Origin: Opitutia bacterium UBA7350 | GTDB taxonomy: Bacteria > Verrucomicrobiota > Verrucomicrobiia > Opitutales > Coraliomargaritaceae | Length of the DNA stretch: 64,000 bases | Assembly: GCA_949524905.1 (NCBI GenBank) | Contig: CATINC010000007.1 | Span: forward strand, 1-64,000 | Direction: 5' to 3' | Shown: positions 1-64,000 of the stretch, piece by piece | How positions within the stretch are numbered: the stretch's first letter is position 1 | Layout of the letters: each line of letters opens with the position of its first letter | The notes under the pieces: generated by a model | Seen by the model: only the letters and a program-made list of their open reading frames with translations | The model's database searches: none | Told to the model about the DNA's origin: nothing | Program-made: the position numbers and the translations under genes

Positions 1-2114
1 AGGTCACCCGGCGAAAATATGTTCTTGGGGTCAATCAAACTACCTCGGTATAAGACCGAATCCACTGTTGCATTCTGAACGGAGGTTGCATCCGTGCCAA
101 AATAGATGCGCGCCTCGGTGCCTTCGCGTCCGATCAGGTAAATAAGGTCGCGATCGAGCGGCTGATCCACGGAGCCGGAGGATGGTATCGGCGTGGAGGC
201 CGAAGTAGGCTGGTAGCCGGGGATCCAGTAGCTCTCTGATCCATATTCATAGGCTCCGATATCCGGAGCCGTTCCGCTGAAAGCCGGCGTGATGCCGGAA
301 ACCGCGACCCCGGCATCAATGAGAGTCGAGCCGGGCCGAGGCCGAAAATCGCGTATGGAGGTATCGACTAGCTCATCCTTGATCTCCCGTCCATTTTCAA
401 GACCGTTACAATTATTGCTCACCGTTCCATTGATTGTCGCAAGCACGTTACGATCACCAGAAAGTGAATTGGCGGCATTGTTTTGAGTAATTGTTCCGAA
501 ATTTCCACCTCCTGGTGTGTCGTTTCGGTTAGAGTCATCTAAAACAATGATATCATTCAAGGGGTCGCTATCAAAACCCAAATTGTTATAAACGAAATGA
601 TACTCACCCTTCACCATTAAGGCACCTTTACAGCGCCAGGAAACATTATGGTGCATCGTTCCATTGTCGCCCCAAACAGTCGGCGGTATCGGGGCATCAA
701 AACGAGCACCATATTGAGGCGAATCAGAGGCCCAATTATAGCGGATGAAGCAACCCGGCTGCGAGGGATTGGTAATGTGTATGGCAGAGCCATCATCCTG
801 AATGAGGCCAAAACGATAAAAGCGATTGTACTCGACCAAGGGCGGTAACATACCGCTATCGGTATTGGCATAAAAATTCATTACCTGTGACGCACCCGTG
901 TGATGCACGGTGTTGCGCACAAATTGTGCATTTGAACCGCGCATGTAAATCGTCGCCATCAAAAAAGGAATCTCGGAAGCCGACCAATCAATATAGCGAA
1001 AAAGACAGTTCTCGATTCGATTGTCTTGGCCATTCATTTCAATGGCATGACTGTCAGCATATTTGAAAATTGAGTTTTTCACCGTGCAGCTCGAGGAACG
1101 ATGGCTCCCAATCTGCATCATTTCTGCGGCATCTGGAGTGGTCGTGATCCCCAACATACGCTTGGAGCAACTTGGATACAACAGTTCGCAATTATCCACT
1201 ATAATATTTGTGGACTCATAAAATTTGAAGGTCGTCCCAAAAAAATCGAGCCCCTCTAAGGTGAGATAGGAAGAATTCGTAACATCGAAGGCATAACTTT
1301 GCGTTTTACCACGAATCTCACCGCTCGGAGTTCCGCCTCCGGGAGCATGTAGATAAAGTGTTTTTGTATCGGTGTCAAAAAACCACTCCTTCTCAACGTC
1401 AAGTAAGTTGAGCTTACAGCTAACATAGTAGTAATGATTCCTTGAAATATAGAGATCCGCCAGGTCGTAGGTAAAGGTATTCGATCCCGCAGTATGGCTA
1501 GTGATACTTCGGGTCCAGCTTTTCCAACTCCCCACATCCAGCACTGCAATCGCTCCGGTGAGATCCAAATTTGTCGCCGCTAAATCAATCCCATCATGAG
1601 GTTCATCTACCAAAACCCCATTGCTCGAGGCAGACTCATTACCCCATGCCCAATAATTCCAATCAAACACACTGTTGTCGTCCAGGCTGGCATTGGGCCA
1701 ACGAGCGGGCATCATAAGTGCCCCGTCCACGTAAAGTTGCCAAATATCTGTATTCAGGGTGGTCTTGTATATATTGCCGGAGTGTAAGGTCCATGCCGAT
1801 GCTCCGAGATCTGAGAGCGCTTGAGAGCCGTCTAAGGTGACGGTTTCATTACTGTAGTTGGTAAAGGTAATCGGAAGGCTCGAAGTCCCGTGCAAGTCGT
1901 CGATTACGGTGTTTTGATAATAACTACCCCCACGAATGTAGCAGGTATCACCTGGGCTCAGAACCGTGGCGGCATGCTGTATCGTTGCAAAGGGAGCCAA
2001 GAGCGTGCCTGCATTTGAATCGCTCCCATCGGTTGCAACATAATAATCTGCAGCATCGAGATGGGCTCCCAAACAAAGGCAAGCGCAGGTAGTTACAATT
2101 CGACTTAAATTCAT
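1..2114 (-). CDS. Secreted right-handed beta-helix protein, 3' end beyond the left edge
   Basis: An uninterrupted minus-strand frame of 704 codons starts at an ATG and runs off the window, so the C-terminus is missing. Residues 1-20 look like a Sec signal peptide. Residues about 23-65 hold a DUF1565-type start (YYVATDGSDSNAG, then PFATIQHAA and PGDTCYIRGG). The middle is rich in short Asn/Gly-bearing strands typical of parallel beta-helix polysaccharide-active enzymes (pectate-lyase fold). Near the visible end APDIGAYEYG and YWIPGYQP mark a boundary before an FN3-like module. The gene on the other side of the first fucosidase (6084-8483) shares the same order of motifs, so the two are homologues. 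Likely an extracellular or periplasmic glycan lyase or glycosidase; beta-helix families such as GH141 fit the fucosidase setting, but the family is not certain. It follows the PEP-CTERM gene on the same strand, separated by that gene's terminator. Confidence 0.82.
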   Translation of the reverse strand, partial: MNLSRIVTTCACLCLGAHLDAADYYVATDGSDSNAGTLLAPFATIQHAATVLSPGDTCYIRGGSYYQNTVIDDLHGTSSLPITFTNYSNETVTLDGSQALSDLGASAWTLHSGNIYKTTLNTDIWQLYVDGALMMPARWPNASLDDNSVFDWNYWAWGNESASSNGVLVDEPHDGIDLAATNLDLTGAIAVLDVGSWKSWTRSITSHTAGSNTFTYDLADLYISRNHYYYVSCKLNLLDVEKEWFFDTDTKTLYLHAPGGGTPSGEIRGKTQSYAFDVTNSSYLTLEGLDFFGTTFKFYESTNIIVDNCELLYPSCSKRMLGITTTPDAAEMMQIGSHRSSSCTVKNSIFKYADSHAIEMNGQDNRIENCLFRYIDWSASEIPFLMATIYMRGSNAQFVRNTVHHTGASQVMNFYANTDSGMLPPLVEYNRFYRFGLIQDDGSAIHITNPSQPGCFIRYNWASDSPQYGARFDAPIPPTVWGDNGTMHHNVSWRCKGALMVKGEYHFVYNNLGFDSDPLNDIIVLDDSNRNDTPGGGNFGTITQNNAANSLSGDRNVLATINGTVSNNCNGLENGREIKDELVDTSIRDFRPRPGSTLIDAGVAVSGITPAFSGTAPDIGAYEYGSESYWIPGYQPTSASTPIPSSGSVDQPLDRDLIYLIGREGTEARIYFGTDATSVQNATVDSVLYRGSLIDPKNIFSPGD

Positions 2115-2131
2115 AGGGTATCGGAGTCTTC

Positions 2132-2177
2132 AAAAAAAATGGGCTCCTACACTGTGAATAAGACAGTAAAGGAGCCC
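2132..2177 (-). terminator. Rho-independent terminator after the PEP-CTERM gene
   Basis: On the minus strand GGGCTCCTTTACTGT pairs with ACAGTGTAGGAGCCC, leaving a 7-base loop and two central mismatches, and is followed after one A by a run of eight T. It lies 36 bases past the stop of the PEP-CTERM gene and just before the beta-helix start, so the two genes are probably separate transcripts. Confidence 0.8.
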
Positions 2178-2212
2178 GTAAGTTTTAAAAAAACCTAAAC
2201 TAAATTTCGTAT

Positions 2213-3286
2213 TTATGCTTTGTTTCTGCGGGTACGGAAGTGCCAAATGCCGGCTAGTAATGCGACACCAAAGATACCCAGATTTGAAGCCTCAGGTACT
2301 GCAGCCGTCGCCCAGACACCGGTATTACCACCAGTTGCATCGTAACCATAGTTCAAGGTATACCCATTTAGGGAAATCTGTTTGAGTTGTTCCGTATAAA
2401 CACTGCTGAAAGCACTGTCGTCCACTAAACCACCGACCACGCTTACGGTCGCTAAACCATTGGTTCCATCAGTGCCAAAATATTGATCTAATTTTCCTAC
2501 GCGACTTCCATTTAAAACCATAGTAGCTTCGCTGATTTCAAATGCCATGTTAGCACTGCCAGCTCCCCAATCAAAAAAGCCACCGGTAACATTGAGTTGG
2601 CCAGAGCTCAATCTGAGATTCGACGAGCCGTTGGCAGTATGAGAGAGCTTGAGTCCGTTAGCAAGATTGACCGTACCTCCATTCACATGAAGTGTACCAC
2701 TACCGGTGTGCCCAAGATAAAATTGACCACTGGTACCGGTGTAATTCAATGTCCCGCCATTAACCGTAACCGTTGCCGTAGAGCTTCCGGAACTGTAATT
2801 AGAGGCGGTGGCTATGTAGGCATTTGAACTGACTGACAATGAACCATCGTTAATAATTACGTTTCCAGTCACATCATTTGCATTGGAAGCTTGTGCCTTG
2901 TTGGCAACATACAGTGTAGTGATAGTGTGCGTTCCATCGTTCACATTCAATGTACCATTAGAAGCACTGGTGTCAGAACCAAGCGAATAACCAATTTCGG
3001 TACGATTAGAGGAGTAATTAGATCCTGTATTGAAGTTAACAGTGGTGGTAGCTCCGGTACCGGTATTTTGCCCCACGCGCAATTGATCCGTTGCGCCGGC
3101 GCTTGAGAGGTTTGTAGTCGCTCCTTGTCGGACCGTTGCAATGTCAGCACTGGTAGGCGCGCCGTTATTCCAGTTGGCGTCATCAGCAAAATCATTGCTG
3201 ACACTACCTTGCCAAAGTGTATTGGTTCCATATGCAGATAGTGCACCAAGCAGTGCAAATGAGGTGATTAGTGATAGGTTTTTCAT
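2213..3286 (-). CDS. PEP-CTERM sorted surface protein with beta-solenoid repeats
   Basis: 357 aa. Residues 1-20 are a signal peptide (start MKNLSLITSF). The body is Thr/Ser/Asn/Gly rich, with imperfect repeats containing VNDGTHT, VNGGTLNYTG and VNGGTVNLANG, as in autotransporter-associated or pectin-lyase-like beta-solenoids. The last about 28 residues form a PEP-CTERM sorting signal: VPEA, a hydrophobic stretch, and a basic tail RTRRNKA. In this family the tail is recognised by an exosortase, which releases or anchors the protein at the surface; no exosortase gene is in the window. No catalytic motif is visible, so a structural or glycan-binding surface role is inferred. It has its own terminator and sits inside the carbohydrate locus. 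No Shine-Dalgarno sequence precedes the ATG. Confidence 0.85.
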   Translation of the reverse strand: MKNLSLITSFALLGALSAYGTNTLWQGSVSNDFADDANWNNGAPTSADIATVRQGATTNLSSAGATDQLRVGQNTGTGATTTVNFNTGSNYSSNRTEIGYSLGSDTSASNGTLNVNDGTHTITTLYVANKAQASNANDVTGNVIINDGSLSVSSNAYIATASNYSSGSSTATVTVNGGTLNYTGTSGQFYLGHTGSGTLHVNGGTVNLANGLKLSHTANGSSNLRLSSGQLNVTGGFFDWGAGSANMAFEISEATMVLNGSRVGKLDQYFGTDGTNGLATVSVVGGLVDDSAFSSVYTEQLKQISLNGYTLNYGYDATGGNTGVWATAAVPEASNLGIFGVALLAGIWHFRTRRNKA

Positions 3287-3439
3287 AACTAAGTGGGGTT
3301 TGTAGAAAATTTAAGTTATATCTAAAGTTAGAATTTAAAAATTTATTACAAATATTGATTTTTTGCAATACACACATTTAGGTGTAATCACCGAATTCTT
3401 TCGCAAGTCATTCATTTATAATTTTTTATAAAATCGATA

Positions 3440-4213
3440 TTATAAAATTCCCAATTTCAGCGCCTTGGCAACTGCAGCAGAGGCATTATTTACGTTAAAA
3501 CGATCATAAATCATGCGGGTGTGCATGGCTACCGTGTGGTAGGATAAATTCAAGCGATCTGCGATTTCCTTCTTCTGTAGACCTTTAGATAAGAAGCGCA
3601 AAACATCCATCTGTCGCTGTGTGAGTTCCGATTCATCCTGAGATTCCTGTTGCTGGCTTGATCTCAGAGCTTTCGCTAAATACTTCACCACTTTTGGGTC
3701 AATTACTATTCCGCCTAGAATGACCTCTCGAACCGATTCGCAAATAAAATCCAAATTATTACGCTTAGAGATGTAACCACAAGCGCCCTGCTTGATAGCC
3801 TCCAAAACTTGGCTCTCCTCTTCAGAAAAGGTTAACATGATAATTCGTCCCTTCGGGAAAACTTTCAAGAGCTTGGAAACTGCATTCGTGTTTTTCGAAC
3901 CAATGGCGTTGAAATCCATAAGGATGATACACTCATCTAAGACCGCTCGTTTACCTGAATTACTTTCTTTTATGAGTGCTTCATAGTCCTGATAGGTTGT
4001 GAGTGTTTTAAATAATTGTAATTTACTAAACACTCCTCGCAGATTTTCTCGATAGCGCGCATCATGAATTACAATAGCGAGCGATAGCTTGTTCAGCTTC
4101 TTTTTTCTATCGACCCTGCGACCAGTTTGCGTCCGGGTTGATGGCTTTTGGGCACTCGTTTGCATGTGTGACATTCTTTTGTTCCGACGTAGTTCTCCGC
4201 GCTTACTATTCAA
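3440..4213 (-). CDS. NarL/FixJ-type response regulator (REC + LuxR HTH)
   Basis: 257 aa from a TTG codon that overlaps the end of the fucosidase gene by 8 bases; an in-frame ATG at 4174 (MSHMQTS) is a good alternative start. After a basic 40-residue tail comes a receiver domain at about 43-175 with phosphoacceptor Asp100 (ILMD), the conserved Lys150 (GYISK) and an acidic pocket where the usual Asp-Asp pair is His50-Asp51. A LuxR helix-turn-helix fills about 195-257 (ELTQRQMDVLRFLSKG). No sensor kinase is adjacent. Its overlap with the fucosidase suggests translational coupling and a role in controlling this glycan locus; that role is inferred from position. The retained Asp argues that phosphorylation is still possible. 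Confidence 0.88.
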   Translation of the reverse strand: MNSKRGELRRNKRMSHMQTSAQKPSTRTQTGRRVDRKKKLNKLSLAIVIHDARYRENLRGVFSKLQLFKTLTTYQDYEALIKESNSGKRAVLDECIILMDFNAIGSKNTNAVSKLLKVFPKGRIIMLTFSEEESQVLEAIKQGACGYISKRNNLDFICESVREVILGGIVIDPKVVKYLAKALRSSQQQESQDESELTQRQMDVLRFLSKGLQKKEIADRLNLSYHTVAMHTRMIYDRFNVNNASAAVAKALKLGIL

Positions 4214-5699
4214 AACTAATTTTCAAAGCGTACGCGTACTCACAGGGCTTCTTTTCAGGAAAATATACCTGCAAGCCATCCCCATGGTTTTCCCATTTCA
4301 AATCTCCGGTATGCCCCAACATTTCAACCTGCGTGATCTTACCAATCCGAGTATTGGTCTCCACGAGATTTGGAAAGACAACTGGTTTGCGCTTGGCATT
4401 TGGCCAAGCCAGCACAAATGCGTATAGGTGTTCCCCTTTTGTGGTGTAGCGGAAATCACGCGATCCCATCGGCGACTTCAGATCATGGTGCCCAATCTCA
4501 TTTCTGCCCTCTCCGTGCATGTACCAAGGGCGCGTTCCGTAAATCGCTTCACCATTCACCTCAAACCATTTACCCACATTCCGAAGGAGGGCGGTCGCTT
4601 CACGATCGAGGGTACCGTCCGCTTTAATGGGAATATTCAATAACATATTGCCGTTCTTCGAAACGATATCGATTAATTTATCTACTACCAGATCCGGTGT
4701 CATGTAGGGCGAACCCGCCTTGTAGCCCCACGAACCAATAGAGTCATCGGTTTGCCAGGGATCCTTTAATATGCTACTCGCTTTGCCTCGCTCATAATCT
4801 AATGTCGCGATCCCGTCTGCGTAGAGACCCTGCCAGGGTCGTTCCTTGATGCACATAACACCTTCCGGGCGCTGATTATAAAAGTGCGAAATCACCTCCA
4901 TGCCCGACTTACCCGCATCACTTCCGCGAAAGGGTACCGCACAGTCGAAATACAGGTGGTCTGGTTCATAATCATCGATCAATTGTTGGATGCGCTTAAC
5001 CCAAAGCTTTCGCCAGGATTCCGGCGCATCAAACGGAGCCCGAGGGTGGGTGCTCTGTCCGTCATTTGGGGGATACAAGCCCTTGCCCTCACCCGCTGCG
5101 CCATCGTACGGAACACCTGCCATAGGGCCGCTGCTGTCCGACTGGTTCGCTACATTCAACCAACTGTAGGTGCGTGACAGGTGCGTGGTTACCCCAAAGC
5201 GCAAGCCTGCCTTGAGAGTCGCTTCGCGCCACATCCCAATTAAATCCTTTTTGGGGCCCATCTTGACTGCATTCCATTGGTGGTGTGTTGAATCCCACAG
5301 GTCGAAATTATCGTGATGCACTGCACACGGCGTGAAATATTTTGCGCCCGCCTGTTTAAAAAGAGCTAACAACGCATCCGGATCAAAGCGTTCTGCTTTC
5401 CAAAGCGGGATAAAATCCTTATAACCGAACTCAGATGGATGTCCGTAAGTCTTTACATGGTGCGCATATTCCGGACGTGACTCGAGGTAGAGATTTCGCG
5501 CATACCATTCTCCTTGCTCCGCTACCGAGTATGCCCCCCAGTGCAAATAGATACCAAATTTTGCATCGCGAAACCATTCGGGGCAATTGTAGCCCTTAAG
5601 GGATTCTACAGTGGGCTTGAATTGAGCACTTTCTGTTGAAGTCATCGCTGCAACAGTCGCAGCAGATGCACATACGAGTAGGGGTATTAATCTGTACAT
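4206..5699 (-). CDS. Secreted GH29 alpha-L-fucosidase
   Basis: 497 aa with a short N-terminal signal peptide, so periplasmic or exported. GH29 features: PEWFRDAKFGIYLHWGAYSV near the start of the barrel, HHDNFDLW at about 128-135, and FD at 251-252 after EPDHLY, where Asp252 is the expected nucleophile. The family cleaves terminal alpha-L-fucose with retention. The length is normal for a catalytic barrel plus a small C-terminal beta domain. It is only distantly similar to the second fucosidase in this window (8632-10173), so the two may act on different linkages or sulfation states. It is first in a likely two-gene unit with the overlapping response regulator. A possible minus-strand promoter (TTTAAA, 16 bases, TATTAT) lies just upstream. 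Confidence 0.92.
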   Translation of the reverse strand: MYRLIPLLVCASAATVAAMTSTESAQFKPTVESLKGYNCPEWFRDAKFGIYLHWGAYSVAEQGEWYARNLYLESRPEYAHHVKTYGHPSEFGYKDFIPLWKAERFDPDALLALFKQAGAKYFTPCAVHHDNFDLWDSTHHQWNAVKMGPKKDLIGMWREATLKAGLRFGVTTHLSRTYSWLNVANQSDSSGPMAGVPYDGAAGEGKGLYPPNDGQSTHPRAPFDAPESWRKLWVKRIQQLIDDYEPDHLYFDCAVPFRGSDAGKSGMEVISHFYNQRPEGVMCIKERPWQGLYADGIATLDYERGKASSILKDPWQTDDSIGSWGYKAGSPYMTPDLVVDKLIDIVSKNGNMLLNIPIKADGTLDREATALLRNVGKWFEVNGEAIYGTRPWYMHGEGRNEIGHHDLKSPMGSRDFRYTTKGEHLYAFVLAWPNAKRKPVVFPNLVETNTRIGKITQVEMLGHTGDLKWENHGDGLQVYFPEKKPCEYAYALKISFE

Positions 5700-6083
5700 A
5701 GTAAATCCTAGTTCGGTATAATAGCGGATTTTTCAAATCTTTAAATACTCAAAGGATGCCTAATGATGGACAAATAATACCCCATATCCGAGGTGAGCTT
5801 CATCCCTAACGAGCAAATTAAGCGGCTCAGGCAAAAAGTACCGATGCACACGGACATAAGCAAAAAGCTTATCCCCAAAATCAATACTACCGATGCATCG
5901 GATTACTTTAGCAGCTTAAAAAAGCACCACGTAATATCATATGAAACCATCGAATGGATTTTGCAAACATCTGTGCTCACTTTTCAAATTTTGCATAGAC
6001 TAAAGCTTTCAAATTTGTCTTAGCCTTGAACCTTTCTCAAAGATAAATTCTTAGCTAAGTTCTGCATTCATAAATTTACTTAT
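5700..6083. other. Intergenic region between divergent glycan genes
   Basis: This 384-base AT-rich gap separates the first fucosidase (leftward) from the beta-helix gene (rightward) and must carry both promoters. A GTG-initiated frame of 76 codons exists here on the plus strand, but its composition and lack of motifs do not support a gene. A 6-base inverted repeat, TTCATA/TATGAA, spans the start codon of the rightward gene. I see no clear operator. Confidence 0.5.
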
Positions 6084-8483
6084 ATGAAAAATATCTCCAG
6101 CACCCTCGTTCTTGGACTCATTCTGTGCAATATGATTTGCGCCGGAAGTCAGGTCATTCACGTCGCCACTGAAGGCTCCGATTCAAACTCCGGCGATGCT
6201 ACTTCACCCTTTAAAACTATCAGAACCGCGCTTAAGGCTGCCAAACCCGGTGACATAATCGAGCTCGCCCCTGGAATTTACCGCGAGACCATCGAGCTTC
6301 GCAACAAGCATAACCTGACCCTGCGTGCCGCTCAACCCGGCACCGTGCAGGTAAACGTCAGTAGCGCCTTGCCGAAAAAATGGAAATTGGGGGCCCGCGA
6401 TATTTGGTCACAAAAACTGAAATACAACATTTGGCAGCTTTTCTCCGGGAATCGTTTAGTTTATCTTGCACGATGGCCCGATGCCACATTTGAGGATGGT
6501 AAGATTTGGCGCATGATGGAAAGTTGTCGCTCAACTGATGGCGGATACAACCAACGCAGAGGAAGCTGGGACGGGAAAACGCAAATTGGCGTAGTTTATG
6601 ATGACCGTTTTCACAAACCGGCCGTACCCGGTTTTACCGAAGGCGACTCCCGATATGTACATGATCCTAGCATTACCTTTGACGATCAACCGCCCTCACT
6701 CGCCAGCACTGGAATTGACTTCACTGGCGCACTGGCAGTTCTCAATCTCGGCCACTGGTTGACCTATACTCAACCTATTGTTTCCCATGCCGCTGGAAGC
6801 GACCATTTCTCGTATAGCACTAAGCTCATTGGGCACGAACAGAGCGCACTCAATCACTTCAAAAAACGCTACGCCTCCTATCATATTCTGGGTCTCCCCA
6901 CCCTTGATCAAAGCAATGAGTGGTGGTTTGATGCCAAAACTCGTACCGTATATTTTAAACCAGAAGCGGGCGTAAATCCAAATACCCTGGACCTCCGAGG
7001 ACGCACCGTCGATTTTGCAGTAAAATTAACAGCCTGTTCCTTCATCCATTTTGAGAATATCGATTTTTTTGCAGGTGGCTTTTCGCTGAATCAAACCGAA
7101 GACTCCGGTTTTAAGACCTGTCGTTTTGATTACCCAGCAACCCATAAATTTTTGCTGAATGCCTTTCAATGGTTCGCAAATCACAACCCTGATTCCAGCC
7201 CAAATAAAATGTCGAGTTTCCATGGCGGGGCTCGTAATTATTTTTTGAATTCGATCGTTAACCGCAGCAATGCCCCCATCGCCTTTGTCAGCGATGCCTC
7301 TCGTGTTGAAAACTCTCTCTTCACCGACATCGAATGGCAGGTAAATTCAAACGGCGGATCCGGCTCGGTCATGATTGGCAAAAACGGTATCTTCCGAAGA
7401 AACACGGTACAACGCGCAGGCAACTGTGAAGGCGTACGTGCAATTGATAAAGGAGCCGTCATTGAACTCAACCGCATTACCGATGTCGGCAACTTACAGC
7501 ACGACGGTGCTGCTATTAATGTCGGCACCACAAAACACGCGGGCACCCGAATTGCCTATAACTGGACTCATGACACCAATCGCCAGGGACTACGCTTTGA
7601 CTACCACGGCGAAAAGGTTTTTCAACCCGATGGTAAAATCTATGGCGATGGCGTCTATATGTACAACGTGAGTTGGAACACTATGATCAACCAAGTTAAA
7701 GGGGATCGCCATCTCGTCCTGAACAACACTGTGGTAAACTGCTCCCGTTACCCAAACCCTGAAAAAGAACAAGTGACCCTAGCCATTCAAGGCTTCCGCT
7801 CCATGCACGGAATTATGGGTAATATGAGCAGCCTCATACGCAATAACATCGCCACCATTAAAAATCGTTCATGGAACCTTGATGCTACCATACGCCCAGG
7901 CTGGCGTAAAAGCGATGGTTACATGCCCCCGTTGGCATCTCAAATTCCGGGCCAGGCAGATCACAATATCCTTACACCCGGAGCAAGCAACCAATACCTG
8001 CGCGATCCTAAAAACCATGACTTCCGCCCCCGCGCCAACTCCCCGCTCGTCGATGCCGGCGCGACCGTGAGCCAAGTTGATCTGCCCAGCGAAATTTCGA
8101 ATTTCACCCAACAGCACACCCTTGGCAAGGCCCCTGACATTGGCGCCTATGAATTCGGTGACGCCCGCTACTGGATTCCGGGTCGCAAAGACTCCGTAGC
8201 TTCCACTCCCGTGCCCAAAAATCATGGCATCGAGGTACCCTTAGATGCCGACCTCATGTTTCTAGAAGCCTATCAGGCCACTGAGCACCGCGTCCTCTTT
8301 GGAACCCACCCCGATGCCCTTGTTTCTATTGCCCGGCCTAAGGACTTAAAAAGCAATATCATTACACCCCCTACCCTCGAACCAAGCACCCATTACTACT
8401 GGCGAGTTGATGCAAAGGACTCTACCAATTCTAAAAGATGGCGCATCGGAAAGGTTTGGCACTTTACAACCGCTGCTCAGTAA
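6084..8483 (+). CDS. Secreted right-handed beta-helix glycan-active protein
   Basis: 799 aa with a signal peptide at 1-20. A DUF1565-like N-terminal module at about 24-75 (HVATEGSDSNSGD, then PGDIIELAPGIYRE) opens a long parallel beta-helix region with repeated RNNIA/LNNTVVN/YNWTHDTN-type turns. At about 680-700 APDIGAYEFG and YWIPGRKD close the helix, followed by an FN3-like C-terminal module ending in HYYWRVDAKD and VWHFTT. Such proteins are polysaccharide lyases or glycosidases; GH141 and related families are candidates because the neighbours are fucosidases and a sulfatase. It is a homologue of the partial gene at the left edge. Catalytic residues cannot be named from sequence alone. Confidence 0.82.
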   Translation: MKNISSTLVLGLILCNMICAGSQVIHVATEGSDSNSGDATSPFKTIRTALKAAKPGDIIELAPGIYRETIELRNKHNLTLRAAQPGTVQVNVSSALPKKWKLGARDIWSQKLKYNIWQLFSGNRLVYLARWPDATFEDGKIWRMMESCRSTDGGYNQRRGSWDGKTQIGVVYDDRFHKPAVPGFTEGDSRYVHDPSITFDDQPPSLASTGIDFTGALAVLNLGHWLTYTQPIVSHAAGSDHFSYSTKLIGHEQSALNHFKKRYASYHILGLPTLDQSNEWWFDAKTRTVYFKPEAGVNPNTLDLRGRTVDFAVKLTACSFIHFENIDFFAGGFSLNQTEDSGFKTCRFDYPATHKFLLNAFQWFANHNPDSSPNKMSSFHGGARNYFLNSIVNRSNAPIAFVSDASRVENSLFTDIEWQVNSNGGSGSVMIGKNGIFRRNTVQRAGNCEGVRAIDKGAVIELNRITDVGNLQHDGAAINVGTTKHAGTRIAYNWTHDTNRQGLRFDYHGEKVFQPDGKIYGDGVYMYNVSWNTMINQVKGDRHLVLNNTVVNCSRYPNPEKEQVTLAIQGFRSMHGIMGNMSSLIRNNIATIKNRSWNLDATIRPGWRKSDGYMPPLASQIPGQADHNILTPGASNQYLRDPKNHDFRPRANSPLVDAGATVSQVDLPSEISNFTQQHTLGKAPDIGAYEFGDARYWIPGRKDSVASTPVPKNHGIEVPLDADLMFLEAYQATEHRVLFGTHPDALVSIARPKDLKSNIITPPTLEPSTHYYWRVDAKDSTNSKRWRIGKVWHFTTAAQ

Positions 8484-8576
8484 AAGAAAAAAACACCCTG
8501 CTCTAACCTGCCCTAAAACAAGATCCACTTTTGCCATGCTTCGGGTCATTATATCTATTCAAAAAAATATCCCGCC

Positions 8577-8604
8577 TTGGCATGCTTAGAACAGACTTTA
8601 TTAT
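8577..8604 (+). promoter_or_regulatory. Possible sigma-70-type promoter before fucosidase 2
   Basis: TTGGCA, a 16-base spacer and TATTAT lie 28 bases before the fucosidase ATG. The -35 element sits inside one of two near-identical 11-mers, TTGCCATGCTT (8531) and TTGGCATGCTT (8577), which could be a regulator site. Prediction by eye only. Confidence 0.35.
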
Positions 8605-8631
8605 AAAATCTTTCTGCATCCCGTTCCCAAT

Positions 8632-10173
8632 ATGAAAAAGCCCCTACCCTGCTTGACCTTCGCGGTCTCACTATTGCTAAACGCACTTGTGCCTGCCACC
8701 GCCGCCGATGAATATCAACCCCATTGGGAATCACTCGATTCTCGGGAAACCCCGCAGTGGTACCCCGACGCGAAGTTTGGTATCTTCATCCACTGGGGAC
8801 TCTATTCCGTTCCCTCCTTTTCTCCAAAGGGCACCTACAGCGAATGGTATTGGCATGCTAAAGACGGTGACCAAACCGGTAGACACCAAGCAGCAGTGGG
8901 CGCCTCAAAAGTCACCCAGAGCTTTCACAACCGGGTTTACGGAGAGGATTTTTCTTACGCTGATTTCCGCCCCCTCTTTACCTGCGAGCTCTTTGAGCCC
9001 TACGAGTGGGCACAGGTTTTTAAGCGTAGCGGGGCAAAATACGTTGTCCTCACCTCTAAGCACCACGATGGCTATTGCCTGTGGCCCAACCGCGAAGCCT
9101 CCGAAAGCTTCGGTATGGCATGGAATTCAGTTGAATCAGGCCCCAAGCGCGACCTCATGCAGGACCTCGGCAGTGCCGTTAAAGAGGCCGGTCTCAAGAT
9201 GGGCTATTACTACTCTATCTGGGATTGGTTTAACCCCCTTTGGCCGGAAAAAGATCAACCAACCCGGCGCGGCAAGACCTGCAATGAGGAAACCCTAAAG
9301 CAATACATTGAGCAAGTCATGTATCCCCAATTCAAGGATCTGGTTAACAACTATGAACCTGCCTTGATTTTTTCTGATGGTGATTGGTGGATGGACGACG
9401 AAAAGTGGCAAACCAAGCCCCTCCTCGCATGGCTCTTTAACAATGCCCCCAATAAGGATGAGGTCGTTATTAATGACCGCTGGGGCAAAGTCCGCAAAAA
9501 ACACGGCGGCTATTTCACGACCGAGTACGGCTCTGGATTCAGCGATCCAAAGATTCTTTGGGAAGAAAATCGCGGCATCGGGAAATCCTTTGGCTACAAC
9601 CGAGTTGAAAGCTTCGACGATTATAACTCTACCGAGCTCTTAATCTACATGCTTTGCGATATCGTTTCACGCGGGGGTAACTTCCTTTTGGATATCGGGC
9701 CGACCGCAGATGGACGGATCCCTGTGGTCATGCAGGATCGCCTTATCAACATGGGCAAATGGCTCGATGTCAACGGTGAGGCCATCTATGAAACCCGCCG
9801 CTGGAAAAAAGACTGCCAGTGGACTGAAGGCACCATCATTAAATATACCAAGCAAGAGTTCCACAAGGGCGTACCGGATCCCATCATTGAAATGGCGCGT
9901 TACCCACGCGAGGGACAAGCCCGCAAAGAGTGCTACTTCACAAAAAAGGGCGACACCGTCTATGCCCTGATCACCCAATTACCTGACAGCGGCACCTTCA
10001 CCATTAAAGATATTGAGTTGAGCCCTGAATCCCGAGTCAGCATGCTCGGTTTTGAAGGTTCCCTTGACTACACCGCTCACGAAGGAAACTTAACCGTCAC
10101 CCTTCCCGCTTTTAACCCCAGCACGATGCCTTGTGATTTTGTCTACACCTTAAAACTCACTCAGGCACGCTGA
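8632..10173 (+). CDS. Secreted GH29 alpha-L-fucosidase
   Basis: 513 aa with a Sec signal peptide ending near Ala24 (PATAA). GH29 signatures are strong: WYPDAKFGIFIHWGLYSVPS, SKHHDGYCLWPN at about 142-153, GPKRDL, and FSDGDWW at 247-253 with Asp249 as the expected nucleophile, equivalent to the SDGEW motif of human FUCA1. A C-terminal beta domain follows. The role is exo-removal of alpha-L-fucose, probably in the periplasm. It lies 27 bases before the sulfatase gene on the same strand, so the two are probably co-transcribed, which fits desulfation coupled to defucosylation. There is no Shine-Dalgarno sequence before the ATG. Confidence 0.94.
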   Translation: MKKPLPCLTFAVSLLLNALVPATAADEYQPHWESLDSRETPQWYPDAKFGIFIHWGLYSVPSFSPKGTYSEWYWHAKDGDQTGRHQAAVGASKVTQSFHNRVYGEDFSYADFRPLFTCELFEPYEWAQVFKRSGAKYVVLTSKHHDGYCLWPNREASESFGMAWNSVESGPKRDLMQDLGSAVKEAGLKMGYYYSIWDWFNPLWPEKDQPTRRGKTCNEETLKQYIEQVMYPQFKDLVNNYEPALIFSDGDWWMDDEKWQTKPLLAWLFNNAPNKDEVVINDRWGKVRKKHGGYFTTEYGSGFSDPKILWEENRGIGKSFGYNRVESFDDYNSTELLIYMLCDIVSRGGNFLLDIGPTADGRIPVVMQDRLINMGKWLDVNGEAIYETRRWKKDCQWTEGTIIKYTKQEFHKGVPDPIIEMARYPREGQARKECYFTKKGDTVYALITQLPDSGTFTIKDIELSPESRVSMLGFEGSLDYTAHEGNLTVTLPAFNPSTMPCDFVYTLKLTQAR

Positions 10174-10200
10174 CCCAACCTTAACCCAGCATTCCATCCC

Positions 10201-11637
10201 ATGCCTATTCACCCCACCCGGCATAGCACCCGCTTCGGTCTCGCATTCCTGTGTCTCGCCCTGCTCAGCACAGGCTGCGCTAAAGAAAAACAACCCAACA
10301 TCCTCTTTATTTTTGCGGATGACCACAGCTATGAGACGATTGGCGCGATGGGGATGCTCGATATCGACACCCCTCATCTCGATCGCCTGATGGAGCAAGG
10401 CACCACCTTCACGCATGCCTATAACATGGGCTCTTGGACCGGTGCGGTTTGTATTGCCAGTCGCACCATGCTAAATACCGGCACCTCGGTCTGGCGCGCA
10501 CCGCGCAATCGACGCGCCTTTGCTGAGCACATCCAAAAGGGCGACACCTGGTCCCAGCGTCTCCGCACAGCCGGTTACCGCACCTACATGACCGGCAAGT
10601 GGCACCTGCCCTCAAAGGTTGAACCACTCTTTGATGTCGTCGCCGATGTGCGCCCCGGCATGCCCGCCGATGTTCCCGAAGGCTACAACCGTCCCCTCGA
10701 TGAAGCCGACTACCAAAACGGCTGGAAACCCTGGGAAACGCAATACGGCGGCTTCTGGGAAGGCGGAGCCCATTGGAGTGAAATCATTGCCGACCATGCC
10801 GTCGATTTCCTAGCCTGCGCCGCCAAAGAACCCGATCCCTTCTTCATGTATCTCGCCTTCAACGCCCCGCACGACCCACGCCAGGCCCCCCGCGAATACG
10901 TCGAGAAATACCCGCTCGAGCGCGTTGAAGTCCCCACCAACTTCCTCACAAAATATCCTTATCAGGACGAGATCGGTTGCGGTCCCGAATTGCGCGATGC
11001 CCGCCTCGCCCCCTTCCCCCGCAGTGAATATGCCGTCAAAGTCAATCGTCAGGAATATTACGCCATCATCAGCCATATGGACGCACAAATAGGTCGCATC
11101 CTTGACGCCCTCGAAGCCAGTGGAAAAGCCGACAACACCTATATCTTTTTTACTGCCGACCACGGCCTCGCAGTCGGACACCATGGACTGATAGGTAAAC
11201 AAAACATGTATGAGCACAGCTTGCGCGTTCCCTTTATCGTCGTCGGTCCCAAAGTTAAAAAAGGTGCAACCCGTCCACAGTCCATTTACCTGCAGGACAT
11301 CATGCCCACCACCCTCGAACTCGCGGGCGCTGAGATTCCAGCAAGCGTGGAATTCAAAAGCCTCCTGCCTTTACTACAGAAAAATAAGGGCACTCACTAC
11401 GAACAAATCTACGGTTGCTACAAGACCGACCTCCAACGCGCCATAATTTCCGGCGATCATAAACTGGTGCTCTACCCCACGATCCCAGCCACTCGACTCT
11501 ACAACCTTAAGACCGACCCCGAAGAACGCATCGACCTCTCCGATAAACCCGAATCGGCCGAAACCCTCAAACAACTCCGCGCCGAATTCAAAGCCTTACA
11601 AGTGGCACTCAACGATCCGCTCCAAATTGAAGACTGA
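10201..11637 (+). CDS. S1-family (formylglycine) sulfatase lipoprotein
   Basis: 478 aa. A lipoprotein signal ends LLSTGC with Cys26 as the lipidation site. Type I sulfatase features: NILFIFADDHS with metal ligands Asp40-Asp41, and Cys84-Ile-Ala-Ser-Arg88, matching the C-x-[PA]-S-R core that is oxidised to formylglycine. YMTGKWHLP and the later DHGLAVGHHG segment are also typical. Family members hydrolyse sulfate esters on polysaccharides. The formylglycine maturation enzyme is not in the window. Placement directly after a GH29 fucosidase suggests a sulfated fucose residue as substrate; this is inference. The lipid anchor would hold it in the periplasm or at the outer membrane. Confidence 0.94.
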   Translation: MPIHPTRHSTRFGLAFLCLALLSTGCAKEKQPNILFIFADDHSYETIGAMGMLDIDTPHLDRLMEQGTTFTHAYNMGSWTGAVCIASRTMLNTGTSVWRAPRNRRAFAEHIQKGDTWSQRLRTAGYRTYMTGKWHLPSKVEPLFDVVADVRPGMPADVPEGYNRPLDEADYQNGWKPWETQYGGFWEGGAHWSEIIADHAVDFLACAAKEPDPFFMYLAFNAPHDPRQAPREYVEKYPLERVEVPTNFLTKYPYQDEIGCGPELRDARLAPFPRSEYAVKVNRQEYYAIISHMDAQIGRILDALEASGKADNTYIFFTADHGLAVGHHGLIGKQNMYEHSLRVPFIVVGPKVKKGATRPQSIYLQDIMPTTLELAGAEIPASVEFKSLLPLLQKNKGTHYEQIYGCYKTDLQRAIISGDHKLVLYPTIPATRLYNLKTDPEERIDLSDKPESAETLKQLRAEFKALQVALNDPLQIED

Positions 11638-11777
11638 GCAAGTTGCCGCACCGAAGCCTCCGGACTTTGTAAATGGTGCCTACAGCATCTCTATGAGACC
11701 AACGCACGGTGATGTCTCATCTTCGCTTCGCTCCGTCAAACCCACTTCCTGGCTTCTCACCCTGCCCCACGATTTAA
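11638..11777. other. Intergenic region after the sulfatase
   Basis: Between the sulfatase stop and the tRNA 3' end. A 7-base inverted repeat, ATGAGAC/GTCTCAT (11693-11720), has a 14-base loop but no T-run on either side, so it is not called a terminator. No gene seen. Confidence 0.4.
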
Positions 11778-11854
<77 letters not shown>

Positions 11855-11920
11855 CACACATGACTCACCCACCGATTCACCCAGATTTAGGACTCCGAGC
11901 GAGATAGCAAGCGCCTCGCA

Positions 11921-12022
11921 ATGAAAGTTAGCTTGCATCAACTGAAGCGAGGTCGTCACGTAGGCTATAAGATTCGTTGGTGGATCGATGGCAAGCGGAA
12001 AGCGCTTACAGAAGGAAGCTAA
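11921..12022 (+). pseudogene. Possible N-terminal remnant of a phage-type integrase
   Basis: A 33-codon ATG frame ends at TAA. Residues 16-33 (YKIRWWIDGKRKALTEGS) resemble the first beta-strands of the arm-binding domain of tyrosine recombinases, where a GKRK turn is followed by a LG/LGS segment. No downstream frame continues the domain, so if real it is a decayed stub. It lies 68 bases from the tRNA 5' end. The match is short and could be chance. Confidence 0.35.
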
Positions 12023-12099
12023 GGATAACCTGGCATTTGCCTTCATACTGCAAAGCTTTTAGGTCGCATGAGTGTAAGATAGCCAAAGTCTAGCGATGT

Positions 12100-12143
12100 A
12101 AAAACCAAAAAGCTCTCAACCGCATTCAGCAGAAGAGAGCTTT
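12100..12143 (-). terminator. Rho-independent terminator after the beta-barrel gene
   Basis: On the minus strand the perfect 9-base stem AAAGCTCTC/GAGAGCTTT is followed by TTGG and TTTTT. It begins 25 bases after the stop of the leftward beta-barrel gene. Confidence 0.8.
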
Positions 12144-12167
12144 GTATTAAAAAATTCGTTTTTGTTA

Positions 12168-13091
12168 TTAGTCTGCCCACTCTGTCCAGGCGCTGGCTCG
12201 GCCCGGCAACTTAGGTAAACCCAAGCTTGCCCCGCTTCGGGTCAATGCATAAGGGCTTTCAGCTCCAAACCTGTACTGGAAGCCAATCCCCAGAATCAAC
12301 TCGTCTGCAGCATCGCCTTCATCTGTTGATGAAATGTGGTCAAACTGGCCGTAAACAATGAAAGTGAGAGGGGAATCGTCTTTGAATTGCTGCTGATAGT
12401 TCAGCCCCACACCAAAGAATCGACCCGGATCACTACTGTCTATGTAATTCTTACAACCCGCCAATTCAAAGTCTATTGTCAAGAGCGAGTGCTTGCTGAA
12501 GAAGTATGAACCAACAAAACGACCGAATAAACCGTTGTTAAACCCCTCATCAACATCCTGACCATCACGAACTTTATCAGCAACTCCAAATTGTACTCCG
12601 ATAAAAATATTTTCGTGTAAAAACTTTTGAAATTCTACGCCCGTAAGAAGTACGTCGTACTCATCCCTTATCGGTTCATTTTGAGAACGAGTATCATCAT
12701 AGGAAACCAAAAAACCTAATTTTGTATCCTTATTGAGTTCTTTGAGAAATCGTAAACCGACCCCATACTGCCAGTCAGGGTCTTCGCCATTATCAAAGTC
12801 GTTACTGGACGAAAAATTCGTGTCACGGTAAGATCCTGAAAGAATTGTTGTGTAGCCATTTAGGGCGTAAGAAAATCCAGCATCAAAGCGAGTCTCAGAG
12901 GCGTTCACGTTATCGGGGTTGTTACCATCGTTTTCGCGCAAATAGTTTCTCGCTAAAGAGGCACCAAAATACCCAGATAATTTTGCACTGTTTTCAGAAA
13001 TACTTTCATGGTTACTGGAATCAGCAGCGACTCCTGTGTGTATAAAAGAAGTTATACACAATAGTGTTAAAAAAGTTATAAATTTGTTCAT
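12168..13091 (-). CDS. Outer-membrane beta-barrel protein of unknown function
   Basis: 307 aa. The signal peptide ends near residue 23 (HTGVAAD). The mature part alternates aromatic and polar residues in strands such as FDAGFSYALNGYTTILSGSY, WQYGVGLRFL, TKLGFLVSYDD, FIGVQFGVADK and ELILGIGFQYRFG, which is the pattern of a transmembrane beta-barrel of about 10-12 strands. Unlike classical barrels, it does not end at the last aromatic strand but continues about 35 residues to WTEWAD. No enzymatic motif is seen. It has its own terminator and no operon partner. Transport, adhesion or structural roles are all possible; I cannot choose. Confidence 0.75.
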   Translation of the reverse strand: MNKFITFLTLLCITSFIHTGVAADSSNHESISENSAKLSGYFGASLARNYLRENDGNNPDNVNASETRFDAGFSYALNGYTTILSGSYRDTNFSSSNDFDNGEDPDWQYGVGLRFLKELNKDTKLGFLVSYDDTRSQNEPIRDEYDVLLTGVEFQKFLHENIFIGVQFGVADKVRDGQDVDEGFNNGLFGRFVGSYFFSKHSLLTIDFELAGCKNYIDSSDPGRFFGVGLNYQQQFKDDSPLTFIVYGQFDHISSTDEGDAADELILGIGFQYRFGAESPYALTRSGASLGLPKLPGRASAWTEWAD

Positions 13092-13225
13092 AACTCACTA
13101 ATTTCACTGTTTAATTAATAATACAACTTAAAAATAAGCATAATGAAATCATGCGCTTCCGTTAATGAGTTGCCCCTGTTTGAAAGAGGGTTGTTAGCAG
13201 TGCGGCAATCGTTCGTGTATAAAAA

Positions 13226-13525
13226 CTACTCCGCCTCGCGATCATCAAAATCGTGGTCGCTCTTGGAGTCATTTTCTTCGCGATCTTTGGCGACATTGAC
13301 CTTCAATGTGCGTCCGGCCAACTCAAGGCCATCGAGTTGCGCAATGGCATCGGCAGCATCGTCCGAGTCGCTCATCGTGACAAAGCCAAATCCGCGCGGA
13401 CGGCCTCCACCTGGGCGGGTTATAATGATAGCCTCCTCAACGGTTCCACATTCAGAGAAGATTTCGTTTAAATCGTCACCGGTGGCGTCAAACGATAAGT
13501 TTCCTACGTAAAGTCTTACAGACAT
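13226..13525 (-). CDS. RRM-domain RNA-binding protein
   Basis: 99 aa, a single RNA recognition motif with RNP2 LYVGNL at 5-10 and RNP1 RGFGFVTM at 44-51, then an acidic disordered tail (about 80-99, rich in Asp and Glu). This is the usual form of bacterial glycine-rich or cold-induced RRM proteins, which bind single-stranded RNA in the cytoplasm. It stands alone, divergent from the ABC transporter gene. The start is the only ATG that keeps RNP2 intact. No Shine-Dalgarno sequence. Confidence 0.93.
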   Translation of the reverse strand: MSVRLYVGNLSFDATGDDLNEIFSECGTVEEAIIITRPGGGRPRGFGFVTMSDSDDAADAIAQLDGLELAGRTLKVNVAKDREENDSKSDHDFDDREAE

Positions 13526-13664
13526 AATAATGTTCAGATTAAGGGTAGCCTCTTATGCAAGAAGCGTAATTGGGGTAATAGAGCATGGAGAGCGGAGGCG
13601 TGACAACCTTAATTTTCTGCTTTCGTATTTGCCTTAGTTAGAAAGAAGAATTGGCTCAAAGGCT

Positions 13665-15446
13665 ATGCCAAGAGCAGCTGAAAAGTCGGAGGCCAAACAG
13701 AACACCATCTTACGGGTTTCGACCTACCTGTTTCGCTACAAAGGATTATTTTGGCTTACCATTGGGCTAGCGGCTGGGATGACTGTCCTAGAGATTGCGG
13801 TTCCGAGGATGATTCAAATCATTCTTGACTCGGTGCATCAAGACGGAGCTCTAAGTACCCTTTGGTGGGGTGTGGGTATCATCAGTATATTGTACGTTGG
13901 GAGCGAGGTGCTCAACAGCCTGCGCATCCGTATCAATAATAAACTCGAGCAACAGGTACTTATGGAGATGCGGCGCGACCTACATGAAAAATTGTTACGC
14001 TTACCGGCATCTTTTTATGATAAGCGCAAAAGTGGAGAGATCTCTTCACGTGTTATTGAAGATGTGGCAGCAGTAGAGCGGGCGCTCTTAGATGGCACCG
14101 AACAAGGAACGGGTGCCATCCTGCGCATTGTAGGTATCACCAGTATTCTTTTTATAATGGAGCCGGCGCTTGCTTGGGGCGTTTTTTTGCCAGTTCCAAT
14201 CCTCCTAGTTTTAGGCATTTTTTATTCTAAAAAATCACGAAAGGTTTGGAAGGGAGTACGAGAGAGTGCTGCCGACCTCAACAGTCTACTGGTGGAGGAT
14301 ATTCAAGGGAATCACTTGATCCGTAGCTTTGGTTTGCGAGATCGCGAAGCGGATCGCTTTGATGCCAAAGCCTATGACTTACGCAGCAAAACTTTATCAG
14401 CGATGTATCGCTGGTCGATTTACAGTCCCGGCACGAGTCTCCTGACCAAATTAGGCTTTCTCAGCATAGTCGGCATAGGGGGCTACTTTGTCCTACAGGG
14501 TGCGGAGGATTTTACCATCGGTAAGCTTATCGCGTTCTTCTTGTATGCCAACATGCTCTACATGCCCCTCTCACTCCTGCATGGATTAAATCATTTGATC
14601 GCGGCGGGGCGAGCCTCAGGTGAACGGGTTTTTGAAATTCTGGATACCCCATTGGAAATCGAGGAGTCAAAAAATGCGCTTAAATTACCCACAGGTCCCA
14701 TCGAGGTAAACTTTGAGGGGGTTGAATTTGCCTACCCTGCCCGTGATACCGTTTTACGAGATTTCAATCTTGTGATTGCGGCCAATAAGGTGACCGCACT
14801 CGTTGGGCACACCGGTGCCGGTAAATCAACCGTGGCTCATCTTGCCATGCGTACCTGTGATACGAGTAAAGGAATGGTACGCCTTTCCGGCATCGATATC
14901 CGCGAACTGGCACTGGATGACCTACATGACCACGTAGGGCAGGTAGCACAGGATCCATTCCTCTTTGAGGGCAGCGTGCGGAGTAATCTATGTTTAGCGA
15001 AAGAGGATGCTAGTGAAGCAGAACTCATCCATGCCTTAGAGCAAGCCTGTGCGTGGGATTTTGTAAAACAACTTCCATTGGGCCTAGATACCAATATCGG
15101 CGAGAAGGGTATTCGCCTGAGCCAAGGTGAGAAACAACGCCTGACCATTGCCCGCGTTTTACTGAAGAATCCACGTTTTGTGATTCTCGACGAAGCAACT
15201 GCAAGTGTAGACACCATCACCGAGCAAAAAATACAGCAGGCCCTGGAGCAACTGATGCACGATCGCACCGTTCTGGTCATCGCCCACCGTCTCTCAACCG
15301 TACGCCGTGCGGATGCCATTGTCGTATTAGAGGCCGGACGCATCATTGAGCAAGGCACGCACGAAACATTGATAGCAGCAGAGGGCCACTATGCCCGCTT
15401 GTGGCGCCATCAAAGTGATCAGATTCCAGACTTTAAGGAATTATAG
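13665..15446 (+). CDS. ABC exporter, fused permease and ATPase (MsbA/MdlB type)
   Basis: 593 aa. Residues about 25-320 are a six-helix transmembrane domain. The nucleotide-binding domain has Walker A GHTGAGKST (about 378-386), signature LSQGEKQR (about 485-492), Walker B FVILDEATASVD (about 505-516) and the H-loop IAHRLST. It would work as a homodimer, or with a missing partner, to export a hydrophobic compound such as a lipid or drug; the substrate cannot be read from the sequence. The gene is followed 85 bases later by HPr, which appears to have its own promoter. Confidence 0.92.
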   Translation: MPRAAEKSEAKQNTILRVSTYLFRYKGLFWLTIGLAAGMTVLEIAVPRMIQIILDSVHQDGALSTLWWGVGIISILYVGSEVLNSLRIRINNKLEQQVLMEMRRDLHEKLLRLPASFYDKRKSGEISSRVIEDVAAVERALLDGTEQGTGAILRIVGITSILFIMEPALAWGVFLPVPILLVLGIFYSKKSRKVWKGVRESAADLNSLLVEDIQGNHLIRSFGLRDREADRFDAKAYDLRSKTLSAMYRWSIYSPGTSLLTKLGFLSIVGIGGYFVLQGAEDFTIGKLIAFFLYANMLYMPLSLLHGLNHLIAAGRASGERVFEILDTPLEIEESKNALKLPTGPIEVNFEGVEFAYPARDTVLRDFNLVIAANKVTALVGHTGAGKSTVAHLAMRTCDTSKGMVRLSGIDIRELALDDLHDHVGQVAQDPFLFEGSVRSNLCLAKEDASEAELIHALEQACAWDFVKQLPLGLDTNIGEKGIRLSQGEKQRLTIARVLLKNPRFVILDEATASVDTITEQKIQQALEQLMHDRTVLVIAHRLSTVRRADAIVVLEAGRIIEQGTHETLIAAEGHYARLWRHQSDQIPDFKEL

Positions 15447-15475
15447 ATGGTATCCTTCTGGCATCCTTTTACCCC

Positions 15476-15505
15476 TTGACGCTTTGGAAACATAGGGAGT
15501 ATCGT
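15476..15505 (+). promoter_or_regulatory. Possible promoter of the HPr gene
   Basis: TTGACG, an 18-base spacer and TATCGT, 26 bases before the HPr ATG. The -35 hexamer matches consensus in five of six positions, while the -10 is weaker. Confidence 0.4.
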
Positions 15506-15531
15506 GTGCTCACACGAAATTTACATCTCCA

Positions 15532-15837
15532 ATGACCGCACCCGAAGCAGATCAAAGTAACGCCCAAAACAGCTTGAAGCTCATGGTTGAAAACAAAATG
15601 GGCATCCATGCGCGTCCAGCGGCTATGATTGTACGTATCGCAAATACATACGTGGGCGAAGTTTGGGTTGAAAAGGACGGTGAGCGAGTGAATGGAAAAA
15701 GTATAATGGGGCTCATGATGCTGGCGGCAGGCAAAGGCTCTAAGCTTATCATTCACACCGAGGGGCCCGCTGAAAGTGCCCTTTCAATGCTGGAGCAATT
15801 GTCCGAGCTCTTTGAGCGGCGCTTTGAGGAGGTCTAA
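15532..15837 (+). CDS. ptsH: HPr-family phosphocarrier protein
   Basis: 101 aa, slightly longer than the usual 85-90 because of a polar 13-residue N-terminal extension. The active-site His26 lies in GIHARPA (equivalent to His15), and Ser57 in NGKSIMGLMMLAAG matches the regulatory Ser46 that HPr kinase modifies. No enzyme I, enzyme II or HPr kinase gene is adjacent, so it may serve a regulatory phosphorelay rather than sugar transport; this is inference. A promoter-like sequence lies directly upstream. Confidence 0.92.
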   Translation: MTAPEADQSNAQNSLKLMVENKMGIHARPAAMIVRIANTYVGEVWVEKDGERVNGKSIMGLMMLAAGKGSKLIIHTEGPAESALSMLEQLSELFERRFEEV

Positions 15838-15923
15838 AAGCTCATTCAAACGAACGGCGCTCGCCAGCGGTGTAAGTTTTAGCCATTCTGGAGCGTTTCT
15901 TTAGCGGTCACTGTAATTAATTA

Positions 15924-17306
15924 ATGGTTAAGTTTTACAGCTATTTCATGCTTGCTGCCGGTCTTTTTGTGCTTGTCGCTTGTAAACACGTACCCAAAGC
16001 AGGCCCTCTACCTGAGTTGACCCCGCCTGAGAACTGGCAGGCTCAAAAGTCACAAGATACTCCAATAACATTTAACTGGTGGGCCGCCTTTGGCGATCCC
16101 CTCTTAGTTGCACTCGTAGACGAAGCACTCGCTCACAACGCTAACTTACGAACAACCGCAGCCCGCGTCGACCAAGCTTTAGCTGAAGCAGGCATAAGCC
16201 GAGCCCCACGAATGCCTCAAGCAAATATAGGACTGCAGGCCGATCGCCAACGCAGTCGCTTCCAAACGGGCTATACATACCAAAACGACTACCAACTCGG
16301 GATAAACTTAAGCTGGGAAATTGATCTATGGGGGCGTCTCGCCAACGAATCGCAAGCAGCTCGCGCCTTAAGTACTGCCAGTATTGCAGATTATGAAGCT
16401 GCTCGCCTGTCATTAATCGCTCAGGTATGCAAAGCGTGGTTTAACCTCAAGGAGGCGCAAGCACAGATGCAATTAACTCGTGAAAACCATCATTCCTATC
16501 GCCAGCAACTCCAGACCCTTCAAGCCCGTTATGATCGTGGCATCGGAAGCAGCTTGGAACTCCGGCAACTACGAACTGAAGTTGCCAGCGCCGGTGCTGA
16601 TCTGGAAGCCCGCCGTCGTGCCACCCAAAAAGCAAGTCGCACCCTCGAACTACTCCTCGGCCGTTATCCCGGCGCAGAACTCAAAGCGAATCCCCACCTT
16701 CCCAAGCTCAACCAACCTATTCCTGCAGGTATTCCTGCCGAAGTGGTTGAACGACGCCCAGATCTCAAGGCTGCAAAAGCACGCGTGCAGTCAGCAGAAA
16801 AAACCGCTCGCGCAAATCGAAAAGCGTGGCTTCCATCTATTGGTTTGACCGCATCCACAGGGACAGTCTCTGGAGAATTTGAAGATCTCATGGAGAACAA
16901 TTTGCGTGTGGAAAATATTCTGGGAAATCTAACCGCTCCAATTTTTCAAGGCGGGCGCATTCGAGCAAATGTCCAAAGTGCAGCCTCTCTCCTGCGGCAA
17001 GCAGAAGCCAATTACCATAATGCTGCCCTTCGCGCCTTTCTCGAAGTTGAAAATGCTTTGTCCGCTGAATACTTTCTGAAGAAAGAATCGAAGAAGCGGA
17101 CTTTGGCGAGCGACGAAGCACAGGCTGCAGAAAACCAAGCATGGGAACGCTACCAAAATGGTACCCTAGAATTTATCAATTTACTCATCGCCCAACGATC
17201 CGCAGCTCAAGCTCGCAGTCTTCAGCTCATCAGTATGAACCAACGTTTGCAAAACCGTATCGATTGCCATCTGGCGCTCGGTGGTAGCTTTGAATCTAAA
17301 TTATGA
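15924..17306 (+). CDS. Outer-membrane efflux lipoprotein (NodT/OprM, TolC-like)
   Basis: 460 aa. The lipobox LFVLVAC places the lipidated Cys at residue 20. Two outer-membrane-factor repeats are visible, with long alpha-helical segments (for example NLRTTAARVDQALAEAG and a matching second half ending FINLLIAQRSAAQARS) and the VVERRPDLKAAKARVQSAE segment typical of the family. It forms a trimeric tunnel for the RND pump encoded next. The stop overlaps the following start by 4 bases (ATGA), so translation is coupled. Confidence 0.94.
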   Translation: MVKFYSYFMLAAGLFVLVACKHVPKAGPLPELTPPENWQAQKSQDTPITFNWWAAFGDPLLVALVDEALAHNANLRTTAARVDQALAEAGISRAPRMPQANIGLQADRQRSRFQTGYTYQNDYQLGINLSWEIDLWGRLANESQAARALSTASIADYEAARLSLIAQVCKAWFNLKEAQAQMQLTRENHHSYRQQLQTLQARYDRGIGSSLELRQLRTEVASAGADLEARRRATQKASRTLELLLGRYPGAELKANPHLPKLNQPIPAGIPAEVVERRPDLKAAKARVQSAEKTARANRKAWLPSIGLTASTGTVSGEFEDLMENNLRVENILGNLTAPIFQGGRIRANVQSAASLLRQAEANYHNAALRAFLEVENALSAEYFLKKESKKRTLASDEAQAAENQAWERYQNGTLEFINLLIAQRSAAQARSLQLISMNQRLQNRIDCHLALGGSFESKL

Positions 17307-18415
17307 AAAAGATCCCCGTCTCGATCCTTATCTTAGTCGCTTTTGCCTTGATCGCAGGTGCGCTGCTTTTTTTTCAGCCAAAGCCAGCTAAAAGCAATGC
17401 CACTCGGCCACTCGCCAACATCGAAATCATCACCGTTCATCCTGAAGCAATTCAACTGAAGGTAAGCAGTCAAGGCACCGCTCTGCCCCTCACCGAATCC
17501 GATCTGGCTATTGAGGTAAGTGGGCGCGTAATGACCGTAGCGGACAATTTCCGCCCAGGTGGCCATTTTAAAAAAGGGGATGTCTTGCTTGAAATCGACC
17601 CACTTGATTACCAAGCAGCCCTTGCCGCTCGCGCCTCTGAGCTTGCTCAAGCGAAACTCGCACTCGCACAAGAAAAAGCACTCTCTCAACAAGCAAAAGC
17701 AGATTGGGATTCCATTGGAAAAGGAGAAGCAAGCCCGCTGACCCTGAGACAGCCTCAGCTAGAATATGCCAAGGCAGCCGTCATAAGTGCGCAGGCAGCT
17801 CATACTCGCGCAAAAGCTGACCTCAGTAAAACCAAGGTGCGCGCCCCCTACGATGGTCGCGTCCTTGAAAAGAGTATCGATGTCGGTCAACTCGCTTCCC
17901 CTAATGCCAGCCGACCAGCGGCTCGTTTATATGCTACCGAAGCCGCTGAAGTTCGCCTTCCCATAAGCGAGAAAGAGGCTGCTTTCCTGAGTGATCCATC
18001 CGTATTTGTAGCTCCTGTGCGCTTAAGTCAGAATGACCGCTACTGGGACGGAATCTTGACCCGTATAGAGGCCACCATTGATACCCGCAGTCGTTTGTTA
18101 TACGCAGTCGCTGAGGTCAAGAATCCTTACCATGGGCCCACTCCCCTCCGCCGAGGTCTTTTTGTAAATGCCGTCATTGAAGGCCGTATCCTTCCTAAGG
18201 CGTACCGCATACCTAGAATCGCCCTGCGTGATTCAGATACCATCTATGTTTTGAGTGATAACAAGACCCTACAAGCTCGCAAAGTGCAAATCGTTAAACG
18301 CGACCCCAATACCGTGATCATTGATGCCGGCTTGCAGGATGGAGAAAAAGTCGCTACCAGCCCGATTGCATATTTCGTGGAAAATATGCCCGTCAATTTA
18401 CTCGAAAGCGAATGA
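17303..18415 (+). CDS. RND efflux periplasmic adaptor (HlyD/MFP family)
   Basis: 370 aa. An N-terminal membrane anchor or uncleaved signal at about 5-25 precedes a barrel-sandwich half (EVSGRVMTVADNFRPGGHFK, GDVLLEIDPLDY), a helical hairpin of Ala/Gln-rich repeats (about 110-175), and the second lipoyl half with VRAPYDGRVLEKSIDVGQ. It links the RND transporter to the outer-membrane factor. It sits in the middle of a three-gene operon with 4-base overlaps on both sides. Confidence 0.94.
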   Translation: MKKIPVSILILVAFALIAGALLFFQPKPAKSNATRPLANIEIITVHPEAIQLKVSSQGTALPLTESDLAIEVSGRVMTVADNFRPGGHFKKGDVLLEIDPLDYQAALAARASELAQAKLALAQEKALSQQAKADWDSIGKGEASPLTLRQPQLEYAKAAVISAQAAHTRAKADLSKTKVRAPYDGRVLEKSIDVGQLASPNASRPAARLYATEAAEVRLPISEKEAAFLSDPSVFVAPVRLSQNDRYWDGILTRIEATIDTRSRLLYAVAEVKNPYHGPTPLRRGLFVNAVIEGRILPKAYRIPRIALRDSDTIYVLSDNKTLQARKVQIVKRDPNTVIIDAGLQDGEKVATSPIAYFVENMPVNLLESE

Positions 18416-21400
18416 TCCGCTGGTTCACCAAAAATGGCGTTGCCGCCAACCTTTTAGCTGCGATTGCAATCGTCTGTGGCTTCTATGTAGCCAGCACCAT
18501 CAAGCTTGAGCTATTCCCGCGACTGGATCTCGACATCGTTACCGCCAGTGTCGTTTATCCAGGCGCTGCCCCTGAAGAAGTTGAAAGTGGAATTGTTGAA
18601 CTCATTGAAGATCGGATTCAGGACCTTGAAGGTATCAAGCGAATGCGCAGCACCGCCTCCGAAAGCTATGGCGCGGTTGTTATCGAGGTTGAGCGCGGTT
18701 ACGACGCCGGCGAAATGCGTGATAATGTTAAATCCCGCATTGATGGCATCACCAATTTCCCCCAAGAGGCTGAACGCCCCAATGTCGAGGAATTACTCGT
18801 GCGGAGTCCCGTCATTTTCTTGGCACTCTATGGCGACACGGACATTAAAAACCTGAAGGAAATTGGCGAATATATCCGTGATGAACTGAATGTCCGCCAC
18901 GGTATCAGCCAAGTCGATATCAACGGAGTCGCTCCCTATGAAATTTCCATCAATATATCCGAGAAAGCACTGCGACAATACGGGCTTAGTTTTGGCGACG
19001 TCGCGCTCGCAATACAACGAAACTCTGTTGATATACCAGGCGGAGCGATTAAATCGCGCTCTGGCGAGATCCTCCTTCGCACAAATGCCAAAGCTTACCG
19101 TGCCCAGGAATTTGAAACGCTCCCTGTCATTACAAATACAGATGGAGCCCTTGTCACGCTAGGCGACATCGCTGAAATTGAAGATGGATTTGTAGATGAT
19201 GAGCTCGTGACCGAGTTTAACAATGAGCGCGCAGTGTTGTTGTCCATCTACGCATTGGGCAATCAGGGCGTACTCGATATTGCGGAACGCGTACGCGCTT
19301 TTGCGGAAGAGGTTAACGGAGAACTACCCCCAGGCATCGAAATAAAACCGACCAATGATTTCACCTATTACCTCACGGGTCGTCTCAAAATGTTAATTGA
19401 GAACGGAATCTTCGGTCTCATTCTAGTCTTTCTGGTGCTCACGCTCTTCCTGCGTCCATCGCTAGCATTCTTTGTCATGTTAGGAATACCGATCTCTTTC
19501 TTGGGCGCCCTGACGCTACTCCCCTGGTTTGATATAAGCATTAATCTCGCCTCACTCTTCGGCTTCATTTTGGTCCTGGGTATCGTGGTGGATGATGCCA
19601 TCATTGTGGGAGAGAGTATTTTTACAGAATCTCAAAAGCAAGGGGGCTCCGGAGTCGAGGCCTCTGTTCGAGGAACTCACCGCGTATCCACTCCGGTTAC
19701 TTTTGCAGTTCTAACCACCGTGGTTGCTTTTATTCCTATCCTAACCATGCCAGGTTTCATTGGAAAATTTTTCTACCCCATTCCCGTAGTTGTAATTGCC
19801 TGCCTTATTTGGTCTCTCATTGAGTCTAAACTTGTACTTCCTTACCACCTCACCCTATGCAAAGTCGGCAGTGGTACCAGTCGGGAAAATCTCAATTGGT
19901 TACTACGGCAGCAACGCAAAATCGCCGATGGCATGGAACGATTTATTGAAGTGTGTTATCGTCCCTTACTCGCACTAGCGATTCGTTTTCGCTATGCCAC
20001 CGTTTCCTTTTTTATCGGCCTGCTTGCAGTCGTGCTATCACTCCTGATCGGTAAACACATCGCCTTTGTTTTTTTCCCAGAGGTCCCATCTGACTACATG
20101 GTAGCCAAACTTGTCATGCCGGAGGGTACTCCCTCAGAAACAACTGCCAAAGCAGTAGAGAAACTAGAATCCAGTCTTCAAATCCTACGCGATGAAGTTA
20201 AATCGCAAGGTTACGGAGATCCCTTTGAGAACGTCACGATCACGGTAGGTGGTCAGCCTTTTTCAAATATGGGAGGCCCCAATGGATCGGTATCTAGAAC
20301 CATAAATCCAAGTTTAGGAGAGGTCGGCGTAGAACTTAAAAAACGCGAAGATCTTGCAGATGGTGGGGATATTGAAATTCTTTCGGGCCCGAGCCTTGCC
20401 AAACGTTGGCGTGCACTGACCGGCCCCATTGCAGGCGTTAAGGAATTGATTTATGACGCCAACGCTGCTGGTCAGGGAGGCAGTCCGATAGATATTCAGA
20501 TTTCAGGCCGTGATTTTGATAAACTCAGCCAAGTTGCCGAAGCCATCAAAATGAAGCTCGCGACTTATCAAGGCTTATACGATATCCGAGACAACTACAG
20601 TAGTGGTAAGCGAGAAATTCGACTCGAACTCAAGCCCTCCGCACAAGCATTGGGGCTGCGAGCCGATGACCTCGGACAGCAGGTACGTGCCGCGTTTTAC
20701 GGCATTGAAGCGCAACGAATCCAACGTGGCCGCGATGATATTAAAGTTATGGTGCGCTACCCACGAGAGGAACGTGAGTCGCTGGAAAATCTAGAAGAGT
20801 TACGTATACGTACCGCCGGCGGCGATGAGGTGCCCTTTGAAGAAGTTGCCGCCTTGGAGATTACTCAGGGCTTCTCAAGTATTTCTCGAGTAGATCGTCG
20901 CCGAGTTCTTAATGTCACCGCAAACGCAGACAAAGAGATTGCTGATCTTGAGCAAATTAAAGCAGATCTAAGCGGTAAGATCAATGGCGGTGAATCCTTC
21001 CTGGATAATTTACTCCAAGACTACCCGGGGGTCGCCTGGACTTTTGAGGGTGAGGCCCGCGAGCAAGCCGATATTTTTGCAAGTCTCTTTCGCACCACAA
21101 TTCTTGTCCTCTTTATCATCTATGCCCTATTGGCGGTGCCTCTAAAGTCATACCTGCAACCAATTATCGTCATGTTTGTCATTCCATTTGGGCTCATTGG
21201 CGCAATCCTCGGTCATGTGCTGCTCGGTCAGGCAGTGAGTATTCTGTCGATTCTTGGCTTTGTGGCACTTGCTGGGGTGGTGGTCAACGACAGCCTTGTT
21301 CTGGTCGATTTTATCAATCAGGAACGTAAACGTAAAATCCCTCTACGGGAAGCCATCGTTAATGGCTGTGCCGCACGATTCCGTCCCATCATTTTAACTT

Positions 21401-21609
21401 CACTAACGACCTTTGCCGGTCTTTTACCACTCTTATTTGAGACCAGCCTACAGGCACAGTTCCTTATTCCAATGGCTACCTCGCTTAGCTTTGGAGTACT
21501 CTTTGCGACTACGATGACGCTTTTTCTCGTGCCTGCCTTTTATAACATTTTACAGGATGGCATCGAGTTCATCCTCCGTATCTGGAAAAAAACACTACCC
21601 TTTGGTTAA
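18412..21609 (+). CDS. RND-family efflux transporter permease
   Basis: 1065 aa, full length for the HAE/AcrB superfamily. TM1 is near the N-terminus, followed by a large periplasmic loop (VTASVVYPGAAPEEVESGI), TM2-6 with the ILVLGIVVDDAIIVGESIF motif whose Asp pair carries protons, a second loop and TM7-12 ending in FVALAGVVVNDSLVLVDFIN and PIILTSLTTFAGLLPLL. It exports drugs or other small molecules using the proton gradient. Last gene of the efflux operon; its end overlaps the convergent metW stop by 15 bases. Confidence 0.95.
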   Translation: MIRWFTKNGVAANLLAAIAIVCGFYVASTIKLELFPRLDLDIVTASVVYPGAAPEEVESGIVELIEDRIQDLEGIKRMRSTASESYGAVVIEVERGYDAGEMRDNVKSRIDGITNFPQEAERPNVEELLVRSPVIFLALYGDTDIKNLKEIGEYIRDELNVRHGISQVDINGVAPYEISINISEKALRQYGLSFGDVALAIQRNSVDIPGGAIKSRSGEILLRTNAKAYRAQEFETLPVITNTDGALVTLGDIAEIEDGFVDDELVTEFNNERAVLLSIYALGNQGVLDIAERVRAFAEEVNGELPPGIEIKPTNDFTYYLTGRLKMLIENGIFGLILVFLVLTLFLRPSLAFFVMLGIPISFLGALTLLPWFDISINLASLFGFILVLGIVVDDAIIVGESIFTESQKQGGSGVEASVRGTHRVSTPVTFAVLTTVVAFIPILTMPGFIGKFFYPIPVVVIACLIWSLIESKLVLPYHLTLCKVGSGTSRENLNWLLRQQRKIADGMERFIEVCYRPLLALAIRFRYATVSFFIGLLAVVLSLLIGKHIAFVFFPEVPSDYMVAKLVMPEGTPSETTAKAVEKLESSLQILRDEVKSQGYGDPFENVTITVGGQPFSNMGGPNGSVSRTINPSLGEVGVELKKREDLADGGDIEILSGPSLAKRWRALTGPIAGVKELIYDANAAGQGGSPIDIQISGRDFDKLSQVAEAIKMKLATYQGLYDIRDNYSSGKREIRLELKPSAQALGLRADDLGQQVRAAFYGIEAQRIQRGRDDIKVMVRYPREERESLENLEELRIRTAGGDEVPFEEVAALEITQGFSSISRVDRRRVLNVTANADKEIADLEQIKADLSGKINGGESFLDNLLQDYPGVAWTFEGEAREQADIFASLFRTTILVLFIIYALLAVPLKSYLQPIIVMFVIPFGLIGAILGHVLLGQAVSILSILGFVALAGVVVNDSLVLVDFINQERKRKIPLREAIVNGCAARFRPIILTSLTTFAGLLPLLFETSLQAQFLIPMATSLSFGVLFATTMTLFLVPAFYNILQDGIEFILRIWKKTLPFG

Positions 21610-22203
21610 ATCATAAATAGCGTATCCAGCACACAAACTCGGGAAAAAAGGACAGGTATCGCGCCAATTGCCCCGAAGATATTTTCGGTTTACAATACGA
21701 ATACCCGTCGATTTACAAAACTGGTCAAATTCGCCAATTGAAAAAGGGTTACTCGGACGGCTCTCATGCCATTGATTTGGATAAACTTCATTATGGATAC
21801 GCCGACCTTGTGTGAAGAAACTGAGGCGATTTCTCCAATATCCATGATTCACGAATCCGACTGTCACATGCTTCCCCACCCTGAGGGCTTCGGTAAGTGT
21901 CACATCCGCTTGTTCTAATAAATCCACCGAACGACTGAAAATTACACGGTCAAAGCTCGCATCTTCAAACTTCTTTAAAACCGCATGCACATCTCCGTGG
22001 TAGGCTGAAACCCCACGCTTCACGCAGCTGATAATCTTATCCAGCTCAATATCGATTCCCACACCGTAGACTGATTGCTGCTGCATGAGCGCCTCAAGCA
22101 ATACCCCTCGTCCGCAGCCTAGATCCAAAATACGATCCCCCTGCTTTACCCAGCGAGCTATCACTTGGAAATCAACCTGTCGTTTTTTTGAATTGGGATT
22201 CAT
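21595..22203 (-). CDS. metW: MetW methyltransferase-like methionine biosynthesis protein
   Basis: 202 aa. The SAM-binding motif is RILDLGCGRGVLLEAL (about 20-35), followed by GIDIE and the MetW features SFDRVIFSRSVDLLEQ and GKHVTVGFVNHGYWRNR. MetW acts with MetX in homoserine acylation in many bacteria. The gene begins 4 bases after the metX stop, confirming the pair. Its 3' end overlaps the convergent RND permease gene by 15 bases. Confidence 0.93.
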   Translation of the reverse strand: MNPNSKKRQVDFQVIARWVKQGDRILDLGCGRGVLLEALMQQQSVYGVGIDIELDKIISCVKRGVSAYHGDVHAVLKKFEDASFDRVIFSRSVDLLEQADVTLTEALRVGKHVTVGFVNHGYWRNRLSFFTQGRRIHNEVYPNQWHESRPSNPFSIGEFDQFCKSTGIRIVNRKYLRGNWRDTCPFFPSLCAGYAIYDLTKG

Positions 22204-22206
22204 TAC

Positions 22207-23349
22207 TCAGCGATCAAGAAAAGTACGGATTAAAGCATCTAATTTAGGTGCTCGAAGCAAAAAGGAATCATGGCCTGCATTCAGGGCTAATTCCGCATAA
22301 CTAGCTGGCTTTCCCAAACGCAAAAGTGCTTCTACAATCTCGCGGTTTGCTTGCGGCGGGTAGAGCCAATCACTGCCAAATCCAACTACGAGACCCGGCG
22401 CCTGCACGGCCTTGAGCATTTCATCTAAGCGACCGTCTGACCCATGTAAATCAAAACGATCGAGTGCTTTTGTTAAATACAAATATGAGTTGGCATCAAA
22501 ACGCGACACGAACTGCTGCCCCTGATAACGCAAATAACTCTCTACCTCAAATTCTACTTCAAAGTGTTCGCGCGAGCTGTCCTCTGCACGCCGCTTACGA
22601 CCAAAGCGCGCTTCCATTCCGGCATCCGAAAGATAGGTGATGTGAGCCATCATTCGCGCCACCGCCAAGCCATGCGCAGGCGGGGCATCCGATGCATAGA
22701 CACCCTTTTTCCAAGCCGGATCACGCATAATTGCCTGCCGTCCAGTATCATTAAATGCAATCGCCTGAGCATTGTGTCGGGCACAGCAAGCCAAAGCAGC
22801 ATAACGACCTAAACGTTCCGGAAAATCAATAGCCCACTGCAAAGTCTGCATTCCACCCATACTTCCACCAATGACAGCGTGCAATCGATCTAAGCCCAAA
22901 GAATCGATTAACAAAGCCTGTGCGCGCACCATATCGCGAACGGTCAGTTTCGGGAAATCTAAATTATAAGGCTTTCCAGTCTCAGGATTAATTGAGCGTG
23001 GCCCAGTCGAGCCATTGCAACCCCCAAGCACATTTGAGCAAATCACAAAATACTTCTTTGTATCAATAGGTTTACCCGGCCCAACCATGAAATTCCACCA
23101 GCCTTGCTTACGCTCGGTCATGTCATAGACGCCAGCGCAGTGGTGATCTCCCGTCAGCGCATGGCAAATAAGGATGGCATTTGACTTGTCCTTATTGAGG
23201 TGCCCGTAGGTCTCATAACGCAAACAAAGCCCTGGAACGACCCCTCCCGATTCAAACTCAAATGGCACCTTCGATACGAAATCCGAGTGAGCTACTATAC
23301 CAACCTCACCCTCCTCAAAGGTGGATACTAGCGCTTCCGAATCGTTCAT
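22207..23349 (-). CDS. metX: Homoserine O-acyltransferase MetX
   Basis: 380 aa alpha/beta-hydrolase fold. The nucleophile elbow GGSMGGMQ holds Ser163, and the catalytic His is in NAGHDSFLL near the C-terminus. Other family features are CHALTGDHH, NVLGGCNGSTGP and VVGFGSDWLYP with the catalytic Asp. It transfers an acetyl (or succinyl) group to L-homoserine, the first dedicated step of methionine synthesis; acetyl versus succinyl cannot be decided by eye. Paired with metW downstream. The 45 bases upstream hold no room for a SAM riboswitch. Confidence 0.95.
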   Translation of the reverse strand: MNDSEALVSTFEEGEVGIVAHSDFVSKVPFEFESGGVVPGLCLRYETYGHLNKDKSNAILICHALTGDHHCAGVYDMTERKQGWWNFMVGPGKPIDTKKYFVICSNVLGGCNGSTGPRSINPETGKPYNLDFPKLTVRDMVRAQALLIDSLGLDRLHAVIGGSMGGMQTLQWAIDFPERLGRYAALACCARHNAQAIAFNDTGRQAIMRDPAWKKGVYASDAPPAHGLAVARMMAHITYLSDAGMEARFGRKRRAEDSSREHFEVEFEVESYLRYQGQQFVSRFDANSYLYLTKALDRFDLHGSDGRLDEMLKAVQAPGLVVGFGSDWLYPPQANREIVEALLRLGKPASYAELALNAGHDSFLLRAPKLDALIRTFLDR

Positions 23350-23394
23350 GCTCTTAGAATTAGGTAACCTCTCTGCGATTTGCGAGCCATCATT

Positions 23395-24978
23395 TCATTT
23401 CACCCCAAGAGCCTGAAATTGTGCCATTCGGTTATTATTTTCCGGCCTGCGGTCAAGGGCGCCCTCTTCCAGACGAACTTGCGCCCCAATAACCAAGGTC
23501 GCCTCGACTTCCCTCGGCGGCAACTGCCGGTAAACTGTTCGCTCCGAACTTGCTCCGGGCGCAAGCGACGTGATCGTAAATTGCTCCTTTGCCGCACCCG
23601 GTTCGGCAACGATTAATTCCGCTTTGGGAATCCAAACTGTTCCACGGTTTTGAACAACCACTTTAAATGCAGCCCGCGTACCCGGAAGCGTCGCACGGTC
23701 CAAGTGAATCGAAGCCAATGCAAGATCCTCATAGTCGCGGATGGCTCGATTTCGCAAACGGTCCCAATCCAAAATCCCACCTCCATATTCCGGATCAGCA
23801 CCCGAGGCTCCCGCTTCATTTAAGTGTGACTGCAAAAGTCGTATCGCCTCGGCTCCTGAAATATGCGGTTCTTCAGAAAGCAAAGCCGCCAAAGTTCCGC
23901 TCACAAAAGGAGTGGCCGCGGATGTCCCGTTAATTGATCGATAATTTCCCTTAGGATCAGCAGCATAGACTCCCACACCCGGAGCCGCAAAATTTATGCG
24001 CTCTGAACGATTTGAAAACCCCGCATGCAACCCGAGACCATCCACCGCAGTCACCGAAAGCACCTCCGAATAGGCTGCGGGATAAGGGAGACGCGCTTGA
24101 GCATCATTTCCTGCTGCTGCCACCATTAAAACGCCGTTGGCATCGGCGTAACGTACGGCTTCTCGCATAAGCGCAGTCTCTTGGTAAAGCCCCAGGCTCA
24201 GGTTAATTATATGGGCTCCCATATCCGTCGCCCGTACAATTGCTTCCGCCACCGCAAAGACTGAGCCTTCTCCATCTTTATCCAACACCCGAAAATCCAG
24301 GAGGCGGGCTTCTGGTGCCAGTCCCATCTTTCCACCTAAGATTGATGCGACTGCCGTTCCATGTGCTCGAGCTTCAATCTCTGAAACATCTTCTTTCACC
24401 CAATCGTTCGACTCAATCTCAACCGCATCAAAAGCAGCATGATCCGCAATACCCGAATCTACAACCGCAATAACAACACCCGAACCTCGACCCTCCAAAC
24501 CACCTCCAGCAATCTCACGCGCAGATGCCCCAAAGGCTGTCAATGATTCAAAAAATATCGGGTTTGCCTCCAGCGGAGGCTTCGGGTTTTGCACCCGATA
24601 ATTAAAATCTACTGCTCCACCATAGTTCCTGGGGTCTAGCAAACGCAGTGCCGTGCTATCAATACGCAAGCCTCTCAGGGCATCCAGACGAGTTACGGCA
24701 ACACCATCCTCATTAATCAAAGCTTCTAGATAAGCGTAGTAGCTCGCTTCATCTGGGAAGGCTAGTAACACATTATCAGCATCGGCATCGTGGGGAAATT
24801 GCAGGCTCGGCTCGGCATGTAAAGTCGCATTTCGATCAAGCTTCGACTCCACTGCCCCGCTTTGTGGATCCTTAGTCACTCGCTCCACTTCAGGTTTTGA
24901 CTCAATGTACCAGTGTGCGAACTGCCACCCCAGCAATAGCGCTAACAATAACAAAAAAAAATTTCCTAGAATACGCAT
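23395..24978 (-). CDS. Membrane-anchored subtilisin-family (S8) serine protease
   Basis: 527 aa from the ATG giving MRILGN; a longer frame up to 25056 exists but would run into sixA. A single TM helix (about 5-24) anchors it facing the periplasm. Next is an I9-like propeptide segment (NVLLAFPDEASYYAYLEALI). The catalytic domain carries Asp174 (VIAVVDSG), His206 (HGTAVAS), oxyanion Asn291 (AAAGN) and Ser353 (NGTSAATP). A C-terminal CARDB-like beta domain follows (about 435-527). The role is unknown. Its place directly downstream of pilus/secretion genes and sixA on the same strand could mean co-transcription and processing of exported proteins, which is inference. Confidence 0.92.
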   Translation of the reverse strand: MRILGNFFLLLLALLLGWQFAHWYIESKPEVERVTKDPQSGAVESKLDRNATLHAEPSLQFPHDADADNVLLAFPDEASYYAYLEALINEDGVAVTRLDALRGLRIDSTALRLLDPRNYGGAVDFNYRVQNPKPPLEANPIFFESLTAFGASAREIAGGGLEGRGSGVVIAVVDSGIADHAAFDAVEIESNDWVKEDVSEIEARAHGTAVASILGGKMGLAPEARLLDFRVLDKDGEGSVFAVAEAIVRATDMGAHIINLSLGLYQETALMREAVRYADANGVLMVAAAGNDAQARLPYPAAYSEVLSVTAVDGLGLHAGFSNRSERINFAAPGVGVYAADPKGNYRSINGTSAATPFVSGTLAALLSEEPHISGAEAIRLLQSHLNEAGASGADPEYGGGILDWDRLRNRAIRDYEDLALASIHLDRATLPGTRAAFKVVVQNRGTVWIPKAELIVAEPGAAKEQFTITSLAPGASSERTVYRQLPPREVEATLVIGAQVRLEEGALDRRPENNNRMAQFQALGVK

Positions 24979-24991
24979 AGTATCTCTAATT

Positions 24992-25486
24992 TTAATCTGA
25001 AAGCGTACGGGGATCAAGCATCCAACGCAAATCCGCAAGTCCCACCTCATCAGCACTGATATATGGCGAACGTTTAAAGCGCAGGAGAACCCCGGTTTTC
25101 ATAACAAGACGCACGCCATAGCGTTCCCCGGTCATCATAAGTGAAGCCAGAATCTCCATCTGCGGATTATGGCCCACCAATAAAACATCTTCATTCAGAG
25201 CCCCTATGACAGAAATAACAGCCTCCGGATTCCCCTCCGGAACCAAAGCCTCCATCGTCTCGGCCAAATCCATGGCACCTCCGCCCCAAGCAGCCCCCAG
25301 AAAACTTAAAGTCTCCTGCGCGCGGACTAAAGGGCTACAAAAAATCCGCGCGGGCAGTTCTTTTGAAGAACAACTCAACCATTTCCCCATCCCTTGAGCG
25401 TGCCCTCGCCCACGCTCAGTCAGCGTTCTTTCCCGATCGGGAAATCCAAGCTTTGCCTGCGCGTGGCGTAATAAATATATGTTCAT
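24992..25486 (-). CDS. sixA: Phosphohistidine phosphatase SixA
   Basis: 164 aa histidine-phosphatase fold. LRHA with His8 as nucleophile, SPLVRAQET, the Glu of LAETMEAL, and GHNP with His106 form the active site. It removes phosphate from phosphohistidine, for example on HPt domains of phosphorelays or on nitrogen-PTS HPr homologues. The start codon lies within a perfect 8-base palindrome (25482-25500). The following subtilase gene starts 13 bases after the stop. Confidence 0.92.
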   Translation of the reverse strand: MNIYLLRHAQAKLGFPDRERTLTERGRGHAQGMGKWLSCSSKELPARIFCSPLVRAQETLSFLGAAWGGGAMDLAETMEALVPEGNPEAVISVIGALNEDVLLVGHNPQMEILASLMMTGERYGVRLVMKTGVLLRFKRSPYISADEVGLADLRWMLDPRTLSD

Positions 25487-25536
25487 ACTCTAAGTATGAA
25501 TTTATCACGCAAACTAGCAGTATAAAAATGCCCCGC

Positions 25537-26403
25537 TCAGCGTTGCAACTGCAGTTCATAAATATTTCCATCGCGATCAATCAACTCGACCGCATCTTCG
25601 GTAACCCCCGCTAGGCCAATGGCAGGCACCCGAGAAACTAAATCCCCTTGGCGATAAATATCCATCGGGTTAACGCCTCCTAATATAACTGCCGAGGAAA
25701 ATTCGCGGCGAAGCGGTTGCCGCTCCAGAATTTCGGATTTAACAATATCCCCTTCGCGATATACTTCCGGAAATACGTCACCATAACCTAATGGCTTCGC
25801 TTCCACTTCTCTTTTCACGGGCGAAGTTGCCTCTAAGGATAGTGCCTTGACCACATCTTCCACCGTTTGGTATTTGCCATTTTCATTCAACTGACCTTGA
25901 TCCGGCATAGCAATTTTACCCAAGGTCAAAGCCTGCCCGTCCTTCGTTTTTACGTCATCGCCCTCACGCTTGCGGATGACGCCAAATCGTACAAAAAACC
26001 CGGTCCGGTCGAGACCCATGTTTTCTGCAATATAACTGGTCAACTCTTCCTTTTCAATTTCCACCTCTCCAGTTTCCGCATCTACCTTAATTGCCAATTG
26101 AACCGAGGGAAGGGTATCGTCCTCAAGTTGGTGATCAGCCACAAATAATTCACGCTTCATGCTGGCGAACTGCTGCCAATTATTCGGCAACCAACGTTCT
26201 TTAGTAAAAGCCTTTGCGATACGACTGGCCTCTATCTCAAGTACAGGCGACGACTTACTCTCGGTGAGTACGAATATTTCCTGCTTCTCAAAATAACCCT
26301 TGATATCGATCCGATCAAATGTGCCAAGACGGTACAGAAGAAAAACTAGAACCAGTAAAGATGCCGGAATAACAAACCTAGGATTGTTTAGAAGTTGTCG
26401 CAC
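25537..26403 (-). CDS. Single-pass inner-membrane protein of the secretion/pilus operon (GspC/PilP-like?)
   Basis: 288 aa from a GTG whose first base overlaps the preceding TAG stop. A short cytoplasmic tail and a TM helix at about 10-28 are followed by a periplasmic region ending in a small beta domain (VPAIGLAGVTEDAVELIDRD) that resembles HR/PilP folds contacting a secretin. I do not recognise the family from sequence; its position after GspL- and GspM-like genes is that expected for a GspC- or PilP-type linker. This is one of the few starts with a GGAGG nearby, although that sequence also lies in the previous coding region. Confidence 0.7.
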   Translation of the reverse strand: MRQLLNNPRFVIPASLLVLVFLLYRLGTFDRIDIKGYFEKQEIFVLTESKSSPVLEIEASRIAKAFTKERWLPNNWQQFASMKRELFVADHQLEDDTLPSVQLAIKVDAETGEVEIEKEELTSYIAENMGLDRTGFFVRFGVIRKREGDDVKTKDGQALTLGKIAMPDQGQLNENGKYQTVEDVVKALSLEATSPVKREVEAKPLGYGDVFPEVYREGDIVKSEILERQPLRREFSSAVILGGVNPMDIYRQGDLVSRVPAIGLAGVTEDAVELIDRDGNIYELQLQR

Positions 26404-27008
26404 TACTCCTCCACCTCACTTTCTTCTGCCTTTTGGATCAGATAAATTACATCCATTTCAGTGCGATAACCTCTGGAGTCACGTTCAATGTAGATTCGAG
26501 AAAAATCTTTGGTCGGCGACTTGCGCCAAAGATAAGTACATGCCTGTAGTAAAGTATTTGCGGGCAAAAAAGCAGTGCCATCATTTAAAGTGGTGCCCTG
26601 TGATCGTCCTTCATAGGTAACTACAATGGAGCCCAACCCCAAGGTATCATCTGGCATTTCCTCTTTTTTAATACTCGCAGATTCAATGATCCAACCACTT
26701 GCGCTAAAAGCTGTATTCGTTATGCCAACGAGGGTTTTTTCGCTCGTCTCTAATTCAGAAAGAAATTCATTACTGAAAATTTGTAAGCGTTTTTGCAAGT
26801 CGCCCTGACGCATTCCCTCAAGCTCCTGCGCCAGTCGCTGTCGCTCTTGCTTGAGGGCTATACGTTCGGCTAGTAAAGCCTCGTAACGCGCCTCGATGGG
26901 TCGATAACCCGTGCCCAGATAAACAATCGCCACCGAAACCACGAAGAGAATAAAAATGACCGGGTATGAAGCCAGCAAGGTATAGAAAGTGTAAAGTAAT
27001 TTTCTCAT
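26403..27008 (-). CDS. GspM/PilO-like inner-membrane protein
   Basis: 201 aa. The TM helix at about 13-33 is followed by a coiled coil rich in Glu/Arg/Leu (about 40-75) and a small alpha-beta periplasmic domain. This size and layout is that of GspM and PilO proteins, which form inner-membrane platform dimers with GspL/PilN. Sequence alone is too diverged for a firm call, so the assignment rests on layout and on the GspL-like gene just upstream and the GspC-like gene just downstream. Confidence 0.65.
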   Translation of the reverse strand: MRKLLYTFYTLLASYPVIFILFVVSVAIVYLGTGYRPIEARYEALLAERIALKQERQRLAQELEGMRQGDLQKRLQIFSNEFLSELETSEKTLVGITNTAFSASGWIIESASIKKEEMPDDTLGLGSIVVTYEGRSQGTTLNDGTAFLPANTLLQACTYLWRKSPTKDFSRIYIERDSRGYRTEMDVIYLIQKAEESEVEE

Positions 27009-27017
27009 GTGACCATA

Positions 27018-28364
27018 TTACTTTTCAAATGGAAGTAGGTTAAACGACAGCGTGAAACTACGCAACGACCCCCGGCGCTCAAAACGCGACTCCCGATTAC
27101 GTTCACGCACAAATGCCAACTGCCAATCAGTGTAGCGCCAACCACGTTTTTCTAGGCTTTCCTCAAAACTTTCCAATGTTTCCACTAAATCAACATCTGC
27201 CGATAAAGGCCGCCCTCGCATTTCTACTTTAATGATCGGTCCTTCTACATCGAGGGTGCAGTCAAGCATGTCTAATTCCACCACACTCGGCAAACTATGT
27301 GATATACCTCCCACCGCCACCGCTAATGGCATGGGCACCACGTCCTCACTAGACATTCCTATCCGCTCACGACTAAAGTCAATCACATGCAACAATGCGC
27401 GGTTATTAACAATGTCATTTTCAATTTTCTTCGTTACCAACGATTCACTTTGTATTTCCGTCTGCATCGCTTCCGTGCGTAACTGCACCTCGCGCTTGCG
27501 CTCTACTTTTGGTAACATGAATAAGAAGCTGAGCCCCAAAAAGAGAATACTGGCGGCAAATGCTCGGTGGCGAATCGCACGCCTCCGTTGACGATTCCGC
27601 TGCTTTGGTGCGATCAAATTTAATTTCTGCAAAGGCCCAGTCTGTAGTAGACGTCCAACCAAACTTGCATCTTTCTCAGCATCTGCCTCAAGTTCTATCC
27701 CTTTCAATTTAAGGTCTGGCGTCTCCCCAAATTCCTGTTCAGTAAAAAGTGCCAATCGTTTTGATGCCGCCTCCAGTACAAGCGCATCCACATCTGCACG
27801 AGCGACCCGATTCACAAAGAGAAAACGGCCCTGCGCATCGTAAGCTAATAAGTAACCTGAAATATTTATGGCACGATAAATCACTTGCGCCTGCCCACTT
27901 TCATTAGGCTCGGCCTCTAGCAAAGCCAAGGCGTGCGGCAAACTGTAGATCCCTTCCAGCACAATACCCGATTTTAATGCCCAACGCGCGATGGGTTCAC
28001 TAAGCCCTTCCGGCAAACTCGCTACAAAATGAAAGCTGTGTGTCCCCTTTTCCGTGAGCCCCATTGAATGAGTCACCCAACTGCGCGGCACCTGACCATA
28101 AATTTTTTCTTTTCGCTGCACCATTAACTGACGTTGCATCTTTTTCGCCAGTGGCGGAAGCCGCTCAACATGATGATCCAGCGATGCATGATCCAGATAA
28201 ATTACAAGATGCGAAATTCTAAGCTTGCCCTCATGGGCTTTAAGAAAAGCCAACAATCCCTCGGCATCTTCAATCGCAGCCTCCGCCAACAATTTTGCCG
28301 AATGACGTTTTTTTCGCCAGGCCGTCAGCTTTCCATGATCCCAGATGATGTGTAGGCGTGCCAT
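27018..28364 (-). CDS. GspL-like (PilM/PilN-type) platform protein
   Basis: 448 aa. An N-terminal cytoplasmic part of about 260 residues with an actin-like/GspL pattern is followed by a basic patch (RNRQRRRAIRHR), a TM helix at about 268-285 and a periplasmic coiled coil plus ferredoxin-like domain. GspL and PilM/N proteins recruit the secretion ATPase and bind GspM/PilO. Nucleotide motifs are not obvious. It lies between the pseudopilin and the GspM-like gene, consistent with the order E-F-pseudopilin-L-M-C. Confidence 0.65.
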   Translation of the reverse strand: MARLHIIWDHGKLTAWRKKRHSAKLLAEAAIEDAEGLLAFLKAHEGKLRISHLVIYLDHASLDHHVERLPPLAKKMQRQLMVQRKEKIYGQVPRSWVTHSMGLTEKGTHSFHFVASLPEGLSEPIARWALKSGIVLEGIYSLPHALALLEAEPNESGQAQVIYRAINISGYLLAYDAQGRFLFVNRVARADVDALVLEAASKRLALFTEQEFGETPDLKLKGIELEADAEKDASLVGRLLQTGPLQKLNLIAPKQRNRQRRRAIRHRAFAASILFLGLSFLFMLPKVERKREVQLRTEAMQTEIQSESLVTKKIENDIVNNRALLHVIDFSRERIGMSSEDVVPMPLAVAVGGISHSLPSVVELDMLDCTLDVEGPIIKVEMRGRPLSADVDLVETLESFEESLEKRGWRYTDWQLAFVRERNRESRFERRGSLRSFTLSFNLLPFEK

Positions 28365-28382
28365 TCCAATAAAAAATATGGA

Positions 28383-29666
28383 TTAATATGACCAACGCTC
28401 CCCATCAAAGCGAAGACTTTCGAGATTTTCATTGATCTCAAATGTGCCTACTTCTGCACTGCTCCAGGGTTCGCCTAAAAGCAACTGTTGGCCAAGTAAA
28501 AAATAGCGGGTCTGGCTAGATAATTCCGAATTTCCCCAACCACCTAAATCAATAGGGCTATTGGGGCTATCGGGATCAATTAAGGCCATGGGCGCTCGAT
28601 CCGTTGCAAGCAATGTGATTTCTGTGCTTTCAAAAACTCCATTCTTGTAGCCTGCTACTGTAATTGAAATTTCTTCGCCATCATCTTGAATTTTGCCTCG
28701 GTCGGAGAGCACTAGAGCGGTCAACACCGTAGTGGTCGTTGCATTATTGCCGTTGTTATTACCATTACCGTTGCTCATTGATTGTTCCGTAAAAATGATG
28801 GATGCCTCGGCATCAATCATATTACTCGTTGAAACAAAAGCGGTGTTGTTATCCCATTCATCTATTAAGTCAGTGCCATTACGACTAGCATACGCACCCG
28901 CCCCACTGTTTGGGTAATTATTTTTATTCTCATCAAAGATGGTGCCATTTGGTGCCTTAACTGAGCGGAAATTCTCAATGCGTACCTCGCATAGCCATTC
29001 TCTTAGATCCACCCGTTGGACGACCAATTCCGCAGCACGATTTTCCCATGCTGTTTCCGAGAGCCCATAAAGATTCCATGAACCCGTGAGCGGAGCGCCA
29101 TCACTGCCCACCGCCCAGTCATCCCAGATATTGTTAAATTGTGTGCTGCTGAGCGTGTCTGGAATGGGTAAATCAGGATTGGTCGTTGATAACAGAAGCA
29201 AACGCATCTCAAGGGGATCTTTGAAATCAATGAGCCATTCCCTTCCATCGTCGGTGAGATCCGCAAATGACAAGCCAGAAAAACTGCTATCGGCAAAATA
29301 TAACTTTCGGACATTGCCTTCATTATTGCGCGAACCCAAGGGATAACGTGCCTCGATGGCACTACCAGATCCATGCCGCCCTGCGATATTCCACCAGTAA
29401 TCTTCATTCCCACCCTCTGCGGCGCGGGAGACGCTGTTATTATAAATAGGAAACATCTGTTCGCGAAGAATGCCGCGCTTCAAAGCATCTGCCAGTGGCG
29501 GCAAGGCTGCTTTTTCATCTACCAGTCGACGGTTCTCGATAACGTTCACAGTCAAAGGAATGGCGGCTGCCAAAAGAATGGAAGTAACCGCCATCACTCC
29601 AATCAGTTCCAGCAAACTAAAACCAGCACGGCGCCCTGAAGCGCCTCGATTAAGAATTTTTTTCAT
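28383..29666 (-). CDS. Large pseudopilin with type IV prepilin signal
   Basis: 427 aa. The prepilin signal has a basic leader and cleavage site at Gly15^Phe (AGFSLLELIGVMAV), with Glu at position +5 of the mature protein followed by the hydrophobic helix. The remaining 380 residues are far longer than GspG/H (140-200 aa) and include a low-complexity Asn/Gly segment (SNGNGNNNGNN, about 290-305). It may be a minor pilin of the GspK kind (large, capping the tip), but GspK-specific motifs are not clear. Located directly after the gspF-like gene. Confidence 0.85.
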   Translation of the reverse strand: MKKILNRGASGRRAGFSLLELIGVMAVTSILLAAAIPLTVNVIENRRLVDEKAALPPLADALKRGILREQMFPIYNNSVSRAAEGGNEDYWWNIAGRHGSGSAIEARYPLGSRNNEGNVRKLYFADSSFSGLSFADLTDDGREWLIDFKDPLEMRLLLLSTTNPDLPIPDTLSSTQFNNIWDDWAVGSDGAPLTGSWNLYGLSETAWENRAAELVVQRVDLREWLCEVRIENFRSVKAPNGTIFDENKNNYPNSGAGAYASRNGTDLIDEWDNNTAFVSTSNMIDAEASIIFTEQSMSNGNGNNNGNNATTTTVLTALVLSDRGKIQDDGEEISITVAGYKNGVFESTEITLLATDRAPMALIDPDSPNSPIDLGGWGNSELSSQTRYFLLGQQLLLGEPWSSAEVGTFEINENLESLRFDGERWSY

Positions 29667-29668
29667 GA

Positions 29669-30880
29669 TTAATTTAAGGCTCCGGGGCTGAGCATTTGCA
29701 CCAGAGGTAGGAAGACTGCCGCCGCGACAAAACCGGCCATTAATACAGTCGTTACAATCAGGGTTGGCTCTAATACCCCAAAGAAAGCCTTGATCTTGCG
29801 CGGCACAAGATCATCGTAGTAATCCACCACCGCTTCTAGGGATTCGTCCAGCGAACCACTGCGTTCCCCAACGCCCACCATTGTCCGAACCAATGCCGGA
29901 AAAGTGTTATCCTTTGCCATAGTGCTGCTCATCGTTGAACCATTTGCGACCGCAGCTTCAATTTTTACTACACTTGCTTCCACCACTCGGTTACCGACAA
30001 CATCCCTCGCCATGCGCAAGGAATCAGTGATCACAATACCGGCCTTCTGCATCAAAATCAAACTGCGCAGAAATCGTGCAATAGCGAGCGTGCGAATCAC
30101 GCCTCCTAGATAAGGAATACTGATCAACATACGGTCACGCCAATAAGCAGCGGTGGTAGAGATACGAAATAGAATCCTTAAGCCGATCGGCACAAAAAAT
30201 CCTACCACTAGTATTAACATCCAATACGCCACCACAAAATCACTCGCGGTGATCATGATTCGCGTCACCAATGGCAACGGAATCTCCAGTTCATACAAAA
30301 GTTCCACGACCGTCGGAAAAATAAACCGTAGGGCAATAAAGATAAAAGCCAACAAGGCTGCCACCACAAACATGGGATAGAGCATCGCCTGTTTAAAGGT
30401 CTTCCAATTTTGATCCAGCCATTCCATATAGCCACGCAGTGAAATTAAATTTTCTGCCAAGGTACCACTTCGCTCTGCCACGCGCACAACATTCTGCACA
30501 TAACTTGGAAATATCCGTGGAAATTGTGTTAAGCCTTCGCTCATAGGAGTGCCTTGCTCAACGACCTCAGCGAGACGTTGCCGTACCGTTCCCTGCACCC
30601 CACCGGCGTCCTCACCTTCCCGCGCTCGCAAAGCATCCACAATGGACACCCCCGCCCGCAGTTGCATTCCAAGTTGAAAAAGCAAATTTGCCAGGTCGGC
30701 AGTCTTCATCTTTAATCGCCGATAGCGACCCCCGTTAGAATTATCCTTTAAAGTACACTCTACCAATTCAAGATTCTCGATTTCGAGTAGTTCTCGCAAA
30801 CGCCCTTGAGTCTCGGCCTCTCGAACCCCTTGCCGCACGCGACCTTCCGGGCTAACCGCCTTGTATCTAAATTCAGGCAT
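29669..30880 (-). CDS. GspF/PilC inner-membrane platform protein
   Basis: 403 aa. Two repeats of the GspF domain are visible, each with LxxGxxxxxAL-type motifs (LGMQLRAGVSIVDALRARE and MQKAGIVITDSLRMARD) and three or four TM helices. The start matches the family pattern MPEFRYKA. It anchors the assembly ATPase and pseudopilins at the inner membrane. The start overlaps the gspE stop by 8 bases, so translation is coupled. Confidence 0.94.
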   Translation of the reverse strand: MPEFRYKAVSPEGRVRQGVREAETQGRLRELLEIENLELVECTLKDNSNGGRYRRLKMKTADLANLLFQLGMQLRAGVSIVDALRAREGEDAGGVQGTVRQRLAEVVEQGTPMSEGLTQFPRIFPSYVQNVVRVAERSGTLAENLISLRGYMEWLDQNWKTFKQAMLYPMFVVAALLAFIFIALRFIFPTVVELLYELEIPLPLVTRIMITASDFVVAYWMLILVVGFFVPIGLRILFRISTTAAYWRDRMLISIPYLGGVIRTLAIARFLRSLILMQKAGIVITDSLRMARDVVGNRVVEASVVKIEAAVANGSTMSSTMAKDNTFPALVRTMVGVGERSGSLDESLEAVVDYYDDLVPRKIKAFFGVLEPTLIVTTVLMAGFVAAAVFLPLVQMLSPGALN

Positions 30881-32651
30881 CTCCTGGGCACGCCTCCTCG
30901 CTGTCTAGTTGTACCACTCGGGCGATTTCTTCAACACTCGTCAGTCCCGCAAGCGCTTTTGCTAAACCATCATCTCGCATGAAAGGCACGCCCGCTTCAC
31001 GCAATTGATCCTGCATCTTACTAACAGAGTGGCCGTGCTCAATCCAGTTGCGCACAGCTTTATCCACTTCAACTATTTCAGCAATACTCACACGACCACT
31101 GTAACCTTTCTGAGCGCAGGCTTCACAACCTCCAGGGCGATACAAAGTGACTGCTTCTTTAACTAGTCTAGGGCTGTCTGCCCCCACCAAAGCATTCCAT
31201 TCCTTAGCGCTCATCTCAAAACTTTCGCGGCACACCGGGCATAGGCGACGCGCCAGACGCTGTGCACTCAATCCAAGTAAACTACCCGCTAAAAGATAAG
31301 GCGGCACACCCAGATCGGTTAAACGCGGCACCGCACTCAAAGCATCATTTGTATGCAAGGTGGAAAAAACTAGGTGACCGGTCAAAGCGGCTCGCACCAT
31401 TAATTCCGCAGTAACTTGGTCCCGCGTTTCTCCCACTAAAATGACATCCGGATCCTGTCGCAAAAGCGTGCGTAATCCCGCCGAAAAACTTAATCCAATT
31501 TCATCCTTAACCTGAGTCTGACGAATGAGTGGCATCCGGTATTCGATGGGATCCTCAAGGGTAAACACGCTTCGCGCCTCTGCATCGATCATGCCCAGTA
31601 AGGTGTAAAGCGTGGTCGTTTTACCGCTACCCGTTGGACCTGTTATTAAAAAGACGCCGTAAGGTTGATTTAAGACCTCTCCTAATTGTGCCTGTTGATC
31701 TTCTGAAAAACCTAAGGTGGGCAAGTCGAGCTTGAGGCGCGATTGGTCTAAAAGACGCATCACAATGCTCTCTCCATTACTACAGGGAAGACTTGAAACC
31801 CGGATATCCACCTCTTCTGAACCAATGGCAAAATGAATCCGCCCATCCTGCGGGAGCCGATCTTCCGCGGTATCCATTCCAGCTAAAATTTTAAAACGCG
31901 CCGTCAGAGCACTACGAATGGCACTGGGCAGGAGGAGTCCCTCTTCTAAAACACCGTCAACCCGCAAGCGGATCCTAAAAAAGCGCTCCTCCGCATGTAA
32001 GTGTACGTCACTGGCCTCTCGTGTTGCCGCATGCAGCAAAATTTGCTCCGCCAAACGAATCATCGGAGCGTCGTCTGAGGCTTGCTCCTCCAATTCAGCC
32101 TCATCCATTTGAATGATCGCAGAGACTGCATCGTAAAGATCCTGATGTGCACGGTAATTACGATTGATCGCCAAGCGGATGTCGGTTTCCGAGGCCGGTA
32201 AGGCTTCCACTGTTTGCCCAGCAGCTCCCTCAAGGCGTTTCAGGGTTGGCAAATCAAAAGGATTAGCGCAGGCAACCCAAAGGGCTCCTTTTCGCTCGGC
32301 TATCGGGATGGAGATGGTGTTTTGGCACAGCTCTAAAGGGAGGCGTTCGCGCAACTCATCACTTAAGACCAATCGCCTTAAGCTGAGATGAGACTGGTCT
32401 CCAGGTCCGGTAGCGATAAAATCTCGAGCAGTGCTCAACTGCCCTCGCACCGACCGATAAAGCGCTAACTGATCACTCGTTACCAGACCCAGACGTTGAA
32501 CCACCTCGGTGAAGCTCAAGCCCAACCGAGAGGCTTCGCGAGCCGCCAAGTCAGCCTGAGACTGAGTAAGGGTCCCTTCAGAAACAAGCCAGGCCTCCAT
32601 TTTGATGGAGGCCTGACCGTTTTCGTTCGACTGAATGTCTATATCGCTCAA
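30873..32651 (-). CDS. GspE/PilB-type assembly ATPase
   Basis: 592 aa from TTG; an internal ATG at 32600 (MEAWLVSE) is another possible start. N-terminal MshEN/T2SSE-N domains are followed by the core: Walker A GPTGSGKTTT (about 334-343), Asp box, Walker B, and a tetracysteine zinc site CPVC (about 472) and CEAC (about 505). It powers extension of a pilus or pseudopilus. The first codons include a perfect 11-base inverted repeat (32590-32615). It follows the pilin gene by 43 bases and overlaps gspF. Confidence 0.95.
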   Translation of the reverse strand: MSDIDIQSNENGQASIKMEAWLVSEGTLTQSQADLAAREASRLGLSFTEVVQRLGLVTSDQLALYRSVRGQLSTARDFIATGPGDQSHLSLRRLVLSDELRERLPLELCQNTISIPIAERKGALWVACANPFDLPTLKRLEGAAGQTVEALPASETDIRLAINRNYRAHQDLYDAVSAIIQMDEAELEEQASDDAPMIRLAEQILLHAATREASDVHLHAEERFFRIRLRVDGVLEEGLLLPSAIRSALTARFKILAGMDTAEDRLPQDGRIHFAIGSEEVDIRVSSLPCSNGESIVMRLLDQSRLKLDLPTLGFSEDQQAQLGEVLNQPYGVFLITGPTGSGKTTTLYTLLGMIDAEARSVFTLEDPIEYRMPLIRQTQVKDEIGLSFSAGLRTLLRQDPDVILVGETRDQVTAELMVRAALTGHLVFSTLHTNDALSAVPRLTDLGVPPYLLAGSLLGLSAQRLARRLCPVCRESFEMSAKEWNALVGADSPRLVKEAVTLYRPGGCEACAQKGYSGRVSIAEIVEVDKAVRNWIEHGHSVSKMQDQLREAGVPFMRDDGLAKALAGLTSVEEIARVVQLDSEEACPGDA

Positions 32652-32694
32652 TACGAATTAAGTTAAAATTCAGATAACCAAGCCAGGTAGAGGT

Positions 32695-33408
32695 CTATTG
32701 ATGAGCGACATAAAGATAGGCATCATGCGTGCCGTCAGATGCTTCAGCCGAGAACCAGCAGTTCGCTCCAGAGATATTTCCAGGGACACTGCCACCAATT
32801 GTGGACTCAGCAATGATAGAATCTTCACCTTGTACTGTTACTGGGAAAGGACCATTGACCTTAGTACCCAGTGCCGCTGCTTCCTGTTTAGTAAGCTTAG
32901 GAATGTAGTAATAAGCAACTCTAGTTGCATTACCGGCAGACTTGAAAAAGAGGTTATTGGCTGCGTATGTCGCGCTACCACCACCGGCGTCACAGGCACC
33001 CGATCCTGAAGTTGCGACACAACCCACCGCAAAGTCAAGTGCACCTTCTTCAGCTTCGCCGATTGGAGTTTTGATTTCCTCCATCAATAATTCTTGGTAG
33101 TAAAGAATGTGACCCAGGGTGTCTGCGTTACCAGATTCATTGGCAGGTGCAGTTCCGTCCGCGCCGGGGCGATTGTTGCTGTAGGTTGTTAGATCGCCAT
33201 CAAAAGGAATGCGGTCATATCGCTGATAGTAATTTAAAACCGCAGTCTTGGCAGCATTGACTGAAGAAATGGCTGAAGTCACTTTGGCATCGCGAATAGA
33301 TTCGATAACACGCGGTGCGACAACACTGGCTAGAATACCAATGATTGCGAGAACGCCAATCATTTCAATCAGCGTGAATCCTTTACGGGAGTTATGTGTA
33401 TTTTTCAT
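32695..33408 (-). CDS. Type IV pilin/GspG-like major pilin
   Basis: 237 aa. Leader MKNTHNSRKG^FTLIEMIGVLAIIGI with Glu5 of the mature protein and a hydrophobic N-terminal helix. The globular domain is larger than GspG and contains CVATSGSGAC plus a third Cys near the C-terminus (NCWF), so a disulfide loop is possible. As the first gene before gspE it is the likely major subunit. The upstream gap is AT-rich and carries a TATACT-like -10, but no confident promoter. Confidence 0.92.
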   Translation of the reverse strand: MKNTHNSRKGFTLIEMIGVLAIIGILASVVAPRVIESIRDAKVTSAISSVNAAKTAVLNYYQRYDRIPFDGDLTTYSNNRPGADGTAPANESGNADTLGHILYYQELLMEEIKTPIGEAEEGALDFAVGCVATSGSGACDAGGGSATYAANNLFFKSAGNATRVAYYYIPKLTKQEAAALGTKVNGPFPVTVQGEDSIIAESTIGGSVPGNISGANCWFSAEASDGTHDAYLYVAHQ

Positions 33409-33516
33409 AATTAGAATGGTTTATATTAGTTTTATACCAGCAGTATACGTAATCTTTCCGTAAACAAAGTTCCGCAAAATAGAAAATTTAATCAACCAAG
33501 AAACTATTTTCGTTCA

Positions 33517-34227
33517 TTAAATTGCCTTAATTGGCAAAAATAAGCGAAAAGTTGCCCCTTTGCCTTGAGATGAATTAACCGTAAGCGTGCCGCCCTTAGC
33601 TTCAGCTAGAGTTCTACTGCCGTAAAGACCTAGTCCTTGCCCCCATAATTTTTGGCTGTAATTTGCCTCAAATATACGATCTAGCACGTCCGCCGCGATT
33701 CCGGGTCCATTATCCTCTACCTCAAAACATACATAATCACCGCTCTGAACACTCCCGTGCAGCCATTCCATTTCTCCAGCAAGAAATAAACGGAGCACCA
33801 CTTGCCCGCCCTGCGGCATAGCTTCTCGAGCGTTAATCAGTAGGTTATTGAGAATACGAGCAACCGAACTACGCCCCATCGCCACTGGTGGTAAGCCTGC
33901 TTGAGCTTCTAGCTGCCCTTTTATTGGACTATGACCTAGGCAGATCGCTAAACACTCACGAGCGAGGTCCTCCAGATCGGTAAATTCTTCTTTATCAACT
34001 GGTTGTTGCAAATAAGCTAATTGACCGACTAAGGGTCGTAATTGCGTAGCGGCTTGCTCTGCCGCGAAAAGGTTCCTCTGAGCCGGATTCGTTTCGCTTA
34101 ACTGTTCTCGCGAAAGTGTAAGATTACCTCGAATAACTGTAATTAAATTATTTAAATCATGCACCAAACTTCGCAAAGGTAATTGGTCCTCTTTTGTAAC
34201 TAGATCGCGGCTAGATCCTTTGGACAT
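33517..34227 (-). CDS. Orphan histidine kinase, no sensor domain
   Basis: 236 aa. Phosphoacceptor His23 lies in LVHDLNNLITVIRGNL, then comes the HATPase domain with N box NNLLINAREAMPQGG, G1 DNGPGIAADV and G2 GLGLYGSRTLAEAKGG. There is no TM helix and no PAS or other input domain, only a 20-residue leader, so it is cytoplasmic and probably regulated by protein contacts. No response regulator is adjacent. It lies between the UbiB kinase and the pilin gene, suggesting a link to pilus control, which is inference. Confidence 0.92.
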   Translation of the reverse strand: MSKGSSRDLVTKEDQLPLRSLVHDLNNLITVIRGNLTLSREQLSETNPAQRNLFAAEQAATQLRPLVGQLAYLQQPVDKEEFTDLEDLARECLAICLGHSPIKGQLEAQAGLPPVAMGRSSVARILNNLLINAREAMPQGGQVVLRLFLAGEMEWLHGSVQSGDYVCFEVEDNGPGIAADVLDRIFEANYSQKLWGQGLGLYGSRTLAEAKGGTLTVNSSQGKGATFRLFLPIKAI

Positions 34228-34248
34228 ATGGCTTGTAAAATGAGGGAA

Positions 34249-35898
34249 TTAACGCTGGTTTCTGAAGGTTGATATCAAAATGTATAAACCAAGTAAAAAC
34301 GAGGCTAAAAAACCTAGCAAGCCTAAAACAGGGTACCCCATGACAAGGGGCTTTACCCCTGTTGTAATAACTAAAGACGAGCCAATGACCAGTGATCCAA
34401 CAATTATACCAGCGGTGAGGCGATTCATCGCTGCATTGAAGGTCTCCTCTACAGGCTCCGTTCCGGCATGGTGCATGTTGATCTGTATATCTTCTGCTTC
34501 GATCCGCTGAAGGATTCGCTGTAATTGTCCAGGCACCTGACTTAAATGGCGTGCAGCCGTGAGTGCGGGATAAAGAGTTTGGCGCTTTAATCCACCCAAG
34601 CTCCAGCGTGACTGTGCCAGTTCCTCTAAAAAGGGACGGGCTACTGGTTCGATTTCAAAGGCAGGATCGAGACCACGCGCGGTTTCCTCCACGCAAAAAA
34701 TTGCCTTTGCCACAAGGGTGTAATCGGTCGGAACATCGACCTGATTACATCCAAAAATATACAGTAGTTTAAGGGCTAAAACCCCAATTTCAGCCTTCAA
34801 TGCTCCTTGTTGACCATAACAGCTTAATAAATACGAGACCTCCGTCTCTAAACGTCCAAGATCAATCGCTTGACTTCCCGTCGACATCCGTTCTGCAACT
34901 CGCGTGACTGCTAAGGCATCGCTCGCAGCAATGGCCGCAAATAAATCAGCCAGTACGTAGCGCATTTCCACCGTGATATGTCCCGCTTGTCCCCAATCCA
35001 AAAAACAAATGCGCTTATCCGGCGTAATCAGCAAATTGCCGGTGTGTGGATCCGCATGAAAAAAACCCGTCGCTACAATTTGATGAAATACACTGCGCCC
35101 GCCAAGCAATGCCAATTCGCGAGCGGCATCAGGATCTAAATTTGCTGACTCAGGTGAGGAGCCCTCCACCCACTCTGTCACCAAGAGACGGCGGGTGCTC
35201 AAATTACGATCGACTGCAGGGGCAAAAACCCGCTCCTTTTCTTCATTCAAAGTACTGAAAACTTCCACGTTGTTTGCTTCGATGCGATAATCTAATTCGG
35301 CCTGTATACGAAGTTCTGCATCTACAACTAAGGCAGGAAGGTTGTACGCTTTTAGGGACGGCACTCGTATATGCAACTGCCGAGCAAACCAAGCAATGAT
35401 GTCCATATCTGCACGGATGCTGGCTTGGATCTCCGCTCGCTGTACTTTGACCGCCACCCAGGCATTGTCGGTGCGCCGCCGCGCTCGATAAACTTGCCCC
35501 AACGAACCAGAAGCTACCGGAGTCGGATCTAATTCCGAAAATACTGAATCCACTTCTTGTTTTAATTCCTGGCGAAGCAGTGGTTCAATTTTCTTAAAAG
35601 CCTGGGGTTCGACTTGGTTACGTAGGCGTTTCAGTTCTTGGACTAAAGGCTCCGGCAAGCGATCCGGACGCGTGCAAAGCACCTGTCCAAATTTAACGAA
35701 AATGGGGCCCAGTTCCTCGAGGGCATTACGCAGTCGTTCATAAGGCGTCAGATGCGCCACTTTGGTGCGAACAAGATTTCGCAATAAAAACGGCGGGGTT
35801 TCTAACTGCAGGAGAAAGTCCTCAAACCCCCAGCGCACAAGGATGGCGACGATTTCTGGCGCACGAACGGCATTGCCAAGATAGTTAAAAGTTTTCAT
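34249..35898 (-). CDS. UbiB/ABC1-family atypical kinase
   Basis: 549 aa. Family hallmarks: the KxGQ motif in FVKFGQVLCTRPDRLP, an Ala-rich loop with SGSLGQVY, the catalytic Lys in AVKVQR, FFHADPHTGNLL, and CFLDWGQAG in place of DFG. Two C-terminal TM helices anchor it in the inner membrane. UbiB proteins support ubiquinone or isoprenoid lipid metabolism, perhaps as ATPases. No ubiquinone gene is nearby. The phasin-like gene lies 53 bases upstream on the same strand, a pairing I recall from other bacteria. Confidence 0.93.
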   Translation of the reverse strand: MKTFNYLGNAVRAPEIVAILVRWGFEDFLLQLETPPFLLRNLVRTKVAHLTPYERLRNALEELGPIFVKFGQVLCTRPDRLPEPLVQELKRLRNQVEPQAFKKIEPLLRQELKQEVDSVFSELDPTPVASGSLGQVYRARRRTDNAWVAVKVQRAEIQASIRADMDIIAWFARQLHIRVPSLKAYNLPALVVDAELRIQAELDYRIEANNVEVFSTLNEEKERVFAPAVDRNLSTRRLLVTEWVEGSSPESANLDPDAARELALLGGRSVFHQIVATGFFHADPHTGNLLITPDKRICFLDWGQAGHITVEMRYVLADLFAAIAASDALAVTRVAERMSTGSQAIDLGRLETEVSYLLSCYGQQGALKAEIGVLALKLLYIFGCNQVDVPTDYTLVAKAIFCVEETARGLDPAFEIEPVARPFLEELAQSRWSLGGLKRQTLYPALTAARHLSQVPGQLQRILQRIEAEDIQINMHHAGTEPVEETFNAAMNRLTAGIIVGSLVIGSSLVITTGVKPLVMGYPVLGLLGFLASFLLGLYILISTFRNQR

Positions 35899-35951
35899 GG
35901 CCTATAATAAAATTACTTCCATGCCTTTAACCCGATCGACGCAAATCGCCC

Positions 35952-36281
35952 TTAATCGGCATTGGGGAATTCTCGATGCAATTTTCCTTCAAGCTCAGTG
36001 ACACGGGCAGCAAGTACGTCGTATTGATCCTTTGTGACGACGTTGGCGCTGTGGAGGAGCTCATTAAAGAGATGGCTGGCTTGTACCTTTGCCTTTTCAG
36101 TTTCCGCCTCACCCGTTGCAACAATCTTTTCAGACATCGCCGCCGCTTCTTCTTTGGTAAGGTTTCCTTTTTCTACCAGTTCGTGCAATGACTCCAGTAC
36201 TTTGTCCTTCGTCACGACGGCGAGACCCATACCCGCCAACATTGATTTTTTCATCAGTTCAATCATGATGTCGGGCAACAT
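35952..36281 (-). CDS. Phasin-like coiled-coil protein
   Basis: 109 aa from the ATG of MLPDIMIELMKKS. A longer frame to 36401 is rejected because it would begin within the terminator of the upstream operon. The sequence is mostly helix: VTKDKVLESLHELVEKGNLT, a Glu/Ala/Lys-rich middle, and a terminal leucine-zipper-like stretch (YDVLAARVTELEGKL). This matches the phasin/PhaI-like group (COG3937), whose members bind polyhydroxyalkanoate granules or regulate neighbours. No PHA synthase is seen in the window. It lies just upstream of the UbiB gene. Confidence 0.75.
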   Translation of the reverse strand: MLPDIMIELMKKSMLAGMGLAVVTKDKVLESLHELVEKGNLTKEEAAAMSEKIVATGEAETEKAKVQASHLFNELLHSANVVTKDQYDVLAARVTELEGKLHREFPNAD

Positions 36282-36352
36282 AAAGCTACATTCATATAAA
36301 AACAAGACTGGAGGTTGAGCACCGCAAGGGAGACAAACACGGGTAACTTCCA

Positions 36353-36383
36353 CAAAAAAAGGCTCGCCGTATAGGCGAGCCTT
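36353..36383 (-). terminator. Rho-independent terminator of the secretin operon
   Basis: On the minus strand AAGGCTCGCC-TATAC-GGCGAGCCTT is followed by a run of T. It starts about 20 bases after the secretin stop, closing the operon from 43023 to 36403. Confidence 0.92.
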
Positions 36384-36402
36384 AGAAAAGAGACGCTCCA
36401 AA

Positions 36403-38760
36403 TTACTGATCGTTGATCGAGCGATTTGTCGTTCCCGACGGAGTCATAATGGTCGGATTTTGGAAGAGCGCATTTGCCTTAGCATTATCGTAGCTTTGAC
36501 GAGATAGCGAACCACCAGGGCTCACGAGGTTAGCCGTTACAAAGATGAGAAGATTGCGTTTCTGACGGGTCTCGCCCTCTGAACGGAATAGACGTCCAAC
36601 CCCAGGGATGCTGCCCAGCACGGGCACTCGGTCGTTGATGTATTTCACTTCATCACGGGTCAAACCACCCATCACAAGCGTAGCACCATCAAAGACGGTG
36701 ACATCGGTGACAATCTCGCGCTTAGAAAAGATAGGCTGGAAGAAACCTGCTGGCACGGTCACGGTTGTACCGCCGCTGATCGCCACACTTGGACCACCAT
36801 ATTCGACGAAGCCTTCAAATTCAGTTACCTTGGGATTCAGCTCGAGACTGATGGTGTCATCGTTTTGCACATTGGGGGTAACCGAAAGTTCCACGCCCAC
36901 AGTTTGGGTTGTGAAATCCTCTGGGGTGCCCGCAGTGATTGATATTGACGCACTACCGCCGCCATTGTTGCCGCCGCCACTGGTTGAGGCAGTCGATTCA
37001 ATATCGCCGTAGCTTTCAGGGTAGCGGAATTCTTGACCCACTTTAATTTCAGCACGTTTGCCTGAGAGCACCGTGACTTTGGGTGCACTCATCAGATCAC
37101 TCCCCGTCTTGCGGGAGAGCGCGCGTATGGCTAAATCGATATCGTAGTTGTCAGCTTCAAGCAAGCCGCTGCTGACATACGTGTCGCTGGTAAAATCCGC
37201 AGCATAATCGACGGTGTTCCTGAGTTGCGGTGGAATCAATGGGATCGGCTGCTCACCGGTAATGGTTATCTGACTCTCGGTATTGGAAATATTAAAGGCA
37301 TCGTTCAGTGAACGGAGGCTGAAGTCCGCTACAGTAGCTCCATTGTTAGTAATGGTCCAATCAAAGCCGAGTTCTTCGAGATCACTTTGAGCGACTTCAA
37401 GGAATTTAGCTTCAATTTCAACCTGCTTGACTTCGCTGTAGTTGCGGAGGATGGCCCGCATGCGGTCTAAATTTTGACGGGTCTGGGTCACGATAAGTTG
37501 TTCGCCATCAAATGCGAGGCTGGCACCAGGAATTTCAAAGTTGACGCCGGCGCGCTGGAAAAAGGACTCCAAGAGCTCCGTCTTTTCTTCTGCAGCCGAG
37601 CCGCCGCTGCTGGCGGCGCTGACGGCAAAAGGATCATCGTCGAGAGCGGAAGGCCCGCTGTCACCCACTCCGGTGAGACGGATAACCGTACCTTGGGAGA
37701 TCGGAAAGAATTCAGTAACGGTGCTTTGACCGCCTTCAGGACCAAAACTCGGAGCAATGGTCACGGCATCTGAACCGACTTCGTAGGTAAAGTTGACTTG
37801 TTGCGTTACAAATTGAAGGATGCGGTCAAGGCTAAGATTCCGGAGGCTGATATTAACACTGGGATTAGTATTGTTGGGATTAAAGAGAACCACGATGTTA
37901 ACCCCCTCGCCTTCGGGGTCATACTGCAGGGAAAGTTCAGACAAGGTCTCGATCACCCGGGTTAGCTCTAAGCCAGAGAAATTAACCTGGGGGATGACGA
38001 TGCTGTTAAGCTTGCGCTGCGTGCTGCTATCGCCGCTATCGGAGCCATTATTAGAAGCGGAAATATCAAAGACTTTGGGTCGTTCCCATTGCTGATCGAC
38101 TTCGGTGAGCATTTGCTCCCGGGTTTTGTAAAGGTTAGCCTTTTGAATCGCGCCTAGGATCTGTGCGATGCGGGTAGAGTAAAGCTTCGCTTCTGAGTTA
38201 TTCGGCGCACGGGCTTCGACTTCCTTAAAAGTGCTGGCTGCTCCATCGTAATCACCATTTAAAAACTGAGCGCGTCCGCGCAAGATGAGATCTTCAACAA
38301 TTTCACTATCGGCAGCAAACTTGGGACTAATTTTAGCTAGGGCTAAATCGTCTGTCTCGGCCGGCTCTTCTTGAGCGATGACGTCGGGTGTACTCGCAGG
38401 TGCTTCCGAAACCGGAGGCACTTCAACTGGAGCAGTGAAATCCGTCACATTTGAAGGAGCACTCGTTGGCATGGCAAAGCTGGAAGCAGCACTTTGGCCT
38501 TCCATGGCATCGTTGACGGAGGCCAGAATGCGCTGGGCATTCGTATCATTGGGCACCAAACGAACAAGCTCCTCGGCTTTTTCTTTTGCGAGTGTTAGGT
38601 TTCCACTGTCACGTGCGCGTAGAGCCTCAGCCATGATTCGCACTTTTTCTGCGGTACTCTGAGCTTCCACAACCACCGGTGAGGTAATCAGGGTGCTAGT
38701 CAGCAAAACGGTCATAAGAACCGAGAAGAGGCGTTGTTTTACGAGGAGGTATATTTTCAT
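36403..38760 (-). CDS. Secretin (PilQ/GspD, Amuc_1098-like)
   Basis: 785 aa. A signal peptide (ending near Ala33) is followed by a TPR-like helical region, an STN/N0 domain (about 245-345, SLQYDPEGEGVNIVVLF), a secretin N-domain (VEIEAKFLEVAQSDLEELGF) and the C-terminal secretin pore with VTVPAGFFQPIFSKREI and VPVLGSIPGVGRLFRSEG. It would form the outer-membrane channel for pilus or pseudopilus. It ends a five-gene operon and is followed by a strong terminator. The N-terminal TPR-like region is shared with Amuc_1098, as I recall. Confidence 0.94.
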   Translation of the reverse strand: MKIYLLVKQRLFSVLMTVLLTSTLITSPVVVEAQSTAEKVRIMAEALRARDSGNLTLAKEKAEELVRLVPNDTNAQRILASVNDAMEGQSAASSFAMPTSAPSNVTDFTAPVEVPPVSEAPASTPDVIAQEEPAETDDLALAKISPKFAADSEIVEDLILRGRAQFLNGDYDGAASTFKEVEARAPNNSEAKLYSTRIAQILGAIQKANLYKTREQMLTEVDQQWERPKVFDISASNNGSDSGDSSTQRKLNSIVIPQVNFSGLELTRVIETLSELSLQYDPEGEGVNIVVLFNPNNTNPSVNISLRNLSLDRILQFVTQQVNFTYEVGSDAVTIAPSFGPEGGQSTVTEFFPISQGTVIRLTGVGDSGPSALDDDPFAVSAASSGGSAAEEKTELLESFFQRAGVNFEIPGASLAFDGEQLIVTQTRQNLDRMRAILRNYSEVKQVEIEAKFLEVAQSDLEELGFDWTITNNGATVADFSLRSLNDAFNISNTESQITITGEQPIPLIPPQLRNTVDYAADFTSDTYVSSGLLEADNYDIDLAIRALSRKTGSDLMSAPKVTVLSGKRAEIKVGQEFRYPESYGDIESTASTSGGGNNGGGSASISITAGTPEDFTTQTVGVELSVTPNVQNDDTISLELNPKVTEFEGFVEYGGPSVAISGGTTVTVPAGFFQPIFSKREIVTDVTVFDGATLVMGGLTRDEVKYINDRVPVLGSIPGVGRLFRSEGETRQKRNLLIFVTANLVSPGGSLSRQSYDNAKANALFQNPTIMTPSGTTNRSINDQ

Positions 38761-38812
38761 AGTAAGGATTAGCGTTTAAGATTAGGACGTAAGCAATTAT
38801 GTTTTTTAATTT

Positions 38813-39712
38813 TTAAAACATACTGTCGAACGGAGTCGTGTTTAAATCCGTGGCAGTAGGCTTTGTATCAGTTTCATTGGGAGCACTTGCATCATTTGAT
38901 GCTTCAACCGCAAGTAATTGAGTTTCGGCTTCGCGCTCGCCATCGACAAAGGTTTTTTCAACCGTAAGGGTAAGTGCCTCAAAATCAATATCCGTGAGGC
39001 GATAAGCTCTTTGGTCTCTTTCAAAGGTAGCTCCAATGGCATTGGGTTTCCATTCCTGAGATGGATCTTTGGAAGACCGAAGCAAAATTTCAACGCCCTC
39101 GGTATAATAGGGTTTCCCATGGATGAGTTCGATTGTTTCCCCATTGCGATAATCCATGATAGTTGCCATGGCACGCTTAGTGATACTACCGTCATCACCA
39201 AAAATACGGTCGATAGTAAAATCAATGACTTCAATGTCATAGCCCTCTGGAGCATCGCCTACTCGCACCCGCAGGTTTTCACCGCTCTCTTCATCCACCA
39301 TGAGTAAAAGGCTTTTAGTGGCGTCTTTGAAATCCTCTTCAATATAGCCCATCAGTTGAATGCGATACAAGGCCTGCTCCAACTTAGCAAGATAGAGCCC
39401 AAACGGCTCTGAAGGAGGACGTGGTTTCCAGCCTTCGCTCACCCACTCACCTGTTTCGAGGTTGATGTAAATTTTTGGCGGTGTGAAAACATCGTATATC
39501 CACCCGGTGGATTGCTCAGCAGCTTCAGGCCAGGCGGCATCCGCAATATTTAAGCTAGGTATCGGCAAGGGGGTAAAGGCGGCGCCTTTTGCTTTCGCTG
39601 CCTCGATTGTTTCGTCGGGTTCTGGACCCTCGCTGAAAAGGTAGAAGGCCGCACTCGCCACGAGCGCAAGCACGCCCAGCAAAAGAAGGATTTTATCGTA
39701 AGAGCGTTTCAT
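38813..39712 (-). CDS. PilP-like inner-membrane protein (Amuc_1099 position)
   Basis: 299 aa. TM helix at about 8-26, then a Pro-rich linker and what looks like two HR/PilP-like beta modules: one around YRIQLMGYIEEDF and NLRVRVGDAPEGYDIEVIDF, and another around YRLTDIDFEALTLTVEKTF. PilP-type modules contact the secretin and link it to the inner-membrane platform. The C-terminal 35 residues are disordered. Not recognised by name; assignment rests on this pattern and on its position between the PilO-like and secretin genes. Confidence 0.7.
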   Translation of the reverse strand: MKRSYDKILLLLGVLALVASAAFYLFSEGPEPDETIEAAKAKGAAFTPLPIPSLNIADAAWPEAAEQSTGWIYDVFTPPKIYINLETGEWVSEGWKPRPPSEPFGLYLAKLEQALYRIQLMGYIEEDFKDATKSLLLMVDEESGENLRVRVGDAPEGYDIEVIDFTIDRIFGDDGSITKRAMATIMDYRNGETIELIHGKPYYTEGVEILLRSSKDPSQEWKPNAIGATFERDQRAYRLTDIDFEALTLTVEKTFVDGEREAETQLLAVEASNDASAPNETDTKPTATDLNTTPFDSMF

Positions 39713-39717
39713 GGCGT

Positions 39718-40716
39718 TTAGGCGTCTTCTCCTTCATCGTTGATAGTTTCAGCAGGCAGCACGACTTCAATAAATTCCAGCAAGAGTGTGAAAGTCGAGA
39801 GGTTATCTACGATAACGGGTTTCTGTGCTTCTGCTTCAGTGTTTTCCTCTGTGGATTCATCCATCGCATATGGCCCAAATATAGATTCAAAATTATTTGA
39901 ATTATCTGCAGGCTCGACGCTTACAATGTCACTTTCTGCAGGGCGATCAACCTTCACACCGCGTACAACAATAGGGAGATCAAACTTTGCCAACTCGTTT
40001 AAAAAAAGACGCAGGGATTCAGTGTAACCTTTAAAACTCACGCGGAATGCCAAAGTATTAATCGCATTGGGTACTCGCGCAGAAATCGCTGGGTCGATCT
40101 TAAATGTTCCAGGAATTTGAAAAGCCGTTCCCTTTTGTTCGAGCCCCTCGCGCTCAATGAGCTCAATCGATTGCGGTTCTGCCACGATGAGTTTGTCGAC
40201 CAATACTGCTAGAATTTGGCGCTGCTTATCGAGCAAGGAAACCATTTGAGGATCGACGGGTATCGTGGCGGCATCTGCGTAGGCATCAAAACCAAAGGCA
40301 AAGCCTTCACCCGTCTCAATGGGTGCGGCCTCCGTTTCACCACTGAGGCCATTGATGGTTTCATGCGTCGCTAATTTAGAACCGGCTTCACTGATGAATT
40401 GCTGAATGGATGCCATCACCTCTACCCCGTCATCGGAAAGTTCTAGATTTGCGCCGCGCTCTAGATCGGTACGAATGCGGTCTAGTTGCGCGATTAACTT
40501 GGCAAGGTTCTCAGCAGAAGCTGCCACATTCTTCTCAGACGGCGCGGGAGCGCCCTTGTATGAGGCCTCGTAACTGCGTTTCGCGCTTTCCAATTTTTTA
40601 TCGGAATTTGCGGCCGCACCAGCAGCCATAAAAACGAGGGAAACTCCGCCTAAAAAGACCAGCAGGCAGAACAGAATCAATGCGGCAAAAACTGGATTTT
40701 TCTTCAAATTATCCAT
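39718..40716 (-). CDS. PilO-like protein, resembles Amuc_1100
   Basis: 332 aa. TM helix at about 10-33, a coiled coil (about 38-95), then a two-lobed periplasmic region including LAFRVSFKGYTESLRLFLNE and VDNLSTFTLLLEFIEV, which resemble the second-half beta-alpha-beta pattern of Akkermansia Amuc_1100 (a PilO-fold protein known as a TLR2 agonist). Length is close (Amuc_1100 is 317 aa as I recall). It would bind the PilN part of the preceding gene product. Its start is 5 bases after the PilM-PilN stop. An alignment is needed to confirm homology. Confidence 0.72.
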   Translation of the reverse strand: MDNLKKNPVFAALILFCLLVFLGGVSLVFMAAGAAANSDKKLESAKRSYEASYKGAPAPSEKNVAASAENLAKLIAQLDRIRTDLERGANLELSDDGVEVMASIQQFISEAGSKLATHETINGLSGETEAAPIETGEGFAFGFDAYADAATIPVDPQMVSLLDKQRQILAVLVDKLIVAEPQSIELIEREGLEQKGTAFQIPGTFKIDPAISARVPNAINTLAFRVSFKGYTESLRLFLNELAKFDLPIVVRGVKVDRPAESDIVSVEPADNSNNFESIFGPYAMDESTEENTEAEAQKPVIVDNLSTFTLLLEFIEVVLPAETINDEGEDA

Positions 40717-40721
40717 GAGGC

Positions 40722-42386
40722 TTACAGGGGCTTGGCTGGATCGATGACCAGTTTAATTTCAAAGGGTAAGACGTTGAGTCCGTCGTTGAGCATAGACCAG
40801 CGAATCCGTGGCGGCTTGGAGTCGACAATAAAAGCGGAGGTTTTCAAACTGGCGATCAGGCTTCGGATGCGGCGAGTGAGGACATCACGATCAATTCCCT
40901 GCGATCCGCCTGCTGTTTCGCGCACCAGCATCTGCCCCTCAAGAGCGACCTCATAACTGGAAGTGCCGTCTTCTTTTGCACGTAAAACCTTGAGCCCATC
41001 AAGCCAGACATCCTCGGCGTTTGATAAACTTTCCTGCATTTCAGCAAAGAATTGAATCCAATTACTCTTAGACTGCACCAAGCCTTCAACTTGCTCAATA
41101 GAGGCCTTGACGGATTCTGCTGCTTCAATGTTAACCGCAATGGTCGCTTTGTCTTTTTGAAAAGGCGCTGCTGCTTCACGATAATTTGCAATCTGGGCAT
41201 CTCCAGCCTCGGCTTTATCTTCAAAAACTTTCCAGACAGGCCAGGGCGCCAGTGCTAAACATATTGCAGCTGCCATAAGCAATGGTTTCTGCTTGGCAAA
41301 GCGCATCGCTTCTTGAATTTCATCCGGCAGCAGATTAACCCCAGCGCCATCGCTTAGCAATGGACGACATGCTTCGCCAATGATTTGAGGCACCAATACT
41401 CGCAAACTTTCGGGCTCCTCAGTTATACCAGCATCGAACGTCACGTTTTCAAATGGATCTAGTAATTCTACCGGCACTTTTTGACTGGTTTGCAAAAATT
41501 CCGCGAGCCCTCGCACTTGCGATCCGCGACCGCTTAGGAGAATTCTTGACGGTGCGGGAGCGTTATTTTGGCGGCGATAGTTGACGATTGAGCGTGTAAC
41601 TTCCTGAGAAATTCGGCGCATGAAAGCGTCCGCGCTATCTGTAAGAGCTTTTGCTCCATTGCTATCCTCTAATTCCTCGTTTTTATTATTGTAGAATTGT
41701 AGCTTGATGCTTTCTGCTTGCTCCAAATTTTTGCCCAAACTGTCAGCAATACTTTGACTCAAGACCTGTCCGCCTAAAGAGAGGTTGCGCACAAAGAAAC
41801 CGTTCGCATTTCGGAATAATAAATTAGTAGTGCGCGCTCCAATATTAATCAACAAGTCATCGGTGGCAGCCTCGGGATCCGCAAAGGCTAATAAATTATA
41901 TTCCAAGATACTAGCGGCAGTAAGGCCGTCTGCGGCGAGGCCCGCTGCTTGAACCATCGCACAAAATGCTTCAACGGTGGCTACTTTACAGGCTATAAAT
42001 AATACTTCGATTTCAATCCCATCGTCGCCTAAAATTTGGCTATCCCAGACAACTTCGTGGAGCGGATAAGGGATACTTTGCTGGGCTTCAAATGCGATGA
42101 CCTGAGCCCGCTTTTCTTCTTCCACATGAGGAATCTTGATGGTCTTGGTCAGGACTTGATTTCCAGGCAATATAAAAGTTGCACTCCCTTCATAGCCTCC
42201 ATTTTTGACGAGGGTTTTTAGAGCTGCACCCGTTGATCCGATCCAATTCTCATCGACTAGGGCATCGCAATCTAAATACTCTGTGGCGACCTCTTTTAAT
42301 ATAACCCTACCGGAATCGGCGCTTGTTAGAGCCGCCGTTACTCGGCTAGCACCACAGTTAATAATTAAACGGGACAAATTGCTCAT
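40722..42386 (-). CDS. PilM-PilN fusion, actin-like platform protein (Amuc_1101-like)
   Basis: 554 aa. Residues 1-350 form a PilM/FtsA-like actin fold: SRLIINCGASRV (phosphate-1), LLINIGARTTNLLF (phosphate-2) and ILLSGRGSQVRGLAEFL (adenosine loop). A TM helix at about 371-388 is followed by a periplasmic coiled coil and a PilN-like domain. In other bacteria PilM and PilN are separate; here one chain would join cytoplasmic ATP binding to the periplasmic platform. Amuc_1101 of Akkermansia, annotated FtsA-like, holds the same operon place. Not to be mistaken for cell-division FtsA. Confidence 0.88.
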   Translation of the reverse strand: MSNLSRLIINCGASRVTAALTSADSGRVILKEVATEYLDCDALVDENWIGSTGAALKTLVKNGGYEGSATFILPGNQVLTKTIKIPHVEEEKRAQVIAFEAQQSIPYPLHEVVWDSQILGDDGIEIEVLFIACKVATVEAFCAMVQAAGLAADGLTAASILEYNLLAFADPEAATDDLLINIGARTTNLLFRNANGFFVRNLSLGGQVLSQSIADSLGKNLEQAESIKLQFYNNKNEELEDSNGAKALTDSADAFMRRISQEVTRSIVNYRRQNNAPAPSRILLSGRGSQVRGLAEFLQTSQKVPVELLDPFENVTFDAGITEEPESLRVLVPQIIGEACRPLLSDGAGVNLLPDEIQEAMRFAKQKPLLMAAAICLALAPWPVWKVFEDKAEAGDAQIANYREAAAPFQKDKATIAVNIEAAESVKASIEQVEGLVQSKSNWIQFFAEMQESLSNAEDVWLDGLKVLRAKEDGTSSYEVALEGQMLVRETAGGSQGIDRDVLTRRIRSLIASLKTSAFIVDSKPPRIRWSMLNDGLNVLPFEIKLVIDPAKPL

Positions 42387-42438
42387 GAACTAAATAGATA
42401 GGGATCGTGTAATAATGGCAGGGTGGTCTCGCTCGGCA

Positions 42439-43023
42439 TCAAGATGTCGGTTCGCGGCGAAGGTACAAAGGCTCTTCGCGGAAATCATTATGAATTAGAG
42501 GCGGAGCTAAATAGGAAGGAATCAGTATATTTTTGTTAGCCTCAACTTGAGCATTGGCCTTGGACTGCATATTTTTTAACATCTCCAAATCGCGGATGTT
42601 CCCCATTGCAGGACTTTTTTGTGGCTCTTGGGCTTCACCCGCAATGGAAACTTCAATATAATAAAATTCAGGTTCCCCTCGGATCTCGTCACGTTCCATG
42701 ATCAAGCCGGGCATATAAAAATAAACGGTGTTTTTATCACGCGCTTCCATGATCATAATTTCAACCTGAGCGGTATAAAATCGGTATTCCCCAGAGCCAA
42801 TGCGATAAGCCAACAAGGGCTTAACCATAATATTTTCTAAATAATCAGCATTGACGGCATCTGGAGCAATATTGCCATTGCAAGTGAGTTCAATCTCTAC
42901 CTGCACCCAGCGATCGCCTAAAGTGTTGAACTTAACCCGATCTACTGTGATGGCGTCCTGAGCGCACAGTGGACGAATCAGCGTTAAGAAAAAAATTGTA
43001 AGGGGTAATAGCCTGTCGAGCAT
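42439..43023 (-). CDS. Secreted pilus-operon protein (Amuc_1102 position)
   Basis: 194 aa. A signal peptide ends at PLCAQ (about 21). The mature part is beta-rich (ITVDRVKFNTLGDRWVQVEI, RIGSGEYRFYTAQVEIMI, VYFYMPGLI) like a single Ig- or OB-like domain of about 110 residues, then a helical tail with MLKNMQSKANAQVEANKN. Unnamed; the position as first gene of the operon matches Amuc_1102, reported to be an Ig-like pilus-associated protein. A function in pilus assembly is inferred from context. Confidence 0.68.
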   Translation of the reverse strand: MLDRLLPLTIFFLTLIRPLCAQDAITVDRVKFNTLGDRWVQVEIELTCNGNIAPDAVNADYLENIMVKPLLAYRIGSGEYRFYTAQVEIMIMEARDKNTVYFYMPGLIMERDEIRGEPEFYYIEVSIAGEAQEPQKSPAMGNIRDLEMLKNMQSKANAQVEANKNILIPSYLAPPLIHNDFREEPLYLRREPTS

Positions 43024-43077
43024 GCTGTAACGATTTAACAGAGATGAGAACTTGCCCAGGGAGCAGGTAATTAAATT

Positions 43078-43106
43078 TTGTAAATTATAGTGGATCGTAG
43101 TATTTT
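43078..43106 (+). promoter_or_regulatory. Possible promoter of the Nudix gene
   Basis: TTGTAA, a 17-base spacer, TATTTT. It overlaps the promoter on the other strand, so the two divergent genes may interfere with each other. Predicted by eye. Confidence 0.35.
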
Positions 43107-43113
43107 AAAGCAA
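43084..43113 (-). promoter_or_regulatory. Likely promoter of the secretin operon
   Basis: On the minus strand TTGCTT, 18 bases, then a perfect TATAAT (43084-43089). Transcription would start near 43077, giving about a 54-base leader before the first operon gene. Confidence 0.5.
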
Positions 43114-43159
43114 GCTATTAAACGCTTGCCTAGCGGTTTTTATAGGAAAGCGTGTTTAT

Positions 43160-43675
43160 ATGACGAATCAACTTCCCTTCAAAATTAGCGTGCTGGTTTT
43201 TATACGTAACCAAGACGGAGACCATCTTCTCATTAAGCGAAGCAAAGCACCTAATCTTGGCAACTGGAGCCCGATTGGCGGCAAACTGGATATGCACCTC
43301 GGAGAGTCTCCATACGAGTGCGCCCGGCGCGAGACCCAAGAAGAGGTAGGTCTTGAAATTGGGGATGCGGATCTGCGCTGCTTTGGCTACATCGCTGAAA
43401 AAAGCTACGAAGGTACCGGACATTGGCTCATGTTTCTTTTTGATTGCCAGCAAGCGATCGATGCATTGCCGCCCACTATCAAAGAAGGCCACTTTGCTTT
43501 TTTCTCCCGTAAAGCCATTGATGCCCTCGCGATCCCGCAAACCGACCGTACCCTCCTCTGGCCCTATTACGATCGATTTAAAAACGGATTTGTGGGTTTG
43601 CGCGCTAACTGCGAGCCTGGCGGTGAACTCACCCTGGTTGAGGAATTGAAACTAGGCTGTGATAAAGCTTCCTGA
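43160..43675 (+). CDS. Nudix hydrolase
   Basis: 171 aa. The Nudix box spans residues 40-62 (GGKLDMHLGESPYECARRE then TQEEVGL), with the expected Glu and Arg residues for metal binding. Family members hydrolyse nucleoside diphosphate derivatives such as 8-oxo-dGTP or NDP-sugars; the substrate is not determined. The last 24 bases overlap the convergent recF end. Confidence 0.93.
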   Translation: MTNQLPFKISVLVFIRNQDGDHLLIKRSKAPNLGNWSPIGGKLDMHLGESPYECARRETQEEVGLEIGDADLRCFGYIAEKSYEGTGHWLMFLFDCQQAIDALPPTIKEGHFAFFSRKAIDALAIPQTDRTLLWPYYDRFKNGFVGLRANCEPGGELTLVEELKLGCDKAS

Positions 43676-44722
43676 AGTAACCGAGTAGCATTTCCATGCT
43701 TCTGCCTCTTCTGGAAAAACCGTGCCGCTCGCAATGATCTGAAAAGCATCTGGGCAAGCTTTCCAAAAACCTGCACGGCGCGCTGGATCTAATTCACCCA
43801 AGACGTCGTCCACCAATAAAACCGGCACTACCGAAAGCCGTTCTTGAAACAAGACTGCCTGCGCTACCCGCAAGGCCACCATCAATCCGCGTTGCTGCCC
43901 ATCAGAGCCATACTCCTTTGCCGAACCAAGACATAAGCCCAACTTAAAATCGTCTCGATGTGGCCCCTTTTGGGTTGCCCCTAGGATACGATCGCGTGAG
44001 CGCTGGCGTTCCCAAAGGTCTCGGTAAGATTCAACCCCATTTGCTTCTAGATTAGGATCATAGGACAAAACAGGCCCCTCGTCTTTTTCGGCCAAGGAGC
44101 GATAAACCTGCTCTAATACCACGTGCAAAGCCTTTACGCCTGCACTACGGTCCCTTTGTAATCGATGCGCATGAGGTGCCAGCTCCGCCTCAAATGCAGC
44201 CAGCTCAGCATCGCTACCATTCTCTTTTAGCAAACGATTTCGTTCAGCAACTCCTTTGTGATAATTTCGCAATGCTAAGTAGTAAGCTCCGTCTAAAGCC
44301 GACAGAGTTAAGTCCATAAAACGTCGACGGTCACCCGGTGAACCCCGCAATAGCATCAAATCTCCGGAGCTCATTGGCACCACTGGAAAACGCCCGATAA
44401 AATCTGACATCCTGCCCACTTTCTCGCCATCAACCAAAACCGAGCGAGGCCCCTTGCTCGCCTCCACCTCTAAATTAACCCGACCATCCACTTCATGCTC
44501 GATCGCATAAAACGCCCGATAACCCGCACTGCCTTGTCGCTTCATCGATCCTAAATCTTGGGTTCGAAACGAACGCAATGCGGTCACTAAACCCAAAGCT
44601 TCCAAGAGATTTGACTTCCCTTGCCCATTCGACCCACACAAAAAAACCCGCTCTGATGATAGATCCAATTCACCAAATTCGATGTTTCGAAAATCCTGAA
44701 GCCTGAGAGTTGAAAAACGCAT
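43652..44722 (-). CDS. recF: DNA repair protein RecF
   Basis: 356 aa. Starts MRFSTLRLQDFRNIEF, then Walker A CGSNGQGKSN (about 31-40), the YDPNL and QRGLMVALRVAQA signature region, and Walker B VPVLLVDDVLGELDPARR. RecF loads RecA at single-strand gaps with RecO and RecR. The usual dnaA-dnaN neighbours are absent, so it is outside the origin region. Located 11 bases after the cysteine desulfurase stop and probably co-transcribed; 3' end overlaps the Nudix gene. Confidence 0.95.
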   Translation of the reverse strand: MRFSTLRLQDFRNIEFGELDLSSERVFLCGSNGQGKSNLLEALGLVTALRSFRTQDLGSMKRQGSAGYRAFYAIEHEVDGRVNLEVEASKGPRSVLVDGEKVGRMSDFIGRFPVVPMSSGDLMLLRGSPGDRRRFMDLTLSALDGAYYLALRNYHKGVAERNRLLKENGSDAELAAFEAELAPHAHRLQRDRSAGVKALHVVLEQVYRSLAEKDEGPVLSYDPNLEANGVESYRDLWERQRSRDRILGATQKGPHRDDFKLGLCLGSAKEYGSDGQQRGLMVALRVAQAVLFQERLSVVPVLLVDDVLGELDPARRAGFWKACPDAFQIIASGTVFPEEAEAWKCYSVTSGSFITA

Positions 44723-44733
44723 AAACCAATATA

Positions 44734-45861
44734 TTAAATAGTGACCACCGGACTGTCCCCAGCCGATTTTTTTAAAGCGGCATAGGACTCCACAAAAGCA
44801 AGCCGCAAGGCATCCCAGGCGGTCGAATCCGTTGTGGCACTACCACTGATGCGAACCACTCTACGAATAGTATCCGCACCGTATCCCATCGCCGAAAGCA
44901 CCGGCGAGGCACCCGCCTTGCCACTGGCGCAGGCCGAACCCGTCGATATCAGAAACCCCCGCTTTTCCAGCGCCCGAATCCATCGTACATTTTCAAACTC
45001 CGGTAAGAGCACCGCACTCGTATTCCAAAGACGCTCCGCATGAATCCCCACCACTTCGCATCCCGGTAGGACCGACAAAATCCCTGATTCAAAAGCATCG
45101 CGAGGGGCGGCATCTCCGATGGTTGTCGATTCCAGTGCTGCCAGCATACTGAGCACTGCCGGCACATCTTCGGTGCCAGCCCGATGTCCATTCTCTTGCG
45201 GTCCTCCTATTTGAAAACCCGCCGAAGACTTCCCCTCCGCCAATAAAAGAAACCCCGTACCCTTTGGCCCTCCAAACTTGTGCGCACAGCCCGTCAAATA
45301 ATCACAAGCCCCTAAACCCTTTGCAGGCAATTTGCCTAACCACTGAGAAGCATCACAATGATACGGAATGCCTGCAGCACCGCAATTTTCAGCAAGTTTC
45401 TCCCAGGGATTTAAAACCCCCGTCTCGTTATTGGCCGCCATGACAGAGAGCGCTCCAAGCGCATTATACGCAATCGAATCGACTGCAACCGCCCCGCTCG
45501 GATCTAAAGGCAACCAAGTCACTCGCTCGCCAAAATAATGCTGCGCCGCCTCCAGCACACTGGGATGCTCGGTGGGGCTTACTCCCACTCGGGCATCCCT
45601 TGGCAGCTCGCTTGCCCACATCTTAAAAATACAATTATTGCCCTCGGTAGCTCCGGAATTAAACACCACCCGCTCAGATTTAGCATCGAGTAATGCTGCT
45701 AGTTTTTCCCGGGCTGCCTCCAAGTGCGCTCGCACCTTAGCTGCCGCACGATAAGGACTTGAAGGGTTTAACCAACTCTTCGCCAGCGCACCCTCCCAAG
45801 CTTGCATCCCTGCAAGACTTAACGGAGTTGTTGAATTATTGTCAAAAAATTCCAGCTTCAT
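44734..45861 (-). CDS. Cysteine desulfurase (NifS/IscS family)
   Basis: 375 aa from MKLEFFDNNSTTP; a longer start at 45912 would overlap the upstream gene and is not used. The PLP Lys195 lies in GCAHKFGGPKG, His100 region TEHPSV is the usual stacking site, and the catalytic Cys311 is in ISTGSACASGKAG. It removes sulfur from cysteine for Fe-S clusters or tRNA thiolation. No IscU or SufU lies next to it, so the route is unknown. The LysM lipoprotein is just upstream and recF just downstream. Confidence 0.93.
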   Translation of the reverse strand: MKLEFFDNNSTTPLSLAGMQAWEGALAKSWLNPSSPYRAAAKVRAHLEAAREKLAALLDAKSERVVFNSGATEGNNCIFKMWASELPRDARVGVSPTEHPSVLEAAQHYFGERVTWLPLDPSGAVAVDSIAYNALGALSVMAANNETGVLNPWEKLAENCGAAGIPYHCDASQWLGKLPAKGLGACDYLTGCAHKFGGPKGTGFLLLAEGKSSAGFQIGGPQENGHRAGTEDVPAVLSMLAALESTTIGDAAPRDAFESGILSVLPGCEVVGIHAERLWNTSAVLLPEFENVRWIRALEKRGFLISTGSACASGKAGASPVLSAMGYGADTIRRVVRISGSATTDSTAWDALRLAFVESYAALKKSAGDSPVVTI

Positions 45862-45868
45862 CTCAGAC

Positions 45869-46630
45869 TTAGGGGATACGAAGTTCCTGCCCGACTCGCA
45901 CAGCATTTTCACTCACCATGCGATCGCGATTCGCCTGAAAAATATCTTGGTAACGATTAGGGGTACCATAAAACCGTTCGCTGATTCGGCTCAGCGTATC
46001 CCCAGACTGAACCTTATAAGTGCGAGGCACTTCTGCAGGCTCAACCTCACCGCCAGTTTCTCGAACCTGTGGCTCGGGCGTCAAAGCGGCATAACTCTCC
46101 GTTGCGGTCGTTGCTCGTCTCGCACCGCCAACCATACCTTCGAATTGACCCAAACGTTGCTCGGCTAAAATCAAAGCTCGCTTTAGGCGTTCGTTTTCGG
46201 CCCTTAAGCCCTTCAATAATTCCAACATATCCACTTGGTCTAGTTCCGCTTCGTAGGGCCTCGCTGGCAGTTGACGGGCAAATTCCTTCTCAGCAGTTTC
46301 GATTAACTGGCTCACTTGAACAGCCTGCGGCGAACCAGGTTTTAACTGTAAATAACGCTTCAAATGATAAATCGCACTGATAGGATCCTTTAAAGACTGC
46401 AGATAAATGTAACCGGCTTCAAAATGAGACTCGGGAGCATCACGACGCGCATCGATCACTCGCAAAAAGGCACTCAGGGCTTCATCGGTGCGACCCTGTG
46501 CTTGGTAACTCTTAGCCAATTGATACTGCTTCTCTTCAGTCTCACCCACCACTTCTAGAGAAGCAGGACTGCAGGAAATTAACCCAAGTGATAGAAGCAT
46601 AATAAAAAGTACCTGAACCCGAAAAGCCAT
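45869..46630 (-). CDS. Lipoprotein with TPR and LysM domains
   Basis: 253 aa. The lipobox GLISC puts the lipidated Cys at residue 20. Residues about 33-110 form two or three TPR motifs (YQLAKSYQAQGRTDEALSAF), 135-160 a short coiled coil (LLKGLRAENERLKRALI), and about 203-253 a LysM domain (YKVQSGDTLSRISERFYGT) that binds peptidoglycan. It is likely an outer- or inner-membrane anchored scaffold between protein partners and cell wall. Function otherwise unknown. Confidence 0.9.
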   Translation of the reverse strand: MAFRVQVLFIMLLSLGLISCSPASLEVVGETEEKQYQLAKSYQAQGRTDEALSAFLRVIDARRDAPESHFEAGYIYLQSLKDPISAIYHLKRYLQLKPGSPQAVQVSQLIETAEKEFARQLPARPYEAELDQVDMLELLKGLRAENERLKRALILAEQRLGQFEGMVGGARRATTATESYAALTPEPQVRETGGEVEPAEVPRTYKVQSGDTLSRISERFYGTPNRYQDIFQANRDRMVSENAVRVGQELRIP

Positions 46631-46681
46631 GACTTACTTTCACTCACTTTCTAAGAAATTCAACCTTCAAAGATCAAGACC

Positions 46682-47662
46682 CTAAGGCGTGAGTAGGATT
46701 TTTCCTAATCGGGGGGATTCATGGTGCGCTAGGGCCTCCTTGTATTCTGAAAAAGAATACTTACCCGCTATGGGCAAACGCAAGGACCCGTCGGTGAACA
46801 TTTTAAATACTGAAGCCATGATCGCATCCACTGCCCCGCCTTGAGCCTTCTGGCAGTAAGCATCCCACCAAAACCCAAGCATACGCAGGTCATTAAAAAT
46901 TATGTATCGAGTCGGAAAACGCACTGCCTCTCCAGTCATCCCGCCAAAAGTCACTTGAGTGCCCCCCGCCTCAAGCACCTTAAGTTGAGCAATCGCACTT
47001 GCTCCACCAACTGAGTTTAAAGCCAGACGCAGGCCCTGCTGACCTGTTAAATCAGCTACCGAGGCTTCCCAACCAGAGCCCTCTAGGACCACCACATCCG
47101 CCCCAAGTGCTTTCAGTGGCTCCACCAAAGCTTCCCTGCGTACCTGACTCACCGTGCGCACACCCATCGCCTTTGCCATCTGAATGACTGCAAGCCCCAC
47201 TGCAGAATTACCCGCATTTTGAACAATCCAGTCACCCGCTTTTAAATCCATGTATTGACTCAACAGGCAATGAGCCGTGGGTGGATTGATAAACGCCATC
47301 GCAGCCTGATCTGTGGGAATTTCTTCCGGTACAAAAACTAATGCGTCTGCCGGCAAGCAGCAAAATGTTTGCCATGCGCCGGCATCTGAAAAGCGAACCC
47401 TCTGCCCACACACTACACCCTTAACCCCCGCCCCAAGTGCTTCCACAACTCCAACGCCTTCACGCCCCGCAACCGCAGGCAAACTTGGCAGATGACCATA
47501 ACGCCCATTCATCCGACCATAATCTGAGGGATTAATGGCAGCCACCAGAAGGCGCACCTGAACTTCCCCTGCTTTGGGTTCTGGGATCGGCAGCCACTCC
47601 AAGCGCAAAACTGCCCCTGCTTCTCCAAAGGCATGATGTCGCAAAACTTGCTGTGTTTTCAT
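46682..47662 (-). CDS. MDR-family oxidoreductase (2-enoyl thioester reductase-like)
   Basis: 326 aa from MKTQQVLRHH; an earlier frame start at 47722 adds 20 unmatched residues. It has a GroES-like N-terminal domain (INPSDYGRMNGRYG, AVAGREGVGVV) and a Rossmann domain with NAGNSAVGLAVIQMAKAMG. It lacks the Cys/His zinc ligands of alcohol dehydrogenases. Closest pattern is the MECR/ETR1 group, which reduces enoyl thioesters or quinones with NADPH. Substrate not known. Confidence 0.9.
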   Translation of the reverse strand: MKTQQVLRHHAFGEAGAVLRLEWLPIPEPKAGEVQVRLLVAAINPSDYGRMNGRYGHLPSLPAVAGREGVGVVEALGAGVKGVVCGQRVRFSDAGAWQTFCCLPADALVFVPEEIPTDQAAMAFINPPTAHCLLSQYMDLKAGDWIVQNAGNSAVGLAVIQMAKAMGVRTVSQVRREALVEPLKALGADVVVLEGSGWEASVADLTGQQGLRLALNSVGGASAIAQLKVLEAGGTQVTFGGMTGEAVRFPTRYIIFNDLRMLGFWWDAYCQKAQGGAVDAIMASVFKMFTDGSLRLPIAGKYSFSEYKEALAHHESPRLGKILLTP

Positions 47663-47763
47663 AACGAAAACGCTGCTTACAAAAGCGCTCAGCTGCAAAG
47701 TTTTTCCGCCACCACGTTTCACAACGCGTTGACTTCGGCCCCGGTTGTTGAAACTTAATCAAC

Positions 47764-49806
47764 ATGCAACATCCCTTCCTCGCTCAGGATTTTAAAATCG
47801 CTTGGTCTTCTCTCACCCCTTCGGCCGTTGAGCCCGATATTAAACGTGCACTCAAAAATGCGCAGACCGCATTGGACGCCCTTGCAATGCCCCTCGAGAA
47901 AATTGATACCCTCAGCTACGAGAACAGTTTTGCTGCCCTTGAACGCGCCACCGAACAACTCCAGCATGCTTGGGGGCTCGTAAACCACCTAGATAGTGTT
48001 TGCAATTCGCCCGAGCTTCGCGCCGCACACCATGCCATGCTGCCCGCAGTTACTCAATTTTTTGCGGATATTCCCCTTAATGAAGGTATCTGGAAAAGAC
48101 TTCGCGCCGCCGCCAAAGCGATTGACTTGGAGCAACTGCATCCACACCAAAAGCGACATGTTTCCGAAACACTCGCAGATTTTCGTGACCAAGGGGCAGA
48201 TTTGCCAGACGCACAAAAAATCGAAGTTCGTGAAATACAACAAGAACTTGCCCAGCTAACTCAAAAGTACGCTGAAAATTGCCTCGATGCCACCCATGCT
48301 TGGGAAATTTTTATAAGCGATGAAAGCAAACTGGCCGGGCTACCAGAATCTGCTCTAGAGACTGCCCGACAAAGCGCGATCGATAAAGGTCAGCCAGAAG
48401 CCTGGCGCTTCACCCTACAGGCACCCTCCCTCATTGCGGTGCTGAGCTATGCCGATAATGCATCTCTACGTAAGACTTTATGGAAAGCCTATTCTGCCAT
48501 TGGGCGCAAGGCTCCCAACGACAATCAAACCCTTGTTCCTAAGATTTTAAAGCTCCGGCATCGACTCGCTTGCGTTTTGGGTAAGCAACACTTCGCCGAT
48601 TACGTCACCGCTCGAAGAATTGTTAAAAATGCAGCTACCGCGATCAACTTCATCGAAAATATGCACGCACGTATAGTCGATCGTTTTCAGGAAGAAATTT
48701 GCTCCCTTCAGGATTTCAAAGCAACATCTACCGGAAAGACGAGTGAACCACTCGAACCATGGGAGTCGGCGTATTGGGCAGAAAAACAACGGCGTGCTGG
48801 TTACGACTTCGATGAGGAATTCCTGCGCCCCTATTTTCCGATCGATCGTGTCATTTCTGGACTCTTTGATTTGACGGGTGAAATCTTTGGCTTGCAGATC
48901 ATTGAAGGCAAAGCAGAAACCTGGCACCCCGACGTTCGCTACTATGAATTATGGGATGCCGCCCGCAACGAAATGCTAGGTGGGTTTTATGCAGACTGGC
49001 ATCCTCGCGAATCTAAACGCGGCGGAGCATGGATGAATTATCTAATCACCGGCGAACGAGAACCGGGAAAAACTCGCAGTCCTCATCTAGGATTGATTTG
49101 CGGTAACCTCAGCCCTGCCCTCAAGGGCAAACCCGCATGCCTTACCCATCACGAAGTCGAAACCATCTTTCATGAGTTTGGTCACCTTTTACATCATCTG
49201 TGTGGTGAAGTTGCCGTAAAATCTCTCAATGGCGTTAACGTGGCCTGGGATTTTGTGGAACTGCCCTCTCAAATAATGGAAAACTGGTGCTGGGAAAGGC
49301 TCAGTCTCAATCGTTTTGCGCGGCACCGTGATACCGGTGAAATTATCCCCGAAACCATCTTCAATAAGATGCAGGCCGCCCGTAATTTCCGAAAAGCCAG
49401 CTCCGCTATGCGGCAACTCGCATTGGGGCGACTCGACCTTGCCCTGCATACCGAGTGGCCGGATTCGCCTGAAGATCCAGATACTTTTGTGAAAGCGCAC
49501 ATCGCCACCTATCAACCAACTTACAAAACAGAGCCCCAGCCAAACACCTACAACTTCGGCCATCTATTCAGTGATTCCACTGGATACGCCGCAGGTTATT
49601 ACAGCTACAAATGGGCGGAGGTCTTAGATGCCGATGCCTTTACTCGCTTTCAAGCCGAAGGCCTCCTCAATCCAATAACCGGCCGCGACTTTCGTGATAA
49701 AATTCTCGCTCGCGGTGACGCTGAAGAACCGGCTCAACTCTTCCGCGACTTTATGGGGCGAGACCCAGAACCCGATGCCCTTCTACGTCGAGATGGCCTT
49801 CTTTAG
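47764..49806 (+). CDS. prlC: Oligopeptidase A (M3 metallopeptidase)
   Basis: 680 aa, the usual length. The zinc site HEFGH lies in TIFHEFGHLLHHL (about 468-480), with the third ligand Glu in the following helix (VAWDFVELPSQIMENW). Family enzymes cut oligopeptides and signal peptide fragments in the cytoplasm. No signal peptide. The ATG lies within about 5 bases of a CTTAAT -10-like element whose -35 is TTGACT, so the message may be almost leaderless. Confidence 0.95.
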   Translation: MQHPFLAQDFKIAWSSLTPSAVEPDIKRALKNAQTALDALAMPLEKIDTLSYENSFAALERATEQLQHAWGLVNHLDSVCNSPELRAAHHAMLPAVTQFFADIPLNEGIWKRLRAAAKAIDLEQLHPHQKRHVSETLADFRDQGADLPDAQKIEVREIQQELAQLTQKYAENCLDATHAWEIFISDESKLAGLPESALETARQSAIDKGQPEAWRFTLQAPSLIAVLSYADNASLRKTLWKAYSAIGRKAPNDNQTLVPKILKLRHRLACVLGKQHFADYVTARRIVKNAATAINFIENMHARIVDRFQEEICSLQDFKATSTGKTSEPLEPWESAYWAEKQRRAGYDFDEEFLRPYFPIDRVISGLFDLTGEIFGLQIIEGKAETWHPDVRYYELWDAARNEMLGGFYADWHPRESKRGGAWMNYLITGEREPGKTRSPHLGLICGNLSPALKGKPACLTHHEVETIFHEFGHLLHHLCGEVAVKSLNGVNVAWDFVELPSQIMENWCWERLSLNRFARHRDTGEIIPETIFNKMQAARNFRKASSAMRQLALGRLDLALHTEWPDSPEDPDTFVKAHIATYQPTYKTEPQPNTYNFGHLFSDSTGYAAGYYSYKWAEVLDADAFTRFQAEGLLNPITGRDFRDKILARGDAEEPAQLFRDFMGRDPEPDALLRRDGLL

Positions 49807-49944
49807 AGCCCTCCCATAAGGAAAAGGGATTGCAAAAGTGGCTCGATCTATCCCATCAAGGCAACGGATGTCTGAAGGTGAGCTAGCTCTTCCATGAGCA
49901 TACCTAAATATTACAAACTAAAAGCTCTCCCCAAAACCCTTCGC

Positions 49945-50556
49945 TTAGAAAATAATGAAACCCTGAGACCATTTCACCAGAAAGACCCCTAAGTTGCTCG
50001 CAGCATGCGCGAGCATACAGGGAAAGATCGAGCGAGTAGGGTTCCAGGGGCCAAAGCGTAGGGCATAAAACCATAGCGAATTCGCGAAAAGCAGTAGAGT
50101 TGTGAAGCAGCCCTTAGAAGTAAAAGTCCAAACAAAGGCCTCCTCCGTACTCCATAAATGTCCGTGAATGAGCGCAAATATTAGGGAAAAAATCACACAA
50201 CTAGAAATGAGTGCCGTCCGTCCCTTATTTTCTACCACTAGAAATCCACGAAAAAAGACTTCCTCTATGATACCAGCACCCAGCGCTGCAAAAACAAAAT
50301 ACCATACCATTTCGCTCTGCTCATCCGCAATCCCCAAGGCAATTTCTCCACCGGTTTCAATCGCAAGAAGGATCAACGCACCGATCAAACCTAATCCAAA
50401 GACCCAAGGCGCCGCCTGCTTTGCACCTGGCATCGCCTTGGGATTCGGCTGACCGCGCACATCCGCACGCACGTCTCCAAAATACATTCGGAGCATGAAC
50501 ACCGAAATGCCCACATAAATCAATATCATGAGGGGATTCTCGTTGAGAGCACTCAT
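49945..50556 (-). CDS. CPBP-family intramembrane protease
   Basis: 203 aa with several TM helices. The conserved catalytic motifs are EEVFFRG (about 94-100), the second-motif FALIHGH, and HAASN near the C-terminus. CPBP/Abi proteins are membrane glutamic-type proteases, some processing CAAX proteins or giving bacteriocin immunity. No partner gene indicates the substrate. The dUTPase gene is just upstream. Confidence 0.9.
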   Translation of the reverse strand: MSALNENPLMILIYVGISVFMLRMYFGDVRADVRGQPNPKAMPGAKQAAPWVFGLGLIGALILLAIETGGEIALGIADEQSEMVWYFVFAALGAGIIEEVFFRGFLVVENKGRTALISSCVIFSLIFALIHGHLWSTEEAFVWTFTSKGCFTTLLLFANSLWFYALRFGPWNPTRSIFPCMLAHAASNLGVFLVKWSQGFIIF

Positions 50557-50567
50557 AGCTTATTAAA

Positions 50568-50939
50568 TTATATATGCCTTGAGTCCGACTCGTCTTTTTC
50601 GTCGTACCCGCTATCCTGGCGTTTGTGGTTAACCTTATTTTTCTTGGTGTAAGCTTCATACACGTCTTCTGCAGTCATGCCGAGTACCTGAGCAGCCGAA
50701 ACCAAAAAGTGAAATAGATCCACGACTTCTACCTTAGCGTTTTGCTCGTCAAATTTTTGGTATTTTGCCCACCATTTCCACGGCACCGAGTCGATGAGCT
50801 CAGCAAGCTCTTGTTGCATTGCTCGGCTGTATTGCAAAACCCACTTTGCTTTTTCCTCTTCATTCAACACATCCAAATTTACGCCAATTCGTTTATTCAA
50901 GGCGTCCTGCAGTTCAAAAATTTCTTCAAGTTTATCCAT
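50568..50939 (-). CDS. Dimeric (all-alpha) dUTPase-like NTP pyrophosphatase
   Basis: 123 aa helical protein. Metal-binding pattern: QELAELIDSVPWKWW followed by VEVVDLFHFLVSA, then the VYEAYTKKNKVNHKRQDSGY nucleotide-binding tail. This matches the dimeric dUTPase/MazG superfamily that hydrolyses dUTP to dUMP and PPi, unrelated to trimeric Dut. It would keep uracil out of DNA. Confidence 0.92.
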   Translation of the reverse strand: MDKLEEIFELQDALNKRIGVNLDVLNEEEKAKWVLQYSRAMQQELAELIDSVPWKWWAKYQKFDEQNAKVEVVDLFHFLVSAAQVLGMTAEDVYEAYTKKNKVNHKRQDSGYDEKDESDSRHI

Positions 50940-51226
50940 AAAACTTATGTAGAAGAGCCCTTGCCCTTGCGCAAGCTTGAAGCTGGAAGATTTCTAAACC
51001 AAGCGACACTATGCACTTGCCACTCAAAGCCCCGCACCCCTAAAGTCCGTTTTTGTTTTTGGCGAAGCAGGAGCAAGGCAGCCTGCTGTTAACCAATAAC
51101 TCGTTCATTATGATAAAATATAAATGCTAACACCGGCTACAGGTACGCATGCCGGCTCCACCCGCACTATGATGGTTCAAGTGCCGCTGATAGCCACACC
51201 ATAACATAACATACAAAATACATACG

Positions 51227-51850
51227 ATGCCAGAATTCGAAGAGACTGACCCGGCCAGCAATGCCGAAAATTACACCCCTAGCAAGGATGCCAAACCACG
51301 TAGCCGCCGTCGCAGCGGTGGCTTTAAAAAAGAATTGGCGGCCGCCCCAAGCGGAGCAATAGGCGAGATCGATCCCGCTGAAGCCCTCCGCGGAGAACGC
51401 CTAAGTGGCAGCCCTGCACCTAACCCCGAAACTCAATCTGAACCCAAACCCGGTAAACCAGCTCGAGTCGAAGCTATCAAAAGTAAATCTGCACCCGAAG
51501 CAGATGAAAATATGCCCGACCCTCAACCAACAGAGAAAACACTTGCTGCCATCAAAGCCGTAGAAGCACGCATCCTTGAACGTAAAGCTAAACGAGATGC
51601 TCGTCACCAAACTCGTAAAAAAGAGCGTGCTAAAACTTCAGACTCAGCATCAAAACGGAATACCTCCAATCAAAGCAGCGGTCTAATAGCCTCTATACTT
51701 AAATTCTTTGGACTCGGTCCAAAACCTAAAACTCAAAAAAGTCGCGGACGTCGCAATCCCCGATCCAGCCAGCAAAACCGTGGCTCACGCAACGGCAATC
51801 GTCGCAGAGGTCACAGTCGCAACCCTCGCGGATCCTCGCGCCGCGATTAA
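51227..51850 (+). CDS. Basic, disordered protein of unknown function
   Basis: 207 aa of low complexity with clear coding use of its frame; not recognised. It is rich in Pro, Ser, Lys and Arg, with an RSRRRSGG start, a Lys/Arg/Glu helix (about 100-135) and a C-terminal RG/NR-rich tail (RGRRNPRSS, RGSRNGNRRRGHSR). A single hydrophobic segment, SGLIASILKFFGLGP (about 150-164), could be an amphipathic membrane or protein-docking helix. RGG-like tails often bind RNA; that role is inference. It lies just upstream of murA on the same strand (16-base gap). No Shine-Dalgarno sequence. Confidence 0.7.
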   Translation: MPEFEETDPASNAENYTPSKDAKPRSRRRSGGFKKELAAAPSGAIGEIDPAEALRGERLSGSPAPNPETQSEPKPGKPARVEAIKSKSAPEADENMPDPQPTEKTLAAIKAVEARILERKAKRDARHQTRKKERAKTSDSASKRNTSNQSSGLIASILKFFGLGPKPKTQKSRGRRNPRSSQQNRGSRNGNRRRGHSRNPRGSSRRD

Positions 51851-51866
51851 TTGCCCATAGATTGAG

Positions 51867-53162
51867 ATGGATGTTTTTCGCGTTAAAGGCAACGGCCCAC
51901 TCAGCGGCACGATTGAAGTTGGTGGCGCGAAAAATGCCGCATTACCACTGCTTGCTGCCTGTCTATTGACCAAAGAGACTGTTCGCCTGACCCGTGTCCC
52001 AGACCTGAGTGATATTCGCTTCATGGTTGAGATCCTTCGGCATGTCGGCGCAAAAATTGAAAACCCTGAACCTGGCACCTGGGAAATCAATGCAGCCCAA
52101 CTAAGCCACATCGCCCCCTACGAACTCGTCCGCAAAATGCGGGCTTCCATTTGTTTACTCGGTCCACTGGTTGCTCGCCTACGCCGTGCAGAGGTTTCAA
52201 TTCCCGGGGGTTGCGTTATCGGCCCACGCCCGATCGATCTACACCTTAAAGGCCTGAAAAAACTCCATTGCGATGTACGGATCGAGCATGGTTACGTGTT
52301 TATCGACGCAGAAGATATGCGCGGTAGTGTTGTGTTTCTTGGCGGACGTAATGGCAGCACCGTTACAGGAACGGCCAACATCCTCATGGCGGCTACGCTT
52401 GCTCCCGGTACGACTCGCATCGAATGCGCAGCCTGCGAGCCTGAAATCGTTGACCTCTGCAAGCTCCTTACAAAAATGGGGGCCTGTATTGAAGGCATTG
52501 GAAGTCCCGAGCTCGTCGTCCAAGGAGTCGAAGAACTGCACGGCTGTGAACACCCAGTTATTGCCGATCGCATTGAAGCGGGAACCTTCATTGCCGCAGC
52601 TGCCATCACCAATGGCAATGTCTTGGTCAAAGGGATCGCACCCAATCTCCTCGGAGCCTTCCTCGATAAACTAGAAGAAGCCGGCGTACCCATTGAACCA
52701 GAAGCAGACGGACTCCGCGTCCTCCCACACAACGGCAAGCTCCGCCCAGTTGACTGTATCACCCTACCGTATCCAGGTTTTCCGACCGATCTCCAGGCAC
52801 AATTTTGCGCACTGATGGCCTGCACCGATGGCATATCCATCATAACCGAACGCATTTACCCCAACCGTTTCATGCACGTGCCAGAACTACAGCGTATGGG
52901 TGCCGATATCGCCATCGAAGGCCCCAGTGCCATCGTTAAAGGACCATGCAAATTTTCAGGCGCCCCGGTAATGGCATCTGACCTGCGCGCCTCTGCTGCC
53001 CTCATCCTCGCCGCAATGGCTGCAAACGACGAAACTTGGATTCAACGCATCTACCACCTCGATCGCGGTTACGAACACTTCGAGCATAAACTCGCCGCTC
53101 TCGGAGCTAAAATTGAACGATTGGACGACTCCGAAATGCCTCACGAATTATATCAAGAATAA
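51867..53162 (+). CDS. murA: UDP-N-acetylglucosamine 1-carboxyvinyltransferase MurA
   Basis: 431 aa. The N-terminus has [12 protein letters not shown] with the conserved Lys-Asn pair, and the fosfomycin-binding catalytic Cys116 is in [14 protein letters not shown], so the protein should be fosfomycin sensitive. It transfers enolpyruvate from PEP to UDP-GlcNAc, the first committed step of peptidoglycan synthesis. Followed by ruvB on the same strand. Confidence 0.96.
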
Positions 53163-53216
53163 TCCTTCCATTCTGGCATCGTCATAACCTGCTTCTTCAC
53201 TATCTTATTTTTTTAA

Positions 53217-54263
53217 ATGACTTTTTCACCTGAAGATCCGCCGACTGGAACCGAGTTTATCGAAAAAAGCCTCGCTACTCGTGACAATCCCCAAGAAGCC
53301 GCCCTGCGACCACTCACCTTCGAAGATTTTTCCGGGCAAGAAAAAACCATTGAGCGCCTCAAGGTCATGGTTGGAGCCGCCCGCGACCGCGATGAACCCC
53401 TCAACCACATCCTCTTAAGCGGACCTCCAGGATTAGGCAAAACAACCCTCTCACTCCTGCTGGGTAATGAAATGGGCAAACAAGTGAGCATCACTTCCGG
53501 CCCCGTCATTGATAAACCTGCCGACCTCGCGGGACTCCTGACAAACCTCAGCGAAGGTGACCTCCTCTTTATCGACGAAATCCACCGACTTCCAAAAACC
53601 GTTGAGGAGTACCTCTACTCCGCCATGGAAGATTTTCGAATCGATATTATGATTGACCAAGGGCCCAACGCCCGCAGCGTGCGCCTCAACTTACCCCGCT
53701 TCACCCTCCTTGGTGCTACTACTCGGATGGGATTACTGACCGCACCCCTACGCAGTCGTTTCACCCTTCAATCGCGGCTCAACTATTACGATCATTCTAC
53801 CCTGCAAGGAATTGTTGAGCGGAGTTGTGATCTCCTCGAAGTTAAATACCAAACTGAAGGCGCAGCAGAAATTGCACGCCGTGCCCGCGGCACCCCCCGC
53901 ATCGCCAATAATCTTGTCAACTTCTGCCGCGACTACGCTCAACAACGGGCTGATGGCATGATCACTCAAGAAACAGCCGCCGCTGCACTTGAACTACTTG
54001 AAATCGATCAGCAGGGGCTTGATGAAATGGACAAACATGTCATGCGTGTCATTGCATCCAATTACAGCGGCGGCCCTGTTGGACTCGGCACCGTTGCGGT
54101 GGCCGTCGGCGAAGAAGCCCATACTTTAGAAGAAGTCCATGAACCCTTCCTCATCCAGGAAGGCTACCTTCAACGCACTGCGCAGGGACGCGTCCTCACG
54201 GAAAAAGGCTGGCAACTGACCGGACTCCAAAAACCAGCCGACCATCAAAAGAACCAAGCTTAG
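53217..54263 (+). CDS. ruvB: Holliday junction helicase RuvB
   Basis: 348 aa. Walker A GPPGLGKTT (about 69-77), Walker B/sensor DEIHRL (about 121), the arginine finger region GLLTAPLRSRF, and the C-terminal winged helix (LDEMDKHVMRVIASNYSGGP). It drives branch migration with RuvA. RuvA and RuvC are not in the window. Confidence 0.96.
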   Translation: MTFSPEDPPTGTEFIEKSLATRDNPQEAALRPLTFEDFSGQEKTIERLKVMVGAARDRDEPLNHILLSGPPGLGKTTLSLLLGNEMGKQVSITSGPVIDKPADLAGLLTNLSEGDLLFIDEIHRLPKTVEEYLYSAMEDFRIDIMIDQGPNARSVRLNLPRFTLLGATTRMGLLTAPLRSRFTLQSRLNYYDHSTLQGIVERSCDLLEVKYQTEGAAEIARRARGTPRIANNLVNFCRDYAQQRADGMITQETAAAALELLEIDQQGLDEMDKHVMRVIASNYSGGPVGLGTVAVAVGEEAHTLEEVHEPFLIQEGYLQRTAQGRVLTEKGWQLTGLQKPADHQKNQA

Positions 54264-54502
54264 GATGCCCCAGCAGGCTTCCCTGAACTACCGCAACTGG
54301 GTCGGATTTGAAAATAAAGCGCCTCAGGTCGGTCGAATGGTTCGAATTATTTTACTTCCCGATACAATTCTATGGTCACTAGGCAGCTTACACATTCACA
54401 TCCAGCTTCAGGTTCTGTCATTTATTATGCCACTCCAAATGCACCTGCTAGGAATTAGAATTTCCAGCTTTAAGAATTTAAAAATTCAAATACAATAACC
54501 CT
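54264..54502. other. Intergenic gap between ruvB and the RlmB-like gene
   Basis: 239 bases. It could in principle code for the missing N-terminal domain of the next gene, but the frames here show no L30e-like pattern and the in-phase frame is broken. A 77-codon frame exists but has no recognisable motif. AT-rich 3' half, presumably promoter. Confidence 0.5.
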
Positions 54503-55069
54503 ATGGGTCGAAATTCCATACATAAATTAAAGCGCCCGCCGCGCTACTCTCAGGGCGCATCGGTCGTACATCTTGAAAAAGAAGACGATCTTTTTGACCT
54601 GCTCGAACGCACTGAGAACCCGCTCCTATTGATTCTTGAAGGCGTGCAAGATCCACACAATCTCGGTGCTTGCCTACGCACCGCTTCCGGTGCCGGCGTA
54701 ACTGCCATACTTGCGCCCGTAAAGGGTTCCTGCGGCATCACTCATACCGTTCGCGATGTTTCCTGTGGCGGCGCAGACGAAGTCCCTTTTCTCAAGGTCA
54801 AAAACATCAGCGTTCTTCTGCGCAGACTCAAGGATCTTGGAGTCCAACTCGTGGGCACCTCGAACCGCAGCCAAGCTTCCCTCTTTGAAGTTGATCTCAA
54901 AGAGCCTACCGCCATCGTGCTGGGCAGTGAGGGTTGGGGCATTCGCAAAGTCACCGGCGAATTGTGCGACCATCTCGTTAATATTCCCATGGCTGGGAAA
55001 GTCGATTGCCTTAATGTTTCTGTATCTGCGGGTGTATGCTTGTATGAAGCCGTCCGCCAGCGACTCTAG
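54503..55069 (+). CDS. SpoU/TrmH-family RNA 2'-O-methyltransferase, RlmB-like
   Basis: 188 aa. The SPOUT core is very close to RlmB: LEGVQDPHNLGACLRTASG (motif 1), IVLGSEGWGIRK (motif 2), and IPMAGKVDCLNVSVSAGVCLYEAV (given here in parts: IPMAGKV, LNVSVSAG, LYEAVRQRL; motif 3). RlmB of E. coli (about 243 aa) has an N-terminal L30e-like substrate domain; here it is lacking, leaving only about 35 residues before the catalytic domain. It could methylate 23S rRNA G2251 in another way or act on another RNA. Confidence 0.9.
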   Translation: MGRNSIHKLKRPPRYSQGASVVHLEKEDDLFDLLERTENPLLLILEGVQDPHNLGACLRTASGAGVTAILAPVKGSCGITHTVRDVSCGGADEVPFLKVKNISVLLRRLKDLGVQLVGTSNRSQASLFEVDLKEPTAIVLGSEGWGIRKVTGELCDHLVNIPMAGKVDCLNVSVSAGVCLYEAVRQRL

Positions 55070-55130
55070 CTTCGTTTTTCCTTTACCCCTTGAGCGCTTG
55101 TCGCAAGGTTACTGACTCACTTTGCCAGCC

Positions 55131-56312
55131 ATGAGTCTCGTCGAAACAATCCGCAGTCAAACCGATACTATCATCGGCGAATCTGAACTGGAAGACCGCC
55201 TCCATGGCAACCGCCCACTGCGGATTAAGTTGGGCGTAGATCCCACCCGCCCCGACCTCACTTTTGGCCATCTCGTTGTCTTCAATAAACTACGTCAATT
55301 TCAAGTGATGGGCCACGAAGCGATCCTAATCATTGGAGACTTTACCACCCTTATTGGAGACCCCTCTGGGCGCTCCTCCTCGCGACCTCAACTGACTCGC
55401 GAAGCAATCCAAGCCAATGCCGAAACCTACCTCGAGCAGGCTTACAAAGTGCTCGACCGTGAAAAAACGATTGTTCACTACAACAGCGAATGGTTTGACG
55501 AAATGAACTTTGAGGACTGCCTCAAACTAGCACGCAAGATGACCGTTGCTCGCATGCTAGAGCGCGATGATTTTTCCAAGCGCTATGCAGGCAATACTCC
55601 CATTTCCATCATAGAATTCCTCTACCCACTTATTCAAGGATACGACTCCCTCATAATCAATGCCGACGTTGAAATAGGAGGCACCGACCAACTCTTTAAT
55701 ATGCTCGTTGGTCGCACACTGCAAAAAGATGCCGGGAAACAAGAACAGGCCGTTATCACAATGCCGCTTTTAGTTGGACTCGATGGCTCCATGAAAATGT
55801 CGAAGAGCGCAGACAATTACATCGCCTTCACTGACAGTGCTAAAGATATGTTTGGAAAAATCATGTCGATCCCCGATGAAACCATGTGGGATTACTACAA
55901 ACTTCTCCTAGGGTTCGGTGAAGACCGAATTGATGCACTAAAATCCAGGCACCCAATGGATGCCAAAAAGAATTTAGCCTCTGCCCTGGTCGGTCAATTT
56001 CACTCCATGGAAAAAGCTCGCCATGAGCTACAACAATTTGAGCAGGTCTTTTCTAAAAACAAACTTCCCGATAATATGCCAACCTTCGCTTGGAGCGACC
56101 TCTTACCCGATGTGGAGAGTAACTCACTCGTCAATGTGATGGCAGCCTCTGAACTTTTTGAAAGCAAAGGTGCTATTCGGCGACTCCTAGAACAGGGCGG
56201 CGTTAAATTTGACGGTGAAAAACAAACCGACCCAAATTACTCCATCGCACGCCCGAATGAGGCACGGGTGATTCAAGCAGGAAAACGAATTTTCTTCAAA
56301 ATAACTCCATAA
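55131..56312 (+). CDS. tyrS: Tyrosyl-tRNA synthetase
   Basis: 393 aa from ATG (MSLVETIRSQ); an upstream TTG could add three residues. The class I signature is GVDPTRPDLTFGHL (HIGH variant, ends near 44) and MKMSKSADN (KMSKS at 222-226). A C-terminal S4-like RNA-binding domain (LLEQGGVKFDGEKQTD) is visible. The HIGH region PTRPDLTFGH points to the TyrZ/TyrS2 subgroup. Confidence 0.94.
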   Translation: MSLVETIRSQTDTIIGESELEDRLHGNRPLRIKLGVDPTRPDLTFGHLVVFNKLRQFQVMGHEAILIIGDFTTLIGDPSGRSSSRPQLTREAIQANAETYLEQAYKVLDREKTIVHYNSEWFDEMNFEDCLKLARKMTVARMLERDDFSKRYAGNTPISIIEFLYPLIQGYDSLIINADVEIGGTDQLFNMLVGRTLQKDAGKQEQAVITMPLLVGLDGSMKMSKSADNYIAFTDSAKDMFGKIMSIPDETMWDYYKLLLGFGEDRIDALKSRHPMDAKKNLASALVGQFHSMEKARHELQQFEQVFSKNKLPDNMPTFAWSDLLPDVESNSLVNVMAASELFESKGAIRRLLEQGGVKFDGEKQTDPNYSIARPNEARVIQAGKRIFFKITP

Positions 56313-56332
56313 ACCAAAAACATATTCATAAA

Positions 56333-56806
56333 ATGGCAATCGCAGCTAATACACCCGCCCCGGACTTCACCCTTAAAACAAAAAACGCCAAGGGTCTCCA
56401 CGATGTGAGCCTTTCTGAAAACTATGGTAAAAAGAAAACCGTGCTCCTCTTTTTCCCGCTCGCATTTACCAGCGTTTGCATGGAAGAAATGTGTGCCGTT
56501 AACAACGGCCTCAATGAATACGCCGATTTAAACGCTGCTGTCTACGGCATCTCAGTCGATAGCCCCTTCGTCCTTGAAAAAATGGCGGAAGTAGACGGAC
56601 TCCAGTTTCCCTTGCTCAGTGATTTCAATAAAGACGTCGCAACGGCATACGATGTGCTTTACCCTGATTTACTTGGGTTCAAGGGCGTAGCCAAACGATC
56701 CGCCTTCGTCGTCGATGAAACCGGCAAAATCATCTATGCTGAATCCTCTGATGATCCCAAACAACTTCCTAACTTTGATGCCATTAAGGCCATCCTTAAA
56801 TCATAA
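56333..56806 (+). CDS. Peroxiredoxin (AhpC/TSA, AhpE-like)
   Basis: 157 aa. Peroxidatic Cys49 in FPLAFTSVCMEEMC; a second Cys54 follows and may be resolving. Thr is in the usual place three residues before Cys (FTSVC). It reduces peroxides using a thiol partner. Lies 20 bases after tyrS and 42 before acnA. Confidence 0.92.
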   Translation: MAIAANTPAPDFTLKTKNAKGLHDVSLSENYGKKKTVLLFFPLAFTSVCMEEMCAVNNGLNEYADLNAAVYGISVDSPFVLEKMAEVDGLQFPLLSDFNKDVATAYDVLYPDLLGFKGVAKRSAFVVDETGKIIYAESSDDPKQLPNFDAIKAILKS

Positions 56807-56848
56807 TAACTCAGTCTTCCAGAGCTATATAAAACGACCGTACAATCA

Positions 56849-59593
56849 ATGACCCGCACGAACGATCCCTTCAACGTCCTCCAAGAACTCAATGGCAAGC
56901 ACTTCTATAGTCTGCCTGCGCTTCAACGTCAGGCAGGATTTGAAGACATTGACAAACTACCTGTCAGCATTCGAATCGTACTCGAATCCGTACTGCGCAA
57001 CTGTGACGGCAAACGCATCGTCAAAGAAGACGTAGAAGCACTTGCAAAGTGGAATCCTGACAATGTCGGCAACAAAGAAATCCCCTTCGTCGTTTCCCGG
57101 GTCGTACTTCAAGATTTTACAGGTGTGCCGCTTCTGGTCGACCTCGCCGCGATGCGCGACGCCGTCCAAGCCATTGGTTCTGACCCGGCAAAAATTGAAC
57201 CGCTTGTGCCTGTTGATCTCGTGGTCGACCACTCCGTGCAAGTCGACCGCTCCGGTTCTGCTAACGCATTCCTTGAAAACCTGAAAATTGAATTTGCTCG
57301 TAATAAAGAACGCTACCAATTCCTCAAGTGGGGTCAGCAGGCGTTTGAAACCTTCAGTGTCGTTCCCCCTGCCATTGGAATCGTCCACCAAGTCAATTTG
57401 GAATACCTTGCTCGCGTGGTCTTTGAACGCGACGGCCTTCTGTATCCCGATACCCTTGTAGGCACGGACTCCCACACCACCATGATCAACGGACTCGGTA
57501 TTGTCGGTTGGGGCGTAGGCGGCATCGAGGCTGAATCCGGCATGCTGGGGCAACCCGTATATTTTAAAACCCCAGAAGTTATTGGCGTTCACCTCTCCGG
57601 AGAGCTTCCAGAAGGCGCGACCGCCACCGACCTCACCCTTCGCATCACCGAAATGCTCCGCGCCGAGAAAGTCGTCGGTAAATTTGTTGAATTCTACGGC
57701 GAAGGGGCGGCCCGCCTGAGTCTAGCAGACCGAGCAACGGTCGCCAACATGGCCCCAGAGTACGGCGCCACCATGGGCTTCTTCCCAGTAGATGAAAAGT
57801 CTCTAGATTACCTTCGCCTCACTGGACGTAGCGAGTCTGATATCCAGCGCGTTGAAGATTACTACCGCGCCCAAAACTTATTTGGGATTCCCCGTACCGG
57901 AGAAATCAAATACAGCAAATCACTCGACCTCGACATCAGCACTATTGTGCCCTGTGTCGCAGGACCTAAACGACCACAAGATCGCATTGAGGTGCCCGTA
58001 CTCAAAAAACGCTTTAAACAACTTATGGAAATGCCGGTTGCAGAAGGTGGCTTTGGTATGCCCGCTGCAGACCACCTAAAGAAAGTTCGCGTCGCAGCGC
58101 CCATTGCTGCCGGTGGACGCGATGCCGACGCAGCACCCGTCGCAGTAGCCGCAGAAACCCTACCTGAAATTGCACACGGCCAAGTTCTTATCGCGGCAAT
58201 CACGAGTTGTACCAACACCTCGAACCCCTCCGTTATGATTGCCGCCGGACTGGTAGCTCGCAAAGCACGCGAAAAAGGACTGAGTGTCAACTCGCTCGTC
58301 AAAACCTCACTCGGCCCAGGCTCTCGAGTCGTAACAGATTACCTCGAAGCCACCGACCTACAAAAAGATCTAGATGCTCTTGGCTTCAATCTCGTGGGTT
58401 ATGGTTGCACCACCTGCATTGGCAACTCCGGCCCGCTTGATCCTGCGATTGAATCTGCTCTAAAAGAAGGCGAACTCGTTGGAGCCTCCGTGCTCTCGGG
58501 TAACCGAAATTTTGAAGCTCGTGTGCACGGTGCAATAAAATCTAATTTTCTCATGTCCCCGCCACTTGTGGTGGCATATGCCCTTGCCGGCACCGTCAAT
58601 ATTGACCTCACCAACGACCCGCTTGGAGTAGACCCCGACGGCCAGCCTGTTTATCTAAAAGATATCTGGCCCTCAAATGACGAAGTAGAAACCCTGGTGC
58701 TATCCGGCCTTAAACCTGAAATGTTTCAAAGTAAATATGGCAACCTCGCCGGCGCCAATCCCGAGTGGAACGAAGTTCAGTCCAGTACTGGAGACAATTA
58801 TCAATGGGACGATGACTCCACTTACATCCAAAACCCGCCGTTTTTTGAGTCATTTGGCCTAGAGGCAGGCACCATTACCGACCTAAACGACCTTCGACCC
58901 CTCGCCATCGTGGGCGACTCCATCACCACTGACCACATCTCCCCAGCGGGTGCAATCAAGGAAGACGGCCCAGCAGGCCGCTACTTAAAAGAACACGGTG
59001 TCGCCAAAAAAGACTTTAACAGCTTCGGCTCTCGACGTGGTAATGACCGCATCATGACGCGCGGCACCTTTGCCAATGTCCGTTTTAAAAATAAAATGGC
59101 CGAAGGTAAAGAAGGTGGCTTCACACAACTCATGCCGGAAGCCACTCCCATGGATATCCACGACGCCTGTCTAACTTATCGCGAGCGCGGTGAAGGCCTC
59201 ATTGTGATTGCTGGCGAAGATTACGGCATGGGTAGCTCGCGAGATTGGGCCGCTAAAGGCACCGCCCTCCTTGGCGTGAAAGCCGTCGTCGCCAAAAGCT
59301 TTGAACGTATTCATCGGAGTAACCTTATCGGAATGGGCGTCCTCCCACTGCAATTTCCCGAAGGAGTCGACGATAGCTCCCTCGGACTAAACGGCACCGA
59401 AACCTTCTCTATAAACGAACTCAGCGACTCCATCAAACCCGGACAGACGCTTCCGCTCACCATTCAACGCACCGACGGCAATTCTGAAACCATCGATTTA
59501 GTTCTCCGTATCGATACCAATATTGAAATCGAGTACTACCGACACGGAGGCATCTTACCCTTCGTCCTGCGCGACATCATTGCGGCATCGTAA
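56849..59593 (+). CDS. acnA: Aconitate hydratase A
   Basis: 914 aa, full length. [4Fe-4S] ligands are the Cys in [14 protein letters not shown] and the pair in [13 protein letters not shown]; substrate motifs include [14 protein letters not shown] near 205 and a C-terminal swivel with [16 protein letters not shown]. Catalyses citrate-isocitrate isomerisation in the TCA cycle. Followed 19 bases later by a STAS protein. Confidence 0.97.
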
Positions 59594-59612
59594 CTCAAAT
59601 AAGCCCTTCAAT

Positions 59613-60116
59613 ATGAGCGACCCTCGACAGCCGACTTTTCTTGTCTGCCCCTATAAAGACACCGTTACCGTGCGCATTTTGGGAAAAGCCAACTACCTCA
59701 ATAGTGGAAACTTCCGAGATTTTATCGATGAGATGCTGAGCAAAGAATACCGTCGATTTATCTTCGACCTCGAAGCTTGCCGTGGCATGGACTCAACGTT
59801 TCTCGGCATTCTCGCCGGATTAGCAATCGAACTACGTGATGAAGAACCCTTTGGCACCCTTTTACTGTGTAAGCTCAATCCCAGCATCAAGGAACTACTC
59901 CGTAACTTAGGCCTCGATACCATGCTCAGCATCGACAGTGAGCTTTGCTGCGATAGCGATAGCAACAACGAATTTACTCAACTGAATAACAAAGAAATCG
60001 AGGACGCCCGAAAGGTACTCGAAGCCCATGAAAACCTTGTGGTTGCCAACCAAGACAACAAAGCACAATTTGAAGATGTCATCTCCTTCCTACGCAATCA
60101 GATAAAGCGAGATTGA
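59613..60116 (+). CDS. STAS-domain protein (anti-sigma-factor antagonist-like)
   Basis: 167 aa from ATG ([10 protein letters not shown]); a longer in-frame start at 59523 lies in acnA and is rejected. The STAS fold is at about 10-110; Ser61 in [13 protein letters not shown] sits at the phosphorylation site of SpoIIAA/RsbV proteins. A 60-residue C-terminal part ends in a coiled coil-like helix, unlike plain RsbV. Partner kinase or anti-sigma gene is not present. Its place between acnA and mreB may be chance. Confidence 0.85.
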
Positions 60117-60210
60117 TCTCCATATCCATAATAATTTGACTTTGGGTTTCTTTCTTGGAAAAACTACCACATTATACCCAAAATTTCATAATATTTTCAC
60201 TTTCAACAAC

Positions 60211-61233
60211 GTGCTAGGACTCCTCTCCAACGACATCGGCATCGACCTCGGAACCGCAAATACGCTTGTTTTTGCCAAGGATAAAGGGATTGTTTTGAGC
60301 GAACCCAGCGTGGTGGCTGTTTACACCTCTACTAAAAAAGTCTGCGCCGTTGGCTCAGAGGCAAAAAAAATGCTTGGGCGCACCCCGGGTAACATCACCG
60401 CAATCAGGCCCATGAAAGACGGCGTCATTGCCGATTTCGAAATCACAGAAGCTATGCTTCGCTATTTCATCAACAAGGTGAATCGGAAGAAAACTTTCAT
60501 CGCACCTCGTATTGTTGTCGCAGTCCCCTCAGGGATCACCGAAGTTGAACGACGAGCAGTTAAAGATTCCGCCATTCGTGCAGGCGCCCGTGACGTTGTT
60601 TTAATTGAAGAACCCATGGCCGCGGCAATCGGTGTTGGACTTCCGATCGACGAACCCGCCGCTAATATGATTGTCGACATCGGGGGCGGCACCACTGAGG
60701 TTGCCATCATCTCCCTTGCCGGTGTAGTTTATACAAAAAGCATTCGGGTTGGTGGAGACGAAATCGACAACGCTATCATCAACTACCTCAAGCGCGCTTA
60801 CAACCTCATGATTGGTGAACGCACCGCCGAAGAAATCAAAATTCGCGCCGGGTCTGCATTTAAACTAGAAGAAGAAATTTCCATGGATGTTCGCGGACGT
60901 GACTCTGTCGCTGGCCTTCCTAAGACGATAAGCATTACCTCTGTAGAGATTCGCGAAGCCCTTGCAGACACCATTGCCTCGATTGTTGAGTTGGTGCGCA
61001 ATGCCCTTGAGCGCTGTCCCCCCGAACTCTCTGCCGATTTGGTAAACCGCGGCTTTGTGCTTGCAGGTGGAGGTGCGATGATCCGAGGCCTTGACCAGCA
61101 ACTCAGCGATGCCACCGGTCTTCCCGTTATCATTGCAGACGATCCCTTGAGTGCGGTTGCCAACGGCACCGGTCTAGTCCTCCAGGAGTTAGCCTTTCTT
61201 TTGAAAGACCTCGCAGGTAACCCTAAAAACTAA
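60211..61233 (+). CDS. mreB: Rod-shape determining protein MreB
   Basis: 340 aa from GTG giving (M)[19 protein letters not shown], the usual MreB N-terminus; an earlier TTG (60136) adds 25 unrelated residues. Actin motifs are [11 protein letters not shown] (phosphate-1), [16 protein letters not shown] (phosphate-2) and [15 protein letters not shown] (adenosine). It polymerises under the membrane to direct wall growth. First gene of the mreB-mreC-mreD-PBP2 operon. Confidence 0.95.
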
Positions 61234-61242
61234 CTCTGTGCC

Positions 61243-62094
61243 GTGGCGAAACTGCGCCTCGATAGACTGAAACCCCTCGTCGCCCTGGCGGCCTTCCTTT
61301 TTCTTTGGTGGATCCTCCCCGCTGCCGTGAAAAGTTTCACTCGTCTCAATTTATCTGAATTCCACGCACCAGCTTGGCTGATTACTGATAAAATTGACCA
61401 GTTGTCAAATTTTTGGGCTGCCCGTAACCACTCAAAAATTGAACTCCTTGAGGCGGGTCGTGACCTCGCTCGCACGAATGCGCGCTACCAAATCCTAGCT
61501 CAACGATACCAAAACCTAGAGAAAGAAATCGAGCGCTTAGAAAGCCTACTCGACCTCCCCCCCCAGCAGGAATACCACCATGAAATTGCTAGAGTCGTTC
61601 GACGTGACCTCAACGCCTGGTGGCAAGAAATTATTATCCGCAAGGGTCGTGATTACGAAATTCCCATAGGTGCCGCCGTTATTTTTTCTGGAGGTATTGT
61701 GGGTCGGGTCATTGAAGTCAATGCCTATAGCAGCAGAGTTGAACTCATATCGAGTCCGCGCTTTAGGATGGCTGCTAGCTTTGATGGAGACTCTCGACCG
61801 GTAGTTTATCAAGGCCGCATCCAGTCCGGATTTGTTGCTCCCCGCGGTGAAGTTAGCGATGTGCCCCAGGACTTAATGACCACCAGCCGCAAGCCACTCA
61901 GCCTGGTTTCCAACCAACTTGGCGGAACCTTCCCTGCGGGACTAAAAATTGGCACCGTACCGTGGCTAGCCCCCGGCAGCACCGGAATCTTCCAGACTGG
62001 CGCCGTGGAACTTGATAAACGACTTCATGAACTTAAAGAAGTCACGGTCCTCATTCCACTCATCTTACCAGAAAATGTAGCCCATGCTAATTGA
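61243..62094 (+). CDS. mreC: Rod-shape determining protein MreC
   Basis: 283 aa from GTG. TM helix at about 13-30, coiled coil at about 68-105, then the beta-barrel pair with RDLNAWWQEIIIRKG, AVIFSGGIVGRVIEV and FVAPRGEVSDVPQ. MreC is a periplasmic scaffold that activates PBP2. Starts 9 bases after mreB; overlaps mreD by 11 bases. Confidence 0.94.
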   Translation: MAKLRLDRLKPLVALAAFLFLWWILPAAVKSFTRLNLSEFHAPAWLITDKIDQLSNFWAARNHSKIELLEAGRDLARTNARYQILAQRYQNLEKEIERLESLLDLPPQQEYHHEIARVVRRDLNAWWQEIIIRKGRDYEIPIGAAVIFSGGIVGRVIEVNAYSSRVELISSPRFRMAASFDGDSRPVVYQGRIQSGFVAPRGEVSDVPQDLMTTSRKPLSLVSNQLGGTFPAGLKIGTVPWLAPGSTGIFQTGAVELDKRLHELKEVTVLIPLILPENVAHAN

Positions 62095-62614
62095 CGCCCG
62101 TACCTTTATTTTCCTTGGAGCCAATATCCTCCTTTTCTACCTAAGTCAGTTGGTAAACCACGGCATTGTCGATGCAGGCATCTATCTATTCTTACTGGGA
62201 CCGATGCCGGTTATGCCTGCCCTGTATCTTAGAGCACGCACCACCTTTATTTGCATGTTCCTAACTGGGCTATGGATTGATGCCGCCTGTCCCGTACCCT
62301 TCGGGTTTTTCACCCTACTCTTTGTAGGTACCGGTACTTTTATAAGCCTCATGCGTCACCGACTTCGGGCAGAACACAGCCAGCATCCCTTTATCCTCAC
62401 CCATTGCTTTAACTTGATCTGCATAATGCTCCTAAGTCTCACCAAAGGTGCCGGGCATTACCTTGTTCTGGAACTATGGATAGAAACTGCTCTTGTTGTT
62501 CTAGCTTCAAGCCTCGCTCTATGGGCGACTACACCTTGGTTTTTTCGTCTCCAACGCATGCTGATCGCAATTTTCCGCTTAGATCCTGAACCACAAGGAA
62601 TGCCCATTCGGTAA
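62084..62614 (+). CDS. mreD: Rod-shape determining protein MreD
   Basis: 176 aa with about five or six TM helices and no large loops, as in MreD. The [13 protein letters not shown] segment and the operon place support the call more than sequence. The start overlaps mreC, so translation is coupled. Confidence 0.85.
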
Positions 62615-62621
62615 ACCCAAC

Positions 62622-64000
62622 ATGGAACCGCTTGACCATCACAAGGGCGAAAACCCAAGTATCCTATTCTTTCTCTGGTTAACCCTTGTCTTAATCGCCA
62701 TCCTCGCCATCGGTCTCGCCTGGCGACAACTCATTGACCGCGATGCATTTGAGGTGATCGAGAAGCGGCAAACCGAGCGGCGCATCCTCAAACCCGGACC
62801 ACGTGGTGATATTTACGATCGACGTGGTCGGCTGCTTGTTGGCAATCGCCCTCATTACTCTGCAGTTGTTTACTTAGACGACTTGCGCCCGGAATTCCGC
62901 TCGCAGTACTCCAAAGAACTCAAAAAAGCCCGAGCAGAAATCGAAGCGACTTACCTCACCGCCTCACCCGAAGCACGGCCCCAAACCCCTCCGCTTCCTA
63001 ATTATTATAAACTTCAATGGAAAGCTCGGCAGGAGGTTATCCAAAAATATCTCGACCAAATAAACGCCATCACCGGACGTAATGACCGCCTCACCGAGAC
63101 TCGACTTATTCGTCATTTTAATGAAAACCTTCTCCTTCCCTTGCCGCTTGTTCGAGACCTGACCCCCGATCAATACGCCCGACTGGTTGAGCAAATTCCA
63201 CCACCACCGAATTCGCCGATTCAGATTCACACCGATACTGCCCGATATTACCCCTACCACGAACTTGCCGCCCATCTACTCGGATACGTGCAAAATAAAA
63301 ACCTCGCCCCAGATGAATTTCCAAGCGACGGCATCAAGACTTTTGCTTTTCAAAAAAAAGTCGGCCGCTCCGGCCTTGAGGCTTTCTTTAATGAAACCCT
63401 CACAGGCACGACCGGCAGCGAACTATGGCGCGTCGATCCCCTTGGCTTTCAAGATACCCGGCTAGAATTGCAAGCACCTAAACAAGGCCAAGCCCTTAAC
63501 ATCAGCATCGACATTGACTTACAACGTGCCGCTGAGACCACCCTTGGTAACCGAGCCGGCGCTGCCGTTGCGATCGACATCCGCACGGGCGAAATCCTCG
63601 CCCTAGCCAGTCATCCAAACTACAATCAAAACCACCTAAGCCCCTTTATCCCTCAAAAAACTTTTGATGCAATCAATGAAGCAGGTGCTTGGCTCAACCG
63701 CGCGCTCCAACTCTCCTACCCGCCAGGCTCTACCTTTAAAATTCTCACTGCGATTGCTGGTATGCGCAACGGCAGCATCACCCTCGATACGGCTCATAAT
63801 TGCCGAGGAGTCTATCGTGTAGGAAATCGCATCTTCCGTTGCCATGCTCGTAATGGACACGGCTCTGTTCAATTAACCGATGCGATTGAGGCTAGCTGTA
63901 ATGTTTTCTTTTACGCAGAAGGTCTCGATATGGGAATCGATACCCTCAGCACAGAAGCACAACGATTTGGGTTTCACGAGAAAACCGGCATCGAAGTCCC
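62622..64000 (+). CDS. mrdA: Penicillin-binding protein 2, 3' end beyond the right edge
   Basis: 459 codons are visible and the frame is open to the edge, so the C-terminus is missing. TM helix at about 14-35, then the pedestal with [19 protein letters not shown] and a dimerisation region with [10 protein letters not shown] and [11 protein letters not shown]. Active-site Ser370-x-x-Lys373 lies in PPGSTFKI, and Ser425-Cys-Asn427 is the SxN motif. The KTG motif is beyond the edge. Transpeptidase for lateral wall growth together with MreBCD. Confidence 0.95.

Follow-up and report, generated by a model that had tools for sequence, protein, structure and literature searches.

In diderm bacteria, each type IV filament machine is usually portrayed as having a secretin to itself, and MSH loci encode one of their own, MshL. 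In type II secretion systems (T2SS), it is established that GspC contacts GspD by means of its homology-region domain (PMC3169554). For the type IV filament superfamily as a whole, borrowing of the prepilin peptidase has been described, and so has a generic class that may or may not include a secretin (PMC6668835). The PilQ protein of Akkermansia (Amuc_1098) has a TPR-plus-secretin layout and was located in the outer membrane by immuno-EM (PMC4960237).

The window analyzed here (64,000 nucleotides) comprises bases 1–64000 of contig 7 (CATINC010000007.1) of Opitutia bacterium UBA7350, a marine verrucomicrobial genome of 1.67 Mb in 17 contigs that is 99.97% complete. Two sets of filament-related genes appear in the list of its open reading frames (ORFs), a proximal set at 33408–25537 and a distal set at 43023–36403. 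The initial annotation described them as lying on the same strand about 3 kb apart, and indeed all the genes are on the minus strand and the proximal pilin is separated from the distal secretin by 3.0 kb. Neither a prepilin peptidase nor PilT was found in the 25537–43023 region, as had also been noted. The gap between the sets contains three genes that belong to neither machine as far as seen:

33517-34227, minus strand: HATPase protein (Pfam)
34249-35898, minus strand: ABC1/UbiB kinase (Pfam)
35952-36401, minus strand: 149-aa ORF

The envelope half of a type IV pilus

The distal set consists of five genes, ending with the secretin:

42439..43023, minus strand: Amuc_1102-position protein, 194 aa (position; heads the set in relatives too)
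40722..42386, minus strand: PilM-PilN fusion, Amuc_1101 family, 554 aa (PilM_2 7.1e-28; Amuc_1101_fam 1.9e-83; PDB PilM 1.1e-20)
39718..40716, minus strand: PilO-like protein, Amuc_1100 family, 332 aa (NCBIfam Amuc_1100_fam 1.5e-18, 67 bits, cut-off 180)
38813..39712, minus strand: Amuc_1099-position or PilP-position protein, 299 aa (position, N-terminal membrane helix, same place in relatives)
36403..38760, minus strand: type IV pilus (T4P) secretin, Amuc_1098 type, 785 aa, TPR, STN/N0 and secretin domains (Pfam Secretin 1.3e-37, STN and TPR matches; Amuc_1098_fam 6.4e-112)

The gene order, the TPR-bearing secretin, the PilM-PilN fusion and the Amuc_1100-like protein are shared with the Amuc_1098-1102 set of Akkermansia muciniphila (PMC4960237), with the difference that the equivalents of Amuc_1099 and Amuc_1102 in the window are assigned by position alone. 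For the secretin, the match to the NCBIfam profile Amuc_1098_fam is far above those to gspD or pilQ. All three NCBIfam Amuc matches (1098, 1100, 1101) are significant yet remain under the curated cut-offs, which would be unsurprising in distant members. The profiles recover the fusion, the PilO-like gene and the secretin that were proposed initially, but not the PilP-like gene; the 299-aa protein is regarded as PilP-like from its position, its size and one N-terminal hydrophobic segment. Comparison with the PDB by phmmer gave nothing convincing for the PilO-like protein or for the 194-aa protein; the latter has no NCBIfam profile match and is called Amuc_1102-like on position and size. Judged by these sequence comparisons, the distal set is the envelope half of a Verrucomicrobia Amuc_1098-1102 type IV pilus.

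The other components required by such a pilus, PilB, PilT, PilC and a prepilin peptidase, are all in the genome (contigs 17 and 15), with PilB1, PilT, PilB2 and PilC in a row on contig 17 (C17:105743–111585; PilT at 464 bits, cut-off 319). The distal set therefore owns its motors and has no need of the GspE-like ATPase in the window. It is also complete in genomes that lack the proximal set, hereafter the module.

A seven-gene operon without a secretin

The proximal set runs pilin–GspE–GspF–large pilin–GspL-like–GspM-like–PilP/GspC-like, and fits an operon because the intergenic gaps are only -8 to +43 bases:

32695..33408, minus strand: major pilin, 237 aa, prepilin motif GFTLIE with Glu+5 (Pfam N_methyl 4.8e-08; gspG N-terminus 1.4e-10)
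30873..32651, minus strand: assembly ATPase, GspE/PilB-like, MshEN and T2SSE domains (Pfam T2SSE 2.5e-126, MshEN 9.1e-14)
29669..30880, minus strand: inner-membrane platform protein, GspF-like (Pfam T2SSF 1.7e-36, two stretches)
28383..29666, minus strand: second, large pilin-like protein, 427 aa, Glu+5 present (N_methyl 2.3e-05)
27018..28364, minus strand: GspL-like coupling protein, 448 aa (AlphaFold and Foldseek)
26403..27008, minus strand: GspM/PilO-position protein, 201 aa, N-terminal membrane helix, coiled coil (position, topology, conservation)
25537..26403, minus strand: PilP/GspC-like protein, 288 aa, N-terminal membrane helix, C-terminal beta domain (AlphaFold and Foldseek)

The T2SSE and T2SSF matches and the two prepilin N-methylation motifs in this set bear out the GspE-GspF-pilin-pseudopilin group of the initial annotation. 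The ATPase contains a Walker A motif (GPTGSGK) and two CxxC pairs. It scores 513.6 bits against the gspE equivalog (cut-off 630), and the E protein of the resident T2SS is likewise under that cut-off (532); the GspF-like protein reaches 247.9 bits against the GspF equivalog (cut-off 424). The 237-aa pilin is strongly conserved among relatives, and the 427-aa pilin-like protein, which is kept in 9 relatives, is probably a minor or tip subunit.

Searches of Pfam, NCBIfam and PDB sequences gave nothing useful for the L-, M- and C-like proteins, and their alignment profiles showed no signal against the E. coli Gsp and Hof proteins or the counterparts in the same genome; only structure comparison proved informative for them. 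The AlphaFold model of the 448-aa protein (mean pLDDT 81.5) consists of an actin-like cytoplasmic domain, a membrane helix (about residue 269) and a periplasmic ferredoxin-like domain. Its Foldseek matches include PilM, FtsA and the GspL cytoplasmic domain (EpsL 1yf5, TMt 0.57; GspL 4pht, TMt 0.58), and the predicted structure confirms a GspL/PilM fold. For the C-terminal beta domain of the 288-aa protein, the top two Foldseek matches among 350,542 PDB chains are both PilP, weak by E-value (about 0.1-0.2) and with probabilities of 0.89-0.95, which makes this protein a candidate for a secretin-docking subunit. The 201-aa protein has no profile match in Pfam or NCBIfam and is called GspM-like from its position, its size and its single N-terminal hydrophobic segment. 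Of the three genes initially proposed as GspL/M/C-like, the first has thus gained a fold and the third a weakly matching PilP-like domain, and the GspM call has no profile support.

Genome-wide family searches returned four assembly ATPases plus PilT, three GspF/PilC proteins, two secretins and one prepilin peptidase, so that the initial count of one ATPase and one secretin is correct within the window but not for the genome. Contig 5 carries GspG, H, I, J and K (GspK 5.5e-22), GspL- and GspM-like genes, GspD (338 bits, cut-off 351) and a small C-like gene, while a lone GspE and a lone GspF are located on contigs 13 and 17. The lone genes are assigned to the contig 5 system by elimination and from the ATPase tree, and together these genes are a complete T2SS. 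A second ATPase, platform protein and secretin elsewhere in the genome, which the initial annotation had named as evidence that would count against its reading, were found in part, further ones being present as this T2SS. The machines in the UBA7350 genome number three: the Amuc-type pilus, the T2SS and the seven-gene operon.

The operon resembles a T2SS in having E, F, L-like, M-position and C/PilP-like genes together and in the fold that its 448-aa protein shares with GspL. It differs in having no dedicated GspD, the GspD of the genome being part of the separate complete T2SS, and in the absence of the minor pseudopilins GspH, I, J and K, a set found on contig 5. Its ATPase also falls in a separate clade, and its L, M and C proteins are invisible to sequence profiles. 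With MSHA-type systems it shares an ATPase with an MshEN domain and differs from them in having no secretin, a comparison made by gene content. The generic type IV filament model of Denise et al. (2019, PMC6668835), which demands neither a peptidase nor a secretin, describes the operon, in which the ATPase, the platform protein and the major pilin are clustered at 33408–29669; that class is a catch-all, and the conserved L/M/C platform of the operon goes beyond it. The seven genes represent a new variant within the type IV filament superfamily, and no published description of it was found in the literature searched, which was covered in part.

Distribution and exchange of the module

The seven genes occur in the same order in about a dozen metagenome-assembled genomes (MAGs) and SAGs of Puniceicoccaceae/Opitutales. 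In one genome of another family the block begins and ends alike, the pilin and the ATPase coming first and the second pilin and the L-, M- and C-like genes after them (identities of 25–63%, in a comparison of the frames other than GspF, which is masked by an overlapping ORF). A profile of the GspL-like protein found this protein in 20 genomes among 373 from the order, and across 388 genomes of the phylum it matched only the same families, plus one marginal partial match. Within the genus, the module is absent from one of the two other genomes. Its distribution in marine Puniceicoccaceae/Opitutales is patchy. Comparison with the closest relative shows strong purifying selection on each of the seven genes (pN 0.04–0.19, pS 0.65–0.75).

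In the ATPase tree, the module ATPases form a single fully supported clade, distinct from those of the T2SS, PilB1 and PilB2 ATPases encoded in these genomes, and the module therefore did not arise by recent duplication of a resident machine. Branches in this tree are long, and the module clade has no placement relative to T2SS or PilB. Extra ATPases in three genomes (G006, G010 and G018) were considered as possible hidden modules and rejected, their neighbors being response-regulator genes and not pilus genes.

The operon adjoins the pilus secretin in the UBA7350 genome and in genera g7 and g9, at differing points. In G008 it immediately follows the secretin and is upstream of both the kinase and the 149-aa ORF; in UBA7350 and g9 it comes after the kinase. 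It is about 30 kb from the pilus secretin in G033 and G302, and on another contig in G006, G009 and G019. In two genomes, G032 and G036, the module and its surroundings have different affinities. Their module ATPases are 93.5–94.9% identical to those of genus g3 compared with 80–81% to those of other g9 genomes, and their GspL-like proteins are 73–75% identical to g3 compared with 42–46% to other g9. By contrast, the flanking kinase of both shares 96–97% identity with its counterpart in G014, a g9 genome, and G032 PilMN is closer to g9 (83%) than to g3 (66%). The module is thus g3-like between g9-native flanks, and the operon was exchanged as a block, without a secretin. On these identities, there was a horizontal block swap in G032 and G036 with native neighbors retained; both are MAGs, but the pattern is found in the two genomes independently.

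We consider it likely that two separate type IV filament machines lie side by side in the window, namely the envelope half of the Amuc-type pilus and an independent third machine. The initial annotation suggested instead a possible hybrid whose two platforms would be coaxial or alternative. That the sets lie close together on a single strand, both here and in several relatives, speaks for a single hybrid machine with two inner-membrane platforms, but each set has a separate motor, that of the pilus being on contig 17, the pilus set exists without the module and the module away from the pilus set, and the module was exchanged independently of the pilus set. As each set is complete without the other, the hybrid reading is not supported and we regard it as very improbable; neighboring T2SS-like and T4P-like genes could easily be misread here as one machine. 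Sharing of the ATPase, also proposed, is contradicted by the presence of one in each machine. The remaining proposal, two machines that share the secretin, is plausible, given a third machine that has no secretin of its own and a block that is repeatedly found beside the T4P secretin.

Possible routes across the outer membrane

Exactly two secretins, one of Amuc_1098 type and one of GspD type, are present in nine module-positive genomes (G000, G001, G008, G009, G019, G033, G025, G284 and G302; completeness 79% in G033, 66% in G284, 89% in G025 and 90% or more in the others), and since most relatives are MAGs an unassembled secretin is possible in any single one. The same two secretins are found in the module-negative genome G005, and in module-negative G012 together with a short fragment at a contig end. 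The module never carries a dedicated secretin.

We infer that the seven-gene operon assembles a filament. Its ATPase and GspF-like protein would polymerize the 237-aa pilin, the 427-aa protein would serve as a minor or tip subunit, and the GspL-like protein would couple the ATPase to the GspM-like and PilP/GspC-like proteins. The pilins would be cut by the sole prepilin peptidase of the genome, presumably shared with the other machines. Because the third machine has no secretin, the filament or cargo would most likely exit through a resident one, gripped by the PilP/GspC-like domain, and the repeated adjacency makes the Amuc_1098-type secretin the likelier partner. Conjecturally, then, the third machine probably borrows a resident secretin or else stays periplasmic. 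Somewhat short of an even chance, in our estimate, is the more specific possibility that the operon is a portable gate-less cassette which uses the existing secretin of its host, probably that of Amuc_1098 type, such that one secretin serves two inner-membrane machines.

It is also conceivable that the operon encodes a second T2SS of minimal form which uses the contig 5 GspD rather than the neighboring pilus secretin. It has a GspL-type protein in place of separate PilM and PilN, almost every module-positive genome searched contains a GspD-type secretin, published T2SS models accept gspD as a "loner" (PMC6668835), and in both genomes of the genus a signal-bearing subtilase is encoded immediately downstream. 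However, the operon lacks a GspH/I/J/K set, its pilin-like genes numbering just two, the GspD locus already has its own L, M and C, and in the loci read the module is not beside GspD and often beside the pilus secretin, for which reasons we hold a minimal T2SS to be unlikely. A further alternative is a secretin-independent endopilus, a short filament kept in the periplasm or at the inner membrane that never crosses the outer membrane. The fact that no secretin ever travels with the module would be consistent with this, but the PilP/GspC-like protein, whose relatives are known to dock on secretins, is present in every complete module copy, and the hosts are diderms with secretins; an endopilus therefore also seems improbable to us.

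A secretin-less machine with a putative docking protein, moving between genera as a block, would make the interchangeability or sharing of secretins among inner-membrane engines directly testable. The presence of a third secretin type in larger genomes does not follow that of the module. The repeated adjacency of the module to the pilus secretin could, for its part, mean a tighter integration with the pilus than the word "separate" conveys.

Module replacement, subtilase and prepilin-like genes

In two genomes of genus g9 (G032, contig C42, locus L060; G036, contig C23, locus L051), the secretin-adjacent site carries an entire pilin-to-PilP/GspC-like module of the g3 type between native g9 flanks, which represents a horizontal block replacement. 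Just downstream of the module in the window, and likewise in the congeneric G001, lies a subtilase gene, conceivably encoding cargo:

Window 23395-25056, subtilase (Peptidase_S8 and CARDB), N-terminal hydrophobic segment

Four tandem prepilin-like genes of the source genome (L026:5160-8120; G000:C5, 91-94 kb) weakly match Verru_Chthon cassette proteins B, C and D.

Secretin complement

Larger genomes also encode secretins of a third type, about 520-690 aa long, whose presence is uncorrelated with that of the module. Those compared (G006, G030 and G234) match both resident types, GspD and Amuc_1098, poorly (about 25-31% identity).

Third-type secretins
G006:C67
G010:C1:1570550
G014:C178
G024:C20
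G030:C17
G234:C10

The secretin search found none in G002 (same genus as the source, 98% complete), which lacks the module and has T2SS and pilus ATPases; either assembly gaps or loss of the outer-membrane gates would explain this.

Other ATPases and a large secretin-linked gene

GspE/PilB-like ATPases adjoin response-regulator genes at five loci, where no pilus genes were seen nearby, and are possibly regulatory.

ATPases beside response-regulator genes
L151:8906-10660
L152:1680-3416
L153:9986-11689
L154:9288-11000
L155:9435-11144

Many relatives, unlike the window, carry a very large gene (about 1300-3100 aa) that is co-oriented with the Amuc_1098-type secretin gene and lies directly 3' of it; its product is a candidate pilus-associated adhesin.

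Very large genes after the Amuc_1098-type secretin
L113:185-9478
L118:10426-18348
L108:3397-8967
L110:4760-9142
L111:10184-14176
L050:53-5551
L060:13895-18223

Follow-up and report, generated by a model that had tools for sequence, protein, structure and literature searches.

A remote Amuc_1100 homologue in a likely type IV pilus operon of a marine Opitutales bacterium suggests inheritance through the Verrucomicrobiota

A 64,000-nt stretch of DNA (the window) from Opitutia bacterium UBA7350, a marine, free-living member of the Opitutales and a distant relation of the gut microbe Akkermansia, carries an operon with the same five genes, in the same order and on one strand, as Amuc_1098-1102 (MUL2 and the PilQ secretin) of Akkermansia muciniphila, and its 332-aa product is, as judged by profile comparison, a remote but genuine homologue of Amuc_1100. 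The operon likely encodes the alignment subcomplex and the outer-membrane channel of a type IV pilus that has been inherited through the Verrucomicrobiota, and the data suggest that Amuc_1100 is part of this phylum-wide machinery and not an invention of the gut. In Akkermansia, Amuc_1100 is a host-interacting TLR2 agonist, encoded in a secretin/PilM operon, and is studied as a probiotic effector.

Synteny of these genes in Akkermansiaceae and Verrucomicrobiales has already been reported and a role in pilus biogenesis proposed for the Akkermansiaceae locus (Wilkie et al., 2026, ISME J, PMC13174399). The aquatic loci described there are environmental and retain synteny at low identity, as does the window; the main text of that study names Verrucomicrobiales, Chthoniobacterales, and Methylacidiphilales, but not Opitutales. 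New here are the Opitutales and other classes, the linkage to motors and rho, the test of the gene fusion, and the vertical tree.

Organization of the operon

The operon consists of five open reading frames on the minus strand (43023-36403; Table 1), found in the order and at the positions given in the first-pass annotation, with intergenic gaps of 52, 5, 5, and 52 nt from 1102 to 1098. The single terminator predicted there is borne out by folding, its stem being more stable than shuffled sequences (z -3.98; 0 of 200 shuffles equally stable). The single promoter fared less well: a candidate site with 9 of 12 consensus matches can be read by eye, although its -35 box matches at only 3 of 6 positions, the site is absent from the list of a consensus promoter scan, and that scan found promoter-like sites no more often than expected by chance. 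NUDIX and recF genes flank the operon in place of the rho gene of Akkermansia.

Table 1. Features of the operon in the window.
Feature	Position	Strand	Evidence
Amuc_1102-position gene, first of operon, secreted, 194 aa	42439..43023	-	ORF and profile match to 7dsz
Amuc_1101-position gene, PilM-PilN fusion, 554 aa	40722..42386	-	PF11104, NF045709, hhalign with GspL
Amuc_1100 homologue, PilO position, 332 aa	39718..40716	-	NF038287, Opitutales-only profile, topology
Amuc_1099-position gene, PilP position, 299 aa	38813..39712	-	Gene position; profiles continuous with the Akkermansia gene
Amuc_1098-position gene, secretin (PilQ role), 785 aa	36403..38760	-	PF00263, NF042912
Intrinsic terminator 3' of the secretin gene	36359..36383	-	10-bp stem and T run, folding
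Candidate promoter TTGCTT-17-TATAAT	43084..43112	-	Read from sequence

Homology to Amuc_1100

Single-sequence searches of the PDB with the 332-aa and 194-aa proteins gave nothing useful, so that profiles were needed. The 332-aa protein matches the Amuc_1100 family model NF038287 over residues 1-286 (E 1.5e-18, 67.3 bits), below the curated cut-off of 180 bits, which makes it a homologue outside the curated equivalog; that cut-off is passed in only 43 of 383 Verrucomicrobiota genomes. A profile built from Opitutales alone, without any Akkermansia or Verrucomicrobiales sequence, retrieves the solved Amuc_1100 structures 6lad/6kny from the PDB (E 1.1e-9; next match 0.23), and a mixed profile does so with E 1.6e-61. 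This significant similarity places the protein in the wider Amuc_1100 superfamily and upholds the relationship that the first-pass annotation had proposed. The predicted topology comprises one N-terminal membrane anchor (12-30), a coiled region, and an alpha/beta periplasmic part, and the homologue is present as a single copy in this genome.

It is highly improbable that gut Akkermansia gained or remodelled Amuc_1100 for interaction with the host and that the environmental protein is only superficially alike. Such an origin would fit the identity of only about 16% between the window protein and Amuc_1100, as well as the fast evolution of the 1100 gene in the Akkermansia-like genus g40, within which identity falls to 19-24%. 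However, the homology is significant without Akkermansia in the profile, P59 and R189 are invariant, the gene holds the same operon position, and the trees described below follow taxonomy with Akkermansia as one clade, which disfavors gut acquisition as the origin.

The other proteins of the operon

The 1101, 1102, and 1098 proteins are likewise homologous by profile to those of A. muciniphila, while the NCBIfam equivalog cut-offs for 1100, 1101, and 1098 are all missed. The 554-aa protein carries PilM_2 above the cut-off (PF11104, E 7.1e-28) and matches NF045709 (Amuc_1101_fam, E 1.9e-83) with 281 bits against a cut-off of 650. It is predicted to have a cytoplasmic actin-like part, one membrane segment (369-387), and a PilN-like periplasmic part. 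The PilN model PF05137 has no match on the window protein itself, but in several genomes it matches 1101 genes at their C-terminal end, in one case (genome G110) above the cut-off, and 1101 aligns end to end with the GspL of the type II secretion system (T2SS), which carries PilM_2 and PilN (hhalign, prob 96.5, E 7.4e-10). By these comparisons 1101 is a PilM-PilN fusion, as originally annotated. The 785-aa protein is a secretin, also in line with that annotation (PF00263, E 1.3e-37), with N-terminal TPR and STN domains, the TPR being shared with Akkermansia; it matches NF042912 (Amuc_1098_fam) with E 6.4e-112 and 375 bits, short of the cut-off of 750.

The first gene had been described as an Ig-like secreted protein. 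Its 194-aa product has a hydrophobic N-terminus ending in LCAQ, and the phylum-wide 1102 profile (A9) finds Amuc_1102 (7dsz) as its sole match in the PDB (E 6.1e-23), although the Opitutales-only profile reaches only 0.19; the description as Ig-like is based on the published fold of Amuc_1102 and on the phylum-wide match. The 299-aa protein has one N-terminal membrane anchor (8-26) and is linked to the Akkermansia 1099 gene by position and profile continuity. It has no match in Pfam, NCBIfam, or the PDB, and a Pfam scan of 56 members gave nothing above noise. The PilP model PF04351 is silent at 1099 in 60 genomes, a result of little power since it is also silent in 14 of 14 control genomes. 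The identification of 1099 as PilP was therefore rejected, and the earlier label PilP-like has no sequence support.

The label PilO-like for the 332-aa protein is no more than suggestive. PF04350 (PilO) has no significant match to 1100, reaching 0.015 in one family member, and among the 25 families listed in a Pfam scan of 65 members PilO does not appear, while T2SSM_b does so in 5 (best 0.025). Initial hhalign runs for similarity to PilO were insignificant. With a larger alignment, 1100 matches GspM, which in turn matches PilO, more strongly than 60 shuffled controls (P 0.001, prob 21.5). Because 1101 scores similarly against GspM, via membrane and coiled segments, the similarity of 1100 to PilO is kept as suggestive only.

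The operon thus shares with the canonical type IVa PilMNOPQ the PilM domain, the PilN domain (by profile comparison), the secretin, a gene order of M-N-x-x-Q with a pair of single-pass periplasmic proteins encoded between N and Q, and the location of PilB, PilT, and PilC at other loci. It differs in the fusion of PilM and PilN, in the extra Ig-like first gene, and in having proteins without significant Pfam match in the PilO and PilP positions.

Conservation and vertical inheritance

Related loci were located with an alignment of 1101, since 1100, aligned from 31 diverse members, diverges too strongly for this purpose. The family was matched in 306 of 383 Verrucomicrobiota genomes. The order 1102-1101-1100-1099-1098 is unbroken in every locus read, a set that spans 80 loci from Opitutales and about 50 further families, and as it recurs without one rearrangement it is not due to chance. 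The 1101 tree agrees with taxonomy, with the Opitutales as one clade (support 100/100) and Akkermansia nested as one derived twig, and the 1100 tree also follows taxonomy, with Akkermansia as one clade. Horizontal transfer was rejected on the basis of these two trees; no relative of the 554-aa protein was found in the viral contigs searched. The first-pass annotation had proposed that Amuc_1100 derives from an ordinary pilus component widespread in the phylum, and the phylum-wide, taxonomy-following operon suggests the same.

Pilus motors and the type II secretion system

The same 1.67-Mb genome carries, on another contig, the type IV pilus motor cluster rho-pilB-pilT-pilB-pilC, and it has one prepilin peptidase, so that PilB, PilT, PilC, and the peptidase are present in the genome that has the operon. 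Its only other secretin (GspD-type, contig C5) adjoins GspK and a GspL-like gene and is thus the channel of a T2SS. This makes the operon in the window the remaining PilM-Q candidate to serve the PilB/PilT motors. In Opitutales rho adjoins pilBTC, whereas in other orders, including Akkermansia, it lies downstream of 1098; genome G279 has pilC-1102-1101-1100-1099-1098-rho. Of 80 genomes with 1100, 77 have PilT above the cut-off, against 66 of 77 without 1100 (P 0.025) and 38 of 49 without a match to a wider profile (P 0.002), a co-occurrence that is confounded by shared ancestry. Besides the absence of significant PilO and PilP matches to 1100 and 1099, it counts against the pilus that the motors are mostly encoded at a distance from the operon. 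Moreover, many genomes without recognizable 1100 still have PilT, so that either PilT does not strictly require the operon or the operon's proteins escape recognition there.

A type II-like secretion machine, in which the operon would work together with the GspE/GspF/pseudopilin cluster at a distance of 3 kb (33408-25537) to export enzymes via the window secretin, is quite unlikely. The region 33408-28383 does encode, on the strand of the operon, a GspE ATPase (T2SSE, E 2.5e-126), a GspF, and two N_methyl proteins, and in the related locus L127 pilin-GspE-GspF directly follows the operon on its 3' side. Against this, the cluster has its own next genes in GspL/GspM-like positions (28364-25537; names without Pfam support), and the genome has the separate secretin on C5. 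Moreover, the phylum's T2SS, whose GspL is likewise a PilM-PilN fusion, is complete at other loci (E-F-G-K-L-M-D) with its own secretin, and outside some Opitutales the lasting neighbor of the operon is rho, and pilC in G279. PilN-PilO Pfam matches elsewhere in the phylum were considered as a rival alignment complex and rejected, as the six loci read proved to be T2SS clusters.

Somewhat less improbable, but still unlikely, is a dedicated apparatus for glycan attachment or uptake, like MUL2 in Akkermansia, made from pilus-derived parts where a dynamic type IV pilus is no longer built. MUL2 is reported to be needed for mucin transport in Akkermansia (Davey et al., 2023, as cited in PMC13174399) and fucoidan uptake by marine Akkermansiaceae is reported as well (PMC13174399), and 3 of the 80 genomes with 1100 lack PilT above the cut-off. 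The presence of this retraction motor in the other 77, however, and two linkages, that between the operon and pilC and that between rho and pilB-pilT, fit a dynamic pilus. Both readings can hold if attachment is a function of the pilus itself.

Proposed role and implications

In the type IV pilus that we favor, 1101 unites PilM and PilN in one chain, as the profiles indicate: an actin-like ring protein in the cytoplasm is joined through a single membrane helix to a domain in the periplasm. Located in the PilO slot and anchored in the membrane, 1100 would be the periplasmic partner of the PilN part and may have PilO ancestry, and 1099, judging from its position, may be a second anchored periplasmic protein that bridges to the secretin 1098. 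The 1102 protein may be a secreted, Ig-fold, archaeal-pilin-like part of the machine, acting as an adhesin, a minor pilin, or a channel-associated protein, while PilB and PilT from the other contig would drive extension and retraction.

Amuc_1100 is usually termed an outer-membrane protein. This label, together with immunofluorescence that places it on the outside of the cell (PMC5332112), conflicts with an inner-membrane anchor and counts against the pilus. On the favored reading, its immune activity in Akkermansia would have arisen as a by-product of the inherited pilus machinery or have been added to it later; given vertical inheritance in free-living lineages, a secondary host-interacting role is a fair inference about function. 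More tentatively, the Verrucomicrobiota may possess a type IV pilus alignment complex of their own, in which PilM and PilN are fused, the places of PilO and PilP are taken by the Amuc_1100 and Amuc_1099 families, either as replacements or as forms diverged past recognition, and an Ig protein resembling archaeal pilins is added. Vertical descent from an ancestral pilC-1102-1101-1100-1099-1098-rho array would mean that TLR2-type activity may be latent in many environmental homologues.

The fast divergence of 1100 in the Akkermansia-like genus warns against assuming an equivalent Amuc_1100 in all Akkermansia species. If Amuc_1100 is an anchored periplasmic pilus part, the key question would become how it reaches TLR2, whether it is shed, released by lysis or in vesicles, or has a second location, and the environmental homologues would serve as natural controls for the residues that matter.

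Identity of the Operon Products

The source genome (1.67 Mb, 17 contigs, 99.97% complete) has its closest named relatives among marine Opitutales of the Coraliomargarita/Puniceicoccaceae kind, the best being UBA7350 with 79% identity in the 554-aa protein. The operon genes, designated 1102 to 1098 after their Akkermansia counterparts Amuc_1102-Amuc_1098 (products of 194, 554, 332, 299, and 785 aa), are separated by 52, 5, 5, and 52 nt. Of the single promoter and terminator proposed in the first-pass annotation, the terminator, a strong one 3' of the last gene, stands, while the promoter is a candidate only. An inverted repeat between the operon and a divergent upstream NUDIX gene overlaps the candidate -35 box and is a possible regulator site. 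Directly behind the terminator, a phasin-like gene, whose match to the phasin-related domain in NCBIfam (E 4.2e-6) falls short of the cut-off, adjoins an ABC1/UbiB-like kinase.

Features of the operon region and of a second secretion/pilus cluster
Feature	Position	Strand	Remark
Candidate promoter	43112-43084	-	TTGCTT-17-TATAAT
Inverted repeat	43108-43130		GCAAGC...GCTTGC
Operon, five genes	43023-36403	-	1102 to 1098
Phasin-like gene	35952-36401	-	small protein
Second cluster	25537-33408	-	3 kb downstream of operon
Pilin-like	33408-32695	-	second cluster
GspE-like ATPase	32651-30873	-	second cluster
GspF-like	30880-29669	-	second cluster
Second N_methyl protein	29666-28383	-	second cluster

PilM_2 in the 554-aa protein and Secretin in the 785-aa protein exceed the Pfam cut-offs. 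The nearest NCBIfam families of the 785-, 554-, and 332-aa proteins are Amuc_1098, Amuc_1101, and Amuc_1100, all with scores well below the curated equivalog cut-offs, which places these proteins as homologues outside the curated equivalogs. The proposed relationship of the 332-aa product to Amuc_1100 was borne out by a profile built, against circularity, from Opitutales sequences alone, which retrieved the solved Amuc_1100 chains (E 1.1e-9; next match unrelated, 0.23); with all 31 diverse sequences E fell to 1.6e-61. The 332-aa protein shares about 16% of its residues with the Akkermansia one in pairwise comparison, and P59 and R189 are invariant across the 31-sequence alignment, including Akkermansia. 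The 194-aa protein reached solved Amuc_1102 through a phylum-wide profile alone (E 6.1e-23; Opitutales-only profile, E 0.19), and for the 299-aa protein no family was found beyond this operon.

The reading of 1101 as a PilM-PilN fusion held: shown by its end-to-end alignment with GspL of the type II secretion system (T2SS), which bears both Pfam domains PilM_2 and PilN (prob 96.5, E 7.4e-10), it is further backed by PilN above cut-off in one 1101 gene. PilO and PilP are expected to carry a single N-terminal membrane segment. Such a lone segment was found in 144/163 members of 1100 and in 151/157 of 1099. For 1100, called PilO-like, this topology fits, and the conserved stretch GxxxxLRxFLNxLAxF..VVRSVEV lines up with the corresponding part of PilO-matching GspM, which is suggestive of PilO likeness. 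The PilP-like label of 1099 is unsupported, the PilP test having little power. An inner-membrane anchor for Amuc_1100 would conflict with the usual description of this protein as an outer-membrane one, and with its immunofluorescence signal at the cell outside (PMC5332112).

Distribution and Descent

Amuc_1100_fam matched in 306/383 phylum genomes (161/191 genera), 43 of the 383 passing the cut-off; some of the weakest lie close to the noise level, given that Bacillus subtilis matches too. As the survey of gene order across Verrucomicrobiota demonstrated, the order 1102-1101-1100-1099-1098 was never broken in 90 loci and in 80 Opitutales loci; the only irregularities were short loci, loci cut by a contig end, 1102 genes that went uncalled, and a small number of additional frames matching secretin. 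Akkermansia loci of sufficient length have the same five genes, then the neighbour gene rho. Two Amuc_1098-type secretin genes occur in each of L048, L049, L050, and L052 (several families of the same class), possibly by tandem duplication. In loci L067 and L068 the open frames that hold the Amuc_1100 match are longer, at 440-465 aa counted from the first start and as much as 937 aa of open frame in genomes G104 and G090, possibly reflecting extra domains, fusions, or merely late start codons. Opitutales-type operons, with NUDIX upstream in all but L171, also occur on public MAG contigs (L162, L164, L167, L171) whose record titles name Akkermansia muciniphila or Polynucleobacter; these titles look mislabelled.

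The 1101 tree matches taxonomy, with Opitutales as one clade (100/100) and Akkermansiaceae within their class, and the 1100 tree agrees (Akkermansia-like genus one clade, SH-aLRT 99), which shows vertical descent. Family f10 and genus g40 are taken as Akkermansiaceae and Akkermansia from near-identity to Amuc_1100. Four g40 (probably Akkermansia) proteins (L091, L208, L209, L210; genomes G001, G048, G066, G189) share 19-24% identity with A. muciniphila-type Amuc_1100, in one clade with it and in the same operon; g40 genome G292 gave no 1100 match, even with a wider profile. Genomes of family f11 (2.2-2.5 Mb, e.g., G039, G051, G262), probably Methylacidiphilaceae, and of f13 (G033, G054; 0.9 Mb), of the same class, lack Amuc_1100 and PilT over cut-off; Methylacidiphilaceae are described in PMC13174399 as being without MUL2, the 1099-1102 part of the Akkermansia cluster.

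Relation to the Pilus Machinery

The source genome contains rho-pilB-pilT-pilB2-pilC and a prepilin peptidase. Its only other secretin sits beside GspK, which gives the T2SS a channel of its own and leaves the window secretin for the pilus. Because rho adjoins pilB-pilT in Opitutales and lies downstream of 1098 elsewhere, with the order pilC-1102-1101-1100-1099-1098-rho in genome G279, we infer a single ancestral array, split in Opitutales. PilT was found in 77/80 genomes with 1100 vs. 66/77 without (P 0.025), and in 38/49 without a wider-profile match (P 0.002), weak support for a pilus role as shared ancestry confounds it.

The second cluster contains no secretin, and its last three proteins, in GspL/M/C-like positions, have no significant Pfam match. 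At locus L127, pilin-GspE-GspF lies directly behind the operon.

Implications

The Akkermansia cluster and the abundance of its proteins in the cell envelope are published (PMC5332112), and its secretin has been described as a PilQ that other Verrucomicrobia also possess in homologous form (PMC4960237). Wilkie et al. (2026; PMC13174399) describe MUL2 as a predicted pilus-biogenesis complex, syntenic in aquatic Akkermansiaceae, often in Verrucomicrobiales, less in Chthoniobacterales, and in no Methylacidiphilales, with MUL2A and MUL2B encoded by 266/352 non-muciniphila Akkermansiaceae genomes; the general idea is therefore already known. Added here are the Opitutales and other classes, the linkage of operon and motor through rho and pilC, the test of the PilM-PilN fusion, the vertical tree, and a measure of how far the names PilO and PilP hold.
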